64,000 nucleotides of DNA from assembly GCA_017449065.1 (NCBI GenBank), contig JAFSKF010000032.1, forward strand, positions 1 through 64,000, given 5' to 3'. Of the stretch, positions 1 to 64,000 are shown piece after piece; position 1 is the stretch's first letter; each line of letters opens with the position of its first letter. A model generated the notes under the pieces. The model did not search any database. It was given only the letters and a program-made list of their open reading frames with translations, and was not told where the DNA came from. Made by a program: the position numbers and the translations under genes. The stretch is from Bacteroidales bacterium (GTDB lineage Bacteria > Bacteroidota > Bacteroidia > Bacteroidales > UBA3663).

Positions 1-326
1 GCAAGGAGTTCAATGCTCGTACCCAGGATAAGGCCGGCAAGGTACTTCCTGTTGTAATCACCTATTATAGCGATAAGTCGTATGACTTCGTTATTAAGAC
101 TCCTCCGGCTGCTGTACAGTTGCTCGAAGCCGCTAAGGCTAAGAAGGGTTCTGGTGAACCTAACCGCAAGAAGGTTGCTGAGGTAACTTGGGATCAAGTT
201 AAGGCTATTGCCGAAGACAAGATGCCAGATCTTAACTGCTTTACTTTGAGTTCCGCTATGTCGCTCGTTGCAGGTACTGCACGCAGCATGGGTATCACCA
301 TTAAGGGTGAGAAGCCTGAACTTTAA
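1..326 (+). CDS. rplK: 50S ribosomal protein L11, 3' part
   Basis: The frame is open from base 3 and gives the last 107 residues of L11; the N-terminal part lies outside the window. L11 binds the GTPase-associated centre of 23S rRNA and takes part in elongation factor and stringent factor function. The C-terminal rRNA-binding region is clear, with the stretches [20 protein letters not shown] and [10 protein letters not shown]. It is followed 20 bp later by rplA, the usual order in bacterial ribosomal/RNA polymerase operons. Identification is certain; only the missing 5' end limits the entry. Confidence 0.97.
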
Positions 327-346
327 TCCTAAACTTCAAACTAACA

Positions 347-1042
347 ATGGCAAAACTTACTAAGAATCAGAAGGCCGCCGCTGCTAAGATTGAAGCAGGT
401 AAGGCTTATACTCTCGCCGAGGCATCAGCACTCGTAAAGGAGATTACTTTTACAAAGTTCGACGCTTCTGTCGATATCGATATTCGTTTGGGTGTTGACC
501 CACGTAAGGCAAATCAGATGGTACGTGGTACCGTATCTTTGCCAAATGGCACAGGTAAGACTGTTCGTGTTCTTGCTATCTGCCAGGGTAAGGATGCTGA
601 AGCTGCTTTGGCTGCCGGTGCTGACTATGCCGGTGCTGACGAGTATTTGGAGAAGATTAAGGGTGGTTGGACTGATATTGATGTTATTATCACCCAGCCT
701 GCATTCATGGGTAAATTGGGTCCTTTGGGTCGTGTACTCGGTCCTCGTGGTCTCATGCCAAACCCCAAGTCTGGTACTGTTACAATGGACGTAGCCAAGG
801 CTGTTAAGGAGGTTAAGCAGGGTAAGATCGATTTCAAGGTTGACAAGGGTGGTATTGTACATACTTCTATCGGTAAGGTTTCATTCTCTCCTGAAGCAAT
901 CAGTCAGAATGCTAAGGAGTTTATCCAGACCATCATCAAGCTGAAGCCTGCAACTGCTAAGGGTACTTATATCAAGAGTATTTTCCTTTCGAGCACTATG
1001 AGCGCCGGCATCAAGATCGACACCAAGTCTATCGAAGCATAA
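347..1042 (+). CDS. rplA: 50S ribosomal protein L1
   Basis: This 231-residue protein is full length for L1, which binds 23S rRNA at the mobile L1 stalk and helps release deacylated tRNA. The family signature is visible as [20 protein letters not shown] near residues 124-143, followed by the GTVT and [11 protein letters not shown] segments. The ATG at 347 follows rplK by 20 bp, and rplJ begins 12 bp after the stop, so the three genes form one operon. No strong Shine-Dalgarno sequence precedes it, as is common in Bacteroidetes. L1 is a translational autorepressor of its operon in other bacteria; no such site was identified here. Confidence 0.98.
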
Positions 1043-1054
1043 AATTAAGTCAAT

Positions 1055-1576
1055 ATGAAGAAAGAAGATAAAGTCCTCAATATCGAGAAGCTCGAGGGTC
1101 TCCTTGGCGAGTATGCTCACTTCTATGTTACCGACATCGCAGGCTTGAATGCCGAGGCTACCAGTTCACTTCGTCGTAAGTGTTTTGGTAAGGAGGTGAA
1201 GCTTGTAATGGTAAAGAACCACTTGTTCCGTAAGGCACTTGAGAAGAAGGGCATTGATTACAGCCAGATCACCGATGCCTTCAAGGGTACCAGTGCTATT
1301 ATGTTTGCCAATACGGGCAACGTACCAGCCAAGTTGATCAATGAGGTAAATGGTCCGAAGGATCAGATTGTCAAGCTGAAGGCTGCTTATGTAGAAGAGT
1401 GCTTCTATGGTGCAGATTCTCTTGAGGCTCTTGTTGCTGTTAAGAGCAAGAACGAGCTCATCGCAGACGTTATCGCTCTGTTGCAGTCACCAGCCAAGAA
1501 CGTTATTTCTGCATTGCAGAGTGGCGGCAATACCATCCATGGTGTGCTTAAGACCTTGGGTGAGCGTCCTGAATAA
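1055..1576 (+). CDS. rplJ: 50S ribosomal protein L10
   Basis: The 173-residue product matches L10, the stalk base protein that anchors L7/L12 dimers to 23S rRNA. The N-terminal rRNA-binding domain has the typical LRRKCFGKEVKLVMVKNHLFRKAL segment, of which KLVMVKNHLFRKAL is the most telling part. The C-terminal helix that carries L7/L12 follows. It lies between rplA and rplL in the expected order. The 106-bp AT-rich spacer before rplL is longer than the other gaps in the operon and could carry stalk-protein autoregulation, but no defined structure was recognised in it. Confidence 0.97.
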   Translation: MKKEDKVLNIEKLEGLLGEYAHFYVTDIAGLNAEATSSLRRKCFGKEVKLVMVKNHLFRKALEKKGIDYSQITDAFKGTSAIMFANTGNVPAKLINEVNGPKDQIVKLKAAYVEECFYGADSLEALVAVKSKNELIADVIALLQSPAKNVISALQSGGNTIHGVLKTLGERPE

Positions 1577-1682
1577 GACGCAAATGCTGGATTATTCCGA
1601 ATATAAATTGAGAGTGGGGTAATTTGGCAGTAACAAAATCAAATATTAAAAATCAAAATAATAATTTAAAAATTTTACAATT

Positions 1683-2060
1683 ATGGCAGATTTGAAAGTT
1701 CTCGCAGAAGAGTTAGTAAACCTTACTGTTAAGGAAGTTAATGAACTCGCAACCATCCTGAAGGATGAGTATGGTATTGAGCCAGCTGCTGCAGCTGTTG
1801 CTGTTGCAGGTCCTGCTGCTGGTGCTGCTGCTCCAGCTGTTGAAGAGAAGACTAACTTCGATGTTGTCCTCGTTGAGGCTGGCGCCGCTAAGTTGGGCGT
1901 TGTTAAGGCCGTTAAGGAGGCTTGTGGTCTTGGTTTGAAGGAAGCTAAGGATCTCGTTGACGCTGCTCCAAGCACCGTTAAGGAGGGTCTTCCAAAGGCT
2001 GAGGCTGAGGCTCTCAAGAAGACTCTTGAGGACGCTGGCGCTAAGGTTGAGCTTAAGTAA
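1683..2060 (+). CDS. rplL: 50S ribosomal protein L7/L12
   Basis: This 125-residue acidic protein is the multicopy stalk protein that recruits translation GTPases. The N-terminal dimerisation domain ([20 protein letters not shown]) is followed by an Ala/Pro/Gly-rich hinge around residues 36-55. The C-terminal factor-binding domain contains [20 protein letters not shown]. Size and order are normal. A strong hairpin with a T-tract lies 25 bp after the stop, between this gene and rpoB, and would reduce transcription of the polymerase genes relative to the ribosomal genes. Confidence 0.98.
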
Positions 2061-2084
2061 TCTTACCAGTATTAACTGGTCAAC

Positions 2085-2121
2085 AGGTTTAGATTCCCCA
2101 TACGGGGGTCTAAACCTTTTT
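2085..2121 (+). terminator. Hairpin with T-tract between rplL and rpoB (attenuator candidate)
   Basis: The arm AGGTTTAGA (2085-2093) pairs perfectly with TCTAAACCT (2109-2117), and an inner CCCC (2096-2099) pairs with GGGG. Five T residues follow at 2117-2121. This is a good intrinsic terminator shape inside the rpl-rpo operon. In other bacteria the rplL-rpoBC spacer holds a partial terminator, so partial read-through is the likely role here. A second, looser inverted pair, TCTGCTG near 2128 and CAGCAGA near 2168, lies further downstream. Confidence 0.8.
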
Positions 2122-2298
2122 AATCCATCTGCTGTAGGGATTCCTTCAAGCGTAGTCGGTATTCCGTCAGCAGATTTTATCAGAGAAAGGGCACTTTTTA
2201 CATGTCCTTTTTCGTCGTGTCTGGAGGTTCTATATTTTGAAAAAAAGTTTCGATTTTTGTAATCTCCAAATCACAAAACTAACGGAAAAATATTTTAA

Positions 2299-5200
2299 AT
2301 GTCTAAAACCGTTTCTGGAAATATGAAGCCAAGAGTAAGCTTTGCTTCGATTAAGAGTCCGCTGCAGTACCCCGACTTTTTGGATATTCAGTTGAAGTCG
2401 TTCCGCGACTTCCTGCAGCTTGACACACCGCCGGAGGAGCGTAAGCAGGAAGGTCTTTACAAGGTGTTTGCCGAGAACTTTCCTATCTACGACACTCGTA
2501 ACAACTATCAACTTGAGTTTCTGGATTATTTTGTTGATCCTCCGCGTTACTCTATCGAAGAGTGTCTTCTCCGTGGTCTCACGTACAATGTACCGTTGAA
2601 GGCCAAGTTGAAACTTTCGTGCACCGATCCCGATCATGAGGATTTCCACACCAAGGTGACAGATGTCTATCTTGGCCAGATTCCTTATATGACCCCTCAG
2701 GGTACCTTTGTCATCAATGGTGCTGAGCGAGTTGTGGTGTCGCAGTTGCATCGTTCACCTGGTGTCTTTTTTGGACAGAGTCTGCACTCCAATGGTACCA
2801 AGTTGTACTCGGCTCGTATTATTCCATTCAAGGGCAGTTGGATCGAGTTTGCTACCGACATCAACAATGTCATGTATGCCTACATCGATCGTAAAAAGAA
2901 ATTACCAGTAACCACTCTTCTCCGTGCTATCGGATTCGAGAGCGATAAGGATATTCTGGAGATCTTCAAATTGGCAGAGTCCGTGGAAGTTAATCCAGAT
3001 ACTATTCAGAACTATAAGGGACGCAAGTTGGCAGCTCGTGTATTGAAGTCATGGACAGAGGATTTCGTAGATGAGGATACAGGAGAAGTTGTAACCATCG
3101 AGCGTAACCAGATTCTGGTGGATCGCGAGAAAGAGTTGGACGACAACAATATTGAGGCAATTCTCAATTCGGGTACCGAAACCATCCTGTTGCAGCGTGA
3201 GGAAGCCCGTCTTGACGATTATGCTATCATCTACAACACATTGCAGAAAGACCCGAGCAACTCAGAGAAAGAGGCAGTGATTTACCTCTATCGTCAGTTG
3301 CGTAATGCAGAACCTGCAGACGACACATCTGCTCGTGAAGTGGTTCAGAACCTATTCTTCTCAGAGAAACGTTATGATCTTGGAGAGGTAGGTCGTTATC
3401 GAATCAACAAGAAGTTCGGTTTGAACATCAATCCTGAGACTCGTGTTCTTACGAAGGAAGATATCATTTCTATTATTCGCTATCTGATCCAGTTGATCAA
3501 CAACCGCGAGGATGTTGACGATATCGATCACTTGTCAAACCGTCGTGTGCGTACCGTAGGCGAGCAGTTGTACAACCAGTTCGCTATCGGTCTGGCCCGA
3601 ATGAGCCGTACTATCCGTGAGCGTATGAATGTACGTGACAACGAAGATTTCAGTCCGGTGGATCTGATTAATGCCAAGACCATTTCGAGTGTAATCAACT
3701 CCTACTTTGGCACCAACGCGTTGAGCCAGTTCATGGATCAGACCAACCCATTGGCAGAAATCACGCATAAGCGTCGTATGTCAGCCTTGGGTCCTGGCGG
3801 TCTGTCGCGAGAGCGTGCAGGTTTCGAGGTTCGAGACGTACACTATACTCACTATGGACGTCTGTGCCCGATCGAGTCTCCGGAAGGTCCGAACATCGGT
3901 TTGATTTCTTCAATGTGCGTATTTGCTAAGGTGAATGATCTTGGTTTCATCGAGACTCCATATCGTACTGTGACAGATGGTCAGGTCGATTTGACTGATG
4001 CCGGTGTGCATTGGATGAGTGCAGAGGAAGAAGAAGGCAAGAAGATTGCTCAAAGTACTGCACCGATGGACAACAAGGGTCGCTTCACCGAAAAGAACGT
4101 AATCGTTCGCGAAGGAGCTGACTTCCCGGTAGTGGCTCCAACTGAAGTTGATTTGATTGACGTTGCTCCAAACCAGATTGCTTCAATTGCCGCAGCATTG
4201 ATTCCGTTCCTTGAGAACGATGATGCTCACCGTGCGTTGATGGGATCGAACATGATGCGTCAGGCAGTACCTCTTATGACCTGTGAAGCTCCTATTGTCG
4301 GTACTGGTATTGAGGCTCAGTTAGTTCGCGACAGCCGTACACAGATTATTGCCGAGGGCGATGGTGTCGTAGAGTTTGTCGATGCAACTGTTATTCGTGT
4401 CCGCTATAATCGTACTGAAGAAGAGGAGTTCTGCTCTTTCGAAGACAGCGTAAAAGAGTATCATTTGCCAAAGTGGCGTAAGACCAATCAGTCAACTACT
4501 TACGATTTGCAGCCGGCTTGTGTAAAGGGACAGAAGATCCATAAGGGTGATATCCTTTCCAAGGGATATTCGACTGAGCAGGGTGAGTTGGCAATCGGTA
4601 AGAATCTGAAGGTGGCATACATGCCGTGGAAGGGTTACAATTACGAGGATGCTATCGTGCTTAGCGAGCGTGTTGTACGCGAGGATATTCTTACCTCGGT
4701 TCACGTTGACGAATATACCCTCGAAGTTCGCGAAACCAAGCGCGGTTTGGAAGAGTTGACTTCCGACATCCCGAATGTCAGCGAGGACGCAACCAAGGAT
4801 CTCGACGAACGTGGTATTGTTCGCATCGGTGCATTGATTGAGCCGGGTGACATCATGATTGGTAAGATTACACCTAAGGGCGAGTCTGATCCTACTCCTG
4901 AAGAGAAACTGCTTCGTGCCATCTTCGGTGATAAGGCTGGTGATGTAAAGGATGCTTCCTTGAAAGCCAATCCGTCGCTTCATGGCGTAGTTATCGACAC
5001 TGCACTCTACAGCCGTTCCGTTAAGGATCGTGCTGCCCGTCGAGCAGAGCGAGCTCAGATGCCATTGCTTGAGCAGGATTACCAGGATCGTCAGGATGCC
5101 CTCTTGAACAAGTTGGTTGAAAAACTGTTGATTCTCACCGAAGGCAAGGTGTCTGCAGGTGTAAAGGATTTCATGGATATTGACGTGGTAGCCAAGGGCC

Positions 5201-6120
5201 AGCATTTCACTGCAGACGTTCTCAAAAACATCGATTATCGCAGCGTAATGGTCAGCAAGTGGACGAACGATGATCATGCCAATGAGTTGATCAAGAACAC
5301 CATCATGAACTTCCTGCATCTCTCGAAAGAGATAGGAGCAGAACTGAGCCGCAAGAAGTTTGATCTTTCAATCGGTGATGATCTGCCGACAGGTATCATT
5401 AAGTTGGCCAAGGTCTATATTGCCAAGAAGCGTAAGATTGGCGTAGGTGATAAGATGGCCGGTCGTCACGGTAATAAGGGTATCGTATCGAAGGTAGTTC
5501 GCGACGAAGATATGCCGTTCACAGCTGATGGACGTCCGGTTGACTTGGTTCTGAACCCGCTGGGTGTACCTTCCCGAATGAACCTTGGTCAGATTTTCGA
5601 GGCCGTTTTGGGTTGGGCAGGACGCGAGTTAGGCGAGAAGTTCTCAACACCTATTTTCGATGGTGCTACACTCGATGACCTCAATGCTTGGACAGACAAG
5701 GCTGGTCTGCCACGTTATGGTAAGACCCAATTGTATGATGGAGGAACTGGTGAGCCGTTCGATCAGATGGCAACCGTAGGTGTCACTTATATGCTGAAGC
5801 TCGGCCACATGGTTGAAGATAAGATGCATGCACGTTCCATCGGTCCATACTCACTCATTACACAGCAGCCTTTGGGCGGTAAGGCGCAGTTCGGTGGACA
5901 GCGATTCGGAGAAATGGAGGTTTGGGCGCTCGAAGCATTCGGTGCATCTCATGTCCTTCAGGAAATTCTGACCGTCAAGTCCGATGACGTTGTAGGTCGT
6001 GCCAAGACTTACGAAGCTATCGTCAAGGGTGATAATATGCCAACTCCAGGCCTGCCAGAGTCATTGAATGTGCTCTTGCACGAACTCCGTGGTCTGGGTC
6101 TCAGCATCAAGTTTGAATAA
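2299..6120 (+). CDS. rpoB: DNA-directed RNA polymerase subunit beta
   Basis: The 1273-residue beta subunit forms one side of the polymerase active-site cleft and carries the rifampicin pocket. Recognisable segments include [20 protein letters not shown] and [20 protein letters not shown] in the rifampicin/fork region. [14 protein letters not shown] and the C-terminal [20 protein letters not shown] are also present. Length is normal for Bacteroidetes. The ATG at 2299 was chosen because the conserved N-terminus ([21 protein letters not shown]) begins soon after it. rpoC follows after 58 bp in the same operon. No rifampicin-resistance change was assessed. Confidence 0.98.
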
Positions 6121-6178
6121 GTTAACGGGTGAATCCGAATTAACTTTTCACTGTTAACTTTTAATTTCAAAAAAGACT

Positions 6179-9100
6179 ATGGCTTTTAGAAAAGAAAATA
6201 ACAATAAGAAGTTCAGCTTTACTAAGATCAACATCGGTCTGGCTTCACCTGAAGAGATTAAGGAAAACTCTCATGGTGAGGTGCTGAAGCCTGAGACAAT
6301 TAACTACCGCACATACAAGCCTGAGCGTGACGGTCTCTTCTGCGAGCGCATCTTCGGTCCTGTAAAGGATTACGAGTGCCATTGCGGCAAGTACAAACGC
6401 ATCCGTTATAAGGGCATTGTCTGCGATCGATGCGGAGTTGAGGTTACCGAGAAGAAGGTTCGTCGCGAGCGTTGTGGACACATCGAACTGGTGGTACCAG
6501 TAGCTCACATCTGGTATTTCCGTTCATTGCCAAACAAGATCGGTTACCTGTTGGGTATGCCAACCAAGAAACTCGACTCAGTAATCTATTACGAGCGTTA
6601 CGTGGTTCTTCAGCCAGGTTACCTTGAGAAGGCAGAAGGTGTACAGAAACTCGATACCTTGTCTGAGGACGAGTACATGGATCTGCTTGAAAAGATTCCG
6701 GAGAAATATCGCAATCTGCCTGATGATGATCCGAACAAGTTTGTCGCCAAGATGGGTGCAGAAGCCATCCTTCAGCTGTTGCAGGAAGTTGACCTCGACT
6801 CTTTGGCTTATGAGCTTCGTGACCGTGCTAACCAGGACGGTAGCGTACAGCGTAAGACTGAGGCGTTGAAGCGTTTGCAGGTCGTAGAGGCTTTCCGCGC
6901 TTCTAAGGACCGCAACAAGCCAGAGTGGATGATCATCAAGATTCTTCCTGTCATTCCACCGGAGATTCGTCCTTTGGTTCCGCTGGATGGTGGCCGATTC
7001 GCAACCAGTGATGTCAACGACCTCTATCGTCGCGTTATCATTCGTAACAATCGTTTGAAGCGACTGATTGAGATTAAGGCACCTGAGGTGATTCTTCGCA
7101 ACGAGAAGCGTATGCTTCAGGAGGCAGTTGATAGCCTCTTCGATAACTCACGCAAGTCGAGTGCAGTCAAGAGCGAAGCAAATCGTCCGTTAAAGTCACT
7201 TAGCGACTCCCTCAAGGGTAAGCAGGGACGTTTCCGCCAGAATTTGCTCGGTAAGCGTGTCGATTATTCAGCACGTTCCGTAATTGTTGTCGGTCCAGAG
7301 TTGAAGATGAACGAGTGCGGTCTGCCAAAGCTGATGGCTGCAGAATTGTACAAACCATTCATCATCCGCAAGCTCATCGAACGTGGCATCGTCAAGACCG
7401 TTAAGTCCGCTAAGAAGATTGTCGATAAGCGCGATCCTGTGGTTTACGACATTCTGGAATATGTCATGAAGGGTCACCCGGTACTCTTGAACCGTGCACC
7501 AACACTGCACCGTTTGGGTATTCAGGCTTTCCAGCCTCGCATGATCGAGGGTAAGGCCATTCAGTTGCACCCACTGGCATGTACTGCATTCAATGCCGAC
7601 TTCGATGGTGACCAGATGGCCGTGCACCTTCCATTAGGAAACGCAGCCATTTTGGAAGCGCAGATCCTGATGTTGGGTTCGCACAACATTCTGAACCCTG
7701 CCAATGGTGCGCCAATCACCGTTCCTTCGCAGGACATGGTATTGGGTCTGTACTATATCACCAAGCTTCGTGAGCACGATAAGGGCGAAGGATTGACTTT
7801 CTACGGACCGGAAGAGGCCATGATTGCCTACAACGAAGGCAAGTGTTCTATGCAGGCCAAGATCAAGTGTATTGTCGAGGATGTGGATCCGGAGAACAAC
7901 AATCGTCCGATCAAGCACCTTGTAGAAACTTCCGTCGGACGTTTGATCTTCAACGAGAAGGTACCTTCGAAGGTAGGATATGTGAACACCGTAATCACCA
8001 AGAAGTCGTTGCGTGAGGTTATTACTAACGTCATTAAATATTGCGGTATTCCACGCACAGCCGACTTCCTCGACGATGTGAAGAATCTGGGCTACTATGA
8101 GTCCTTCCGTGCAGGTCTGTCGTTCAACTTGGGCGATGTGCTTGTTCCTGCTGAGAAGCCAGCCATCATCAAGAAGGGTGATGACGAAGTAGAGGCCATT
8201 ATGGACGATTACAACAACGGTTGGATTACCGACAAAGAGCGTTACAACAAAGTGGTCGATGTCTGGTCGGGTATCAACAACGAGTTGTCAGGCGTTCTGA
8301 TGAAGCAGTTCAAGGAAGCTGAGCAGGGCTTCAATGCCATCTTCATGATGATGGACTCTGGTGCCCGTGGTTCTAAGGATCAGATTGCACAGCTTTCCGG
8401 TATGCGTGGTCTGATGGCTAAGCCTCAGAAGGCGGGTGCTGAAGGTGCACAGATCATCGAGAACCCGATTAAGGCAAACTTCAAGGAAGGTATGTCAGCA
8501 CTCGAATACTTCATTTCTACGCACGGTGCCCGTAAGGGTCTTGCCGATACGGCGTTGAAGACTGCAGATGCCGGTTACCTGACACGTCGTTTGGTCGATG
8601 TTGCTCACGATGTGATTATCCGTGAGGAAGATTGCGGAACCTTGCGAGGCCTGGTATGCACCGAATTGAAGAACAATGATGAGGTTATCGCGACCTTGAA
8701 GGAGCGTATCCTCGGACGTGTTTCGGTTCACGATATCATTCACCCGATTACCGGTGATCTGATTATTGCAGCAGGCGAGGAGATTACCGAGCGCATTGCT
8801 GACATCATCGAAGAGTCGCCAATCGAGCAAGTTGAGATCCGCTCTGTACTCACTTGCGAATCCAAGCATGGTGTTTGTGCCAAGTGCTATGGTCGCAACC
8901 TCTCAACCAACCGTATGGTACAGAAGGGTGAGGCTGTCGGTGTAATCGCCGCCCAGTCAATCGGTGAGCCTGGTACGCAGTTGACACTTCGTACCTTCCA
9001 TGCCGGTGGTATTGCTTCGAATGCAGTGGCAGTTTCCAACTTGAAGGCCGGTTACGATGGTAACCTGATTATCGAAGAACTCCGTACCATCGATGCTCCA

Positions 9101-10468
9101 CAGGAAGACGGTTCAGTCGAGAAGATCGTAGTAAGCCGTATGACCGAAATGCGTATCGAAGATCCGAATACCGGTATGACATTGGCTCAGGCCAACATCG
9201 GTTACGGTTCAACCCTGTTCCTCGAGAATGGTGCTAAAGTCAAGAAAGGCGATGTCATCGCTGAGTGGGACCCATTCAATGCCGTTATCGTAGGCGAGCA
9301 GGAAGGTATGATTCAGTTCGAGAACGTTGTGGAAGGCGACACCTATAAAGTAGAAGCTGACGAAGCAACCGGATTGGAAGACAAGATCGTCATCGAGTCG
9401 AAGGATCGTACACGTGCGCCTATGGTACACATTGTTAACGAGGCGGGCGATACCTTGGCATCCTACACCTTGCCAATCGGTGCCCACATCATGGTCAATG
9501 ACAACGAAATGGTAAAACCGGGTGTCATCCTCGTTAAGATTAACCGTACTTCCAGCAAGGCTGGTGATATTACGGGTGGTCTGCCACGTGTTACTGAGCT
9601 CTTCGAGGCACGTAACCCATCGAATCCGGCTATCGTTACCGAGATCGACGGCGAGGTTACCTTCAACCCGCGTCCAAAGCGTGGTAACCGTGAGGTGATC
9701 ATTACCGGCAAGTATGGTGACGAGAAGAAGTATCTCGTTCCGTTGTCACGACAGATTCTGGTTCAGGAACACGACTACGTTCGTGCCGGCAACCCATTGT
9801 GCGACGGTGCTATCACGCCAACCGATATTCTGAATATTCTGGGTCCAACGGCCGTACAGGAGTATATCGTTAATCAGGTTCAGGACGTTTACCGTCTGCA
9901 GGGTGTGAAGATCAACGATAAGCACTTCGAGGTTATTGTACGTCAGATGATGCGTAAGGTGATTGTCAAGAATGCCGGAGATACCCGCTTCTTGGAGTCG
10001 CAGACCGTCGATAAGCTCGACTTTGCAGCTGAGAACGATCGCATCTGGGGCATGAAGTACATCATCAAGTCGGGCGACAGCACCGAGTTGAAGCCTGGCA
10101 TGCTGGTAACTGCACGTCGTTTACGCGACGAGAACTCAATGCTCAAGCGCAAAGATAAGAAACTTGTCGATGCTCGCGATGCACAGCCTGCTACCTGCGA
10201 ACAGTTGCTTCAGGGTATCACCCGTGCCGCATTGGGAACCTCAAGCTTCATGTCGGCAGCTTCCTTCCAGGAAACTACCCGCGTGCTCAACGAGGCTGCT
10301 ATTCTTGGCAAGACCGATTATCTGGAGGGCATGAAGGAGAACGTTATCTGCGGACACCTCATCCCAGCCGGTACCGGTCAGCGTGAATTCAATAATCTTT
10401 TCGTAGGAAGCCGTGAAGAGTTCAATCGCGTATTCACCGCTCCACGCAAAACCCTTGACTTCGATTAA
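6179..10468 (+). CDS. rpoC: DNA-directed RNA polymerase subunit beta'
   Basis: The 1429-residue beta' subunit carries the catalytic magnesium site. The N-terminal zinc-binding cysteines are visible in [20 protein letters not shown]. The catalytic triad lies in [12 protein letters not shown] near residue 475. The second zinc cluster ([19 protein letters not shown]) and the bridge/trigger region ([20 protein letters not shown]) lie near residues 890-940. It is the last gene of the block and is followed by a strong intrinsic terminator 36 bp after the stop. Confidence 0.98.
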
Positions 10469-10504
10469 AGAAATGATTCTACACAACCTGTGAGGTTGAT
10501 TCCC

Positions 10505-10550
10505 ATAGCCAGTGACTGGAAACGACTCCGGCCACTGGCTATTATTTTTT
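10505..10550 (+). terminator. Intrinsic terminator after rpoC
   Basis: ATAGCCAGTG (10505-10514) pairs perfectly with CACTGGCTAT (10533-10542), the stem continues inward with CTGGA/TCCGG, and a T-rich run follows to 10550. It closes the ribosomal/polymerase operon and separates it from the TonB receptor gene. Confidence 0.92.
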
Positions 10551-10563
10551 AATTCTTATTTTA

Positions 10564-12633
10564 ATGTTAACAAACCAAAGTAATGCCAAGTGGAAGCGCT
10601 TCAGTGGCGCTTCTTACGCAAGCTTCCAGAGTCTGCACCGGGAGGTACGCATCGGAGTTTTGAGTGTTGCCATGCTTGCATCTGTTGCGCTCAAGGCCAA
10701 TGCCACAGGAACCTCGGGTTCCTATGCTGCTGCAGTAGGCAATCCGTATGTGTCGGATGTCTCAGGTGAAGATAGTCTGGTAGTTGGCTTGGAGGATGTT
10801 GAAGTCCTCGCTTCTCGTGTGCCGCTCACTCAGGTGCAGGCACCGCGTCTTGTAACCGTATTGTCTGCTGTGGATATCGCCGCGGCGGCGGTACACAGTA
10901 TTAACGATTTATTAGAGTATGCCGTTGGCATCGACGTTCGCCAACGAGGCGACATGGGAGTTCAGACCGACATCTCTGTCCGGGGAGGAACTTTCGACCA
11001 AATCACCCTATTGCTTAATGGAGTCAATATTTCATCGCCACACACCGGCCATCTGTCTGCCGATTTTCCAGTGACGGTGCAGGACATCGAGCGCATAGAG
11101 GTCGTTGAAGGTCCATCTGCGCGTGTGTTTGGCACCAGTGCCTTTACCGGTGTTGTGAACATTGTGACACGTAAAGGCGATTCCTCCGCACATCTTTACG
11201 GAGGTTCCTATGGCTATGCAGGTGCCGATCTTCGCCTGTCCGGTAAAACCGGTAAAATCGAGAACAGCCTTAGTGGCGGTTATTCGCGTAGTGACGGTGC
11301 TACTCCGAACAGCTTCTTTCAATCGACCCGTGCCTTCTATCAGGGAGAATACAAAGATGAAGACTTGCAGGTCGATTTGCAGTTGGGCTACAGTTATAAG
11401 CCCTACGGAGCCAACACCTTTTATGGCGCGGCGAGCACCGATCAGTGGGAGAGTAACGAACGCTATATGGGAGCATTGACAGCTCAGACACATGCCGGAC
11501 GGTTGCATTTGTCACCAGCCGTAAGCTGGAACCGTTGGTTCGACCATTACCAATGGCACAAAGGAAGTCCGTTGGGCGAAAACTATCATCAGGTTGACAC
11601 CTGGTCCGCATCGCTGAACAGTTGGTTCGAAACCCGATTCGGCAAGACTTCTTTCGGATTTGAGATGCGTAATGAAGGTATTTACAGCACCAAGTTAGGA
11701 GAGCCCATGGTGGCAGGCAAGTATTTTGACGTCAGGGGGCATGATGGCTTGTCCGATTCCACACAATACACTCACCATGCTAATCGTACCAATCTTTCAG
11801 CCTTTATCGAGCACGATCTTCTCTTGCGCGATTGGACGCTGTCGGCAGGATTACTCGCTAACATGAACACAGGTCTCGATTATAAGTGGCGTGTCTATCC
11901 CGGTGTTGATGTCTCGTGGCGGCCTTCTGCATACTGGAAACTCTTCCTCTCCTGGAATATGGCTCTTCGTATGCCCACATTCACCGACTTGTATTATAGC
12001 GGAGCAAACATCGAAGGAACCACCGATCTTAAACCTGAGAAGACCAACGATGTCTCGGTCGGTACCCGTTTCCGCAGGGATGGATGGCGGGTTGAAGCCT
12101 CCGTATTCTATAGTCATAAAAGCGACATGATCGATTGGGTGGTATATAGTGACGATCTGGCGGCTGAGCAGGCACTCAATCCATCAGCCACCGGCACTTT
12201 CTGTAGCGGCAATTTCGAACTCGACAATGTGGGTGTCGAATGGAACGCTACTTTCCTTCCCCGAGAGATCTGGCAGCAATGTTATCTGAAGAAGATCGGA
12301 GTGCAATATGCCTATATTGACGAAGATATATCCTATAGCCGTTCCATCGAGAAAAGTAAATACGCCATGGAGTATCTGCGGCATAAGGTTGTTCTTCAGG
12401 CAGAAACGAGACTCTGGAAACAGCTTAACCTTTCGCTTTCTTGGCGTTGGCAAGATCGTGTCGGGACAGGTAACGATCCGTATTCGTTGCTTGACGGACG
12501 TTTATCGTGGGATGCATCCAAATGGACAATCTACGCAGACTGTTCGAATTTGCTCAACGCCACTTACTACGATTACAGCTACATCAAGCAACCCGGTCGT
12601 TGGGGAAAAATCGGATTTTTATATCATTTTTAA
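10564..12633 (+). CDS. TonB-dependent outer membrane receptor (BtuB/colicin-receptor type)
   Basis: This 689-residue protein has the two-domain layout of classic TonB-dependent receptors. A plug domain spans about residues 80-210 (LLEYAVGIDVRQRGDMGVQTDISVRG in part, then IERIEVVEGPSARVFG, AFTGVVNIVTRKG). A beta-barrel of roughly 22 strands follows and ends in the outer-membrane-typical terminal Phe (GKIGFLYHF). It lacks the carboxypeptidase-like N-terminal domain of SusC proteins, so it resembles BtuB-type or siderophore receptors more than glycan importers. The N-terminus is long before the hydrophobic segment (VLSVAMLASVALKANA near residues 33-48), so a later start is possible. No cobalamin riboswitch fits in the 95-bp spacer, so the substrate cannot be inferred. 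It has its own terminator. Confidence 0.85.
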   Translation: MLTNQSNAKWKRFSGASYASFQSLHREVRIGVLSVAMLASVALKANATGTSGSYAAAVGNPYVSDVSGEDSLVVGLEDVEVLASRVPLTQVQAPRLVTVLSAVDIAAAAVHSINDLLEYAVGIDVRQRGDMGVQTDISVRGGTFDQITLLLNGVNISSPHTGHLSADFPVTVQDIERIEVVEGPSARVFGTSAFTGVVNIVTRKGDSSAHLYGGSYGYAGADLRLSGKTGKIENSLSGGYSRSDGATPNSFFQSTRAFYQGEYKDEDLQVDLQLGYSYKPYGANTFYGAASTDQWESNERYMGALTAQTHAGRLHLSPAVSWNRWFDHYQWHKGSPLGENYHQVDTWSASLNSWFETRFGKTSFGFEMRNEGIYSTKLGEPMVAGKYFDVRGHDGLSDSTQYTHHANRTNLSAFIEHDLLLRDWTLSAGLLANMNTGLDYKWRVYPGVDVSWRPSAYWKLFLSWNMALRMPTFTDLYYSGANIEGTTDLKPEKTNDVSVGTRFRRDGWRVEASVFYSHKSDMIDWVVYSDDLAAEQALNPSATGTFCSGNFELDNVGVEWNATFLPREIWQQCYLKKIGVQYAYIDEDISYSRSIEKSKYAMEYLRHKVVLQAETRLWKQLNLSLSWRWQDRVGTGNDPYSLLDGRLSWDASKWTIYADCSNLLNATYYDYSYIKQPGRWGKIGFLYHF

Positions 12634-12670
12634 ATCCAACGGCACTGCATAATAGCAAAATAACATTAAA

Positions 12671-12709
12671 AAAGGAAGAATTCCTGTCAGGATTCTTCCT
12701 TCTTATTTA
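12671..12709 (+). terminator. Intrinsic terminator after the TonB receptor
   Basis: AAGGAAGAAT and its complement ATTCTTCCTT form a long stem (12672-12701) with an inner CCTG/CAGG pair and a minimal loop, followed by a T-rich stretch. It ends the receptor transcript just before the promoter of the M16 protease. Confidence 0.85.
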
Positions 12710-12718
12710 AAAAATGTG

Positions 12719-12726
12719 TACCTTTG
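12719..12726 (+). promoter_or_regulatory. Bacteroidetes -7 box for the M16 protease gene
   Basis: TACCTTTG matches the TAnnTTTG -7 consensus of the Bacteroidetes primary sigma factor. It lies about 55 bp before the ATG at 12782 and directly after the preceding terminator. No convincing -33 TTTG was seen at the usual distance. If this box is used, transcription begins near 12733. That excludes a start at 12716 and supports the lipoprotein start at 12782. Confidence 0.7.
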
Positions 12727-12781
12727 CGGTTGTAAAGCTCTTATTCGAAAATCAAACCAATTCAATTCAAATATCATAGCT

Positions 12782-15700
12782 ATGAAGATTAAACAACTTG
12801 CAGTCTTGGCATTCGGAGCAGTGCTGGCTGCTGGTCTGGTTAGTTGCTCAAAGGCAAAGTACAACTATCAGACCGTCGAGAACGACCCGTTGAATGCCAA
12901 GATCTATACCCTTCCGAACGGATTGAAGGTATATATGACAGTCAACACCGAAACCCCACGTATTCAAACCTACATCGCAGTCCGCACCGGTGGAAAGAAC
13001 GACCCGGCGGAGACCACAGGCTTGGCACACTATCTGGAGCATCTGATGTTCAAGGGAACCACTTCATTCGGTACTCAGGACTATGCAGCAGAGAAACCTT
13101 ATCTCGATCAGATTACCGACTTGTACGAAGTATATCGGACCAAGACCGATCCCGAAGAGCGAAAGGCCATTTACCACCAGATTGACAGTATTTCCGGTAT
13201 TGCTGCCACCTATGCTATTCCGAACGAATACGATAAGATGATGGCCATGATCGGTGCGTCAGGCACCAATGCATACACCAGCGAAGACGTTACCTGCTAC
13301 ACTGAAGATATCCCGTCCAATCAGATCGAGAACTGGGCAAAAGTGCAGGCCAATCGTTTCATGGATCCGGTGTTCCGCCTTTTCCATACCGAGCTGGAGG
13401 CTGTTTATGAGGAGAAGAACATCTCCATGACTGTCGATATCCGGAAGGAACTCGAAGCCATCGATCAGGCTCTGTTCCCAAGTCATCCATACGGCAAGCA
13501 GACCGTTATCGGTACTCAGGAGCACCTGAAGAATCCTTCGCTCATCAACATCCGCAATTACTTCAACACCTGGTACGTTCCGAACAACGTAGCCATCTGC
13601 TTGTCAGGTGATTTCGATCCCGACCATATGATCGACATCATTACCAAATACTTTGGAGAATGGAAGGCATCTGAAGGCGTTCCTCAGTATCAGTGGCCGG
13701 CTGAGCAGCCCATTGCCACACCTATTGTAAAAGAAGTTTTGGGTCAGGAGGCTGAAAACATCATGTTGGCTTGGCGTGGTGATGGCGAAGGTACCATCGA
13801 TGGAGAGAAACTCAGTTTTATATCCAATCTTCTCACCAACGGAAGCGCCGGTTTGCTGGATCTCGACTTGAATCAGGCACAAAAAGTGCAGGTGGCACAG
13901 GCTTTCTCTTATGGTCGTGCAGAGTCGAGTTCGTTGATGCTCTATGGCATGCCGTTGCCAGGGCAGACACTCGATCAGGTCAAGGAGCTGATGTTGGCAG
14001 AAATCGCCAAGCTGCGTAGCGGAGACTTCGACGAAGAACTGATTCGTTCCGTCCTCACCGATCTCAAGCTCAGTGAACAGAAAGAGTTAGAAGAGAATAG
14101 CCGTCGAGCTGATATGTTCGTCCAGAGTTTCGTGAACGGACAGCCTTGGGCAGAAGCCGTTGGCCGCATGAGCCGTTTGGACAAACTGACCAAGCAAGAC
14201 ATTGTCGATTTTGCTAACCAGTATCTGACCGATAATAATTACGTAGTGGTTTACAAGCGTCAGGGTGACGATCCGAACATCCAGCGTATCGAGAAACCGG
14301 CCATCACACCGGTGGAAGCTAATCGCGATGCTAAGAGCGCCTTCCTTACCGAAATTCAGGATACCGAAGTGGCTCCTATTGAGCCGGTTTTCGTCGATTT
14401 CAGTAAAGATCTGCAGAAGGGAACCCTTGCCAAGGGACAAGACTTCCTCTATAAGAAGAACACCACCAACCAGACCTTCTATCTGGAGTATATCTACGAC
14501 GGAGGTATTTGGGCAGATCCCTATTTGGATTTTGCAAGCGACTATGCTTCTTATCTGGGCACCGGCGATATGTCTGCTGAGGCATTGGCCAAAGCTTTCT
14601 ATAGTTTGGGTTGCCAGTGGCGTCTGCGTGTCGATAATCACCGTTTCTATGCTGTTGTTTCCGGTTTGGACGAGAATCTGGAAGCTGCAGTCAGCTTGCT
14701 CGACAAGGTCTTGAACGACATTCAGCCAGACGATGCATCGTATGCCACCTATATCGACTTGGTTAAGAAGAATCGTGTTGACAGCAAGACCGATCAGCGG
14801 TCCATCGCCGTTGCGCTTCGCACCTATGCTATGTATGGCGCAGACTATGTGAAGGCCGTCACTCCAAGCGAGGCTGCACTCCGTCAGTTAAAAGCAAGCG
14901 ATCTGACCGACCGGATCCATCAGCTGAAGAACATGAAGCATACCGTTGCCTACTATGGACCTACTGCTGAAGCTGAGGTTCAGGCAATCGTAAACAACAA
15001 GCATCAGGTGGCAGAAACTTTGGTTGAGGGTCCTGCTAATCACGAATATGCGTTGTTGCCTACTTCAGCCAACGTTGTTTATTTCGCGCCCTATACGGCC
15101 AATAATAGTATTATGACTAAGATTGCCAATATCGGTCATCAGTACGATGCAACGTTGAATCCTGCCGTAACGCTTTACAACGAATACTTTGGCGGATCGA
15201 TGAACGGTATTGTCTTCCAGGAGATGCGCGAAACCCGTGGCCTGGCTTATTCTGCCGGTGCCTGGTATGTGACACCGGGTTGGTTGAATGTTCCTTATCG
15301 TTTCCAGGCAAACATCACGACTCAGAACGACAAGCTTGAAGATGCCTACACGCATTTCAACGAGATTATCGAGGAACTGCCACAGTCAGAGGCAGCTTTC
15401 CAGAATGCCAAGACAGCTCTCCAGAGTCGTCTGCGCACCGAGCGTGTTGTCCGCGAAGGTGTCATCAATGCCTATATTGATGCACAGGATCTGGGCTTAA
15501 CCGAAGATCCGAATAAGATCATTTTCGAGCAGACTCAGAACATGACTCTTACCGATCTCGTAGCCTTCCAGGAACAATGGGTGAAAGGTCGTAAGTACAG
15601 CATTGCATTGGTCAGCGATCCGAAGCAAGTCGATTTGAAGTTCTTCAAGAGCATCGGTGAGGTGAAAACCCTGAAGCTCGAAGAGATTTTTGGATATTAA
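12782..15700 (+). CDS. M16 family zinc metallopeptidase, lipoprotein
   Basis: This 972-residue protein is a full-length two-half M16 (pitrilysin/insulysin type) peptidase. It begins with a lipoprotein signal (MKIKQLAVLAFGAVLAAGLVSC), so Cys22 should be lipidated and the enzyme membrane-anchored. The inverted zinc motif HxxEH is present as HYLEH at residues 83-87. The distal glutamate is probably in the EAVYEEKN segment about 75-80 residues later. The second half is a catalytically silent M16 repeat with the R/Y-type segment ETRGLAYSAGAWY. Such enzymes degrade peptides in the periplasm or at the outer membrane; the substrate is unknown. It appears monocistronic. Confidence 0.9.
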   Translation: MKIKQLAVLAFGAVLAAGLVSCSKAKYNYQTVENDPLNAKIYTLPNGLKVYMTVNTETPRIQTYIAVRTGGKNDPAETTGLAHYLEHLMFKGTTSFGTQDYAAEKPYLDQITDLYEVYRTKTDPEERKAIYHQIDSISGIAATYAIPNEYDKMMAMIGASGTNAYTSEDVTCYTEDIPSNQIENWAKVQANRFMDPVFRLFHTELEAVYEEKNISMTVDIRKELEAIDQALFPSHPYGKQTVIGTQEHLKNPSLINIRNYFNTWYVPNNVAICLSGDFDPDHMIDIITKYFGEWKASEGVPQYQWPAEQPIATPIVKEVLGQEAENIMLAWRGDGEGTIDGEKLSFISNLLTNGSAGLLDLDLNQAQKVQVAQAFSYGRAESSSLMLYGMPLPGQTLDQVKELMLAEIAKLRSGDFDEELIRSVLTDLKLSEQKELEENSRRADMFVQSFVNGQPWAEAVGRMSRLDKLTKQDIVDFANQYLTDNNYVVVYKRQGDDPNIQRIEKPAITPVEANRDAKSAFLTEIQDTEVAPIEPVFVDFSKDLQKGTLAKGQDFLYKKNTTNQTFYLEYIYDGGIWADPYLDFASDYASYLGTGDMSAEALAKAFYSLGCQWRLRVDNHRFYAVVSGLDENLEAAVSLLDKVLNDIQPDDASYATYIDLVKKNRVDSKTDQRSIAVALRTYAMYGADYVKAVTPSEAALRQLKASDLTDRIHQLKNMKHTVAYYGPTAEAEVQAIVNNKHQVAETLVEGPANHEYALLPTSANVVYFAPYTANNSIMTKIANIGHQYDATLNPAVTLYNEYFGGSMNGIVFQEMRETRGLAYSAGAWYVTPGWLNVPYRFQANITTQNDKLEDAYTHFNEIIEELPQSEAAFQNAKTALQSRLRTERVVREGVINAYIDAQDLGLTEDPNKIIFEQTQNMTLTDLVAFQEQWVKGRKYSIALVSDPKQVDLKFFKSIGEVKTLKLEEIFGY

Positions 15701-15704
15701 GGCC

Positions 15705-15960
15705 AGGAGGACTGAGAAAATGGGCTGAGTGAGGATGGGTCTGATGGGCTGAGATGGGTTTAATGAGGATGAGTCTAATGGGCTGAATGAGGATGGGTCT
15801 AATGGGCTTAATGGGGTAAGTGGGCATAATGGGGAATTTGCTCAATTTGCCCACTTGCAACCCTATTCAACCCATCAGCCTCACTCCCTCACCTAGCCCA
15901 TTAGCCCCATTCAATCAGGCTTCCCCACTCACCCCATTCTCCCCATTAACCCCATATTAT
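15705..15960 (+). repeat. Imperfect palindromic cluster of GGGCTAATGGG-type words, left flank of the four-helix gene
   Basis: The first half is purine-rich with repeated words such as GATGGGTCTAATGGGCT. The second half is the complementary C-rich version (AGCCCATTAGCCCCATT). Near the centre, AAGTGGGCA and TGCCCACTT form an exact inverted pair around AATTTGCTCAATT. The whole stretch can therefore fold into one long imperfect stem. The same vocabulary recurs at 16556-16790 and, as a short one-sided copy, at 18958-19003. It is not coding: frames through it give only low-complexity Met/Gly/Pro strings. Confidence 0.8.
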
Positions 15961-15988
15961 TTATTAATCATTAATAACTGTCACAACA

Positions 15989-16549
15989 ATGCAGGAAGAC
16001 AAGGGATTTCTACGTCAAGATAACAACTACCGGACACTGAAGGCATTTCGGAAAGCGGAGTGTATTTACGATATAACCTATTACTTCGCACACAAATATT
16101 TAGAAATGGGAGATCGTACTATAGACCAAATGGTTCAAGCTGCCCGATCGGGCAAGCAGAATTTGGCAGAAGGGAATATTGATGGTGTTACCTCAAAAGA
16201 AATGGAACTGAAACTGATTAATGTTAACCGTGCTTCGCTTCATGAATTATTACTTGATTATGAAGACTACTTACGTGTACGCAATTTAGAACAATGGGCA
16301 TATAACGACCCACGGTGTCGTCAGACCCGAGCTTTTTGCAAAGCACATCTCGACTCCGCAACCTATCGGGAAAAAATTAAGGAACGTTCCGATGAAACCA
16401 TCGCCAATATAGCCATCACGCTAATCCATCAGTGTGATGTGCTTATCAAGGGACTCATCGAATGGAAGAAACAAGACTTTAAGGAAAATGGAGGCATCAA
16501 AGAGGAGATGTTCCGTGCCAGAAAGGATTGGATGAAAAGAAATGGGTAG
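15989..16549 (+). CDS. Four-helix-bundle (S23/IVS-type) protein with C-terminal suffix domain
   Basis: The 186-residue product matches the four-helix-bundle family whose founding members are encoded by intervening sequences in 23S rRNA genes. The core has the pattern LKAFRKAECIYDITYYF followed by QMVQAARSGKQNLAEGN and then the SKEMELKLINVNRASLHELLLDYEDYL segment. A C-terminal extension (HQCDVLIKGLIEWKKQDF to the end) resembles the suffix domain known from longer family members. Function is unknown; relatives include Avd proteins of diversity-generating retroelements, but no reverse transcriptase is nearby. The gene is richer in A/T than its neighbours and is enclosed on both sides by palindromic repeats of one vocabulary, which suggests it moved in with them. 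Confidence 0.85.
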   Translation: MQEDKGFLRQDNNYRTLKAFRKAECIYDITYYFAHKYLEMGDRTIDQMVQAARSGKQNLAEGNIDGVTSKEMELKLINVNRASLHELLLDYEDYLRVRNLEQWAYNDPRCRQTRAFCKAHLDSATYREKIKERSDETIANIAITLIHQCDVLIKGLIEWKKQDFKENGGIKEEMFRARKDWMKRNG

Positions 16550-16555
16550 GATAAG

Positions 16556-16790
16556 GATGGAAGTGATAGAACTGTTGGGGGGATGGGACTGATGGGGATT
16601 ATTTAAATGGGGCTAATGGGCTCATTGGGGCTAATAGGGACATTTAATGGGGCTAATGGGTTTCATGGGTTTAATAGGCTTAATGGGGGGATTCCCCAAT
16701 TAGCCCATTCACCCTATAAGACCCATTAGCCCCATCGTAATTATCGAGCCCACTGAACCCATAGTAATTATCGACCTCAATGGCCCTATG
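16556..16790 (+). repeat. Imperfect palindromic cluster, right flank of the four-helix gene
   Basis: This stretch mirrors the left flank: G-rich words (ATGGGGCTAATGGG) run to a centre near 16685-16705 (GGGGGGATTCCCC), then C-rich complements (TAGCCCATTCACCC, ACCCATTAGCCCCAT) follow. It lies between the convergent ends of the four-helix gene and the TPR gene. A possible secondary role is termination for both genes, but no T-tract hairpin was found. Confidence 0.78.
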
Positions 16791-16794
16791 AAAA

Positions 16795-17520
16795 TCACCT
16801 CTTTCCGGCTTCCACCATGCGGAGCACACCGATGAAGTCGGTAACTTTCTGGTCGTATTCTCCGAACACCTGACGGGCAGTATTGACAGCCTGATGCAAG
16901 AGATCAAGAGCTTTTTCGTAATTACCGAGCTTATAGTTCAGCCAACCGCAGGTATAAAGTTGCTCGCAGGTATCTGCAGTAGGTTCAACGCCAGGTTTAT
17001 TGACAAGCACCAGAGCACGTTCATGCATCTCTAAAGAGTTCTCTAACTGATCGAGTTCCTGATAGATGCGGGCCACTTTACGCAAGGCCTTCACTAATTC
17101 CGTTTCCGAAGTGTGGGGGAACAGACGGTCCAACAGACGGAGGAAGCCTTTTTCCACCAGACGACCCAGTTCGAGGGTAGTCTCGTAATCGTAAGCGGCG
17201 ATGCCGTCCACAAAGTGACGCTCCTTATTGGCAGTGCCGTCCGTAACATGTGTGAAAACATAACGGTGCGGGCTGTCAGCCACATAGAAATTCACCTGAT
17301 ATTCGCGGACACCTTCCATCTCGTAAGGTGTGTTCCATTTGAACTCGACCGACACATTTCGTTCCTCAGCCAGTTGCATCAGGTGAGGAAATACTTGTCC
17401 CATCAGATACGTACGCTCCTCATCAAGGACGCCAACAGTAGGAGTAATAACAAGGCGGATTTCGCCGTGATCGTTCAATGTCTTAGCCATAGTATATATA
17501 AGTTTGTGTTTATCTTGCAA
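16795..17520 (-). CDS. TPR-containing protein with a DUF4062-like N-terminus
   Basis: The 241-residue product is not a family I recognise as a whole. Residues 20-65 (VITPTVGVLDEER, QVFPHLMQLAEERNVSVEF) resemble the start of DUF4062-type domains, where a short beta-strand and an ER-x-YL helix precede VFP-x-L. Residues 135-235 form two or three TPR-like helical pairs, for example CEQLYTCGWLNYKLGNYEKA. No signal peptide or membrane segment is seen, so it should be cytoplasmic. A second ATG ten codons later (17490, MAKTLNDHGEI) is an equally good start. A clear promoter precedes it. No partner can be inferred from the neighbours. Confidence 0.6.
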   Translation of the reverse strand: MQDKHKLIYTMAKTLNDHGEIRLVITPTVGVLDEERTYLMGQVFPHLMQLAEERNVSVEFKWNTPYEMEGVREYQVNFYVADSPHRYVFTHVTDGTANKERHFVDGIAAYDYETTLELGRLVEKGFLRLLDRLFPHTSETELVKALRKVARIYQELDQLENSLEMHERALVLVNKPGVEPTADTCEQLYTCGWLNYKLGNYEKALDLLHQAVNTARQVFGEYDQKVTDFIGVLRMVEAGKR

Positions 17521-17554
17521 TAAATAACTCAGGTTTCAATTTGGGTTAACGATG

Positions 17555-17586
17555 CAAAGATAAACGAACTTTTGTAAATATGCAAA
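17555..17586 (-). promoter_or_regulatory. Promoter of the TPR gene (-33 TTTGC, -7 TATCTTTG)
   Basis: On the minus strand TATCTTTG (17555-17562) is preceded, 19 nt upstream, by TTTGC (17582-17586), matching the Bacteroidetes -33/-7 consensus and spacing. The predicted transcript begins near 17548, about 28 nt before the first possible start codon. Confidence 0.75.
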
Positions 17587-17637
17587 TTTTTGCGCAAATA
17601 TTCTGTACATTGGCGTTCAAATTTGCATTTTTGGCAT

Positions 17638-18597
17638 TTAATAGACCTGTTTTACAATAGCAGCGATACTATCCGAAGCGTTCATCGAATAGAAGTGAAT
17701 ACTGGGGACACCCGCCTTCTTTAGTTCCCTGCATTGGGCAACACACCAGTCGATGCCAACCTGCTTCACTTCGTCGTTAGTGGTACATTTTGCCAGTTCC
17801 TTGGCTAATGCTTCGGGAAAATCAATATGGAAAGTCTTGGGGATCATCGTTCGGTGGTTCAGCGTTCCTAACGGTTTGATGCCCGGCACGATCGGTACCG
17901 AAATACCCGCTTTGCGGCATCGGTCCACGAAGGCGAAATATTTCTGGTTGTCGAAGAACATCTGAGTCACCACATAGCCGGCACCTTTATCGACTTTCGA
18001 TTTCAGCGCCTCCAGGTCCGAGGCGAGGTTCATGGCCTCCTCATGTTTCTCGGGGTAGCCGGCCACACCATAGGAGAACTGGCGTCCGTCCGACAGCATT
18101 TCATGCTTCGATCCGTCAATAAGCAACCCTTGGTTGAATCGGTTCACTTGTTCGCAAAGTTCACTGGCATGCAGCAAGCCACCCGCTTTCGGAATGAACC
18201 GTGAATCGTCCTTCGACTTGTCACCGCGTAGCAGAATCACATCCGTAATATCGATAAACGACAGGTCAATCAACTCATATTCCGTTTCCTGCTGGCTGTA
18301 GCCGCTGCAAATCAGGTGAGGCACCACCGTAATGCCATATTTCTCCTTAATGGCAGCCGCAATGGCAACGGTTCCGGGGCGATGGCACTCCTGCAACCTC
18401 ACGAAGTTACCGGGCGATGTTTCCCGATAGATTGTATCGCTGCGATGGGTTGTAATGTTGATATATGCCGGGCCGAATTCCCGTAGGCGGTCGATGGTCT
18501 TATAGATTTGTTCGATACTCTTGCCTTTGACAGGAGGCAGAATCTCGAAACTGAAAGCCGTATCGTGCGGACTCTGTAAAAAGGAAGCAACGCTCAT
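17638..18597 (-). CDS. metF: Methylenetetrahydrofolate reductase
   Basis: This 319-residue protein has the length and layout of MetF, which reduces 5,10-methylenetetrahydrofolate to 5-methyltetrahydrofolate for methionine synthesis using FAD. The N-terminal FSFEILPPVKG carries the family's catalytic glutamate region. YINITTHRSD (usually VT-HRSD), LLRGDKSKD and GVAGYPEKHEEA follow, and the VTQMFFDN strand lies near residue 210, with IPIVPGIKPL after it. It is transcribed alone from a promoter about 28 bp upstream. No S-adenosylmethionine riboswitch was recognised in the short leader. Confidence 0.95.
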   Translation of the reverse strand: MSVASFLQSPHDTAFSFEILPPVKGKSIEQIYKTIDRLREFGPAYINITTHRSDTIYRETSPGNFVRLQECHRPGTVAIAAAIKEKYGITVVPHLICSGYSQQETEYELIDLSFIDITDVILLRGDKSKDDSRFIPKAGGLLHASELCEQVNRFNQGLLIDGSKHEMLSDGRQFSYGVAGYPEKHEEAMNLASDLEALKSKVDKGAGYVVTQMFFDNQKYFAFVDRCRKAGISVPIVPGIKPLGTLNHRTMIPKTFHIDFPEALAKELAKCTTNDEVKQVGIDWCVAQCRELKKAGVPSIHFYSMNASDSIAAIVKQVY

Positions 18598-18624
18598 GTT
18601 CTATTTCTATTGTTTTTTGCGATG

Positions 18625-18632
18625 CAAAGATA
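18625..18632 (-). promoter_or_regulatory. Predicted -7 box of metF
   Basis: TATCTTTG on the minus strand lies 28 bp before the metF ATG and matches the Bacteroidetes -7 consensus. The -33 element is not clear. The predicted 5' leader is only about 20 nt. Confidence 0.65.
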
Positions 18633-18757
18633 CTTTTTTTGACCGATATAACCTTAAAAGTAGCCTGAAAAAAGGTAAAAAACTCCGAAATACAGTCAAA
18701 AAAAGAAGAATTTTAGGGCGCGCAACCGATTGTTGTGTTGTAAAACATAAAAAAAAA

Positions 18758-18789
18758 TTTGGTCACGTTCAAAAAAGCCCCTACCTTTG
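18758..18789 (+). promoter_or_regulatory. Promoter reading away from metF (TTTG-N20-TACCTTTG)
   Basis: TTTG at 18758-18761 and TACCTTTG at 18782-18789 are separated by 20 nt, a near-ideal Bacteroidetes promoter. No recognisable protein gene follows. The predicted start, near 18796, leads into about 150 nt that end in an intrinsic terminator. Confidence 0.72.
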
Positions 18790-18795
18790 CGGTAC

Positions 18796-18950
18796 CTTAA
18801 TAACATAACCATAACACAATACCTTAAATAACACAACCTGAAAACCAAAGGTCTTGTATCGGCCGAAAGGCAATTGAATAACACAAACTAAAATGAAATT
18901 GCTTTATGAGCAAGCAAAAAAAGGGCAGTTCGAGAGAACTTCCCTTTTTT
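18796..18950 (+). ncRNA. Candidate small RNA between metF and the xylan locus
   Basis: The segment lies between a strong promoter and a strong terminator, and the same short words recur in it (TACCTTAA, ATAACACAA). It could encode a peptide from an ATG at 18892, but that frame runs straight through the terminator hairpin into the G-rich repeat, so a non-coding transcript is more likely. No known RNA family was recognised, and no function can be given. Confidence 0.45.
18919..18950 (+). terminator. Intrinsic terminator of the candidate small RNA
   Basis: GGG-c-AGTTC (18923-18931) pairs with GAACT-t-CCC (18936-18944) around GAGA, with A residues before and a T-tract after the stem. Confidence 0.85.
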
Positions 18951-18957
18951 GTTTTGA

Positions 18958-19003
18958 TATGGGGAGAATGGGGTTAGTGGGTTTGATGGGGCTAATGGGG
19001 TGA
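18958..19003 (+). repeat. Short one-sided copy of the GGGCTAATGGG repeat
   Basis: Words such as ATGGGGAGAATGGGG and TTTGATGGGGCTAATGGGG match the G-rich arms flanking the four-helix gene about 2.5 kb away. Only the G-rich arm is present here, with no gene attached. Confidence 0.7.
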
Positions 19004-19004
19004 A

Positions 19005-19040
19005 TAAAAAACAGATGACGTAGGCACCATCTGTTTTTGG
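19005..19040 (-). terminator. Terminator of the xus operon
   Basis: AAAAACAGATG and CATCTGTTTTT (19007-19017 and 19028-19038) form a perfect 11-bp stem around a 10-nt loop, flanked by A and T tracts. It can work in both directions. On the minus strand it lies about 100 bp after the last gene of the glycan operon. Confidence 0.85.
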
Positions 19041-19142
19041 GGGATACAGCCTCAAAAAAAGAACGCAGAAAATACCCTCCAAAAGTGAACCTATAGTTCG
19101 TAAAACGGATGATGATTTTGTTGAACGAAGTTATACTATTGT

Positions 19143-20846
19143 TTAGTCCGATCCGTTTGCACAGGTAGCATATAATCCGATACAAGCTCCAATGAAGCCG
19201 TCACTTCGGGCAGTACTCAGGTTTATAGCATCGACACCTTGCGCTAATACCTTCCAAGGTGTGTTTTCTTCAGCATAAAGGAAATCATAGTACCGCCCAT
19301 GTCCAATAATTTTCAGACGTATATTTTTTCCTTGGCTTATCTGTGCAGAAGCAATCATTACGGGCGTTTTCTCCGAACGGGTAAGAGTCAGCGCCAACTG
19401 ATTATCTGCAAGCATCGTCAAACCATAGACAAAATTATAGGTTTCGTTTTGCAGAAGAACCAATCCCGCAAGATCTTTATTGCTTTTTGGAGCGAAGCTA
19501 ATCTCAGTTTCTGCGGTGAAATGGGTGTGCTGTTGACGGCAAAAAACAGCAGATGGTGATTCTCGCTGTCTGATGTTGACCGATTTTGGAGTAATGGTCA
19601 ATTTGCCATTCCCTGTGGAATAGAAAGAAGAGGGATTGCGAAGTTTCATCCAACGGTGGTGGAGATCAGGAGTATCGAACTGATCGGTATAGGAGAAATT
19701 TCCTGTTGTGAGTTGGTCGTATTGTAATGACTTCGTTACAAAAGGTGCATCAACAACCGTAGGGAGTTTTTTATCTTTCTCCAAAATGGTCGGCCAGCCA
19801 TCATTCCATGAGACCGGCAGCATATAGGTATCTCGTCCTGTATTATAATAGGGACCTTCGTAAGCACGACAACCTAAAAAAACGGCATACCAATCGCCTT
19901 GCGTGTTTTGCACCATATCGGCATGACCGGCACTTGTGACGGCGTCCGTGGGCAGATAGGGATTCTCTTGATAGTTGTAAAGATGCCGTTGTGTCAGAAT
20001 AGGATTGTTGGGACATTCTTCCCACGAAGATGCCTGGGTAATGTCTGCTTTGACCGATGCGCGGAAGATAACTTCCGAATGCCAGTCACCGGTGCCGCCT
20101 TCTGCACACATCAGGTAATAGTACTTACCGATACGATAAAGATGCGGTCCTTCAATCCAGATGGGCTTTTCCTCTACATGTGTGCCGCCACGGACAATCT
20201 GATGTGGTTCTCCAATAATACTGTCCCCTTTTACGTCAAATTCCAGAAGGCGGATAGCCCGTTGCCCCTCATAGTCATGTCCACCCATAACAGGGGCGTT
20301 ATGAACGATGAAGGCGCGGCCTGTCTTCTCATCAAAGAAGAAGGACGGATCAATACCGTCAATCTTTGGCAGATAGATAGGGTCGCTCCACCCTTGATGC
20401 GGATCTTGGGTCTTCACAAAGAAGTTGCCGGCACCGACGTTGGTAGTAATCATATAGAAGGTTCTGGTCTTCTTATGATACTTGATATCAGGTGCGAAGA
20501 TTCCGGCAGATACTGCCTGTCCTTTGAGCGGCAGTTGGGAAGGTCGGTCAAGAACATGACCTATCTGCGACCAATGTACGAGATCCTTGCTCTCGAAAAT
20601 GGGTACACCGGGATAGAAGGAGAAGGAGGAGTTGACCAGATAATAGGTGTCTCCAGCCCGGCAGATGGAAGGATCCGGATAAAAGCCTGCAAGAATCGGA
20701 TTCTGATATTGTGTCTGCGGATTGTATGGCTGTTCAAAGCGGGCATCTTGTCCGGTATAGGAAAAATATTCGAAGGTTGCGTTCTGTGCTTGTGCGATAG
20801 AGACTGTCGTATATAACAAGCCAATGATGGATAATACTTTGTTCAT
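19143..20846 (-). CDS. GH43 glycosidase (beta-xylosidase/arabinofuranosidase type), secreted
   Basis: This 567-residue enzyme has a signal peptide (MNKVLSIIGLLYTTVSIAQA) and a five-bladed GH43 propeller at about residues 48-350. The catalytic triad is visible: general base Asp in AGFYPDPSI, pKa-modulating Asp in IDGIDPSFFF and general acid Glu in IWIEGPHLY. The remaining 200 residues form a C-terminal beta-sandwich typical of two-domain GH43 beta-xylosidases (FTAETEISFAPKS, DLAGLVLLQNETYNFV). It lies last in the operon, 24 bp after the GH10-like gene. Release of xylose or arabinose from xylo-oligosaccharides is the likely role; the exact subfamily cannot be fixed by eye. Confidence 0.88.
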   Translation of the reverse strand: MNKVLSIIGLLYTTVSIAQAQNATFEYFSYTGQDARFEQPYNPQTQYQNPILAGFYPDPSICRAGDTYYLVNSSFSFYPGVPIFESKDLVHWSQIGHVLDRPSQLPLKGQAVSAGIFAPDIKYHKKTRTFYMITTNVGAGNFFVKTQDPHQGWSDPIYLPKIDGIDPSFFFDEKTGRAFIVHNAPVMGGHDYEGQRAIRLLEFDVKGDSIIGEPHQIVRGGTHVEEKPIWIEGPHLYRIGKYYYLMCAEGGTGDWHSEVIFRASVKADITQASSWEECPNNPILTQRHLYNYQENPYLPTDAVTSAGHADMVQNTQGDWYAVFLGCRAYEGPYYNTGRDTYMLPVSWNDGWPTILEKDKKLPTVVDAPFVTKSLQYDQLTTGNFSYTDQFDTPDLHHRWMKLRNPSSFYSTGNGKLTITPKSVNIRQRESPSAVFCRQQHTHFTAETEISFAPKSNKDLAGLVLLQNETYNFVYGLTMLADNQLALTLTRSEKTPVMIASAQISQGKNIRLKIIGHGRYYDFLYAEENTPWKVLAQGVDAINLSTARSDGFIGACIGLYATCANGSD

Positions 20847-20870
20847 TTGTGTAAGAAATATACAGAAATA

Positions 20871-22502
20871 TTATTTTATTCCGTCGGCAAGACTGCCGTA
20901 AACATATTTGCGATTGTAATCTGTATTCCAAAGACCCAAGGGTTCATCATTGTCAAGCATCTGGTGCCAGACAATCCCTGTTTGCTGTGCTTGTGGTACA
21001 TAAGTATTGTAGGCATTCAGAATTTTAGTCAGCATTGCCGCTTGTTCATGCAGTTGCTCTTCGGTTACTTCACTGTTAACTATATCATCTATGTCTATTC
21101 TTACATCCATCAGTTTGATGAGTTTGCCTGAATTGGCAAGTACTTGGAAAACCGGTTCGTAATTCGTAGTCGAAGAGATGCTGGTATGAAGTGTCAGTGC
21201 AATGCCGTCGATGACTGCACCCAAGTTATCTATGTGATTTACGTATTCGATCAGATTCTCCGCTTCCTGAGTTGTGTTCAGTATGCCTGCACCGATGTAT
21301 AGTTTTCCGTCGGTCATGCGTTTGGCCAGTTGAAAAGCAGTTAAGGCGTAATCATTGCCCAAGTATTTTTGCCAGAAGAATTCCGATGCATTGCCAGAGT
21401 CTTCTGCTAACGGGTCGCTGATCACCACCCATTCTTTCACATACTTTTCTCCGATTCCAATCACACCACTGAGATAGCGTTCCAGTTCTGCATTCAGCAG
21501 TTGCCTTTTTTCTTCATCGGTTTTCTCGACGAATGAGGCAAGCGGGTCATATCCTTCTCCCAAAACACTGATGCCAGCTTCTTCTATGCTAGCATTGGTG
21601 TTGGTTTGTATGGCTATGGATGCAACTGTCAGTTCTTTGTCATCCAGATTTGTATTTAAAGTGTTTAAATTGTCAGTGACCTCATTGCCTCGGTTATCAA
21701 CTTCAAACAGTTCAATGTCATCGACAAAAAGCGTACCCACATAGGTTCCCATCGAAAAAAGAATAGAGGTCAGTCCTTTGATGCCGGATGCCATCGTGTT
21801 CTGTAGTTCAACTTTCTTCCATTCAGTGGTTACGCTGACATTCGGGGAGAAACGGGAGCCTCGTCCGTTGCTATAGGTAGAAACCTGAATAGTTCCTTCC
21901 GTGGTTCCACGCACCATCATAGTAAGCTTATACTTGATGCCCGGTTCTACTTGAGGAGTCCGTGCAAACGTATAGGCCACTTGGGCATTGTTCTGAGCAG
22001 TGGATGTGCTGTTCGTCATTTTCAGGCAATAACCACCGTCATCACCTTCCGGACGAATGACATTGGGTGAAAGCAGAGCGTTCAGATAAGCGGCATTCTG
22101 ATTCTCATGTGACAGGAGAGGAGTACCGACTAATGTCATATGGTGCTGGGCTGCCAGTTTTATCACCGAACTTAGTGTAGTCGTGTCAACAGCCCCATTG
22201 GCTTTAATCACTTGCCCGTGACAAAAAGACAATCCCGGCACCAGTTGTCCGAAGTTGGCAACACCAATCCGATATTCCATTCCCCTATCCAGAAAGACGG
22301 TGGCATCCATCACAATTCCGACCTGAGGATCGTAGGTGCATAGTTTGTCATAGTTATTCAGATAGTCACGAGATTGAAGCGATTCCGGTTCTTTCATTTT
22401 GAATTGTTCCATATCGGAGTCTGCACACGAGGTGAAGGCAAAACTTATGGCGTAAAAAGCGAAAGTTGCCATAAATATTCCGCAGATATTATTCATCTTC
22501 AT
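20871..22502 (-). CDS. GH10-fold surface lipoprotein without the usual catalytic glutamates
   Basis: The 543-residue protein sits at the xyn10C position of the xus cluster. A lipoprotein signal ends in FTSC followed by acidic residues (ADSDME), which favours surface exposure. GH10-like barrel parts frame an inserted CBM4/9-like domain at about residues 145-270 (GGYCLKMTNSTST, VEPGIKYKLTMMVRG, LFVDDIELFEV), as in Bacteroidetes Xyn10C. The catalytic landmarks are altered. The acid/base segment WDVVNE reads WVVISD, the nucleophile segment ITELD reads IKLMD, and the HTLVWHSQ segment reads MTLVGTPL. Hydrolysis is therefore unlikely, and a xylan-binding role at the cell surface is the better inference. 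It follows xusE by 8 bp. Confidence 0.82.
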   Translation of the reverse strand: MKMNNICGIFMATFAFYAISFAFTSCADSDMEQFKMKEPESLQSRDYLNNYDKLCTYDPQVGIVMDATVFLDRGMEYRIGVANFGQLVPGLSFCHGQVIKANGAVDTTTLSSVIKLAAQHHMTLVGTPLLSHENQNAAYLNALLSPNVIRPEGDDGGYCLKMTNSTSTAQNNAQVAYTFARTPQVEPGIKYKLTMMVRGTTEGTIQVSTYSNGRGSRFSPNVSVTTEWKKVELQNTMASGIKGLTSILFSMGTYVGTLFVDDIELFEVDNRGNEVTDNLNTLNTNLDDKELTVASIAIQTNTNASIEEAGISVLGEGYDPLASFVEKTDEEKRQLLNAELERYLSGVIGIGEKYVKEWVVISDPLAEDSGNASEFFWQKYLGNDYALTAFQLAKRMTDGKLYIGAGILNTTQEAENLIEYVNHIDNLGAVIDGIALTLHTSISSTTNYEPVFQVLANSGKLIKLMDVRIDIDDIVNSEVTEEQLHEQAAMLTKILNAYNTYVPQAQQTGIVWHQMLDNDEPLGLWNTDYNRKYVYGSLADGIK

Positions 22503-22510
22503 AACTTCGA

Positions 22511-23506
22511 TTATTTGGTTGAAAAGGTTTCATATTTGCTTTGGCGATCGCGCATGATAAGCGTTTCCTGTGTTCGCCGTGTAGTCGTAACAGGTTGTCC
22601 GGCCGATTCGTAACTGAAAGAGACTTCATATTGCAGGGTCAGCTGATCCCGGTCCTTCTGTCCCCAAGCTTTTTTTGCAGCCTTGTATTCCCACTTGCCG
22701 CTGCCCGTTGCCGTGCAATTCGGAGTATCCGTAGTGATATTCACGAGGTTGTCAGCATCAAAGGTCAGAATGAGTTCGCAGGTCTTGGTCTCAATCGTGC
22801 TCTTCCCACTGGCATTTACGACAGTGACATTGACAGATACCGGATAGCGTGATTGCATTAGTCCGTCTGTCGTGAGATAGACCAAATCTGCATCCTCCCA
22901 ATAGTTCGGTTGGCGGGTAATTGTATCACTTTCAGTACCGATTGATACTACATCGGAACCTTTGCTTAGCCAGCAACCGTGATATCGGTTTTTGTATTTC
23001 ACCGCATAAAGCACATAGTCCTTGCCGCTTAAGATAGAATCGGTTGCTGAAATCATTCGGACGGGTATAACATAATTGACCTGTGTGCAAAGCGAGTCGG
23101 TAAAGAAAGCATCAGACAGTTGCACATCCACACAACCCATAATATCGCCCGATGATATGGTAATGATATTATCGGATAGGGTATAATAGTTTCTGGGCAT
23201 AGGCTTGACATCTCTGCCGTCTTCAAACTGCAAGCCTTCGCACAATGTCTCGTCAATGGCAATTTGAATGCTACGGCACTTTTTATTTTTGTTTACACCG
23301 CCCATCGTTGCATAAATCTGGCAACGATGCAGGTTGTCCAAATCAGTAGGGGCCACCTCGTCGTCCCCCAGCGTGATGGTTCTTACCGGGGTCTGGGTAG
23401 CGAAATAGACAGTCTGATAGTCGAAGTCTGGAAACTCGACATCGTCGTTCTCGCATGAATTGAGCCCGAAGACTGCACATAGAGCAAAGATAATATACTT
23501 TTTCAT
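22511..23506 (-). CDS. xusE: XusE-like surface glycan-binding lipoprotein (DUF1735 type)
   Basis: This 331-residue lipoprotein (FALCAVFGLNSCENDD) has the acidic residues after the lipid-bearing Cys that favour surface display. The N-terminal half is a DUF1735-like beta-sandwich (VYFATQTPVRTITLGDDE; VVNYVIPVRMISATDSIL in part). The second half contains KNRYHGCWLSKG and a further beta domain. Its position after the second SusD homologue and before the GH10-like gene matches xusE of Prevotella/Bacteroides xylan loci. It probably binds xylan together with the SusC/D pairs. The start at 23506 (MKKYIIFALC) is preferred over an ATG three codons earlier that would overlap the preceding gene. Confidence 0.75.
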   Translation of the reverse strand: MKKYIIFALCAVFGLNSCENDDVEFPDFDYQTVYFATQTPVRTITLGDDEVAPTDLDNLHRCQIYATMGGVNKNKKCRSIQIAIDETLCEGLQFEDGRDVKPMPRNYYTLSDNIITISSGDIMGCVDVQLSDAFFTDSLCTQVNYVIPVRMISATDSILSGKDYVLYAVKYKNRYHGCWLSKGSDVVSIGTESDTITRQPNYWEDADLVYLTTDGLMQSRYPVSVNVTVVNASGKSTIETKTCELILTFDADNLVNITTDTPNCTATGSGKWEYKAAKKAWGQKDRDQLTLQYEVSFSYESAGQPVTTTRRTQETLIMRDRQSKYETFSTK

Positions 23507-23508
23507 AA

Positions 23509-25299
23509 TTACCATCCTTTATTTTGTTTGAGTCGTTTGTATTTAAGACATTCGCTATAGGGAATGGGTCCGTAGTATTGGTATTCTTTGTAGTTGCGGC
23601 TGTCAACGTCTATAGGTGTGTAGGTGTTGTCTGCCTGGCTGATGTTCATGCCTTTTGCCGTTTCGTTTAGATTGAGTTGCCAGCGACGGAGATCCCAGAA
23701 ACGATGCCCTTCGAAAGAGAGCTCAATGCGGCGTTCATTGCGGATGAGCTGTCGCATTTTCTCCTGATCTTCTTTGATGCTTTCCAGATAGTCGTTTCCT
23801 GCTTTGCAGCGGTTGTGCAAGGCTCGGATAACATCGTATGCCGAATAGCCGTGAGTACCAGCTATGGTCGGACCCCATGCCTCATTAGCTGCTTCTGCAT
23901 AGTCGAGAAATATTTCCGTGTAACGGATATAGGCTCTGTAGAAAGCAATATTTCCAGGGTTCGCCGGATTCAAATTGGCACGCTGGTTAAGCAGTTTACG
24001 CAGATAGTAGCCTGTTCTCGTACTGTTGCCACTCAAACGGTTCAGCGCATCCTGATTGGCGCCATCGGACGCAGTGATGATAGTCGCATTGCTTGAACCG
24101 ATTCTTCCGCCATTCAGCAGCACGTATGCTTCCAGTCTGGGATCTCTGTTTGTGTAAGGTCGGGTTTCATCGTAGCGGCTGCTTTCACTGATAGGATAGC
24201 CCTTGTCGTCTGGGAAACAATCGACAAAATTCTGCGTCGGGTTGACCAGGCCCTGTCCGTAGATGCTGGGAGGATAGCATTGGGCCTCAAGGGTGCCGTC
24301 GTTAGCCTTGCGTCCGGTTATTTTGGCACCGCGCCAGAGTATTTCCTTCGGGTTCATTCCATTGGCCAATGAATTGATTTCACTTGTATTGTTGTACCAG
24401 GTCCAGCCTTGGCTATCCATTCCGCTGATGCCACCAATCTCGTCAAGCAAACGCCCAGCGGCATCGGCAGCTGTTTCCCACAGGTCGGTACGGCCTTGAT
24501 TATATGCCGGACTTGCTGCCAATAAAGCCGTGCGTGCACGATAAGCCAGAACAATCCGGCCTACCATCCGACCATTGAACTTCGTTCCGAAAACACGTGT
24601 GTATTGACTGGCAGTAGGAGCCAAAGAGGCATACTTGACAGGAACATCAGAATCATTTTCAATGTCACCGTAGGTCATAGGCAGTAAAGCCAAGGCAGAA
24701 TCACAGTCAGCATAGATTTGCTGAATACATTCGTCGAAAGTAGCCCGTGACAGGTCGAACTGGCTGGTGGCATCCATTTCGTTCAGAATAATGGGCACGC
24801 CGCAAAGTACGCCATTTTCATCGTAGCCTGCATGTGCTTGCAGCAGATGAAACATATTCATAGCCCGCAGACCATAGGCTTCGCCCTTTTCTCTGTCGCG
24901 ATACATTTGTGCTGCTATCGGATCGTCAGCCCAGTCCACTCTGTCACAGCGATTGAGGAAGATGTTCAGATACATGATTTTGTTATAGCAGGTCTCCCAT
25001 ACGTTCATCGGGTTGTTCGATGCGGTCCAGGTTCCTGCAGCCATCGACCTATAGCCGTTAGAAGGTTGATTGCATACGGCATCATCGGTTGCCATTTCTG
25101 AAAACGAATAGCCGTCACAGACCAGATACGTGTAGGCATTGGCCAAAACGCCTTCTGCATACTGAGGATTCTTGTACATATAATCGACTCCCAAGTTGTT
25201 TTCCGGAGCGGGCTCAAAGAGATCGTCACAGGAAGCAAGTGAGGCGCAGATAATACTGCATAAAAGGGATGTTCCAATATATTTCGTTGTCCTTTTCAT
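23509..25299 (-). CDS. xusD: SusD/RagB family lipoprotein (second pair)
   Basis: The 596-residue product has a lipoprotein signal (SLASCDDLFEP) and the SusD fold: TPR-like helices around residues 60-200 (YAEGVLANAYTYLV, REKGEAYGLRAMNMFHLLQ) and the C-terminal segment ERRIELSFEGHRFWDLRRW that is diagnostic for the family. It is an extracellular glycan-binding lid for the adjacent SusC-like transporter. It follows its SusC partner by 12 bp and matches XusD by position in the xus cluster order. Cargo is inferred to be xylan fragments from the enzymes around it. Confidence 0.9.
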   Translation of the reverse strand: MKRTTKYIGTSLLCSIICASLASCDDLFEPAPENNLGVDYMYKNPQYAEGVLANAYTYLVCDGYSFSEMATDDAVCNQPSNGYRSMAAGTWTASNNPMNVWETCYNKIMYLNIFLNRCDRVDWADDPIAAQMYRDREKGEAYGLRAMNMFHLLQAHAGYDENGVLCGVPIILNEMDATSQFDLSRATFDECIQQIYADCDSALALLPMTYGDIENDSDVPVKYASLAPTASQYTRVFGTKFNGRMVGRIVLAYRARTALLAASPAYNQGRTDLWETAADAAGRLLDEIGGISGMDSQGWTWYNNTSEINSLANGMNPKEILWRGAKITGRKANDGTLEAQCYPPSIYGQGLVNPTQNFVDCFPDDKGYPISESSRYDETRPYTNRDPRLEAYVLLNGGRIGSSNATIITASDGANQDALNRLSGNSTRTGYYLRKLLNQRANLNPANPGNIAFYRAYIRYTEIFLDYAEAANEAWGPTIAGTHGYSAYDVIRALHNRCKAGNDYLESIKEDQEKMRQLIRNERRIELSFEGHRFWDLRRWQLNLNETAKGMNISQADNTYTPIDVDSRNYKEYQYYGPIPYSECLKYKRLKQNKGW

Positions 25300-25311
25300 A
25301 GTCGTTCTCTT

Positions 25312-28089
25312 TTAGAATTTGATTTTTGCACCGAGATTGTAACTGCGGCATTGAGGAGCAGCTCCGACATTTGTTTCCAGATATTTGCGCTCGCCGGAGA
25401 TGCAGAGAAGATCGGTGCCGTAAACATAGAACTGCAAGTCCTTGATGAAGGACTGATCTAAAACAGATTTTGGAAAATCGTAAGTGAACTGTACACGTGA
25501 GAGATAAAAGGCAGAGGTTTTGAACATCCAATAGTCTGAAGCTACAAAGTTCAGGTCGCCGCTGAGGGTCGTCAGACGTGGATAGGTAGCAGACGTTGCG
25601 GTTTCCGGCGTCCATCGCCCCAGAACAGCATCGGTGTACTTGCGGTCACCATAGACCCAGTTCGAGAGGTTGTCCTTGAAACCTTTTCCTCCGAAGTTGC
25701 CATTACCTGCCACATAAAGTGTCAGATTCTTGTATTTGCCAGTGATGTTTACGCCGCAAATGAACGGTGCTAACCATTTACCTAAAACAACCATATCTTT
25801 TCCATCAATGATTCCGTCGTTATTCTTGTCTTCATACTTTAGGTCACCAGGACGAACATTCGAATTGATGGATGGGAGAGAAGTGTTTCCCTCGGCATCG
25901 AAATCACTTTCCTGAAAATAACCGAGACAGCGATAGCCGCGCAGGGTTTCGATTGCTCTGCCTGTAGCATCGAGCCAGGGATACTCGTTGTTCTCGCTGA
26001 TGCGATTGTTCTTGCTCCAATAATACATACCTGTCAGGCCCAACGCCAAATCGACTTCTCCGAATTTCTTATTAGCATTCAGCGTAAAGTCAATGCCTTG
26101 GCGTGTCTGGTTGTTGTAGTTGGTGGAGGCCAGGAAAGAGGTGTTCCAAGCCGAGAAGAAACTGGGATACATGATGCTTGGAATAACAATCTGTCCGTTC
26201 GTCTTCACGTTGAAATAGTTGGCGTCGATAGTCAATTGCGTATTCCAGATTTCGGGCTGAGCATTGAGTCCGAAACGGAATTCCTTCCGCTTGACAAAGC
26301 TAAGATTTTTATTGGCACCGCGGGTTGACAGGGATGTCTGCATACTCTGTGCGGTTTCGCTCCAGCCCCACCATTGGCCGGTCGCTGTAAACACATAGTC
26401 ATACATATAATAATTAGAGATGTCCATATCCTGATTGATGACACCATACGAAGCTGTCCACTTCAGATCTTTGAGCCAGTCAGTGCCACTCATCCACTGC
26501 TCGTTTTTCATCCGCCAGCCTAAAGTTACAACGGGAGACAAGGCGTTCCTGTGTCCTTCTGCCAACTTGGCTGAATGCACGGCTGCCACCGAGAAATCTG
26601 CGTAATAGGTATGCTGATAGTTCCAGTTTAACTGCAAGCCCAGATTCGCGTTGCTTGTACGGTGATACTGGCCGGAAACGGTTTGCTGGTATCCGTTTGC
26701 TAACAGTGTGGCTGCCGCATTGTGATCTCCGAACGAACGGTCATAGTCGAACTGTGCATTGAAAAGAATGGTCTGACGGTCGTAGCTGCCCGACACATTC
26801 TGCGTACCCGTTGACTTATCCGTTCCGTATTTCGTGAGCGATGTAATCTGGTCGGTTCCATTAGCGTTGTTCCATACTGCTTCGTAGGTAGAATACTCGT
26901 TGTTGATACTCGTATTATAGGAAGTGGCATAATCGACAGCAAAATGAGTCTTGAAAGACAGTCCTTCAAGGATGCTTTTTAAGTCGAGTTTCACCCCGGC
27001 ATCGAACTGCATCTGACGGGAAGTGTATTTGTTGTGGCCGGCAGCGTACATGGCAGCAAAAGGATTGGTCTGCTGGTTTTGTGTGCCGCCTAAGAGATAC
27101 TTGCCGCCAATGAGGTGATTGCTGTTGTTGGCGAGAATCTGAGAGTTTTCATCATTCGGATCCAGACTGCTCACCGGAATCAGTGGTACCAGCGGGTACT
27201 GGCTCGTCGGACGCAGTGTGGCGGATGCTCCCCAATAGCCGCTCAGATCACCGCGTGCATCATAGAAGGTGGCATCGGCATCAATCCATCCGGTTACCCA
27301 GTCGTTCAAGCGGAGGTCGATGTTGCCCCTTATGCTCAAGCCATTCGTGTAGTTGTCCTTGCTTTCGCCAAAATTGAGCAGATCGTTTGCGTGGTTCATA
27401 CCGATGAATGTATAGAAGTGGGCATATTTGCCACCGCCTTGAAACTCAGCATATCCTTCGTACCGTTGGTATGTTTTCTTCACATAGTCGCTACTATAGA
27501 AGTTGATCTCCGGATAACGGTATTTGTTATCGTGATTTGCATAGTGCCAGATATCTTCCTCGGAATAGACCGGTTGCAGACCATCGTTTTGCAAGGCTTC
27601 GTTATAGAGCGTCATATATTGTGCAGACCCCAGATAGTTCGGGTATCTTTTCGGAACAAAGACAGAGGCGTTGCCTCCCACTTTGACCTGCAGTCCATCC
27701 TGATGTCCTCGTTTGGTAGTAATCATAATGGCACCTTTGGCGGCACGGCTTCCGTAGAGCACCACAGCCTGTGCCGACTTCAAAAAAGTAATCTGCTCAA
27801 TTTCTTCGGGGTGTACATTTGTAGCTTCTCGGGGAACACCGTCCACCAGAATAAGAACATCACCTTGGTTCCACAATCCGCCATTATAGCCGCCAACGAG
27901 TGACTGCATGTTATCGAGTGAGTAAGTGGTGAAGTTCTTAGCATTTTGTTCGTTCATATCCACCACATTGACAGCACCCATCAGGTCTTGCTTGTCTATC
28001 GTTCGGAAAGCCACGTTGACAGAGTCTGTCTGTGCCCAGGAAAACGCTGCCCAAAGCAGGATAGATAATGAAAATATATATCGTTTCAT
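25312..28089 (-). CDS. xusC: SusC-like TonB-dependent transporter lacking the N-terminal regulatory domain (second pair)
   Basis: From the signal peptide start at 28089 (MKRYIFSLSILLWAAFSWAQ) this gives 925 residues. After a short linker the plug begins directly (MQSLVGGYNGGLWNQGDVLI, LVDGVPREATNVHPEEIEQI), followed by the SusC hallmark VLYGSRAAKGAIMITTKRG. The barrel closes with a typical end (RSYNLGAKIKF). It lacks the carboxypeptidase-like domain seen in its paralogue at 30014. Substrates are probably decorated xylo-oligosaccharides delivered by the downstream SusD partner. An ATG seven codons earlier would place charged residues before the signal peptide and is less likely. Confidence 0.9.
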   Translation of the reverse strand: MKRYIFSLSILLWAAFSWAQTDSVNVAFRTIDKQDLMGAVNVVDMNEQNAKNFTTYSLDNMQSLVGGYNGGLWNQGDVLILVDGVPREATNVHPEEIEQITFLKSAQAVVLYGSRAAKGAIMITTKRGHQDGLQVKVGGNASVFVPKRYPNYLGSAQYMTLYNEALQNDGLQPVYSEEDIWHYANHDNKYRYPEINFYSSDYVKKTYQRYEGYAEFQGGGKYAHFYTFIGMNHANDLLNFGESKDNYTNGLSIRGNIDLRLNDWVTGWIDADATFYDARGDLSGYWGASATLRPTSQYPLVPLIPVSSLDPNDENSQILANNSNHLIGGKYLLGGTQNQQTNPFAAMYAAGHNKYTSRQMQFDAGVKLDLKSILEGLSFKTHFAVDYATSYNTSINNEYSTYEAVWNNANGTDQITSLTKYGTDKSTGTQNVSGSYDRQTILFNAQFDYDRSFGDHNAAATLLANGYQQTVSGQYHRTSNANLGLQLNWNYQHTYYADFSVAAVHSAKLAEGHRNALSPVVTLGWRMKNEQWMSGTDWLKDLKWTASYGVINQDMDISNYYMYDYVFTATGQWWGWSETAQSMQTSLSTRGANKNLSFVKRKEFRFGLNAQPEIWNTQLTIDANYFNVKTNGQIVIPSIMYPSFFSAWNTSFLASTNYNNQTRQGIDFTLNANKKFGEVDLALGLTGMYYWSKNNRISENNEYPWLDATGRAIETLRGYRCLGYFQESDFDAEGNTSLPSINSNVRPGDLKYEDKNNDGIIDGKDMVVLGKWLAPFICGVNITGKYKNLTLYVAGNGNFGGKGFKDNLSNWVYGDRKYTDAVLGRWTPETATSATYPRLTTLSGDLNFVASDYWMFKTSAFYLSRVQFTYDFPKSVLDQSFIKDLQFYVYGTDLLCISGERKYLETNVGAAPQCRSYNLGAKIKF

Positions 28090-28131
28090 AACTCTTATTT
28101 CATAAATCATAACTCTATGTTCGTGTAGTGT

Positions 28132-30012
28132 TTACCATCCGGGATTCTGTTCAAACTCCAGATAGAGGCTCGCATCACTGCGCTTCAAAGGCATCCAATA
28201 ATGCTTTTTCTGGAAATTGCGTGTCAGGATATTCTCCTCACGGAATTCTGCAATCTGATTCTGTTCCGGATTGCGATTATTGGTAGTGACGCGTATAAAC
28301 TCTTGCGAAGTCTTCACGGTGTAAGGATAGACATCAAGGAGTTTCCATCGGCGTAAATCGTTGAACCGGTGTCCTTCATACGAAAGTTCGACCGCCCGTT
28401 CGCGGCGGAGTTCCTGCATAAAAGTATTCAGGTTGCGGTTGTAGCGCACTCCTATGGCACTTACACCGGCACGTTGGCGTACGGTGTTGACTGCTTGCAG
28501 AGCTGTCATTGACGTGTAGTAACAGCCCGAAGGGTCGCCATAGGCTTGAGCGGCGGCTTCTGCATACATCAGATAGATGTCTGCCAGACGCATCCAAGGC
28601 AGGTGAATATGATATTGGTGGCTCCAGCCATAACCGTCATCGAACTTGTTGCAGTCTTTGTCAATGAACTTGTACAGCAGATAACCCGTTCGGGAACCAC
28701 GCATCACGTCTCTGTATTGTCCATCTGTCTGCAGATTGGCATAACGCCATTTCTCGTTGGCAGAAGACAAGGTGCCCTGAATAACCTGCACGCCATCGAA
28801 AACAATGTCGTGATAGAAGCGAGGATCGCGGCCGCGCCAAGGGTGTGTCTTATCAAAGCCGCTGGAGGCATCGGTCAGTGGCAGTCCATTAGCCATACCG
28901 TAATAGTTGACGTAATTAGCTGTCGGTAAGTTGCTGACACCGGTATCGTTGATGTCGCACCCGCCAAACTCTCTGCTCAATCCCAGTCCGGTATCGTTCC
29001 AACCATAGCAGGGCCCCCGGAAGATGGCTTCCACGATTTCTCCCGACATGGTCTGTCCTGCTATGCGGCGTGTGCCGTCATTGGTACGGAAGTTGTTCGA
29101 GTACTCTTCAAATGGCAGTAACCCGAACTTCGTTTTTCCGCTTTCCACAATCTGCAGCAGTTCTCCGAAAGCTTCTGCAGCCCGACGGCAGTACTCACGG
29201 TCGTAGCCGGTGCTGTCCGTTTCTCCGAGGTTTTCTTCATTCATCAGTGGGCTGCCTGCCCATAAGAGGTTTTTACCCAGATATCCCAAAGCAGCCAATT
29301 TGTTTACGCGCAGTTCGTTGTTGCCCAATGTGGCAGCCCCTGTTTCTGTGTCATCCCAATCGATAGGCAGCAAGTCGGCGGCATCGCGGAAATCTTGTGC
29401 CGCCTTTTCGGCACATTCTCCGTAACTGAGACGTGGCAATGTCAGTTTCTCGTTAGAAGGAAGCACCTTGTCGATGTAGGGCAGACCTCCGAAATACTGC
29501 ATCAGTTCAAAGTGGAACCAGCCACGGAAAAACAGCAGTTGTCCTTCAATAAAACGTTTCTGCTCTGCCGTAGCATCCACCAGTTTGTCCAGATTCTCTA
29601 AACCCATGTTGGCTTTACGGATGCCATACCAACAACCAGGCCAAAGCGAGTGATCGAAACGGTTGCCTCCGGGATTGAACCCGTTGCGGTCCATCCATCC
29701 GCTCTGCCATCCGTCATGTTCGGATTGCCAGCCCCAGAAGTCGCCTTGGTCAATCTTATAAACCATGTGATAGTCAATGCCCACATTCATGATTTCGTCT
29801 TCGCCCCAGTTCCAAGAGTTCGTCCAATAGCCTTTATCAAATTCGGGAATACAGCAATAAAGTTCTTCTACGAACCCTTGAAAGTTGCGGAAGTCTTTAT
29901 ATGCATCGGTCGAAGAAATTTCAGACTCCGGCGCTTTGTCAAGATAGTCGGTGCAAGCCGTCAGTGTGCTGCCGACAATACACATTATTATATATATACT
30001 CTGCTTTTTCAT
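28132..30012 (-). CDS. xusB: SusD/RagB family lipoprotein (first pair)
   Basis: This 626-residue protein has a lipoprotein signal ending in STLTACTDYLDKAPE. The SusD helices are present (FVEELYCCIPEF, RFIEGQLLFFRGWFHFELMQYFGG) and the diagnostic C-terminal segment reads RERAVELSYEGHRFNDLRRW. It is the cell-surface binding subunit for the SusC-like transporter immediately upstream, from which it is separated by one base. The sequence is rich in Trp near residues 65-125, consistent with carbohydrate stacking, though the binding residues cannot be assigned by eye. It corresponds to XusB in cluster order. Confidence 0.92.
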   Translation of the reverse strand: MKKQSIYIIMCIVGSTLTACTDYLDKAPESEISSTDAYKDFRNFQGFVEELYCCIPEFDKGYWTNSWNWGEDEIMNVGIDYHMVYKIDQGDFWGWQSEHDGWQSGWMDRNGFNPGGNRFDHSLWPGCWYGIRKANMGLENLDKLVDATAEQKRFIEGQLLFFRGWFHFELMQYFGGLPYIDKVLPSNEKLTLPRLSYGECAEKAAQDFRDAADLLPIDWDDTETGAATLGNNELRVNKLAALGYLGKNLLWAGSPLMNEENLGETDSTGYDREYCRRAAEAFGELLQIVESGKTKFGLLPFEEYSNNFRTNDGTRRIAGQTMSGEIVEAIFRGPCYGWNDTGLGLSREFGGCDINDTGVSNLPTANYVNYYGMANGLPLTDASSGFDKTHPWRGRDPRFYHDIVFDGVQVIQGTLSSANEKWRYANLQTDGQYRDVMRGSRTGYLLYKFIDKDCNKFDDGYGWSHQYHIHLPWMRLADIYLMYAEAAAQAYGDPSGCYYTSMTALQAVNTVRQRAGVSAIGVRYNRNLNTFMQELRRERAVELSYEGHRFNDLRRWKLLDVYPYTVKTSQEFIRVTTNNRNPEQNQIAEFREENILTRNFQKKHYWMPLKRSDASLYLEFEQNPGW

Positions 30013-30013
30013 A

Positions 30014-33000
30014 TTACAGCGTGAATTTTAGTCCGAGGTTAAAACGTTTGACGGTCGGGTAGGCGCCTTGCGAGGCGTTTCCTGTCCCTGCGAAGTTACT
30101 TTCGCGATCGTCAGGCATACGACTCCAGCACCAGAGGTTGTTGCCGTTGATGAATACTTTCAAAGAAGAAAGCCCGATGTGATGAATCCAGGAGTTCGTG
30201 TCCCAGGTATAGGCAATCTCGGCATTCTTCAGACGAATGAAAGAACCGTCATAAAGGAAGCGCGTGCCATTATAATAGGTGCCATTGGGGGTAGAGTTCC
30301 ACCTTGGCATGGGAACGTCAGCGTTCTGATTGTTTACGCTCCAATAGGTTCCCTCATCGAAGGCGGTATCCAAGTGTCCGTCGAAGGTCCCGAACCACAC
30401 GTAGCGCGAAACATTGGTCACACCATAGAATTGGCACATGAACGACAAACCTTTCCAGTCGAATCCCACAGTGGCGCTATACGTATTCTGTGGGGTGCCT
30501 GTATGCTGATAGGGGGCTTGGTCGTTGGAGTCAATCACGCCGTCGGCATTAAAGTCAATCATTTGATACATGCCTGGCAATTTCTGGTCATCGTTGGTAT
30601 TGTGCTGCGTCATACCGATGATCTCGTCCCAAGTGCTTGCCCAGCCGTTGGTTTGCCAAGAACGGTTCTGTCCGATGGCATAGCCTTCGGTCTTCTGATA
30701 GTCCGGAAGCAGAGCGGCATCGTCATATTCCACGATTTTGTTTTCGGCATGCGTGGCGTTGAAGTTGCCCCAAACACGCCAGTCAGTTCCTAATTTCTTA
30801 TTAATGCGCAGTTCCAGCTCATAGCCATGCGTCTTTACCCGCCCCAGATTCGCCGTCGGTGCAGTAGTACCATAGTAGGAAGGTACCGCTCTGCTACCTC
30901 CAGCCACCAGAATGTCTCTCCGGTGCTCCCGAAAGAAGTCCATAGATCCGGAGAAGAAACCGTCTGCGATAGAGTAGTCAACACCGATATTCTGTTTCAA
31001 GGCTCTTTCCCAATGCACGTCCATGTTGCCCACGCGGCTTTCTTTATACCATGTATAGGGAGAACGTACATCCGGATCCAGACCTTGTTGGGTCGTGCCT
31101 CCGTAAGCCCATTGCGTCACATAGAGCCAGCGGTCACCCACGTTGTCATCACCCACTTCTCCTAAAGAATAGCGTAGTTTCAGCATAGGCACCCACCAGT
31201 GTAGGGATTCCCACCATTTTTCCTCCGAGAGCAGCCAGCCGAGAGCACCCGAATTGAAGAAGGCGAACCGGTTGCGTTCCGAGAATTTTTCCGAACCGTT
31301 ATAGGCTCCGTTGTATTCGAAGAAATAACGATTATTGTATGCATAAGTGGTTCGGAAGGCCCAGTCCTCGCGATAGTGTGTGAATTCCGACCCCATGGCG
31401 CGTTCTGTTCGGTTGAAGACTCCCATTGCGGTGATATCGTGTTTGCCGAACTGCCGTCCCCAGAATAATTGAGCCTGATAGAACAGGTTCCGTTGTGTCA
31501 CGTTGTTGTCCACACTGCCTCCGGCAACATTCCATTTAATGCCTTCCTGATAGTCGAAGTTGGTATTTCCGTCGTTAGGTTCGCGAAGGGTAACGTCGCC
31601 TGTATCCGGATTGATCCATTTGCGCTGAGCAGAGTGTCCCGTATCGTCAATGCCTCGACGGTATTCTACAAACACATTGTCCCAGGAAACAGTAGCACTT
31701 GCTTTCAATCCTTTTAACAGGAAGGAGAGATCCTGTTCCAGGGTGAAGTCGGTGTTCACACGTGTCGTGGTTCTATACTCAATGCCGTTAATAGCCATAT
31801 TATAGGCAGAGTTCGGAGCACCGATTTCATCATCGGGATAGTAGCCCCATGAGCCGTCGCTGTATTTGGGAAGGAAGGCATCGGATGGAGCAGAATAGGC
31901 AGCCTGCCAATATTGTGTCTCGAAGTAAGAGTTGCTGTCAACCCCCCATGGACCTTTCTTTTTTCCGCTGCTACCGAAGATGTTTGTCTTCAATAATGTT
32001 GTTTTCGTGAGTTGGAAGTCCAAGTTCGAGCGCACGTTGATGCGGTTATAGCCAAAGCCCGGCTTATAGCCGCGTCCATTGTCCCACTCACGGAAAAGAT
32101 CTCCTTCGTGCAGGAAGTCAACAGCAGCGAAATACTTTACATTTTTCGTACCGCCGGAAATATTGATATGCGGATTGTACGAAAAAGCGGCCTTTTTAAA
32201 CAATTCATCTTCCCAATCGACATTTGGATAACGTTCTGCCTCTTCCACACTGGCAGGATGCCGGTATTTGTCAAGAATCTCCTGAGGGGTTATCTTCGAC
32301 CAGGAATCCGGAGTAAGACCTAACTCGTGCTCAATGGCTCGGTTGCGCAGGGCAAGAGCATCATAACTATCCTTGTGTCCGGGTAGTTTAGAAGCCACTT
32401 TTGCCACTATGTTCATACCGACTTCAATCTTAGCTTTACCGTCCTGTCCGCGTTTGGTCGTAATCAGAATGACACCGTTGGCTCCTTTCACACCATAGAC
32501 GGCAGTGGCTGAGGCATCTTTCAATACTGAAATAGATTGCACCGACGAAATATCGACGGCCGACATGGGGCGTTCAATTCCGTCCACCAGAATCAGAGGA
32601 TCACTGTTGTTCCATGAAGATATGCCGCGTATCACGATGCGAGGGTCTTCCTCTCCAGGCATACCTGTTGATGACATCACCGTAACACCCGGCAGGTTGC
32701 CCGCCAGTGCGGCACCCAGCGATGAGACGCCGCCTGTCCGTTCCAGCACCTTGCCCTCTGTCTGTGTGATGGCTCCCACAACGGAGGCTTTCTTCTGTTG
32801 ACCGTAGCCTACTACCACCACGTCTTGAAGCACCTGTTTGTTTTCCTGAAGCACAAAACTGAATGTGCGTTGGCTGCCGACCGGTGCTTCCTGTGATGTC
32901 ATACCGATGTATGAAACCACAATGCTTACGTTTTCCGAAGGTATCAGCAGCGAGAAGTTTCCGTCTATGTCGGTTACAGCTCCGATGCTTGGTCGTTCTT

Positions 33001-33154
33001 TCACCACCACTGTTGCACCGATGACTCCTTCGCCTGTTTCATCGACCACTGTTCCTGTAATGCTGATCTGTGCCCTTGCCGAAATTGCCGATAACAGCAA
33101 ACAAACTACAAGAGGGAGCTTTTTCAGGATTCTCTGTTTAAGGTTTACTTTCAT
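30014..33154 (-). CDS. xusA: SusC-like TonB-dependent transporter (first pair)
   Basis: This SusC homologue is complete at 1046 residues from the start at 33154. The signal peptide (LPLVVCLLLSAISARAQ) is followed by a carboxypeptidase-like domain (ITGTVVDETGEGVIGATVVV) and the VVVGYGQQKK segment. The plug (IVIRGISSWNNSDPLILVDG, VLKDASATAVYGVKGANGVI) and a large barrel ending in KRFNLGLKFTL complete it. An upstream ATG at 33196 would lie at the predicted transcription start and is rejected. It is the first gene of a seven-gene operon running to 19143 and is preceded by the shared regulator-site promoter at 33201-33266. It likely imports xylan fragments. Confidence 0.94.
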   Translation of the reverse strand: MKVNLKQRILKKLPLVVCLLLSAISARAQISITGTVVDETGEGVIGATVVVKERPSIGAVTDIDGNFSLLIPSENVSIVVSYIGMTSQEAPVGSQRTFSFVLQENKQVLQDVVVVGYGQQKKASVVGAITQTEGKVLERTGGVSSLGAALAGNLPGVTVMSSTGMPGEEDPRIVIRGISSWNNSDPLILVDGIERPMSAVDISSVQSISVLKDASATAVYGVKGANGVILITTKRGQDGKAKIEVGMNIVAKVASKLPGHKDSYDALALRNRAIEHELGLTPDSWSKITPQEILDKYRHPASVEEAERYPNVDWEDELFKKAAFSYNPHINISGGTKNVKYFAAVDFLHEGDLFREWDNGRGYKPGFGYNRINVRSNLDFQLTKTTLLKTNIFGSSGKKKGPWGVDSNSYFETQYWQAAYSAPSDAFLPKYSDGSWGYYPDDEIGAPNSAYNMAINGIEYRTTTRVNTDFTLEQDLSFLLKGLKASATVSWDNVFVEYRRGIDDTGHSAQRKWINPDTGDVTLREPNDGNTNFDYQEGIKWNVAGGSVDNNVTQRNLFYQAQLFWGRQFGKHDITAMGVFNRTERAMGSEFTHYREDWAFRTTYAYNNRYFFEYNGAYNGSEKFSERNRFAFFNSGALGWLLSEEKWWESLHWWVPMLKLRYSLGEVGDDNVGDRWLYVTQWAYGGTTQQGLDPDVRSPYTWYKESRVGNMDVHWERALKQNIGVDYSIADGFFSGSMDFFREHRRDILVAGGSRAVPSYYGTTAPTANLGRVKTHGYELELRINKKLGTDWRVWGNFNATHAENKIVEYDDAALLPDYQKTEGYAIGQNRSWQTNGWASTWDEIIGMTQHNTNDDQKLPGMYQMIDFNADGVIDSNDQAPYQHTGTPQNTYSATVGFDWKGLSFMCQFYGVTNVSRYVWFGTFDGHLDTAFDEGTYWSVNNQNADVPMPRWNSTPNGTYYNGTRFLYDGSFIRLKNAEIAYTWDTNSWIHHIGLSSLKVFINGNNLWCWSRMPDDRESNFAGTGNASQGAYPTVKRFNLGLKFTL

Positions 33155-33200
33155 ATTCCTGTTGGTTTGTATGTTTTCTGCGATATTAATATTCACGGTG

Positions 33201-33266
33201 CAAAATTATGGGAAAGCCTGCAAAAAGACTTTCCCATACGTTGCAGGGGAGTGGCGAAATGTCGCA
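33201..33266 (-). promoter_or_regulatory. Regulator site and promoter A, drives the xus operon
   Basis: Read on the minus strand: distal half-site TGCGAC (33261-33266), 15 bp, proximal half-site TGCAAC (33240-33245), 31 bp, then the -7 box TAATTTTG (33201-33208). The half-sites are 21 bp apart, two helical turns, as expected for an AraC-type regulator dimer. The 31-bp spacer carries an exact inverted repeat, TATGGGAAAG/CTTTCCCATA, also found almost unchanged at promoter B. No good -33 TTTG exists at the usual distance, consistent with an activator-dependent promoter. Confidence 0.85.
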
Positions 33267-33271
33267 ATTGC

Positions 33272-36200
33272 CTATTTTATTACGATTTTCCTGCCATTCT
33301 GAATATATACACCTTGCTTTTCAGGTATTCTTGTCTGCATTCCTTGCAAGTTGTACCACAAGTTATTTCCGGGTTCCACACTTACCACGCTTTCAATATC
33401 CGAAGGTGTTTCTCCGTCTTCGCTGAGGAAAACGCGCTTCAGGCGAATTGCTTTGCCACCGTTGGTCTGAAAAGAAACACGGGTTACGGCCTGTTTGTCA
33501 ATCTTTGTGACATTCGATAGCTTGAGTTTCGTTGTGGCACTGGTGATGGTTCGCGTATAGGATCCCGATTTGTCGTAGAGGCAGAGTGTGGTCGAAACGG
33601 CAGGCTTTTCTTCCATCTCTATCACAAGGTATGAGGTTGTCGCGATATTGAGGCCTACAGAGTATTCCCAACCGGCTTGTCCTTTGGAGGATGTGATAAA
33701 TTCTCCGGTTTGTGCATTGAACGTACCTTCTCCTACGATGCTCGGATTGAAGAGACCTTCTCTGATTGGAAACGATTCAACAGCCAGTGAGAATCCGAAC
33801 TGATGCTCCGTTCCTTCGTAATCTGTGTAGGTGGCAGTCACCTGGGCTTCGCCTTCCTTCAGACCCGTGACGATGCCGCGACTGATAGAAGCGATGCTTT
33901 CGTCATCAAGGTCATAGCTGCAGTTGGCTGCTATCGGTTGCTTCATGCCAGAACGCATCACGGCATAAACAGGTAAGGAGGTTGTTCCTCCATTCAGTAC
34001 TTCAACGCGGCTGTCTATATCGATATGATCGAGTTGCAAGTCTTCGGCAGAGAAGGTCTGTAGTCTTTCGGGAGAATAGAACTGCTCCTCAGAGAATGCC
34101 GTTTCCGTGGAGAACCAGTCGATGTCAACATAGCCACCAGTGTTTTCCGTCGAATAGTTGAAGAGGTAGAATCTCTGTCCCGCAAAGACAGTAATCAGGA
34201 AACGCATGTCGAACGAGTTGGAAATCGCGCGTGAGTAGGTTACGTTGTCTGTACTATAATAATAGGTTACTTTCGAAGTGCCGAAGTTGGCTCGTGCCTG
34301 TAAATAGACAACATCTGTTGTCAACTCTCCGCAATCTTTTTCGAACTCAGCATTACTGTCGTATGCTGACCGATAAACATACAGGTGACGCACACCATTC
34401 AGTTGTTTTACACCTACCCATGAATAAGGGTCTTGAAATACTGCCAGACCACATACATCGCCGTCTTGCATGTGCGATACATCAACCTTCATGGTTCCAT
34501 AGACCTGCGGTTTCTTGGAATTCAGAGTCCCTTCGTTATGAAGGGCGATTATGCGCTGAGTCAGGGAGTTCCTGGCTTCTTTCAAGTTGTTGGCTTTACC
34601 TGCCGTGTAAAGTCGCAGATTGCCTGGATTCTCAATCAGCGACCATGCCGAAGCATCCGGCTGATGGTTCCATTGCCATTGCAAGCCGAGATTGAGCGCT
34701 GTGAATGTTTCGTTGGTCGAAAGAGCAGCACGCGGCCAGGCTTGTCCGACGTTTGGCTTGGTGTATGCCACACCGTTTTTGCTCACATCAATGCCGTCAT
34801 TACCGATGGTCGGCCAGCCGTTGTTCCATGCAACGGGTTCCAGATAGGGTATGCGTCCGATAGCCCCGTCGTCTTTGAATAAAACGGTCCACCATTCTCC
34901 GGTCGGAGTATCCACTAACGCTCCTTGGTGGATATGTTGGCCTTTCATGACACGTTCTCCGACTTCCTCATACGTTCCCATAGGCTCTGTGCTTCGGAAG
35001 ATGGTCTGCGAACCTTCCGTGCCTCCATAGGTGGCATAAATATAATAGTAGTTGCCGATGTGGTAGATTTTACTGCCTTCCAGACCGCTGTCATCCCTGA
35101 CGATGACTTCTTTGTCAGCCACTCGATTGAACTGCCTGTCGAGCTTCACCACATGCAAGCGGTTGATGCCGCACGAAACATAGATATAGTCCCCTTCGAA
35201 CAGCATGCCGCAGTCGTAGTAGTTGTCGTTGAGCTTGCGATAGGTCCAAGGCCCTGCCGGGTCGGTGGCTGTCAGCACTGAACCGCCCACGTCAAGACTG
35301 CTTATCAGAATGTAATAAGTACCGTTGCTGTAACCCAATGCTGAAGCCCACATGCCTTCTGCATAGGCACCCTTTCCGTCAAGCAGGTTGTGCTTGTTAT
35401 CATCAGCCAGTTGTGACAGCGGATTGGCGCAGTATTCCCAGTTGACGAGATCGTGCGATTTTAGCAGTGTGGCTCCCGGCAGATGATGGAATGTGGTTGA
35501 TAGCATATAGAACGTGTCATCCACGCGGATAACGTCAGGATCCGGAAAGTCGGCGTTGATAATGGGATTGATGTAAGTGCCGTCTCCTTGGTCGCTATAG
35601 CGCACTCGTTCGAATGACGGATAGGCAAAGTCTGTCTGTGCGTATGCCTTGTACCAAGCCATGCAAGCCTCTCCGCAAGCTTCGGCATTACCTTGGCAGA
35701 AGGGTACGATCTCCCCCTTGTTGATGTAGGTATCGATATCAATATAGTCGCCTACACCGGTTAGGTTCATCGAGATGCCATATTTGTCAATCAGGGCTTG
35801 ATAGAGTGTACCCCATCCGCTTGTCGTAGCTGTGCCCCAAGTACCGTAATTGGCAGGAACCCATTGCCCGAATTCGTTATACTTTCCTTCCCCTTCTTTC
35901 TCCGGACTCCAGTCTATTTCGGTAATGATGACAGGAGCGCTTTCCACGACGGGAACCATATTGACGAAATTCTGGATATACTTCTCCGGATTACCGATGC
36001 ACTGGTCACTGCCATACCATTCTGGATAATTGTGAACGGCATAACCGATGTTGTAGCCGGCAATCGGATGCTCTTTATATCCATTGTAGATGCTTTGATA
36101 TCCTGCTCCCGGCACCCAGATGATTCCGGTAAAACCATTTTGGCGGATTAGGTCGGCGATGGGCTGGAAGAAGTCGTGAGGAGCCGAACCTGTATTATCC

Positions 36201-36820
36201 TGCTTTCCGTTGGCATCGAGGATGTTTACTGGTTCGTTAGCCAGTTCCAACTGGATGAACCCTGCATATTTCCGGATGCTGTCATCCTGCGAGATATAGT
36301 TCCAGACTGTTTTCAGATAGTCCTGATAGCCTCCGTTCACCTGAATTTCCTCTGGGCAAACTCCTGGTGGACGTACCACTACATAGAGACCGTGTCCCAA
36401 TGCTTTCTGGATAAGAGGCCAGTAGAGTTTCTCCCAGAACTGCTTGAAGCGGCTCTCCTTAAAGGCTGCATAATCGCTTTCGTCCTTGCCGTTGACGAAG
36501 CACCAGCAGGGGTCTAAGTGCAGGCGAAACACATTGCAATAAGCACCTTTGGTTGTGTCGGTCACGGCTGTATAGAGCTTGTCAAAATACTCGATACAGC
36601 GGTTGACGTATGCCGTCGAGGCGGATGTTCCCCAGCGTCCGTTGTTGAAGTAGGGTGAAGGCGTGTCCATGACGCCATGCAGCACCACGTGGTTGCCTTG
36701 CTCGTCCTGCAATTCGGTACCATGGGTGTGCAACGGTGACAAAATGCCGAACTGTGCCCGTGCCACGAATGGCACAAGCACAGTAAGGGCAAAAGTCAGA
36801 AGCAAAGACTTCTTGTTCAT
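33272..36820 (-). CDS. GH5-GH43 two-enzyme fusion, secreted
   Basis: This 1182-residue protein joins two catalytic domains. After a signal peptide (LTVLVPFVARAQ) comes a GH5 barrel (about residues 25-400), with acid/base Glu196 in ELANEP and nucleophile Glu301 in IITEIDW. A GH43 propeller starts near 415 (ADFPDPDVIRVDDTFYML, general base near Asp427; putative acid in GLEGSKIYHIG). A C-terminal concanavalin-like domain, an Ig-like Big domain near residues 935-1010 and a terminal sorting-type motif (GVYIQNGRKIVIK) follow. The pairing of an endo-acting GH5 with an exo-acting or debranching GH43 fits arabinoxylan breakdown. It is second in the transcript from promoter B, 4 bp after the preceding gene. 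Confidence 0.87.
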   Translation of the reverse strand: MNKKSLLLTFALTVLVPFVARAQFGILSPLHTHGTELQDEQGNHVVLHGVMDTPSPYFNNGRWGTSASTAYVNRCIEYFDKLYTAVTDTTKGAYCNVFRLHLDPCWCFVNGKDESDYAAFKESRFKQFWEKLYWPLIQKALGHGLYVVVRPPGVCPEEIQVNGGYQDYLKTVWNYISQDDSIRKYAGFIQLELANEPVNILDANGKQDNTGSAPHDFFQPIADLIRQNGFTGIIWVPGAGYQSIYNGYKEHPIAGYNIGYAVHNYPEWYGSDQCIGNPEKYIQNFVNMVPVVESAPVIITEIDWSPEKEGEGKYNEFGQWVPANYGTWGTATTSGWGTLYQALIDKYGISMNLTGVGDYIDIDTYINKGEIVPFCQGNAEACGEACMAWYKAYAQTDFAYPSFERVRYSDQGDGTYINPIINADFPDPDVIRVDDTFYMLSTTFHHLPGATLLKSHDLVNWEYCANPLSQLADDNKHNLLDGKGAYAEGMWASALGYSNGTYYILISSLDVGGSVLTATDPAGPWTYRKLNDNYYDCGMLFEGDYIYVSCGINRLHVVKLDRQFNRVADKEVIVRDDSGLEGSKIYHIGNYYYIYATYGGTEGSQTIFRSTEPMGTYEEVGERVMKGQHIHQGALVDTPTGEWWTVLFKDDGAIGRIPYLEPVAWNNGWPTIGNDGIDVSKNGVAYTKPNVGQAWPRAALSTNETFTALNLGLQWQWNHQPDASAWSLIENPGNLRLYTAGKANNLKEARNSLTQRIIALHNEGTLNSKKPQVYGTMKVDVSHMQDGDVCGLAVFQDPYSWVGVKQLNGVRHLYVYRSAYDSNAEFEKDCGELTTDVVYLQARANFGTSKVTYYYSTDNVTYSRAISNSFDMRFLITVFAGQRFYLFNYSTENTGGYVDIDWFSTETAFSEEQFYSPERLQTFSAEDLQLDHIDIDSRVEVLNGGTTSLPVYAVMRSGMKQPIAANCSYDLDDESIASISRGIVTGLKEGEAQVTATYTDYEGTEHQFGFSLAVESFPIREGLFNPSIVGEGTFNAQTGEFITSSKGQAGWEYSVGLNIATTSYLVIEMEEKPAVSTTLCLYDKSGSYTRTITSATTKLKLSNVTKIDKQAVTRVSFQTNGGKAIRLKRVFLSEDGETPSDIESVVSVEPGNNLWYNLQGMQTRIPEKQGVYIQNGRKIVIK

Positions 36821-36824
36821 AACA

Positions 36825-38561
36825 TTATTTTACGATGAATTTTCGTCCGTTCTTTACGTAGATTCCCCGGGTAGGGATGTTGACCTTCCGGCCAGAGAGA
36901 TCAAAGATGAATCCATTCTCTACAGGTTCAGCGGTTACGTTCGTAATACCGTCGGCTTCGAATGGCTGAGCACCTTTCACTGAGAATACCAGTCCGTTTT
37001 CCTGTTCTTCAGCTTTTGTCAGCTTCGAGCAGTCGATATAAGCGGTATTCGAGTTGACACGCTTGGCACGACCGGTTACGGCTTCAAATGTATCGCCATC
37101 ACCATTCAGAACCAGATAGTTCTTATCGGATTCCACATAGTAGGTGACGAATTCGTCAGCTACCAAAGCTCCATTGGCTTCCGGCTGAGCGACCTCGTTG
37201 GCACCGGCACGGAAGGCAGTCACGTTGCGGGTGGAGTTCGTACGTATGATGTAAGGCTTGCCGGCTTCCAGAATGCCGCTATAGGGCTTGGCATAGAGTT
37301 CTGCAGGTTCTGCAGGATTGTCGATACCGGCAATGTCGTAAACCTGAGCTCCGCAAAGAGCCGATGCAAAAGGCAGACAGAGGGTCATCACGTTGTTCTC
37401 CGAAGCATTCTCGATGATATAGTCGCCCGTATTGTCGGTACCGTCACCGATACCCGTCGAATAGGCAGGTGCTGTGTTCGTCAGCCAAGCGCCAGCGATA
37501 CCGTATTCCCAAGTGCTTACGCCTCCCCATAGACTCCATTTCAGCGAGGCAATCTTCGAGGCATCGAAGTTCTCAAGGTAGGCATCTTCGTCCATAGCCG
37601 TAGATGTGATGGTTGTCAGATCCTGAACGGCGCAGCGGGCACGATTCCACCAGCCATGACGCAGTGTGCCTGCATCGAATACATTGTCGTCGGCATCAGT
37701 CAGCAGATAGCGGATGTATGGTGTACTTTCACTGGCTGGCAACTGTGGTACCACTACCAGATATTTATAGTTACTCCAGTCGGCAGGCTGGTCTTCGAAG
37801 AACAGACCGGCTTCAGCGTTTTCGTTCATGTGCAGGGTTCCGGTGTTGTCAATGTATGAGGCGCTGCCGGGTTCCTCTTCGTTCAAGAACTCGTCGGTAA
37901 ACTGGAGCGTATTCTCGCTGAGCAGGTTCAGGTAGTCTTTTTCTCCATTCTCAAGGGTGCGTTCCAGATACATTGCGGAAATGGTTACGGTTACATCCGG
38001 ACCGGGAGCTGGATCCACGAAATCCGGATCATAATTTTCGTTCTCCGGATTGGTCTTATCGCCGTTAACATCCCAATAGTTCCAGAATTTGAACTGCTTG
38101 ATATTGGACAGATCCAGTTGTCCGTCACCGTTGTTGCGGTCAAGACCTTCACGGAAGTCAATTTCATATTCCACTTCCTCGTCCATTTCTACCACATTGT
38201 CAGGCATCGTATATTGTCCTTCTTCGCCCACGCCATTGAAGCTGGCATAGTCGCGAATATTAAATGTCAGATTGTTGCCGACAACGGATTTCAGACGAAT
38301 GACCAGTTTGTCGTACTTCGACATATCAACACCGGGTTCCCAGAACGGACCTCCAAAATCCCATCCTACAGCACAGAACATACCGTGAATGGTGAACGAA
38401 TTTTCAACAGCGTTGACTTCGTTCGGGTTTTCATCCCAGTCCCATACCTTCTGGTTGAACGTCGGGTCGCTGACGCGATAGAACTGACGAACCTTTTGTT
38501 GTGCGATGGCTGTGATGGCCAGACAGAACATTGCCACGATGAGTAAAATGTTTTTCTTCAT
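36825..38561 (-). CDS. Secreted multidomain protein, probably carbohydrate-binding
   Basis: The 578-residue product is not a named enzyme. It has a signal peptide (MKKNILLIVAMFCLAITAIAQ) and two beta-sandwich-like modules (about residues 25-205 and 225-365) with DMSKYDKLVIRLKS and WSNYKYLVVVPQL strands, the pattern of galactose-binding/CBM folds. A third module contains NNVMTLCLPFASALCGAQVYD, and a terminal motif GIYVKNGRKFIVK closes it. No catalytic signature was recognised. A protein with the same module order is encoded at 43163-44797. It is the first gene after promoter B, ahead of the GH5-GH43 enzyme. A role in binding xylan or arranging enzymes at the surface is inferred. Confidence 0.55.
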   Translation of the reverse strand: MKKNILLIVAMFCLAITAIAQQKVRQFYRVSDPTFNQKVWDWDENPNEVNAVENSFTIHGMFCAVGWDFGGPFWEPGVDMSKYDKLVIRLKSVVGNNLTFNIRDYASFNGVGEEGQYTMPDNVVEMDEEVEYEIDFREGLDRNNGDGQLDLSNIKQFKFWNYWDVNGDKTNPENENYDPDFVDPAPGPDVTVTISAMYLERTLENGEKDYLNLLSENTLQFTDEFLNEEEPGSASYIDNTGTLHMNENAEAGLFFEDQPADWSNYKYLVVVPQLPASESTPYIRYLLTDADDNVFDAGTLRHGWWNRARCAVQDLTTITSTAMDEDAYLENFDASKIASLKWSLWGGVSTWEYGIAGAWLTNTAPAYSTGIGDGTDNTGDYIIENASENNVMTLCLPFASALCGAQVYDIAGIDNPAEPAELYAKPYSGILEAGKPYIIRTNSTRNVTAFRAGANEVAQPEANGALVADEFVTYYVESDKNYLVLNGDGDTFEAVTGRAKRVNSNTAYIDCSKLTKAEEQENGLVFSVKGAQPFEADGITNVTAEPVENGFIFDLSGRKVNIPTRGIYVKNGRKFIVK

Positions 38562-38604
38562 AATTTATTGGTTTAAGTTTGACATGTGTATCAAATCGGT
38601 GGTG

Positions 38605-38670
38605 CAAAGTTACGGGAAAGCCCCCAAAGAGACTTTCCCGCATGTTGCATCGGATGGGTCGATTGTTGCA
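38605..38670 (-). promoter_or_regulatory. Regulator site and promoter B
   Basis: Read on the minus strand: TGCAAC (38665-38670), 15 bp, TGCAAC (38644-38649), 31 bp, TAACTTTG (38605-38612). Geometry is identical to the other five sites. The spacer contains CGGGAAAG/CTTTCCCG, an inverted repeat matching the one in promoter A. The site begins 5 bp after the stop of the upstream GH127/146 gene, as site A does after the GH5-GH43 gene. Confidence 0.85.
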
Positions 38671-38675
38671 CCCCC

Positions 38676-41219
38676 TTATTTTACTATGATTTTTTTGTTT
38701 CTTGATATATATATGCCCCGTGGAAGACCATTATCAGTGGTGTTTACGCTTCTTCCGTCAAGCGTGAACAATTGTTCGTCTGCACGGGGCAAATTAAAAT
38801 TTACCGTTCTCAGATCGTTGACTTCATCAGCAGAAATGAGCAAACGTACGTAGTAGATGCCTCCAAAAATGTTTCCGCTCTTAGCCTTGAACTTTACGCG
38901 GACTTCGGTCTTGCCCTCCAAGAGGGATGCCGGGATTTCGTACTCTTTGTTGACAAACTCGTTCTTGCCGCCAGTCAGCGTCTCGGTGGCAATGGTCTGA
39001 TTGTCTATCTGGATATCGAATTTCCGGTTTCCGGCATCACCGCCCCAGTAACGAACCATCAGAGTTACTTTTTCGGATTTACCTTTGGTCTGCATTTTGT
39101 AACTGACGTAACCGGAGCCGTCGCGCCAGTATTCACCCTGATATTCGCCCTTGTTTGAGTTCTGCACCTGCATGTAGTGGTCGGCTTCGCTCTGTTGCGT
39201 GCCGGCATCCACATAGTCAAGAGTTCTGGATTCGAGCAATTGGGCAGCCGCCTCTTCTGCTTCCAGTTCTGCCTTGATGCTGTTCCACTTCTCGCCATCA
39301 ACGTTCAGCCAGTACATCATGTAGCGGGCTTCGTGAATATTGGCAAAAGGTTCCAGCACAAGGTCACTCCATTTTTCGTCATTGTAATAGCCGTTAATCT
39401 TAAAATGAAGTTTCGAGAGGTCAACCGGCTGTACGGCTGTCACCAGATCTTCACGGTTGCCTATCAAGAGCGGTGCCGTATAGATGTTTTTCTGTTGTCC
39501 GCTTGCCACGTGTCCCATACGGCTGTCATCAGCAAAGATGCCCGTGAGTCCGTCGGTGCCCGTCTTGGCTCCCAAAAGGATGGGACCGTATTTGAAGGCT
39601 ACATAGTCGGTGTAGTTCTGCAGCGGTTGCAGCGTCACCTGCATGGGCAGGCTCACTTCCACCACATCGCCTGCCTGCCAGATGCGGCTGACGGGCAGAT
39701 AACCCAGAGTCTCCGTAGCATTGACGGCAGTACCATTCACTTTCACCTCAAAGCCGGAGCACCAATTCGGATGGCGCACGTTCAGGGTGAATGTTCCGCC
39801 TTTCAGAATCGTGATTTTTGTGGCTGCCTCGTAGGGGAACGATGTTTCCTGAGTCAGTTTTACTCCCTTTTCGCTCCAGGTCAGCGTTGTCGGAACAAAC
39901 AGATTGACATAAAGATTCTCTCCATCGTGGGCATAGACGAACTCTCCGTACTTCCCATGATTCTCCATGCCGGTTCCCACACAGCACCACATGGCCTGAT
40001 TAACCTGTGAATATACACGGTAGTGTTGCGGACGGGCAGAGGTGAAATAGACATAGCCGCCTGTTTCAGGATGTTGCGACGAGAGGATGTGATTGTACAT
40101 GGCCTGCTCGTAGAAGTCGCCGTACATTGAGTTGTGGCTGTCGGCAAACAGGTCTTCCGTCAGTTTCATCATGTTGTTGGTGTTGCAGGTTTCCACACCC
40201 TCCACGCTGGTGATGAAGTTGCCGTATTGCTGGTCGTTCGGGAACCATTCGGCAATCGAGTTGCCGCCTACGGCAATCGTGCGTTTATTGACTACGTTTT
40301 TCCAGAAGTTCAGGGCTGCTTTCTTGTAGGTATTGGAACCGTCCTGCTGGTAGGTCCGTTCGAATCCCACCACTTTCGGAACCTGCGTGTTCGCATGAAC
40401 GTTATTGATGGTAGTGGTTGTGTTGGCAGCCATTCCTGTCAGCAGCCATTTGTGGGCATAGCGCTTCGAGGCGGTGAGGTATTTTTCTTCGCCCGTCATC
40501 TGATAGGCATCGGCAAACATCTCGTTGATGCCACCGTGTTCCTGGTTGAGCAGTCCCTGCAGCTGATCGTCGGTAAGTCCGGAGACAAGGTTCACACCCC
40601 AGTCGCAGAATTTCAGGAAAACCTCTTTGGCTTCTTCGTTCCCCGCATAGACCCAGGCATCACGCAGTCCGGCCATCGTCTTGTGAATGTTGTAGAAAGG
40701 TACCCACGACTTCCAGTATTCGTCCATGTTGCCCGCAGCCAGTGTGGTAAAGACTTTTTCGGAGTTATACACGGCACCACAGTAGCCTTTCATCATATCG
40801 ATACCCTTGGCATCCCAAGCGTCCTGGCATTCCTTCAATCGTGTGACGAACTGATCCATACGCTCTTTCAGTTGAGCCTTTACAGTGACATCCTGACACG
40901 AGGCATACGAGATGGCCAGGGCAGAGATGTAGTGACCGCCCACATGCCCCTGCAATCCATACGTTCCGCCCCAGTTTTCGAAGGCTTTGCCGCTTTCCGG
41001 CAGCCCTGCCTGGTTTTCGTAGGGTTGCATCAGTCGTCCGAGGTCATATTGCAGCAAAACCTGATCATTCAGATCCTGTGCATGCCGGAACGGTCCGTCG
41101 TTAATCACTACATCCTGCAGATCGAACAGTTGCGGATAGAGTTTGCTCTGTGCATTGGCGGAAGCTGCCATAGTCAATGCCAGTAAGGCGACAGTTATTC
41201 GTTTTTCTTGTCGTTTCAT
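38676..41219 (-). CDS. GH127/GH146 family beta-L-arabinofuranosidase (DUF1680), secreted
   Basis: This 847-residue protein has a signal peptide (ALLALTMAASANAQ) and an alpha/alpha-barrel typical of the DUF1680 families. The metal/catalytic motif of these cysteine-dependent glycosidases is visible as VETCNTNNMMKLT, carrying Glu and Cys, and MWCCVGTGMENH, carrying the Cys pair. GHVGGHYISALAISYAS is a further family segment. A beta-rich C-terminal part (MVRYWGGDAGNRKFDIQIDN) and a terminal motif (GIYISRNKKIIVK) follow. Such enzymes remove beta-linked L-arabinofuranose from plant glycans. It begins 24 bp after the stop of a GH31 remnant and probably belongs to the transcript from promoter C. Confidence 0.87.
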   Translation of the reverse strand: MKRQEKRITVALLALTMAASANAQSKLYPQLFDLQDVVINDGPFRHAQDLNDQVLLQYDLGRLMQPYENQAGLPESGKAFENWGGTYGLQGHVGGHYISALAISYASCQDVTVKAQLKERMDQFVTRLKECQDAWDAKGIDMMKGYCGAVYNSEKVFTTLAAGNMDEYWKSWVPFYNIHKTMAGLRDAWVYAGNEEAKEVFLKFCDWGVNLVSGLTDDQLQGLLNQEHGGINEMFADAYQMTGEEKYLTASKRYAHKWLLTGMAANTTTTINNVHANTQVPKVVGFERTYQQDGSNTYKKAALNFWKNVVNKRTIAVGGNSIAEWFPNDQQYGNFITSVEGVETCNTNNMMKLTEDLFADSHNSMYGDFYEQAMYNHILSSQHPETGGYVYFTSARPQHYRVYSQVNQAMWCCVGTGMENHGKYGEFVYAHDGENLYVNLFVPTTLTWSEKGVKLTQETSFPYEAATKITILKGGTFTLNVRHPNWCSGFEVKVNGTAVNATETLGYLPVSRIWQAGDVVEVSLPMQVTLQPLQNYTDYVAFKYGPILLGAKTGTDGLTGIFADDSRMGHVASGQQKNIYTAPLLIGNREDLVTAVQPVDLSKLHFKINGYYNDEKWSDLVLEPFANIHEARYMMYWLNVDGEKWNSIKAELEAEEAAAQLLESRTLDYVDAGTQQSEADHYMQVQNSNKGEYQGEYWRDGSGYVSYKMQTKGKSEKVTLMVRYWGGDAGNRKFDIQIDNQTIATETLTGGKNEFVNKEYEIPASLLEGKTEVRVKFKAKSGNIFGGIYYVRLLISADEVNDLRTVNFNLPRADEQLFTLDGRSVNTTDNGLPRGIYISRNKKIIVK

Positions 41220-41243
41220 AAATCTCTGTGATTATAGTAAGTA

Positions 41244-41460
41244 TTATAGTTTTACGTTAATAGTCTTTCCCGAATAACTGACAGTTTTCGAGGTGCCGTC
41301 GGGAAGGATAACCGAGAACTGACGAGTCTTTGCGGAAGCATCGAATCCGCCTTTCTGTCGCCCGATGGTCAGGGTATGGCGACGGTCGTTCCATTGCATG
41401 GGTATTTCAGCATACATCCCCTGTTCGTAGGCATAGGTCTCGCCGTCATCTTCGGGATCT
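41244..41460 (-). pseudogene. 3' remnant of a GH31 glycosidase gene
   Basis: The minus-strand frame ending in TAA at 41244-41246 has no start codon but encodes about 71 residues resembling the C-terminal DUF5110 domain of GH31 enzymes. Examples are DPEDDGETYAYEQGMYAEIP, LTIGRQKGGF and the ending GKTINVKL. A GH31 enzyme is normally 700-900 residues, so more than 90 percent is missing. The remnant abuts 41-bp tandem repeats at 41471-41620. GH31 alpha-xylosidases or alpha-glucosidases are common members of xylan loci, so this was probably a functional part of the operon. Confidence 0.72.
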
Positions 41461-41470
41461 CTCGCTGATT

Positions 41471-41620
41471 GCGTCAGCGGGAACTCCGGAGGAAAAGAAA
41501 TGGAATCTGCTGTGTCAGCGGGAACTCTGGAGGAAAAGAAATGGAATCTGCTGCGTCAGCGGGAACTCCGGAGGAAAAGAAATGGAATCCGCTGCGTCAG
41601 CGGGAACTCCAGGACGCTGA
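41471..41620 (-). repeat. 41-bp tandem repeat at the GH31 deletion
   Basis: Three full copies and one partial copy of a 41-bp unit start at 41471, 41512, 41553 and 41594, each with GCGTCAGCGGGAACTC followed by GGAGGAAAAGAAATGGAA. Copies differ at only one or two positions. The period is not a multiple of three, so no reading frame is preserved. It fills the space between the GH43 stop and the GH31 remnant and probably marks the rearrangement that removed the gene. Confidence 0.9.
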
Positions 41621-41623
41621 ACT

Positions 41624-42613
41624 CTATTTATTTTGTGGCAATGTAATTTTCGGAATCCGTCCGTCCTTCTGGCGCTTGAACTTCAGGATGGCGGTGCTGC
41701 GGCGGAAGCCGTTGCCACCGCTGGGGATGCCGTCGTGATAGAACAGGTAGTTCTTGCCCCGAAACCGAATGGTGCCGCCATGGATGGTGAACGAGCCGGG
41801 AGCCTCGTCGGTGATGCGACCTTCATAATGCCAAGGGCCGTGTATGCTCTTGGCGGTGGAGTAGGCCCAGTGCTCGGGCACGCCACCTGCGGCATACTCC
41901 AGGAAGTAGGTGTCTCCGATTTTATAGATCCATGGAGCTTCCTCGAAGTTGGTTTTCAGCATTTTCTTGTTATACTGATAATCCTGCTTCATTACACGCG
42001 GACCGAACTGTGCCTCGTCATCGAGCATGGAACGCATGTCGCAGATGCCTTGGTTGGCGAAAGAGGTGTCGATGCTGATCATGTCTTCGTTCAGTTTGGC
42101 ATACCAGCAACCGTTGTTGCCCCAGAAAAGGTAGGCCTGTCCGTCATCGTCAATAAATACGGTAGGGTCGATGTAGCCCCAGTTGCCGGGAATCAGCGGC
42201 TTCCCGATCGGGTCGGTCCAGGGTCCTTCGGGTCGGTCTGCCACAGCCACTCCGATACCGTGCAGGTGGTTGGTGTTGTCTTCAGCTGCCACATACCAGT
42301 ACCATTTGCCATTACGCTCGATGGCTTGCGACGCCCAGGCATTGTCGCCCTGTCGTGCCCATTGGAAGGTGGCAGTAGTCATCACCACGCCATGATTTTT
42401 CCAGTGTTTCATGTCGCGTGTAGAGAAAAGCTGCCAGTCGGGCATGCGGAAATAAGTGGCGGTATCCATGTCATGGCCGGTAAACACATAGAGTGTCTTG
42501 CCCGAGACCACAGGAGCCGGATCGGGCGTATAGGAATCGGTTTCGATGCGCATTTGCGCTTGTCCTGCTATAGTCAGCATAACAGAGACGGTGAGGAGAA
42601 AGGTTCTTTTCAT
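41624..42613 (-). CDS. GH43 glycosidase, secreted, single domain
   Basis: From the start at 42613 (MKRTFLLTVSVMLTIAGQAQ, a clear signal peptide) the protein has 329 residues, the size of a bare five-bladed GH43 propeller. The catalytic residues are visible: general base Asp in SYTPDPAPVV, modulating Asp in GYIDPTVFIDDDG and acid Glu in NFEEAPWIY. No binding module or C-terminal sorting motif is present, unlike its neighbours. An upstream ATG at 42667 overlaps the promoter region and is rejected. It is the first gene after promoter C. Arabinofuranosidase or xylosidase action on xylan side chains is likely; the precise activity is not readable. Confidence 0.88.
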   Translation of the reverse strand: MKRTFLLTVSVMLTIAGQAQMRIETDSYTPDPAPVVSGKTLYVFTGHDMDTATYFRMPDWQLFSTRDMKHWKNHGVVMTTATFQWARQGDNAWASQAIERNGKWYWYVAAEDNTNHLHGIGVAVADRPEGPWTDPIGKPLIPGNWGYIDPTVFIDDDGQAYLFWGNNGCWYAKLNEDMISIDTSFANQGICDMRSMLDDEAQFGPRVMKQDYQYNKKMLKTNFEEAPWIYKIGDTYFLEYAAGGVPEHWAYSTAKSIHGPWHYEGRITDEAPGSFTIHGGTIRFRGKNYLFYHDGIPSGGNGFRRSTAILKFKRQKDGRIPKITLPQNK

Positions 42614-42638
42614 ATAGTTCGAATTCATTTTTGCTGTG

Positions 42639-42704
42639 CAAAGGTAGGCATAACGGAGCGAAGCCATTGCGCTGTATGTCGCAATGGCTTCGCTGAATGT
42701 TGCA
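42639..42704 (-). promoter_or_regulatory. Regulator site and promoter C with a perfect inverted repeat
   Basis: Read on the minus strand: TGCAAC (42699-42704), 15 bp, TGCGAC (42678-42683), 31 bp, TACCTTTG (42639-42646). In addition, a perfect 15-bp inverted repeat (42657-42671 and 42680-42694, arm AGCGAAGCCATTGCG) with an 8-bp centre covers the proximal half-site and the space between the half-sites. This could form a cruciform or be a second protein site. It drives GH43 and presumably GH127/146. Confidence 0.83.
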
Positions 42705-42753
42705 ATACCGGATTCTTGGCATATTGTCAGGAGCCGGATGTGCGAGGCTTGGA

Positions 42754-42918
42754 TTAATCATCCTGCCAGAGGCGGGAACGGCTGGCGCCACCCACCTCGC
42801 CTTCAGTAGCATCCCCTCCGAATCCCATAGTAGTTTCCGTTGTTCGTCCTGATCCGGCAATCATTTGCGTCTGGACCTCGATGCTAACAGAAAGAGGTTT
42901 TTGATAGTTCTTTTTCAT
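42754..42918 (-). CDS. Small protein of 54 residues, paralogue 2
   Basis: This short ORF starts MKKNYQKPLSVSIEVQTQMI and continues through AGSG, a Thr-rich stretch, MGFGGDATEGEVGGASR and a short end WQDD. It is clearly related to the ORF at 42963-43133, with the same start MKKNYQKP, the same IA-x-SG segment and the same MGFG-x-A-x-GEVG-x-A-R pattern. No signal peptide or membrane segment is seen, and no RiPP maturation enzyme is encoded nearby. The two ORFs lie between the gene at 43163 and promoter C, probably at the 3' end of the transcript from promoter D. Function is unknown. Confidence 0.7.
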   Translation of the reverse strand: MKKNYQKPLSVSIEVQTQMIAGSGRTTETTMGFGGDATEGEVGGASRSRLWQDD

Positions 42919-42962
42919 AATTTGTGCCTCCTATTATTTTCAAATAGATTACATAAGAGAAA

Positions 42963-43133
42963 TTATTCTTCTTCGTACCATTTGCCCCAGCCTCGGGGAG
43001 CATTTCCAACCTCTCCGTTCTGGGCGTTGTCGCCAAAGCCCATGGTGTTTCCGGTTACTTGACCGGAAGCAGCAATCACTTCCGTATTAATATCTATACT
43101 AAGCATAGATGGCTTCTGATAATTCTTTTTCAT
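42963..43133 (-). CDS. Small protein of 56 residues, paralogue 1
   Basis: The ORF starts MKKNYQKPSMLSIDINTEVI, continues IAASG and MGFGDNAQNGEVGNAPRGW and ends in KWYEEE. It begins 29 bp after the stop of the secreted protein gene at 43163, and its paralogue begins 44 bp further on. Conservation is concentrated in the first eight residues and in the MGFG/GEVG region, with the middle and the tail variable, a pattern reminiscent of leader/core peptides but not proof of it. No precedent is recognised with certainty; short MKK-x-Y-x-KP ORFs do occur in Bacteroidales. Confidence 0.7.
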   Translation of the reverse strand: MKKNYQKPSMLSIDINTEVIAASGQVTGNTMGFGDNAQNGEVGNAPRGWGKWYEEE

Positions 43134-43162
43134 AAGGCTTCACTACGTTTAATAATTTCAAT

Positions 43163-44797
43163 TTACTTCAGTATGATCTTCTTGCCGTTCTTTACAAAGA
43201 TACCCTTTGTTGGCTGCTTCACCTGAACACCGCTGAGCGAGTAGATAGGCGTATTGGCTTCGGTAGCATTGACAGTTTCGATGCTGGTTACTTCTTCACT
43301 GAAGAGACCGATACGCATTGCACCGGCAGGGGCAGTAGTTACTTCCAGTTCAGGAACCTTTGTGAAATAGGCGCGATAGAGACCCACCTGATTCTGATTG
43401 GCTACCGTTACTTTCTTCCACTGGTTGCCTACAAGGATATAGGAATCGGCAGGCACGTAGCGGGTGGCGGCATTGAAGTAGCCAATCAGGGCGTTGCCTG
43501 TAGCAGGTTCTGTCAGATTGTCGGCTGCGCCAGTCTTGGTGAAGGTGATGTCCTCAGCATCGGTGCTCTGGAATACATATCCCTTACCAGCTTCCATTTC
43601 GCTGACAGCCTCCAAATAGACATAGGTTGCATCCCAGCCCACTACATCATAGACGTTGGCATTGCTGGGCGTAGAGGCAGCGAAAGGCAGGCAGATGGTG
43701 CCGTAGGTTGAGGCATTTTCATTATTGCGGACAAGATAAACATTTGGAGTTCCTGGCTTAGCCAGATACATTTCTTCAATGGTGGCACTAGCGTTCTGCG
43801 ACCAACTCCAGAAACGGATGGAGTTAATCATAGATAAATCAATTGCCTCTGCACCATCTTGGTTTGTCGTCAACCCATTGGTCAGGTCAATGGTTGCCTG
43901 ATAATTATTAGCAGTGATCAATGCAACCGTATATTGACCTGCTGCATTATTTTCAGCGTCTTTCTTTCCGAATATGCGTAACTCGATGCCAGGATAGTAG
44001 GTGTTCTCGTAATTCACAGTTTCTGTGTCTCTATACTTTGTCTCGCCTCCTTCTTCATACGCTTCCTGAACATACGGATGAGCCGCTACATCTTTCAGTT
44101 TTACGACCAGGCTGCTATAAGAGGAAATGTCTAATTTGTCAGTCCACCAGTATTCCCAGCCTACAGCACCACCAAAGTCCTTTATCAAAAAACTATTGCT
44201 TGCCTCTGTCTTCTGATTTGTACCCCAAATGGTTGTGCTGAATGCAGCATCGCTAACATTGAAATTGCTTTTTATCGTTGTAGCTTGCTCAATGACTTGA
44301 TCAATGTCGGCCGGTGCCAGGTAGAATCTTTTAATTTTGATGACTTGACTCTTTCCCCATCCCGTTCTAATCATCAATTGTCCGGCATTTGTCAGGTCTA
44401 TCTCCTCGCCAATGGCATGATCTGTATTTGCATCATTAGTGATTTTCAGACCGGTCAAAGGAATAGAAAGCTTTGTTTGTCCTGTTTCCAAAATAGTCAT
44501 ATGCTTGGGACCCCAGAAACCGTAAGGGAGCACGCAAACTTCCACATTTGCCGTAGTAGCCTCTTCCAATTCTAAAACCAGTTTAGAATAGCCGGAGATA
44601 TCGGTCACTGCCCATGTTACAGCGGCATTGGCATCGTCAGTGTTCTCGTAGGTAAGGGTGTTACCGCTAAAAGTTAGTTTCTCACCGTTCCACTCCTTCG
44701 TAGCATCGGCCAGATTAAAATAGATGCGTTCAGTTGCTGCCTGCACCCCGGCGACTGCCATGAGCACGGCTGCGATTAAAAATGTAATTCTTTTCAT
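43163..44797 (-). CDS. Secreted multidomain protein, probably carbohydrate-binding (paralogue of 36825-38561)
   Basis: This 544-residue protein has a signal peptide (MKRITFLIAAVLMAVAGVQA) and at least two beta-sandwich modules (about 22-155 and 170-345) with DISGYSKLVLELEEA and DISSYSSLVVKLKDV strands. A module with ASTYGTICLPFAASTPSNANVYD and a terminal motif GIFVKNGKKIILK follow. The module order and the CLPFA segment match the product of 36825-38561. No catalytic residues were recognised. It is the first gene after promoter D. Binding of plant cell-wall polysaccharide at the cell surface is inferred from context only. Confidence 0.55.
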   Translation of the reverse strand: MKRITFLIAAVLMAVAGVQAATERIYFNLADATKEWNGEKLTFSGNTLTYENTDDANAAVTWAVTDISGYSKLVLELEEATTANVEVCVLPYGFWGPKHMTILETGQTKLSIPLTGLKITNDANTDHAIGEEIDLTNAGQLMIRTGWGKSQVIKIKRFYLAPADIDQVIEQATTIKSNFNVSDAAFSTTIWGTNQKTEASNSFLIKDFGGAVGWEYWWTDKLDISSYSSLVVKLKDVAAHPYVQEAYEEGGETKYRDTETVNYENTYYPGIELRIFGKKDAENNAAGQYTVALITANNYQATIDLTNGLTTNQDGAEAIDLSMINSIRFWSWSQNASATIEEMYLAKPGTPNVYLVRNNENASTYGTICLPFAASTPSNANVYDVVGWDATYVYLEAVSEMEAGKGYVFQSTDAEDITFTKTGAADNLTEPATGNALIGYFNAATRYVPADSYILVGNQWKKVTVANQNQVGLYRAYFTKVPELEVTTAPAGAMRIGLFSEEVTSIETVNATEANTPIYSLSGVQVKQPTKGIFVKNGKKIILK

Positions 44798-44864
44798 GTT
44801 TGTTTTGATTAAATTAAAGGGTTAATATTATGTGTTAGAAGTTTGTTCTGTTGTTTTTCGGTTG

Positions 44865-44930
44865 CAAAGGTAGGGCTTATTCTGAAGACTGTTTGGGCGG
44901 GATGTTGCATCCAGTGGATGAAACGTTGCA
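44865..44930 (-). promoter_or_regulatory. Regulator site and promoter D
   Basis: Read on the minus strand: TGCAAC (44925-44930), 15 bp, TGCAAC (44904-44909), 31 bp, TACCTTTG (44865-44872). Both half-sites are exact. It precedes the secreted protein gene at 44797 with a predicted leader of about 60 nt. Confidence 0.86.
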
Positions 44931-44949
44931 CGGGGCGGAAAAGGTCAAA

Positions 44950-45948
44950 TCAGGCCGGACGTTGCTGTGCCGTAGGTTGCAAATTCCGACGCTTGCGCCG
45001 GTCTGAAAGTTCCGTCCGGATCTGTTCCCCGAAGGTTTTTGTGATGGGATAGGACCAAAGGGTGGCAATGCCTACGGCAAAAAGCAGCCCCGGAACAATG
45101 CTGCCCGTAAAGCGGATACCCTGGAGGGTGTTCCACGAATGGAGATCGGGGGCATCGGGTGTGTAACCGTAGAAGAGCAGCAAGGCTCCGGCCAGGAAAA
45201 TGCCTAAACCCAGACCAGTTTTCAGCGAGAACATCACTCCTGAATAGCACGACCCTGTAGCACGACGGAAATGCTGATGTTCCACATAATCGGCAACATC
45301 TCCAGTCATCGCCCAAAGGATAGGAATCATGGGGGCAAAGGCCAGCGACTTCAAGACGCAGAGCAGAAATATCATCGAGATGTCGTCTGGCTGCGGAATG
45401 TAGAACAGGAAAGAGAACAAAGCCGTCAGCATAAGGCAGATTATCAGAATCTCTTTCTTGCCAAAAAGCCTGAAATAGCGGAGGAAAAGCCAGGTGCCAA
45501 TCAGTTGCGACAGGGCTCCAACCAGAATGAAGAGGAAGAGCCCCACAAAGAAAGCATCTTTGCGAGCCACAGGAATGAACCATAACCAGGCAACCAGCGA
45601 CTGGCTGTCCACGTAGTCGTAGAAATAGAACCCCAACATGGCGCATCTCAGGCTCTGTGCGATAGCGACCATTGTCATCGTCAGGGCAACAGCTCGCCAG
45701 GACGGACTTTTCATCGAGGTCTGCATCTCTAACCGTGTGTCAGCCGGACGGCTTTTGCTAAAGTAGGGGGTAACATTGACGTGGAAGAACGTTATCACTC
45801 CGACATAGCCCAATGCCAAACAGATAGCCGCCGGCAGCCCAAGAAGATCTGCAACGGGCTTCAAGAGCAACGTTGCCAACACCTGAAGCAACAGGTCTGC
45901 AGCCACATCGCCCATCGGATAACCTTTTATATATTTATCATTATTCAT
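44950..45948 (-). CDS. GPH-family sugar transporter with an apparent internal deletion
   Basis: The 332-residue product resembles glycoside-pentoside-hexuronide:cation symporters of the MFS fold, which normally have about 450-500 residues and 12 membrane helices. The first helix (YIKGYPMGDVAADLLLQVL) is followed at once by a later helix (ICLALGYVGVITFF) and then the C-terminal half (GTWLFLRYFRLFGKKEILI, VLKSLAFAPMIPILWAMTGDVADYVEH). About 120-150 residues, helices 2-5 in family terms, seem to be missing without loss of frame. It may be inactive. Family members carry xylosides or xylo-oligosaccharides into the cytoplasm. It has its own promoter E, divergent from the regulator gene. Confidence 0.75.
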   Translation of the reverse strand: MNNDKYIKGYPMGDVAADLLLQVLATLLLKPVADLLGLPAAICLALGYVGVITFFHVNVTPYFSKSRPADTRLEMQTSMKSPSWRAVALTMTMVAIAQSLRCAMLGFYFYDYVDSQSLVAWLWFIPVARKDAFFVGLFLFILVGALSQLIGTWLFLRYFRLFGKKEILIICLMLTALFSFLFYIPQPDDISMIFLLCVLKSLAFAPMIPILWAMTGDVADYVEHQHFRRATGSCYSGVMFSLKTGLGLGIFLAGALLLFYGYTPDAPDLHSWNTLQGIRFTGSIVPGLLFAVGIATLWSYPITKTFGEQIRTELSDRRKRRNLQPTAQQRPA

Positions 45949-45974
45949 ATCTGTAATGATTCATAAATCCGGTG

Positions 45975-46040
45975 CAAAGGTATCCCGATTTCTCAAGACG
46001 CATTGGGCGAAATGTTGCAACGGTTGGCAAAAATGTGGCA
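45975..46040 (-). promoter_or_regulatory. Regulator site and promoter E
   Basis: Read on the minus strand: TGCCAC (46035-46040, one mismatch), 15 bp, TGCAAC (46014-46019), 31 bp, TACCTTTG (45975-45982). It drives the transporter gene and lies in the 174-bp region shared with the divergent regulator gene, whose own promoter begins 26 bp beyond this site. Confidence 0.82.
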
Positions 46041-46065
46041 CAGACCTCATTTTTTGCTTTTTTAG

Positions 46066-46097
46066 TTTGGCACTTGACAATAAAAAACGTATTTTTG
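46066..46097 (+). promoter_or_regulatory. Promoter of the hybrid two-component regulator (TTTG-N20-TATTTTTG)
   Basis: TTTG at 46066-46069 and TATTTTTG at 46090-46097 are 20 nt apart, the canonical Bacteroidetes promoter. Unlike the six regulated promoters it has a proper -33 box, which suggests constitutive low-level expression of the sensor. Confidence 0.75.
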
Positions 46098-46122
46098 CAT
46101 CCGTAAAAAGAAAAAATCTTAC

Positions 46123-49100
46123 ATGATGAAACAACTTCGGTTCGAACTTACCTTATGGCTTCTGGTCTTTGCTTGCCTGTCTCTACAGGCGGCAGAAGGA
46201 CACCTCTTCACCAGCGAGCAGCTAACCAGTACCAATGTCAACCACATCACACAAGACCGTCAAGGCTATGTCTGGATAGCCACAAGCTATGGCCTGAACC
46301 GCTTTGACGGCTACCGGTTTACCTCATATTTCTATCAGCCGGACGATTCGCGTTCCTTGAGTCATAACAACGTGCAGACCTTGTTTGTCGATAGCGAAGG
46401 ACAGTTATGGGTAGGCACCGTCAAAGGACTGAACCGCTATAACGAAGCCACCGAAGACTTTGATCACTTCGATATGCGCCCGGACACCGACGACGAACCG
46501 CGCATCACTAATATTCTGGAAAGTCCAAAAGGCAGCATTATTGTGGGAACATCCGGATTCGGTCTTTACGAGGTAGGGAAGCATCAGAACGATATCAGGC
46601 AGATCAACCAGTATTCATCCGACGACGAGAACGACTACTATTGGGGAATCCTGTTCGATCGTCAGGGCAGGTTCTGGAAGTCGGACAACTATGGCTTCAT
46701 CAGTTGCTTCTCTGCCGGAGAACAGCCGCATTTGCTGCTGAGATGCCAGCCTGAAACAGGACTTACATTCAAATTCCAGCAGGCTGATAATGGCGATGTG
46801 CTGGCTTTTTCGAAACAGGGCGGAGTGGTGTTCGACGGTGCAACCCTTTCTTCTCGTGAACTGCATACCAATCTGGCAACACTCTCCTGTGCCGCTATTT
46901 CCGATGACGGGAACCTGCTTTTAGGAACGACCGGTTATGGCTTGTGGAGATTCGGTATTTCCGGTCAGCCGCGTGAACTGGTAAACATTACCAGTCGGAA
47001 CGTCGATTTTTCAACGGCCAACATCAGTACTGTTTTCGAGGATCATCAGCACAATCTTTGGGTGGGGTGCAGCCAGCGAGGCTTGCTGTTCTGTCCTAAC
47101 GAGCAACGTGCTTTCCAGGGCTGGAGCCTGTCGGATAACGGTATCGTATCTGCCCGTGTTATCGAATCGCTGGCACAGGCTTCTGATGGTGGCTTGTGGG
47201 CAGCATTGGGCGATGGAGATCTCTATCATTTCGACGAGACGGGTCATATCTCCCGGACGGTTGAATGTCCGACTCGTCTGCATTTCATATATCGTGACAA
47301 AAACTTTCACTATTGGGTGGGAGCGGGTTGTACGCTATATGACTTTGACGAGCCGTCGGGACGCTTGCAGCGTAGGCAGACCTATGGGGGAGACTTCCTC
47401 AATACCATGATTGATGACGGGAAAGGAAACCTCTATCTTTCCACCTTCTCTGCTGGTATGACTGTCATCGACACCCGGTCAGGTGCTGAAAGCCACTACG
47501 ATATGTATCAGCGCGAAGACTCGCGCGGGTACCTTTGTAATAACTGGATATTTAATTTCCTGTTCGATTCCCGAGGATTGCTTTGGATTGCGACCTCTTC
47601 GGGCGTGAGTTGCTACGATCCTGTGGAAGATTCGTTCAAGACCTTTGGCTGGCATAACATTCTTGAGGGTTATGCCTGTCTGACGTTGGCTGAAGACGGT
47701 AATAGCAATATTCTGATCGGTACCGACAGAGGACTGTTCTGCTTCGACCGGCACAAGAACGAAGTCGGGGCATTTCCCGATGGGGGAGGATCGCTTGCCA
47801 CTAAGTCGGTCAACGCTATTTGCATTGAAAAGAACGGCGATGTCTGGTGTGCTACGTCAATGGGTATCTGGCACTATGCTGCAGAGGATGGACAGATGAA
47901 CGATTATCAGAGCAGTAACGGTCTGCGCGAACGGGAGTATTCCGTGGGAATCCGCCAGCAACTGGCAGACGGTCGCATTGTGTTTTCGACGAGTGAAGGA
48001 CTGGTGGTCTTTCATCCCGCCAACGTGCTGAATGTTCACCGCTCTCCCGGAGATATTACGCTGACTGCCATGCTGGTGGGCGGACAGCCGGTAACAACAG
48101 TCAGCCAAAGTGACGGACGACAGATAACCACCGAACCGCTTGACCGGTCCGGACATTTCACTTTGTCGTACCTTGACAATACTTTCACACTCGAATTTTC
48201 AACCTTCGATTTCGCCAATGCACGTAACGTGGCTTTGGAATATAAACTGAACGACGACCGTTGGACTCTGACTCCTGCCGGAGATAATACTGTTACCTTC
48301 AATCATCTGCGTCCGGGAACCTATCGCCTTTATGTGCGTGCGGTCGATAACGGTCAGTACTCACCCAGCCATGCTTACATTATTACCATTCGCGCACCAT
48401 GGTATCGCAGCAACATGGCCTATCTGGTTTATCTGTTGGGCGTGCTGATGCTTTTGGGCTATATGGCATGGCGATATTATCGCAACCGTCAGCAGCAACT
48501 GGCAGAAGAGAAAATGCAGTTCCTGATCAATGCGACCCACGACATCCGCACGCCGCTGACGCTCATTCTTTCGCCGTTGCACAAACTGATGTCACGACAG
48601 GACAACGACGTGGAAACAAAGGAAAAACTGGGAATCATTGACCACAACGCTCGCCGGATTCTGAACTTGGTGAACCAGATTCTCGACATCCGGAAGATTG
48701 ACAAGCAGCAGATGCAACTGCAATGCAGCGAGACGCAGATGGTGCCTTTCATCAATAATATATGTAAAGGTTTTAAGGCGCATGCCCTGGAACGCGGCAT
48801 CAGTTTCCGCTTCGAACACGCAGAAGACCGTCCGGCATGGATAGACCCCGTGCAGTTCGACAAGGTGGTGCAGAACCTGCTTTCCAATGCTTTCAAGTTC
48901 ACGGCAGACGGCGGCGAAATCCTTTTGGAACTGAGTTTCACGGATGAGGAGTTTACGATTTCTGTTACCGATACGGGTACCGGTCTTTCCGAAACCGACC
49001 TGCATCGTCTCTTCACCCGTTTTTATCAGTCGGCAGCCAATCAGGCAGCAGGACGAGAGGGGACAGGCATCGGACTGAACCTTTGCAAGATGATTGTAGA

Positions 49101-50037
49101 AATGCATGGCGGCGAAATTTCCGCCCGGAACCGTGAGGACGGCATTCGGGGCAGTCAGTTCATCGTTTCTGTGCCTCTCAGAAACGAAAAGATTAAGGCG
49201 AATGCTGAGGCACAGGCAGAGGAAATTGAAGAAAAAACACCCGAATCTGCTGTCAGCGTCTCCAGTTCTGGGGCACGCATCCTTCTGGTGGATGACGATG
49301 CAGAAATTACCGACTATATAGCGCAGGAACTGTCGCCCCACTATCGGTTCTCGACGGCTTCCAATGGCAAAGAGGCATTGCAGCAGTTGCTTTCCGGTGA
49401 TAAGAAATTCGACCTTGTGGTCAGCGATATCATGATGCCTGTCATGGATGGTTTCTCGTTGCTGCGTGCCATCAAGTCGAACATCAACATTGCCCACCTG
49501 CCTGTGATTCTCCTGACCTCGGAGGCGGCAGTCGGTAACCGCTTGGAGGGACTGGAACGAGGTGCAGATGCCTTTATGGCGAAACCTTTCATTGTGGATG
49601 AACTGCACGTACAGATTGACAACCTCCTGAAGAAAGCCCAGCGGCTGAAGGCCCAATACGGAACGAATTTAGAGGAGCAGAAGGAAAAGGTGGAGCAGCT
49701 TGACGTGGCAGATAACGACAAGGTGCTGATGGACCGTATCATGCAGTCGGTGAATAAGAACTTAGACGATTGCTATTTCAGCGTGGAGCAACTGGCACAG
49801 GAGGTCGGGTTGAGCCGTTCGCAGTTGCACCGGCGCATGAAGGAGCTGACGGGCCTTTCAGCGAGCGATTTTGTGCGCAACATCCGTATGGAGCAGGCGG
49901 CCCGGCTGTTGCGTGAGCGCCATGTCAATGTCTCGCAGGTTGCCTACTCGGTCGGTTTCTCTTCGTTGGGCACTTTCTCGAAGGTGTTCAAGCAGCATTT
50001 CGGACAGCCGCCTTCGGAGTATGCCGCACAGAATTGA
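46123..50037 (+). CDS. Hybrid two-component system regulator (HTCS), xylan-locus activator
   Basis: The 1304-residue protein combines sensor and transcription factor. A signal/anchor segment is followed by beta-propeller repeats (DRQGYVWIATSYGLNRFDG, SEGQLWVGTVKGLNRYN) and a Y_Y_Y domain (about 690-760) in the periplasm. A membrane helix (MAYLVYLLGVLMLLGYMAW) precedes the kinase with His806 in NATHDIRTPLTL and ATP-binding boxes NLLSNAFKF and GTGIGLNLCK. A receiver domain has Asp1102 in VVSDIMMPVMDG, and the C-terminus is an AraC-type DNA-binding domain (SRSQLHRRMKELTG, VAYSVGFSSLGTFSKVFKQHFG). It should sense a xylo-oligosaccharide and bind the paired TGCAAC sites. By position and type it resembles XynR of Prevotella bryantii. 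A second ATG immediately follows the first. Confidence 0.93.
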   Translation: MMKQLRFELTLWLLVFACLSLQAAEGHLFTSEQLTSTNVNHITQDRQGYVWIATSYGLNRFDGYRFTSYFYQPDDSRSLSHNNVQTLFVDSEGQLWVGTVKGLNRYNEATEDFDHFDMRPDTDDEPRITNILESPKGSIIVGTSGFGLYEVGKHQNDIRQINQYSSDDENDYYWGILFDRQGRFWKSDNYGFISCFSAGEQPHLLLRCQPETGLTFKFQQADNGDVLAFSKQGGVVFDGATLSSRELHTNLATLSCAAISDDGNLLLGTTGYGLWRFGISGQPRELVNITSRNVDFSTANISTVFEDHQHNLWVGCSQRGLLFCPNEQRAFQGWSLSDNGIVSARVIESLAQASDGGLWAALGDGDLYHFDETGHISRTVECPTRLHFIYRDKNFHYWVGAGCTLYDFDEPSGRLQRRQTYGGDFLNTMIDDGKGNLYLSTFSAGMTVIDTRSGAESHYDMYQREDSRGYLCNNWIFNFLFDSRGLLWIATSSGVSCYDPVEDSFKTFGWHNILEGYACLTLAEDGNSNILIGTDRGLFCFDRHKNEVGAFPDGGGSLATKSVNAICIEKNGDVWCATSMGIWHYAAEDGQMNDYQSSNGLREREYSVGIRQQLADGRIVFSTSEGLVVFHPANVLNVHRSPGDITLTAMLVGGQPVTTVSQSDGRQITTEPLDRSGHFTLSYLDNTFTLEFSTFDFANARNVALEYKLNDDRWTLTPAGDNTVTFNHLRPGTYRLYVRAVDNGQYSPSHAYIITIRAPWYRSNMAYLVYLLGVLMLLGYMAWRYYRNRQQQLAEEKMQFLINATHDIRTPLTLILSPLHKLMSRQDNDVETKEKLGIIDHNARRILNLVNQILDIRKIDKQQMQLQCSETQMVPFINNICKGFKAHALERGISFRFEHAEDRPAWIDPVQFDKVVQNLLSNAFKFTADGGEILLELSFTDEEFTISVTDTGTGLSETDLHRLFTRFYQSAANQAAGREGTGIGLNLCKMIVEMHGGEISARNREDGIRGSQFIVSVPLRNEKIKANAEAQAEEIEEKTPESAVSVSSSGARILLVDDDAEITDYIAQELSPHYRFSTASNGKEALQQLLSGDKKFDLVVSDIMMPVMDGFSLLRAIKSNINIAHLPVILLTSEAAVGNRLEGLERGADAFMAKPFIVDELHVQIDNLLKKAQRLKAQYGTNLEEQKEKVEQLDVADNDKVLMDRIMQSVNKNLDDCYFSVEQLAQEVGLSRSQLHRRMKELTGLSASDFVRNIRMEQAARLLRERHVNVSQVAYSVGFSSLGTFSKVFKQHFGQPPSEYAAQN

Positions 50038-50059
50038 CACCTCTGCATGATATTTTTTT

Positions 50060-50090
50060 AACGCTTTCTCTCACGGGAAAGCGTTTTTTG
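50060..50090 (+). terminator. Intrinsic terminator of the regulator gene
   Basis: AACGCTTTC (50060-50068) pairs with GAAAGCGTT (50077-50085), followed by a T-tract to 50089. It separates the regulator transcript from site F, which starts six bases later. Confidence 0.88.
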
Positions 50091-50095
50091 TGTTC

Positions 50096-50161
50096 TGCAA
50101 CAAATCAACTATTCCCTGCAACATTCCGTGTAACAGGTTTGCGAGAAATCCGCTACCTTTG
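50096..50161 (+). promoter_or_regulatory. Regulator site and promoter F, plus strand, no protein gene follows
   Basis: TGCAAC (50096-50101), 15 bp, TGCAAC (50117-50122), 31 bp, TACCTTTG (50154-50161). Both half-sites are exact and the geometry equals that of the five minus-strand sites. The predicted transcription start is near 50168. The next plus-strand protein gene is about 5 kb away, and the adjacent GH57 gene is convergent. Confidence 0.85.
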
Positions 50162-50167
50162 CACCAT

Positions 50168-50276
50168 CAAAAATATAAGCAATATAAGTAGTAAGTTTTT
50201 TCATTTGTAGGTTAGAAAATTTTGGTTAGTAAAGTATGCAGCAAACCCTCACCGTGACGGCGAGGGTTTGCTGTTT
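50168..50276 (+). ncRNA. Candidate small RNA co-regulated with the xylan locus
   Basis: This stretch lies between promoter F and a 12-bp hairpin. It is AT-rich at the 5' end (repeated AATATAAG, then AGTAGTAAG) and contains no convincing ORF. A transcript of about 105-110 nt is predicted. If termination is incomplete, the RNA would run antisense into the end of the GH57 gene at 50303. Small RNAs linked to glycan loci are known in Bacteroides; this one has no sequence family I recognise. Confidence 0.55.
50239..50276 (+). terminator. Strong hairpin, probable terminator of the candidate small RNA and of GH57
   Basis: CAGCAAACCCTC (50239-50250) pairs perfectly with GAGGGTTTGCTG (50262-50273), with CCG/CGG continuing in the loop. 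Only three T residues follow on the plus strand, so termination efficiency is uncertain. The hairpin also lies 30 bp after the minus-strand GH57 gene and may serve both directions. Confidence 0.7.
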
Positions 50277-50302
50277 GAGGAAAGGAAAATTTTCTCCAGT
50301 GT

Positions 50303-51658
50303 TTATTTCTCCGCTTTCTTGGCTGCGGTTTTCTTGGCCGGTGCCTTGGCAACTTCCTTCTTAGCGGTTTCCTTCTTGGCAGGAGCCTTCTTAGCAGCGG
50401 CAGCTTCGAGTTTCGCAATCTTGGTTTGCAGTTTCTCGATTTCCTTACCCTGATTCTCAATCAGCTTCAACTGGGCAGAAAGCTCTTCGGTTTCCACAGT
50501 AGCCGGGAACTCCTGGTTCAGACGGATCTCCATATCGCTCACCACGTTCATGTAGTTGGTAAACGCATCGAACGAAGAGTCATAAGGACTGAACGGCACA
50601 TACGAGCCCTGCTTGGTGGACATGAACTTGAAGTGGTCTGCTGACAGCAGGTAGGCAAAATCCTGACGCAATACTTCGTTGTTCGACAAACGCAGACGCT
50701 CGCTGATCGAGTAGATGGCACGGATAGCCTCATGCTGCAAGTCGTTGCCCATCCAGGCACTCACATCCTTGTCGTAGCCGTCCCAGCTGATAGCGTGTCC
50801 TACCGTAGCCGTCGCTACCGATGGGATATTCTCGAAGGCTTCGATAGGAGTGACGAAGCGGATATCGTGCTGGTTTGCGAACTTCGGTAATGCCTTAAAG
50901 AACTCGAAGATACCCGTCGAAGCAGGGTGCATACCGCCAATCACATCGAAGTTCATGGCTATCAGGTAGAGCTGCTCCTGCTCAGGACCTTGTGCAATCC
51001 ACGACATGAAAGTGCCGGCATCCAGACCGCCTTGGAAGTTCTGGCAGATGTCCTCCGACAAACGGGTGTTGCGGAACATCAGACCCACCTCCTGTTTGGC
51101 AGTCGTGTTGTACATGAAGTTCGGGCTGCGCCAACCGAGCACATGCTTCGTACCTTCAGTAATCACGCCCTTAAAGCCCATCGATGCCACTTCAGCACCG
51201 ATTTCATCGTTGTAGATAAAGCCAGTGTTTACGAAGGTCTTCGACTTATAGTTGAAGGTTTCGAAAATGATCTTCTGGTGCATCTTCACCTGCATCTGGA
51301 AATCCTCGGGATCAACCAGCGACGACAGGCTGTGCGAATAGGTCTCAGCAGTCAGTTCGCAGCAACCGGTAGCCACCAGTTCGCGCACGATATCGAGGAA
51401 TTCCGGGCAGAACATTTCGAACTGCTCCATGGCCACACCCGAAATAGAGAGCGCCACCTTAAATTGGCGGTTGGTCGAATTGATCATTTCCAGAAGCATC
51501 TTGCCGGCAGGAATATAGCTCTGGTAGGCATTGCGCTTCAGAATCTCTTCGTTGGCGAAGTCATCGTAGTAATAATGATCAGCACCGATATCGTAGAAAC
51601 GATATTTTTTTAAGCGGAACGGCTGATGAATTTCAAACAGCAAACAAACGTTCTTCAT
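50303..51658 (-). CDS. GH57 family alpha-amylase-like protein with a Lys/Ala-rich tail
   Basis: The 451-residue protein carries GH57 landmarks: EIHQPFRLKKY at the N-terminus, ELTAETYSHSL near residues 105-115, VNTGFIYNDEIGAEVASMGF and AMNFDVIGGMHP. It is cytoplasmic (no signal peptide) and should act on glycogen-like alpha-glucans. The last 50-60 residues are unusual. A coiled-coil segment (QLKLIENQGKEIEKLQTKIA) leads into a tail of AKK/APAKK repeats like those of bacterial histone-H1-like proteins. The start at 51658 (MKNVCLLFEI) is preferred over an ATG eleven codons earlier. It ends the three-gene alpha-glucan operon. Confidence 0.88.
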   Translation of the reverse strand: MKNVCLLFEIHQPFRLKKYRFYDIGADHYYYDDFANEEILKRNAYQSYIPAGKMLLEMINSTNRQFKVALSISGVAMEQFEMFCPEFLDIVRELVATGCCELTAETYSHSLSSLVDPEDFQMQVKMHQKIIFETFNYKSKTFVNTGFIYNDEIGAEVASMGFKGVITEGTKHVLGWRSPNFMYNTTAKQEVGLMFRNTRLSEDICQNFQGGLDAGTFMSWIAQGPEQEQLYLIAMNFDVIGGMHPASTGIFEFFKALPKFANQHDIRFVTPIEAFENIPSVATATVGHAISWDGYDKDVSAWMGNDLQHEAIRAIYSISERLRLSNNEVLRQDFAYLLSADHFKFMSTKQGSYVPFSPYDSSFDAFTNYMNVVSDMEIRLNQEFPATVETEELSAQLKLIENQGKEIEKLQTKIAKLEAAAAKKAPAKKETAKKEVAKAPAKKTAAKKAEK

Positions 51659-51776
51659 AGATATATTATAATTACAAATTACTAATTGCAAATTACTTCC
51701 CTCCTTTTAATTAAGGGAGGTCAGGGAGTCAATAACTAATAACTATTAACTAATAACTTTAATAATTCATTATTAA

Positions 51777-53081
51777 TTAACTCCATCCCAACAGTTTCTT
51801 GTAGGCATCCACAACGCGGCGACCCACTTTCTCCCAAGTGATCTGGTTCACTTCATTGCGGCCTGCTTCCTGCAGGTAGTCGTGCAGAGTCGGGTACTTG
51901 ATCAGCGAATACATGGCATCCGACATGGCATCGATGTCCCAGTAGTCGCACTTGATGCAGTTCTGCAGAATCTCACCGCAGCCCGACTGCTTCGAGATGA
52001 TGCTTGGCACACCGCACTGCATTGCTTCCAGCGGAGAGATACCGAACGGCTCGCTCACCGAAGGCATGACATACACATCCGAGACCTTAAACATCTCATA
52101 TACCTGCTTGCCGCGCAAGAAGCCAGTAAAGTGGAACTTGTCAGCCAGGCCCTTCTGAGCCACCAGGCGGATCATCGGTTCCATCAGGTCGCCGTTGCCG
52201 GCCATCACCACACGGACGTCAGGAACATTCGGGTAGCCCGACTGGCGTTCCTTTTCGAGGGTCTGTAAGCAGCGGGCAGCAGCTTCCACGAAGTATTCGC
52301 AACCCTTCTGAGCCGTGATACGACCCAGGAAAGTGATCACCTTCTCCGTCGTTCCGCGTTTTGCCTCCATGTTCAGAACCTCCTCGCTCATCGGTTCCAC
52401 GGCATTGTGCATCGCGATGCACTTGTCCGGGTTCTGATGATACTTCTGGATGACCGTCTGACGGGTCAGTTCCGATACGCACATAATCAGGTCCGCATGG
52501 TTCATACCGTCCAGCTCAATCTGGAAAGTCGGGTCACCCGAGTCGCACATACCGCGAGTACGGTCATACTGCGTAGCATGCACATGGATAACCAGAGGCT
52601 TACCGCTCACTTGCTTGGCATGGATGCCTGCGGGATAGGTCAGCCAGTCGTGGGCATGAATCACATCGAACGTTTCCTTACGGGCAATCACGCCCGCCAC
52701 GATTGAGTAGTTGTTGATTTCCTCCAACAGGTTCTTCGGATAGCGGCCCGAGAAATCGATACAACCCAGATCGTTGGTGTAGAGGTTCGAAAAATCTGCA
52801 TAGATGCAGTTGCGCAAATCGTAATACTCCTGAGGGTCCATGCAGTAGCCGTAGCGTTGCTGGACATAGTTCCAATCGACGTCCTTCCATACCACGGGTG
52901 TATTGGCAGCACCGATGATATGCACGAAGTCTTTCTTCTCGTCGCCTTGGGGTTTTGGCAGGACGAAGGTCACATCACATTCGCCGGTATTGACCACACC
53001 GCGCACGATGCCGTACGAAGCAGGTCCCAGACCGCCAAGGATATGAGGGGGCCATTCCCAGCCAAACATTAATGCTTTCAT
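51777..53081 (-). CDS. GT4-type glycosyltransferase, glycogen-synthase-like
   Basis: This 434-residue protein is a GT-B fold glycosyltransferase. The N-terminal domain starts MKALMFGWEWPPHILGGLGP, with the glycine-rich loop that binds the acceptor or phosphate. FDVIHAHDWLTYPAGI follows. The C-terminal domain shows VITFLGRITAQKGCEYFVEA and the donor-binding EPFGISPLEAMQCGVPSII with the conserved Glu residues. It is the size of GT4 glycogen synthases rather than GT5 GlgA. With GH57 and GH133 neighbours, a role in glycogen or other alpha-glucan storage is likely. It begins 22 bp after the GH133 gene, in one operon. Confidence 0.87.
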   Translation of the reverse strand: MKALMFGWEWPPHILGGLGPASYGIVRGVVNTGECDVTFVLPKPQGDEKKDFVHIIGAANTPVVWKDVDWNYVQQRYGYCMDPQEYYDLRNCIYADFSNLYTNDLGCIDFSGRYPKNLLEEINNYSIVAGVIARKETFDVIHAHDWLTYPAGIHAKQVSGKPLVIHVHATQYDRTRGMCDSGDPTFQIELDGMNHADLIMCVSELTRQTVIQKYHQNPDKCIAMHNAVEPMSEEVLNMEAKRGTTEKVITFLGRITAQKGCEYFVEAAARCLQTLEKERQSGYPNVPDVRVVMAGNGDLMEPMIRLVAQKGLADKFHFTGFLRGKQVYEMFKVSDVYVMPSVSEPFGISPLEAMQCGVPSIISKQSGCGEILQNCIKCDYWDIDAMSDAMYSLIKYPTLHDYLQEAGRNEVNQITWEKVGRRVVDAYKKLLGWS

Positions 53082-53103
53082 GTTTATTGGGTGTTATTTA
53101 TTA

Positions 53104-55077
53104 TTATGCTTTTCTACGTTCTTCCTCCGACTTTTTGGCGAAGTCTTCCACCACACGCAAAGCGCGAAGCACCTCCGCATTATTGATCGAAAGTGACTGT
53201 GCTCCGTGTCCGCTGAATGGCGGGTTGCCGTCGAACACTTCCGAAAGCGTACCGATGCAGTGACGTCCCATTTCCTCCTCGTAGCTCATGAGGCGGCGGT
53301 TGATGAACGCCACGCCCGAGCGGGTGAAAATCGACAGATATGCCTCCGTGTAGATGCCCAGCAGCCAAGGCCAGCAGGCACCGTTGTGGTAAGCGTAATT
53401 GCGTTCCGAAGAGTTGCCCACATAATAGGGGCGATACAGGCCGGCCTTCGGGGTCAGCGAACGGATGCCCTTCGGGGTCAGCAGTTCCTTGGTCACCATG
53501 TCGAGGGCAGCCTTGCGTTCTGCCTTGTTCAGCGGGGTGTAAGGCAAGCCCAAGGCAAACAGCTGGTTCGGGCGCACACTTGGGTCAGCATACATATCCG
53601 TCACATAGTCGTATAGATAGCCGCCCGGTGCTTCGAATATATTCTTGAAGTTGTCTTCATACTTGGCAGCCCATTCCTTGAGTGTCTCAATGCGTTTGCC
53701 GTCACCGTTCGAAGCCTCTAAAAGCTCGATGGCGAAGCGCAGGCCGTTATACCAAAGTGCGTTGAATTCCACCAGATAGCCGGTGCGCGGCGTGATCGGG
53801 CGACCGAAGTCGGTAGCGTTCATCCACGAAATAGCCTTTTCCTCACCGCCGTTGCAATAAACCAGACCCGTCTCGCGCAGGTCGAGGTCAGGATGCTTGT
53901 CGTCCATAATGAAGTCGATTACCTCCTGCACGAAGCTGCCATACAGAGCCTGGGCTTTCTCGGTCGAAACATACTTGGCATATTGCTGAACGGTCCAGAG
54001 TGCCCAAAGCGGAATATCCGGATCGTTGATCTGCTGGATAATGCTGTCCGGTTCGCCCGTTTCCATATAGGTGTGCAAAGCCTCGACAGCAGGAGCCATG
54101 ATCTTCTCGAATTCTGCTTCGTCACCGATAATCAGCGTCGAACCCGGCAGAGCAATAAATGTATCGCGGGCGCGAACCTTAAACCAAGGCCAGCCGGCAA
54201 TGATGTATTCCTTGCCGTTGCGGGTCAGGATGTTGCTGGTGGCTGAAATCTTCAGACAGTTGAAGAAGCTGTCACGATGGTGACGGAGTTTCAGCTCGCG
54301 CGAGAACAGCGCCTTCAGACCCGCAGGCTTGGCGGGAGTCAGACCAGCTGAGAAGATGATGCTCTCACCCTTCTTGATCTGCACTTCGAAGTAACCCGGC
54401 ATAAACAGGTCCTCCTTGTATCCGTAGCCTCGCACTTGTTCGCGCGGGTACTCGACACCGATGTTCCAGTCCGGGCAGGAATGATATTCGTTCTCTTTCG
54501 AGAGTTGCATATACAGCGTCGGATAGCCCTCGTACATACAGGTACCGATACCGTTATCCACTGTTTCGTAATGGTAGTTGACGTTATTATTCCTTTGGGT
54601 CAACTCGTTCACACTGCGGAACGCCAGCTGAGGGCGTAGCTTGAGAGTGGTTTCCGAATGGGCATCCACCAGCGTATAGCGGAGCAATACACGGGGTTCG
54701 TTCAGAACCAGGAAACTCTCGCGGGTCATGATTACGCCACCCACACGGTACGTTGTGGTCGAAATGGTTTCGCAGTTGAATTCACGGATATATTTGTGTC
54801 CGCGAGGAGCGAAATTGTCGCCGTCGTACTTGTGGATGCCCAGGTTGAACTCAGCACCATGCTGCACCACTGTCTCGTCGAGCGACGACAGCAGCACATG
54901 ATTCTCGTTGTCCAGTTCGGGCACAGGGGTAACCAGCAGACCGTGATACTTGCGCGTGTTACAACCTGCAACAGTCGTCGAGGAATACGCCCCATACTTG
55001 TTTGTACGGAGGTATTCGATAGGCAATGACTCTTCCAAGTTGGTAAGCAGCGTCTTATCAAACTTAAGATAGCTCAT
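53104..55077 (-). CDS. Glycogen debranching enzyme (amylo-alpha-1,6-glucosidase, GH133)
   Basis: This 657-residue protein matches bacterial GH133-type debranching enzymes. The N-terminal beta domain has SLPIEYLRTNKYGAYSSTTVAGCNTRKYHG, of which TNKYGAYSSTTVAGCNTRKY is the family signature. The alpha/alpha-barrel carries IAGWPWFKVRARDTFIALPG, LRETGLVYCNGGEEKAISWM and RPNQLFALGLPYTPL. GHGAQSLSINNAEVLRAL lies near the end. It hydrolyses alpha-1,6 branch stubs in glycogen. It leads the operon with the GT4 and GH57 genes downstream and is cytoplasmic. Confidence 0.92.
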   Translation of the reverse strand: MSYLKFDKTLLTNLEESLPIEYLRTNKYGAYSSTTVAGCNTRKYHGLLVTPVPELDNENHVLLSSLDETVVQHGAEFNLGIHKYDGDNFAPRGHKYIREFNCETISTTTYRVGGVIMTRESFLVLNEPRVLLRYTLVDAHSETTLKLRPQLAFRSVNELTQRNNNVNYHYETVDNGIGTCMYEGYPTLYMQLSKENEYHSCPDWNIGVEYPREQVRGYGYKEDLFMPGYFEVQIKKGESIIFSAGLTPAKPAGLKALFSRELKLRHHRDSFFNCLKISATSNILTRNGKEYIIAGWPWFKVRARDTFIALPGSTLIIGDEAEFEKIMAPAVEALHTYMETGEPDSIIQQINDPDIPLWALWTVQQYAKYVSTEKAQALYGSFVQEVIDFIMDDKHPDLDLRETGLVYCNGGEEKAISWMNATDFGRPITPRTGYLVEFNALWYNGLRFAIELLEASNGDGKRIETLKEWAAKYEDNFKNIFEAPGGYLYDYVTDMYADPSVRPNQLFALGLPYTPLNKAERKAALDMVTKELLTPKGIRSLTPKAGLYRPYYVGNSSERNYAYHNGACWPWLLGIYTEAYLSIFTRSGVAFINRRLMSYEEEMGRHCIGTLSEVFDGNPPFSGHGAQSLSINNAEVLRALRVVEDFAKKSEEERRKA

Positions 55078-55116
55078 ATGGGTTAGATTTAATCTGTGTT
55101 TTTAATTGTGGGTGTG

Positions 55117-55124
55117 CAAATGTA
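55117..55124 (-). promoter_or_regulatory. Predicted -7 box of the alpha-glucan operon
   Basis: TACATTTG on the minus strand lies 39 bp before the ATG of the debranching enzyme and fits TAnnTTTG. No clear -33 element was seen. Confidence 0.6.
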
Positions 55125-55281
55125 GTCATTAAATATGAGAAACTGAAATTTTTCTTTCGAAATCTGCAAAAAAACAGGCGTTTTTTGCTATTTTTATGTT
55201 TAAAAACATGAGATTGGGAACAAATTTGTTCAAAAAGAGTGAAATTTGTCCGCGACTTATGGCTAATTCAAGAATAATTCG

Positions 55282-55289
55282 TACTTTTG
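55282..55289 (+). promoter_or_regulatory. Predicted -7 box of the TetR-fabG pair
   Basis: TACTTTTG lies 16 bp before the TetR start codon and fits TAnnTTTG, leaving a leader of only a few nucleotides. No -33 TTTG is found at the usual spacing. Confidence 0.62.
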
Positions 55290-55305
55290 CACAGATTTTC
55301 AAAAT

Positions 55306-55920
55306 ATGAGCAATACACGTGCAGAATTAATAGAGGTAGCCCGTCAGCTTTTTGCCAACAAGGGGTTCGACAATACGACGATGAACGAGATCGCACTGAC
55401 CTCGGGCAAGGGTCGTCGCACCCTATATACCTACTTCAAGTCGAAGTCCGACATCTTCATGGCGGTCGTCGATCAGGAGATATTGCGCATCATCGAGCAC
55501 ATCGAAGACATTCTTGCCTTGCAGCTGCCTGCTGACGAGAAACTGAAACGCTATATTCTTTGTCGTCTGGATCAGGTGAAGGAAACGGTGGTCCGCAACG
55601 GATCGCTGAAAGCGGCCTTTTTCCGCGATGTGATCAACCTGGAGCATGCCCGTCGCAGGCTCGATGTGCGCGAACTGACCATCTTGCGCAGCATCTTGCA
55701 GCAGGGCATCGACGAAGGCACCTTCGATATCGACAATGCCTCAGTGGTGGCTGTGACCATACATTACGCCTTGCGAGGGCTGGATCTGCCCAATATCCGT
55801 GGACAGTTCACCGCCTTAGGCGTGCCTACAGCCCGGCTTCGCAAATCCATTTTCGATATGATTTTCTATGGTATCGTCCGGCAGCCGGCCTACCGCGATC
55901 GCACCAAAAGTCTGGAATAA
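55306..55920 (+). CDS. TetR family transcriptional regulator
   Basis: The 204-residue protein has the TetR N-terminal helix-turn-helix at residues 5-50 (AELIEVARQLFANKGFDNTT, MNEIALTSGKGRRTLYTYFKSKSDIF). An all-helical ligand domain follows. It precedes fabG by 30 bp in the same direction, so it probably controls fatty-acid synthesis or an envelope-lipid response; the ligand is not readable. No palindromic operator was identified at its promoter. Confidence 0.9.
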   Translation: MSNTRAELIEVARQLFANKGFDNTTMNEIALTSGKGRRTLYTYFKSKSDIFMAVVDQEILRIIEHIEDILALQLPADEKLKRYILCRLDQVKETVVRNGSLKAAFFRDVINLEHARRRLDVRELTILRSILQQGIDEGTFDIDNASVVAVTIHYALRGLDLPNIRGQFTALGVPTARLRKSIFDMIFYGIVRQPAYRDRTKSLE

Positions 55921-55950
55921 TAACAATTGTTTAACAAAAAACATACAACT

Positions 55951-56709
55951 ATGAAACTGTTAGAAGGAAAAGTTGCACTCATTACGGGCGCTGCCCGTGG
56001 TATTGGTAATGCCATTGCCCACAAGTTCGCCTCCGAGGGCGCTGATATCGCATTCACCGACCTGGCTCTCAACGAAGAGCATATGGCCAACATCAACAAG
56101 GCGGCAGAAGAGATTGCTGCCCATGGCGTGAAGTGTATCGGTTATGCTTCGAATGCTGCTGATTTTGCTCAGACCGAAGAGGTGGTTGCCAAGATCAAGG
56201 AAGAGTTCGGTCACATCGATATTCTGGTCAACAATGCCGGTATCACCAAGGACGGTCTGATGCTTCGTATGTCTGAGGCTCAGTGGGATGCGGTCATCAA
56301 CGTCAACCTCAAGTCTGCATTCAACTTCATTCACGCTGTCACCCCGATCATGATGCGCCAGAAGGGCGGTTCCATCATCAATATGAGTTCTGTGGTAGGT
56401 GTGCATGGCAATGCCGGTCAGTGCAACTATTCTGCATCGAAGGCAGGCATGATCGGTTTGGCTAAGTCCATTGCGCAGGAGATGGGTCCTAAGGGCATTC
56501 GTGCCAATGCAGTGGCTCCCGGTTTCATCGAGACTGCCATGACAGCCCAGCTTCCCGAGGCCATTCGTGCTGATTGGATGAAGAAGATTCCGCTCCGTCG
56601 TGGCGGTCAGGTGGAAGACATTGCCAATGTCTGTGTTTTCCTTGGCTCCGATATGTCAAGCTACGTCACTGGTCAGGTGATTCAGATTGACGGCGGTATG
56701 AATATGTAA
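55951..56709 (+). CDS. fabG: 3-oxoacyl-[ACP] reductase
   Basis: The 252-residue protein is a short-chain dehydrogenase of the FabG type, reducing beta-ketoacyl-ACP with NADPH in fatty-acid elongation. The cofactor motif is LITGAARGIGNAIA, followed by DILVNNAGITKDGL. The catalytic Ser-Tyr-Lys set lies in INMSSVVGVHGNAG and CNYSASKAG, and the end has SSYVTGQVIQIDGGMNM. The ATG at 55951 gives the standard N-terminus (MKLLEGKVALITG); an in-frame ATG at 55927 adds only a Phe/Asn/Lys extension and is rejected. It follows the TetR gene. Confidence 0.94.
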   Translation: MKLLEGKVALITGAARGIGNAIAHKFASEGADIAFTDLALNEEHMANINKAAEEIAAHGVKCIGYASNAADFAQTEEVVAKIKEEFGHIDILVNNAGITKDGLMLRMSEAQWDAVINVNLKSAFNFIHAVTPIMMRQKGGSIINMSSVVGVHGNAGQCNYSASKAGMIGLAKSIAQEMGPKGIRANAVAPGFIETAMTAQLPEAIRADWMKKIPLRRGGQVEDIANVCVFLGSDMSSYVTGQVIQIDGGMNM

Positions 56710-56763
56710 ATAATTCAATTTCAGGCAGAAATTGAATTAAATTACTAATTACTAATTAATAAC

Positions 56764-56982
56764 ATTGCGAAAAAGTGCGAAAGAGCGAAAATTTGCGAAA
56801 ATGAGCATTATCCTGATTCCAGGCTATCGAAACGTCTGTAGTTTTCGCGTATTTTGTAGTTTTCGCAGTTTTCGCAATAAAAGAAAAACCGTTCAGTCCG
56901 TGTTCGTTATGCAAAAATTTCTGTGTTTTCTGTGAGTTCTGTGTGAAATTAAAAGAATTGCGAAAAAGTGCGAAATTTTATC
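56764..56982 (+). repeat. Solo palindromic GCGAAA element with CACAGAA-type arm
   Basis: The left arm (ATTGCGAAAAAGTGCGAAA, from 56764) and the right arm (TTTTCGCAGTTTTCGCAAT, to 56878) are imperfect complements, joined by a unique centre. The right arm also contains TTTTCGCGTATTTTG, a word shared with the tandem array at 61801-63107. Next to it, 56917-56950 carries TTTCTGTGTTTTCTGTGAG, matching the hairpin at 63733-63824, and 56955-56980 repeats the GCGAAA left arm once more. This 327-bp space between fabG and the PPTase gene contains no gene. Confidence 0.78.
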
Positions 56983-57036
56983 ATGCTCTGTTTGACTGAA
57001 GGCAGTAATTTGTAATTCGTAATTAGTAATTTGTAA

Positions 57037-57663
57037 TTAGTTCGAGCTTGCCCACGTCATCACATACTCGTCTTGCACATCGAAGTGCACCATCAGAGGT
57101 TTCTCGCGCCCATGCACGCCAAGAGCGAGGAGGTGCGAGTTCCAATCGATGTGGAGCACCGAGGTGAGGTTTTGCAGGTCATAAAAAGCAGCGCCTAAGA
57201 TTTTGAACGCCGTTTCCTTGGCACACCACGCCAGGTGCAAGGCAATATCATAGAGATCGTCCGCCAGTTGAAGGCGGGCGATTTCTTCATTGCGCAGGAA
57301 CTTCGGAACCACCCGCTGCACCCGAGTCCCGAGGCGTTCGATGTCGCAGCCCACAGGCATCTCACAGCGGATAGCCATCGCATAGCCTTGCGTATGGCTG
57401 ATGCTGAGGTAGCAGGGCAGGTCTTTGTGCCTGTTGCCCGACAGATAGGGAGCACCCTCCTCGCTATAGAGCACCGGCACTTCCTCGCCCTCGAACAGCA
57501 CTTTCAAGGCCCGACGCACAGCCAGCACCTCCAACCGCCGGCGGCTGCCGGGCTTCAGGTTCCTGATTTTATCAGCAAAAAACTCCGGATGCTCCAGCCC
57601 GGATAGCAACTCCTCTTCCGATTCGTTGATCCGCCATACGATATAGTCGGGTAACTCAGTCAT
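57037..57663 (-). CDS. 4'-phosphopantetheinyl transferase
   Basis: The 208-residue protein belongs to the Sfp-type superfamily that attaches phosphopantetheine to acyl or peptidyl carrier proteins. The magnesium/CoA-binding motifs are visible: LSISHTQGYAMAI, VGCDIERLG and WCAKETAFKI. The size fits the two-pseudo-repeat form. It is read after the NUDIX gene with a 10-bp gap, in one transcript. Its nearby fabG suggests fatty-acid carrier protein as a substrate, but this is inference. Confidence 0.88.
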   Translation of the reverse strand: MTELPDYIVWRINESEEELLSGLEHPEFFADKIRNLKPGSRRRLEVLAVRRALKVLFEGEEVPVLYSEEGAPYLSGNRHKDLPCYLSISHTQGYAMAIRCEMPVGCDIERLGTRVQRVVPKFLRNEEIARLQLADDLYDIALHLAWCAKETAFKILGAAFYDLQNLTSVLHIDWNSHLLALGVHGREKPLMVHFDVQDEYVMTWASSN

Positions 57664-57673
57664 AGCAGCAGTT

Positions 57674-58216
57674 TCATTTCAGCGACAGCAATAGATGCTT
57701 CAGTTCCTCTTTTTCGAACTGTTGGGTAAAGATGCCTTTCCCGATTCCGGAGGTCAGTTCCCCGATGGTGAAGAACCTGCCTTCATCCACCTCATCGTGA
57801 TCGGGTTGCGGCTGCATGCCGTCAGCTTGCAGGCAGAAAGCCGTAACCAGCTCGCGTTCGCGTTGCGACTGCCAGATGTATTGGAACAGGAATCGCACTT
57901 GCTGAGGGTCGATGTGCAATCCTAATTCCTCGCGGGCTTCGCGCACCAGGGCTTCTTGTAGGCTTTCTCCCCAATCCACGTGTCCCCCCACGGCCGTGTC
58001 CCACAGCCCCGGAGCAATGTCCTTTTTCATCGAACGTTTTTGCAGATACACCCTGCCTTCCGCATCCGTCAGATGCAGGTGAACCACAGGGTGTAAGGCC
58101 ATCGAGCCGCCATGGCAGTACGGGCGGGTAGCCTTGCCCACCACGTGCCCTTCTTCATCGATTAAGGGGAACCATTCGTTGTTGGCTTCTTGTCTCGGAT
58201 AAGATAATTCAATCAT
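57674..58216 (-). CDS. NUDIX hydrolase (IDI-like)
   Basis: The 180-residue product contains a complete Nudix box, GHVDWGESLQEALVREAREE followed by LGL, near residues 78-100. The N-terminal segment EWFPLIDEEGHVVGKATRPYCH and the LQKRSMKKDIAPGLWDTAVGG strand are typical of Nudix proteins annotated as isopentenyl-diphosphate isomerase-like. The real substrate cannot be read. A clear promoter with an inverted repeat over its -33 box lies upstream, and the PPTase gene follows. Confidence 0.85.
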   Translation of the reverse strand: MIELSYPRQEANNEWFPLIDEEGHVVGKATRPYCHGGSMALHPVVHLHLTDAEGRVYLQKRSMKKDIAPGLWDTAVGGHVDWGESLQEALVREAREELGLHIDPQQVRFLFQYIWQSQRERELVTAFCLQADGMQPQPDHDEVDEGRFFTIGELTSGIGKGIFTQQFEKEELKHLLLSLK

Positions 58217-58238
58217 ATAGAAAACCGAAAAGTTGCCG

Positions 58239-58302
58239 CAAAGTTACGCACTTTTTGCAAAACAGGCAAATTTCCTGCACGATACCTTAGAAGTTTGCCT
58301 GT
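58239..58302 (-). promoter_or_regulatory. Promoter of the NUDIX-PPTase pair with an inverted repeat over -33
   Basis: On the minus strand TTTG (58267-58270), 20 nt, then TAACTTTG (58239-58246) match the Bacteroidetes promoter. A perfect 9-bp inverted repeat, ACAGGCAAA (58262-58270) and TTTGCCTGT (58294-58302), overlaps the -33 box and is a plausible operator. Confidence 0.68.
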
Positions 58303-58398
58303 TAAATGAAAACTTTAGGCACCAAAAATGTTAAAATGGGCAGTTTTGACAAAAAAATATTTTTTTTTCATTTAAAAAAGGGGGCGGTAAAAAAAAAA

Positions 58399-58422
58399 TA
58401 ATTACCTTTGCGTCGGTAATTA
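58399..58422 (+). promoter_or_regulatory. Promoter of the UpxY-like gene with a palindrome over the -7 box
   Basis: TACCTTTG (58403-58410) is the -7 box. It overlaps a perfect 8-bp inverted repeat, TAATTACC (58399-58406) and GGTAATTA (58415-58422), which spans the predicted transcription start near 58417. A repressor or an RNA hairpin at the very 5' end are both possible. Confidence 0.65.
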
Positions 58423-58619
58423 CTCGGTCTTGAATAAAGAAATTTAACATCAGAAGTGTGCTTCTTTGTCTCCGGTTCGATGATTACTGACAGGTTCGGA
58501 TATGGGCCTGGTATTGAGAGTCATGACTCTTGAAGCACCGCCCAACGGCAGCAATGCCGGTATCCGAAACCATTGGAAAAAAGAACAGTAAAATGCCCGA
58601 AAAAGGGCAAGGATAGATT
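58417..58619 (+). promoter_or_regulatory. Structured 5' leader of the UpxY-like gene
   Basis: This leader of about 200 nt contains several stems. AGAAG/CTTCT lies at 58452-58465. An outer stem joins GGTTCGGATA (58493-58502) with TATCCGAAACC (58561-58571). It encloses the perfect palindrome AGAGTCATGACTCT (58517-58530) and CGGCA/TGCCG (58546-58559). TGCCC/GGGCA (58594-58609) lies just before the start codon. Leaders of this length are where UpxY/NusG-type antiterminators act on capsule operons. No terminator with a T-tract is seen, so the mechanism is open. Confidence 0.6.
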
Positions 58620-59720
58620 ATGTCCCTTGCAACCCCCAAACATTCGCACGACCGCTATTGGTATGTCCTGCTTCACCTCGATCCGTCGCTTATCGAGAAA
58701 CTGCTTCATCTGGAAAATAAAAAGCGGAAAGAAGAAGGAAAGCAACCGCTTCTGGTTATGATTCCCTATCTGTTTCTTGATCGGGCTACGGTCGTCAAAG
58801 ATCAGTCGTCCGGCGATGGATCGAAGGAGATTCAGGATGCCAATGAGGTAGATGAAAGCAACATGATGCGCCGGTATCTGCACAATTTCGTCTTTGTTCA
58901 GGGAACGGAGATGGAAATTGACCAGTTGCTTCGAAGTGAATGGAATCAGAGCGGACGGCTTCACCTGTGCTATTATAAGAACAAGGCAGGTGTCCCCATC
59001 CGGATCAGCGAGAAGGAGATGATTCCTTTCATTGCTTTGTTTGTCGAGCACAGGCAGCGGTTCTCGTTCCGGCCTTATGGCGAAGATACGTTGCAGGCAC
59101 GGACGGTTCGCATCAAAAAAGGCTTGTTCAAGAACTACAGTGCAGTGGTGCAGGAGGCGGTACGCACCGACAACGGTTTCAAGCTGACGCTCCACATTCC
59201 TGTTTTCAGCAACGAGGCTGTCATGGTTCTCTACGATTATTCCGACGCGGACGTAGATATTCCGGGTGGAGAAATCGAACAGGTGTTTGGCAGCTATTTC
59301 GTTCAGAATATGGAAGACGAGTTGTTCGCGATTCTCCGGCGGCGAGCGCTTCGCAAGAAAATCACCGCTGACCAGCAGGAAGCTGATAACAAGCGGCTCG
59401 AATCGTACAGTCTTTTCGACTATCTGAAGTTCGAAGACACCGCGAGCCAGTCGCACTTTCAGGCGCTGATGCTGCTTTGTGCCACACTTCGCCGCGACGC
59501 AATCACCAAGAACCTGCTCATACAGCAGCTTCAGGTGTTTTTGCCCGATCCGGATCATCCCGCAACCGACGAGGAAGCCTTCATCACAGCCATGCTGTTT
59601 GTGGCCACCCGCAAAGGCTCTTTCCGCAAGTCGGCAAAAGATTACTGTCAGGCCCGCAACGTCACTTCCGAGTCTTTGTTGCACCTGATGCCGTTGGTCA
59701 AAGAACTGCAGATGCGCTGA
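58620..59720 (+). CDS. UpxY/NusG-like transcription antiterminator with a long C-terminal extension
   Basis: The 366-residue protein is about twice the size of UpxY proteins. Residues 12-135 resemble the NusG N-terminal domain as used in Bacteroides capsule regulators: RYWYVLLHLDP, then RRYLHNFVFVQGTEMEIDQL, and GVPIRISEKEMIPFI. A KOW-like segment follows (TVRIKKGLFKNYSAVVQEAV). Residues 185-366 form an all-helical extension that I do not recognise (FDYLKFEDTASQSHFQALML, AFITAMLFVATRKGSFRKSA). It precedes a polysaccharide gene, which supports a role in reading through surface-polysaccharide transcription. The structured leader upstream fits this. Confidence 0.7.
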   Translation: MSLATPKHSHDRYWYVLLHLDPSLIEKLLHLENKKRKEEGKQPLLVMIPYLFLDRATVVKDQSSGDGSKEIQDANEVDESNMMRRYLHNFVFVQGTEMEIDQLLRSEWNQSGRLHLCYYKNKAGVPIRISEKEMIPFIALFVEHRQRFSFRPYGEDTLQARTVRIKKGLFKNYSAVVQEAVRTDNGFKLTLHIPVFSNEAVMVLYDYSDADVDIPGGEIEQVFGSYFVQNMEDELFAILRRRALRKKITADQQEADNKRLESYSLFDYLKFEDTASQSHFQALMLLCATLRRDAITKNLLIQQLQVFLPDPDHPATDEEAFITAMLFVATRKGSFRKSAKDYCQARNVTSESLLHLMPLVKELQMR

Positions 59721-59805
59721 CGTTACAGACAAAATATTGGCATTCGGTGCCAATAGCAGAAAAGAATACATTCGAAACGTTTCAATTAGAAAAATCTCAT
59801 ATATT

Positions 59806-61800
59806 ATGAATAGGATAGAAAAAATTATTTACTGGTACTTTTCCAAGCGGGCCCTTCCTTATTGGGGGGTTCTGATGCTTGATTGTGCCGTTTTGGTGCT
59901 GTCGGGAATGGTAGCCTTCTATTGGGCACATTCCGGAACTGCGATAGCCTCGGTTTGGTGGAGATTACTCGGGACATTCATATTTTCCCTGCCGTTCTTC
60001 TGGGTGGGCATGCGCCTGTTCCATACCTATTCGGGCATCATCCGCTATTCTTCGTTCATCGATCTGTTGCGCGTGGCGGTATCGAATGTCATCGGATTCC
60101 TGCTGTTTGCATTGATTCTGAAGATCGTTCCTGTTTTAGGCATGAATCCGGTCCGCTTGGGTCCGATAGAGCTCCTACCGATGTTTGTGATCTCAACCGT
60201 CGGAATGTGTGCGCTTCGCGTCGTGGTTAAGACCTTGTACGATTCGACCTATAAGTCGCAGTCAGCCACAGGCGTATTCATCTATGGTGTTCAGCAGGGC
60301 GGTGTTTCCATTGCCAAGAGTATGCGCAACCAGCATCCGCAGGAATACGTGGTGGAAGGATTCGTCACTTCCGATAAGCACGAGGTGGGTCGTTTCCTCT
60401 TGGATGCGAAAATTCATTCCTCCGAGGGTAACATCGTGGCAGAGATGCAGAAGAAAGGTGCCACAGCCTTGTTCGTAAGCCCGATGTGCAGCGACGAGTT
60501 CCGCGAGAATACCATCTTGGTCGATGCCCTTATGTCAGCAGGCATAAGCATCATGATGATGCCGGCAGCACAGAGTTGGGACGGCAAGAGCGACTTGAGC
60601 TATACCACTTTGCGCCCTGTGGATATTGAAGACCTTCTGCCTCGCGACAAAATCGAGGTCGATATGGATGCCATCGGGGAGTTGCTGAAAGGCCGCAAGA
60701 TTCTGATTACCGGAGCCGCCGGCAGTATCGGATCCGAGATGGTGCGTCAGATTGCCCTCTATGCACCGGCAGAACTCATCCTGATCGACGAGGCAGAAAC
60801 TCCGATGCACGATATGCGTCTCTATCTGAAGCGCGAGCATCCGGAAATCAAGGCTTGGACGCTGGTGACCAGCATCACCAATGCCCAGCGGATGGAGGCT
60901 GTTTTTGCTGAGCACCGCCCGGATTATGTCTTCCATGCGGCTGCCTACAAGCATGTTCCGATGATGGAGGATAATCCGTCGGAAGCAGTACAGAACAATA
61001 TTGGTGGTACGCGCATAGTGGCTGACATGGCTGTGAAATACGGCACCAAGAAGTTCGTGATGATTTCCACCGATAAGGCGGTGAATCCGACCAATGTGAT
61101 GGGCTGTTCAAAGCGCATTTGCGAGATTTATTGCCAGTCGCTCGATTGGGAGATCAAGCGCAGCCAGCGTGGAGAGTCCGAGTGCAAGCAATTCGACGGA
61201 AGTCCGGCCATCACGCAGTTTGTCACCACCCGTTTTGGCAATGTCCTGGGTTCGAACGGCAGTGTGATTCCATTGTTCAAGGAGCAGATTCGTCAAGGCG
61301 GACCGGTAACCGTCACCGACAGGAATATTGTGCGTTTCTTTATGCTCATTCCTGAAGCCTGCAAGTTGGTGCTCGAAGCTGGAACGAAGGGTAATGGCGG
61401 CGAGATTTTCGTGTTCGACATGGGTGAGCCTGTGAAGATTGTCGATCTGGCAAAGCGCATGATTAAGCTCTCCGGTGCTCAGAATATCGAAATCAAGTTC
61501 ACCGGTTTGCGCGATGGCGAGAAGCTCTACGAAGAGGTTCTGAGCGAACTCGAAGGCACCAAGCCTTCCTTCCACAAGAAGATCCGCATCGCTGAGGTCC
61601 GTAAGTATGGATATAAAGATGTCTGCGAAGAGATTGACAAGCTGATTGAGATCTCGAAGAGCTTCGATGATATGGAAACTGTCCGCAAGATGAAGATGAT
61701 TGTCCCCGAGTACAAGAGCAACCAGTCGGTATATGAAGTTCTCGATGCCGAGATTGCTCAAAATGGGGGGGGTAATCTGAAGCCCGTAACCGAATCCTGA
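59806..61800 (+). CDS. CapD/WbpM-type nucleotide-sugar 4,6-dehydratase, membrane-bound
   Basis: From the ATG at 59806 the protein has 664 residues. The N-terminal third has four membrane helices (YWGVLMLDCAVLVLSGMVAF, LLGTFIFSLPFFWVGMRLF, VAVSNVIGFLLFALI, LLPMFVISTVGMCALRVV) and a Rossmann-like domain (GVFIYGVQQGGVSIA). The C-terminal SDR domain has the NAD motif ILITGAAGSIGSEM at about residue 300, then VFHAAAYKHVPMMEDNP and ISTDKAVNPTNVMGCSKRI. Enzymes of this type make UDP-4-keto-6-deoxy-HexNAc for capsule or O-antigen sugars. An in-frame ATG at 59737 would add a charged leader and is less likely. The stop codon directly abuts a tandem repeat array. Confidence 0.92.
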   Translation: MNRIEKIIYWYFSKRALPYWGVLMLDCAVLVLSGMVAFYWAHSGTAIASVWWRLLGTFIFSLPFFWVGMRLFHTYSGIIRYSSFIDLLRVAVSNVIGFLLFALILKIVPVLGMNPVRLGPIELLPMFVISTVGMCALRVVVKTLYDSTYKSQSATGVFIYGVQQGGVSIAKSMRNQHPQEYVVEGFVTSDKHEVGRFLLDAKIHSSEGNIVAEMQKKGATALFVSPMCSDEFRENTILVDALMSAGISIMMMPAAQSWDGKSDLSYTTLRPVDIEDLLPRDKIEVDMDAIGELLKGRKILITGAAGSIGSEMVRQIALYAPAELILIDEAETPMHDMRLYLKREHPEIKAWTLVTSITNAQRMEAVFAEHRPDYVFHAAAYKHVPMMEDNPSEAVQNNIGGTRIVADMAVKYGTKKFVMISTDKAVNPTNVMGCSKRICEIYCQSLDWEIKRSQRGESECKQFDGSPAITQFVTTRFGNVLGSNGSVIPLFKEQIRQGGPVTVTDRNIVRFFMLIPEACKLVLEAGTKGNGGEIFVFDMGEPVKIVDLAKRMIKLSGAQNIEIKFTGLRDGEKLYEEVLSELEGTKPSFHKKIRIAEVRKYGYKDVCEEIDKLIEISKSFDDMETVRKMKMIVPEYKSNQSVYEVLDAEIAQNGGGNLKPVTES

Positions 61801-62405
61801 TTTTCGCAATAGATAAAAATAAATGCGAAAGACTGCGAAAAAACGAAAAGTTACGAAAAAGGAAGTTAATAATTTTTGCGTATTCAGCCAGTTTCGTAAA
61901 TTTTCGCAATAGATAAAAATAAATGCGAAAGACTGCGAAAAAGCGAAAAGATGCGAAAAAGGAGTTAATAATTTTCGTGTATTCTGCCAATTTCGTACAT
62001 TTTCGTAAAAGATAAAATAATTGCGAAAAACTGCGAAAAAGCGAAAAGTTACGAAAAAGGAAGTTAATAATTTTCGCGTATTCTGCCAGTTTCGTACATT
62101 TTCGTAAAAGATAAAATAATTGCGAAAAACTGCGAAAAAGCGAAAAGTTACGAAAAAGGAAGTTAATAATTTTCGCGTATTCTGCCAATTTCGTACATTT
62201 CGCAATAGATAAAAATAAATGCGAAAGACTGCGAAAAAGCGAAAAGATGCGAAAAAGGAGTTAATAATTTTCGCGTATTCAGCTAATTTCGTAAATTTTC
62301 GCAAAAGATAAAATAAATGCGAAAGACTGCGAAAAAACGAAAAGATGCGAAAAAGGAGTTAATAATTTTCGCGTATTCTGCCAGTTTCGTAAATTTTCGC
62401 AATAA
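61801..62405 (+). repeat. Tandem array of ~99-bp palindromic units, left part (six units and a stub)
   Basis: Units begin with TTTTCGCAATAGATAAAA or a close variant at 61801, 61901, 62000, 62099, 62198 and 62296, and a stub at 62394. Each unit contains TGCGAAAGACTGCGAAAAA, then CGAAAAG, GGAAGTTAATAATTTTCG and TATTCTGCCAGTTTCGTA. Left and right halves of a unit are imperfect complements (GCGAAAA against TTTTCGC), so each unit can form a hairpin. Because units are nearly free of stop codons on the minus strand, long spurious frames run through the array. Confidence 0.92.
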
Positions 62406-62420
62406 AATAGCAGACTTGAA

Positions 62421-62807
62421 ATGATAATATACAATGAGGAGTCTCATAAGATAGTAGGTGCGATATTTGAAGTGCATAAGCGGTTAGGAGTGGGTTTATC
62501 AGAGAAAGTGTATCAAGAAGCACTAGCTATAGAACTAGCATATAGAGAGATTCCATTTGTACGCGAAAGACATTATGATATATATTATCGCGAACAAAAG
62601 TTGGACGCTTATTACGTAGCAGACTTTGTTTGTTATGATAAGATAATAGTCGAACTGAAATCTGTGAGTGAGTTGACTGATATTCATAAAGCACAGGTTC
62701 GTAATTATCTTGCGATTACTGGTTATAAACTGGGATTGCTGATAAATTTCAATTCGCTATATGTCGAACCGCTCAGAGTATTGAACAGTAATGCGAAGGA
62801 AACGTGA
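62421..62807 (+). CDS. GxxExxY family protein (PD-(D/E)XK-like)
   Basis: The 128-residue product has the family signature GLSEKVY (G-x-x-E-x-x-Y) near residues 25-31, preceded by IVGAIFEVHKRLGVG. A nuclease-like core follows: YYVADFVCYDKIIVELKSV, with Asp and the ELK motif expected of PD-(D/E)XK enzymes. Its cellular role is unknown. The gene is strongly A/T-rich compared with its neighbours and lies inside the seventh unit of a nine-unit repeat array. The unit stops at 62405 and resumes at about 62821. This placement suggests insertion or co-mobility with the repeats. No partner gene is adjacent. Confidence 0.87.
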   Translation: MIIYNEESHKIVGAIFEVHKRLGVGLSEKVYQEALAIELAYREIPFVRERHYDIYYREQKLDAYYVADFVCYDKIIVELKSVSELTDIHKAQVRNYLAITGYKLGLLINFNSLYVEPLRVLNSNAKET

Positions 62808-62820
62808 ATCAAGGTTCTAT

Positions 62821-63107
62821 ATTGCGAAAGACTGCGAAAAAGCGAAAAGTTACGAAAAAGGAAGTTAATAATTTTCGCGTATTCTGCCAATTTCGTACAT
62901 TTTCGCAATAGATAAAAATAAATGCGAAAGACTGCGAAAAAACGAAAAGTTACGAAAAAGGAAGTTAATAATTTTCGCGTATTTTGCCAGTTTCGTACAT
63001 TTTCGCAATAAATAAAATAAATGCGAAAGACTGCGAAAAAGCGAAAGGCTACGAAAAGGAATTTATAATTTTCGCGTATTCAGCCAGTTTCGTACATTTT
63101 CGCAATA
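62821..63107 (+). repeat. Tandem array of ~99-bp palindromic units, right part
   Basis: The interrupted unit resumes with ATTGCGAAAGACTGCGAAAA at about 62820. Two full units start at 62900 and 63000, and a terminal stub TTTTCGCAATA lies at 63097-63107. Sequence and period match the left part. The array ends about 75 bp before the rubrerythrin gene, with no other gene in between. Confidence 0.92.
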
Positions 63108-63182
63108 AAGGAAAATAACGGAATAATTCCCAATTTCGCAACATAAAGAAATCGGAAGTACACATCTTTAAATATAAATACT

Positions 63183-63722
63183 ATGGAACTGAAAGGATCA
63201 AAAACAGAAAAGAACCTCCTCGAAGCATTCGCAGGAGAGTCAATGGCGCGAAACAAATACACATTCTTCGCATCAAAAGCGAAGAAAGACGGTTATGTGC
63301 AGATATCCAAGATTTTCGAAGAAACTGCCGCCAACGAAAAAGAGCATGCCGAGATCTGGTATAAGTACTTGCATGGCGGCAAGGTGCCAGGCACAACAGA
63401 CAACCTGAAGGATGCCGCTGACGGCGAAAACCTCGAATGGACGGATATGTATGCCCGCATGGCAGCAGAGGCACGCGCTGAGGGCTTCGACGAGATAGCA
63501 GAGAAATTCGAGCAGGTGGGTGCCATCGAGCGCGAACACGAAGAGCGCTATCGCAAGCTGCTCAAGAACATCGAAGACGGCATTGTCTTCTCTCGCGATG
63601 GCGACACCATCTGGCAGTGCTCCAACTGCGGTCACATTGTCATTGGTCCCAAAGCTCCCGACATCTGTCCTGTCTGCGATCACCCGCAAGCCTACTTCCA
63701 GTTGAAACCCGAAAACTACTAA
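63183..63722 (+). CDS. rbr: Rubrerythrin
   Basis: The 179-residue protein has the ferritin-like diiron domain, with Glu ligands in [35 protein letters not shown] and [21 protein letters not shown]-terminal rubredoxin-like iron site has two Cys pairs ([12 protein letters not shown] and [12 protein letters not shown]). It reduces hydrogen peroxide in the cytoplasm of anaerobes. It stands upstream of a superoxide dismutase gene in the same direction, a coherent oxygen-defence pair. A long imperfect hairpin lies between the two. Confidence 0.95.
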
Positions 63723-63732
63723 GAGATTAAAC

Positions 63733-63824
63733 TTCACACAGAAACCACAGAACTCACAGAAATTTTATTTGGCAGGTAGTTTCACGTCAGGAACATTTCC
63801 GTGCTTTCCGTGTTTTCTGTGTGA
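63733..63824 (+). repeat. Imperfect 30-bp inverted repeat between rubrerythrin and SOD
   Basis: TCACACAGAAACCACAGAAC (from 63734) and GTTTTCTGTGTGA (to 63824) belong to arms of 30 bp with 25 matching positions and a 31-nt loop. The vocabulary (CACAGAA/TTCTGTG) also occurs at 56917-56950. It may act as a transcript-stabilising or partial termination structure, or be another intergenic repeat family. Confidence 0.75.
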
Positions 63825-63839
63825 CAAAAACAAACGGCT

Positions 63840-64000
63840 ATGTTTACACTTATAGAACTGCCATACGCATCATTGGCACCAGTGATAAGCGATCAGACAC
63901 TTGCTTTCCACCATGGCAAGCACTTGCAGACCTACGTAGATAACCTGAACAAACTGATAGCAGGCACAGAATTGGAGAAAAAACCGCTGGAAGAAATCGT
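63840..64000 (+). CDS. sodB: Fe/Mn superoxide dismutase, 5' part
   Basis: The window ends 53 codons into this gene. The N-terminus [20 protein letters not shown] and [18 protein letters not shown] match the alpha-hairpin domain of Fe/Mn superoxide dismutases. The first metal ligand is the His at the start of the HHGKH segment. The metal preference cannot be judged without the C-terminal domain. It follows rubrerythrin by 117 bp. Confidence 0.93.

Follow-up and report, generated by a model that had tools for sequence, protein, structure and literature searches.

The xylan locus and its regulator gene

The DNA analysed here, a stretch of 64,000 nucleotides from a Bacteroidales bacterium (contig JAFSKF010000032.1; hereafter the window), holds a locus whose gene set we take to be of the Bacteroidales xylan (xus) type. 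Behind five putative promoters, P1 to P5, stand minus-strand genes for polysaccharide uptake and breakdown, and a regulator gene adjoins them on the plus strand:

19143..33196, minus strand: putative P1 operon of co-directional genes, in order from P1 susC1-susD1-susC2-susD2-xusE-like-GH10-GH43
33272..38561, minus strand: putative P2 operon, a 578-aa protein without assigned function and a 1182-aa GH43
38676..42667, minus strand: predicted P3 transcript, with GH43 (41624-42667), a GH31 remnant (41265-41471) and GH127 (38676-41219)
43163..44797, minus strand: P4 gene, a 544-aa protein
44950..45948, minus strand: P5 gene, a shortened GPH/MFS_2 symporter without profile positions 1-179
46123..50037, plus strand: HTCS regulator gene, 1304 aa, with an AraC-type domain at residues 1224-1302 that is presumed to bind the six sites listed below

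The P3 genes would be co-transcribed across a 405-bp gap. Within that interval, 41265-41610 holds what is left of a GH31-type enzyme, its C-terminal DUF5110 part, with 3.4 copies of a 41-bp tandem repeat ahead of it; remnant and repeats point to a deletion in the locus or to a faulty assembly. The 544-aa product of the P4 gene had no Pfam or PDB match. Apparently within the P4 transcript, two adjoining small ORFs (42754-43133, minus strand) encode peptides of 56 and 54 aa that both start with MKKNYQKP and have a common TMGFG core and an acidic tail; neither had a family match at the cut-off. The P5 symporter is only 332 aa long, its profile match beginning at position 180, yet neither the P5 leader nor the start looks damaged.

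An earlier note on this DNA had read the adjacent gene as a hybrid regulator with an AraC-type DNA-binding domain, and the full HTCS domain set is indeed there: Reg_prop, Y_Y_Y, HisKA, HATPase, receiver and AraC HTH_18 domains lie in one chain. Residues 1224-1302 match PDB 12aw_A, a solved chain named hybrid two-component system protein, at E 4e-19, and the DNA-binding domain also matches MarA in sequence.

Six sites with invariant spacing

The same note had placed six sites, each with two TGCAAC-like cores ahead of a -7 box, in the window. Coordinates and strands proved correct to the base:

33201..33266, minus strand: P1 operator-promoter, distal half 33251-33266 (TGCGACATTTCGCCAC), proximal half 33230-33245, -7 box 33201-33208
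38605..38670, minus strand: P2 operator-promoter, distal half 38655-38670, proximal half 38634-38649, -7 box 38605-38612
42639..42704, minus strand: P3 operator-promoter, distal half 42689-42704, proximal half 42668-42683 (TGCGAC core), -7 box 42639-42646
44865..44930, minus strand: P4 operator-promoter, distal half 44915-44930, proximal half 44894-44909, -7 box 44865-44872
45975..46040, minus strand: P5 operator-promoter, distal half 46025-46040 (TGCCAC core), proximal half 46004-46019, -7 box 45975-45982
50096..50161, plus strand: P6 operator-promoter, distal half 50096-50111, proximal half 50117-50132, -7 box 50154-50161

Each site is 66 bp long, and five of the six lie on the minus strand. 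The 15 bp from core to core and the 31 bp from proximal core to -7 box are constant at all six, as had been claimed, and nine of the twelve cores read TGCAAC without change; two others read TGCGAC (the distal half of the site at 33201 and the proximal half of the one at 42639) and one TGCCAC (the distal half at 45975). The full pattern is thus TGCRAC-N15-TGCRAC-N31-TAnnTTTG, with one half TGCCAC. Five of the sites stand upstream of PUL operons within their own locus, and P6 is without a gene.

We scanned the window with a grid of 30 x 35 spacing combinations, allowing up to one mismatch, and used 60 first-order Markov shuffles as control. The cell for spacings of 15 and 31 bp held six sites and every other cell at most one; in the shuffles this pattern had a mean of 0 sites. 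Across the 3.15-Mb genome, the exact spacings gave seven matches at up to one mismatch, six of them in the xylan locus, and the reversed pattern gave none at up to two mismatches. Spacing grid, shuffles and genome counts together rule out a chance origin of the pattern.

Anatomy of the half-site and the promoters

The sequence between the cores, which had been described as unconserved, is partly conserved. Alignment of the twelve halves defines a half-site of about 16 bp, TGCAACATtYnGncnA, rather than a 6-bp core, with informative columns at 7, 8, 10, 12 and 16 beyond it. A16 is present in 11 of 12 halves, and T8, G12 and A16 in all six proximal halves. In P1 and P2 the second box of the proximal half is degenerate (GGGAAA) and lies inside an inverted repeat. 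An AraC-type domain has two HTH units that read successive major grooves, as in MarA, and a half-site of about 16 bp fits this arrangement.

All six sites carry a TAnnTTTG -7 box, as for a promoter of the Bacteroidota primary sigma factor. The usual partner of this box is a TTTG at -33 (PMC7366714). At about 20 bp ahead of the -7 box the six sites show no conserved TTTG, and the operator stands there instead; a T-rich element lies 12 bp upstream of the box. If the -7 box is taken to be centred at -7, the operator pair runs from about -69 to -33, around a centre near -51; it stops about 20 bp short of the box and covers the -33 region. Replacement of the -33 TTTG by the operator suggests that the six promoters are of an activator-dependent type.

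Inverted repeats overlap three of the operators. P1 has a perfect one of 10 bp over its proximal half, P2 a similar perfect one of 8 bp over the operator, and P3 a perfect one of 15 bp (42657-42671/42680-42694) over both halves. P1 and P2 begin about 6 bp past the stop of the upstream gene, so their inverted repeats may double as terminators. The P3 repeat (42657-42694) has a single copy genome-wide and is thus not a dispersed element.

The same pattern at other regulators

The pattern had also been proposed to define, by itself, the regulon of the locus. This does not hold: the identical pattern stands at the loci of other regulators, 21-bp tandems are general for HTCSs, and P6 adds no member. 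In a sister species (G005) the pattern occurs with no mismatch before a gene confirmed as GH32 by Pfam, and a like protein start follows a mismatch-free copy in five further genomes (G003, G004, G006, G007 and G011). The G005 locus has a different HTCS, of fructan type, whose sensor is a periplasmic-binding-protein domain (Peripla_BP_4). The seventh match in the present genome, on contig C30 and with one mismatch, lies just past a Reg_prop/AraC regulator and ahead of a rhamnogalacturonan lyase gene. These identical sites at fructan loci and on C30 exclude a locus-specific code. The C30 regulator (558-2423) carries Reg_prop and an AraC HTH, with the operator geometry immediately after it; kinase and receiver matches were absent from this protein, a possible one-component cousin of the HTCSs. 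Elsewhere in the same genome, TGTTAC-N15-TGTAAC-N31-TACCTTTG stands at a second xylanase operon (GH10 and an esterase; contig C45, 5283-5348).

Relatives of the HTCS that are 40-45% identical have equal geometry with other cores, TGAAAC or CGAAAC. In G004, TGAAAC-N15-TGAAAC-N31-TATCTTTG lies directly past the HTCS gene and ahead of susC, and in three other species a CGAAAC half stands exactly 31 bp ahead of TATCTTTG, also past an HTCS gene; these related loci keep the geometry and the place past the HTCS gene but not the core. The second box reads approximately GCCCA at the sites of the xylan locus versus a T-rich sequence at the C30 and fructan sites. Different cores at the same distance, together with the shared TGCAAC pattern, suggest that specificity probably lies in the third base of the core and in the second box; core plus spacing is insufficient to tell which HTCS binds. 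We discarded a recognition-helix rule for TGCAAC versus TGAAAC, as the alignment of DNA-binding domains has several simultaneous differences and the fructan HTCS reads TGCAAC too, with a different helix.

A proposed common ruler at HTCS promoters of Bacteroidales

The generality of the geometry was assessed on intergenic TAnnTTTG boxes of 80 HTCS loci, of which 75 contributed a total of 411 boxes. We compared 16-bp windows regardless of their sequence at distances (d) of 10-69 and periods (p) of 12-39, or 1,680 cells. The highest counts fell at p=21, with 27 of the 411 boxes at d=32 (z 10.3) and 23 at d=31 (z 8.6), where the mean was 2.7; adjacent d values partly represent a slide along one half-site. 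Eight scrambled boxes gave counts of 1-8 at d=31-32 and p=21, with no peak. By locus, 22 of 75 had such a site (null mean 3.1, maximum 11). Bacteroidales loci gave a clear signal (18 of 49; null maximum 8), and the remaining loci one that was not significant (4 of 26; null maximum 4).

These counts lead us to propose, at somewhat better than even odds, that HTCS promoters of Bacteroidales follow one fixed ruler irrespective of half-site sequence, with halves 21 bp apart and 31 bp from the end of the proximal core to TAnnTTTG. The 21-bp period is already published: HTCS motifs of Bacteroides were described in 2013 as tandem direct repeats averaging 21 bp (Ravcheev et al., PMC3878776). The distance to the -7 box is not stated in the main text of that paper, nor did we find it in the open-licence literature, and the -7-anchored ruler is the useful addition, meriting a test on mapped promoters. 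Few DNA sites are known for HTCSs, which belong to the commonest polysaccharide switches in Bacteroidales. With a ruler exact to the base and tied to the -7 box, their targets could be located without expression data. If true, such a single geometry of activation would allow the regulons and half-sites of HTCSs to be deduced from bare sequence, and it would argue for activation rather than repression, a matter on which the literature differs.

Probable assignment to the adjacent HTCS

Comparison with known systems places the six sites among HTCS operators. Those of Bacteroides likewise have repeats of about 21 bp upstream of PUL genes beside an HTCS, and that of HTCS_Man has the same 16+5+16 layout; they differ in half-site sequence and organism, and that study names no xylan HTCS for its 16 regulons (PMC3878776). 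Where susC is closest among xylan loci (L058, L059 and L124), the HTCSs are only about 30% identical, and two of these loci have TGTAAC-like sites. The layout is the one usual in this regulator family rather than a xylan-specific code, and the six sites are very probably where the HTCS docks. A second parallel is the I1-I2 pair at E. coli araBAD, direct repeats for an AraC-type HTH that are centred at -52.5 and partly overlap the -35 (PMC7408454). Unlike AraC, an HTCS is membrane-anchored and switched by phosphorylation, and the xylan locus differs from araBAD in its sigma factor and -7 box, which are of Bacteroidota type. XynR of Prevotella bryantii is a third: an HTCS-type regulator with positive control of a xylan locus, going by the title of its paper in the reference list of PMC11107044.

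We regard the earlier reading of the sites as two direct repeats for an AraC-type domain as well founded, the 21-bp tandems being of HTCS type and in activation position. Our main reading is that they are operators of the adjacent HTCS (46123-50037), placed for activation, with five of the promoters serving the locus; judged from sequence, we put its probability at about 0.85. A xylan-derived oligosaccharide in the periplasm would start a phosphorelay to the HTCS receiver, and the AraC-type C-terminus would then bind as a tandem pair, its two 16-bp half-sites lying on the same DNA face at a distance of 21 bp. Within each half-site, the upstream TGCAAC box and the downstream box, roughly nGncnA, would probably each take one HTH unit of a monomer. 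With the -7 box taken as centred at -7, the pair would have its centre near -51 and extend its proximal half to about -33, so the HTCS could substitute for a poor -33 element and contact RNA polymerase as AraC does at araBAD, giving activation and not repression. P1 to P5 would in this way serve two susCD pairs, GH10, the GH43s, GH127 and the transporter, with P6 a leftover at the edge of the locus.

Because core and spacing are common to other regulators, it is proximity and clustering that tie the sites to the adjacent HTCS. They might instead be bound by another regulator of the AraC or HTCS type (for example the one on C30, or a 36%-identical HTCS on C14), with control in trans or by several proteins: the seventh genome match at up to one mismatch follows a different Reg_prop/AraC gene, and a fructan locus with its own HTCS has identical patterns in sister species. 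Against this, six of the seven genome matches cluster around the adjacent HTCS gene and the second box differs from that of the C30 and fructan sites, and we consider such control improbable. Still less probable is that the HTCS silences the promoters as a bound repressor and is released on sensing oligosaccharide. A repressor model has been drawn for a complex-arabinoxylan HTCS (PMC7815789), but an operator in the -33 region that ends about 20 bp upstream of the -7 box occupies the activator position of araBAD, and the title cited in PMC11107044 terms XynR a positive regulator.

P6 at the edge of the locus

P6 has no core mismatch and lies 58 bp past the HTCS stop. No coding gene lies downstream; the promoter faces a convergent glycogen cluster of GH57, GT4 and debranching-enzyme genes, and is followed after 77 bp by a further feature:

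50239..50273, unstranded: hairpin with 17-nt arms, 94% complementary

A transcript from P6 would stop here at about 110-120 nt. The intact cores and the strong hairpin would suit an RNA of some 115 nt induced by xylan, or one that runs antisense into the glycogen operon, and sugar-responsive and PUL-linked small RNAs are known in Bacteroides (PMC7366714). We nevertheless hold either RNA to be unlikely, if slightly less so than control by another regulator. A genus-wide DNA search for a conserved small RNA from P6, covering 14 sister species, returned only short matches, most of them at the -7 box and leader start, so the transcribed stretch has no conserved counterpart there. The leader motif GTTAGTAAAG, common to P6 and a few other leaders, is too short to be informative. 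In several sister species a hairpin lies past the GH57 stop, as is often the case in the genus, which makes this one probably the terminator of GH57 itself. In sister species, moreover, a matching operator-promoter at the end of a related HTCS gene drives susC. Since relatives have susC at this place, the simplest account is that P6 is probably an orphan promoter at the locus edge, left after a susC operon was lost or recombined away.
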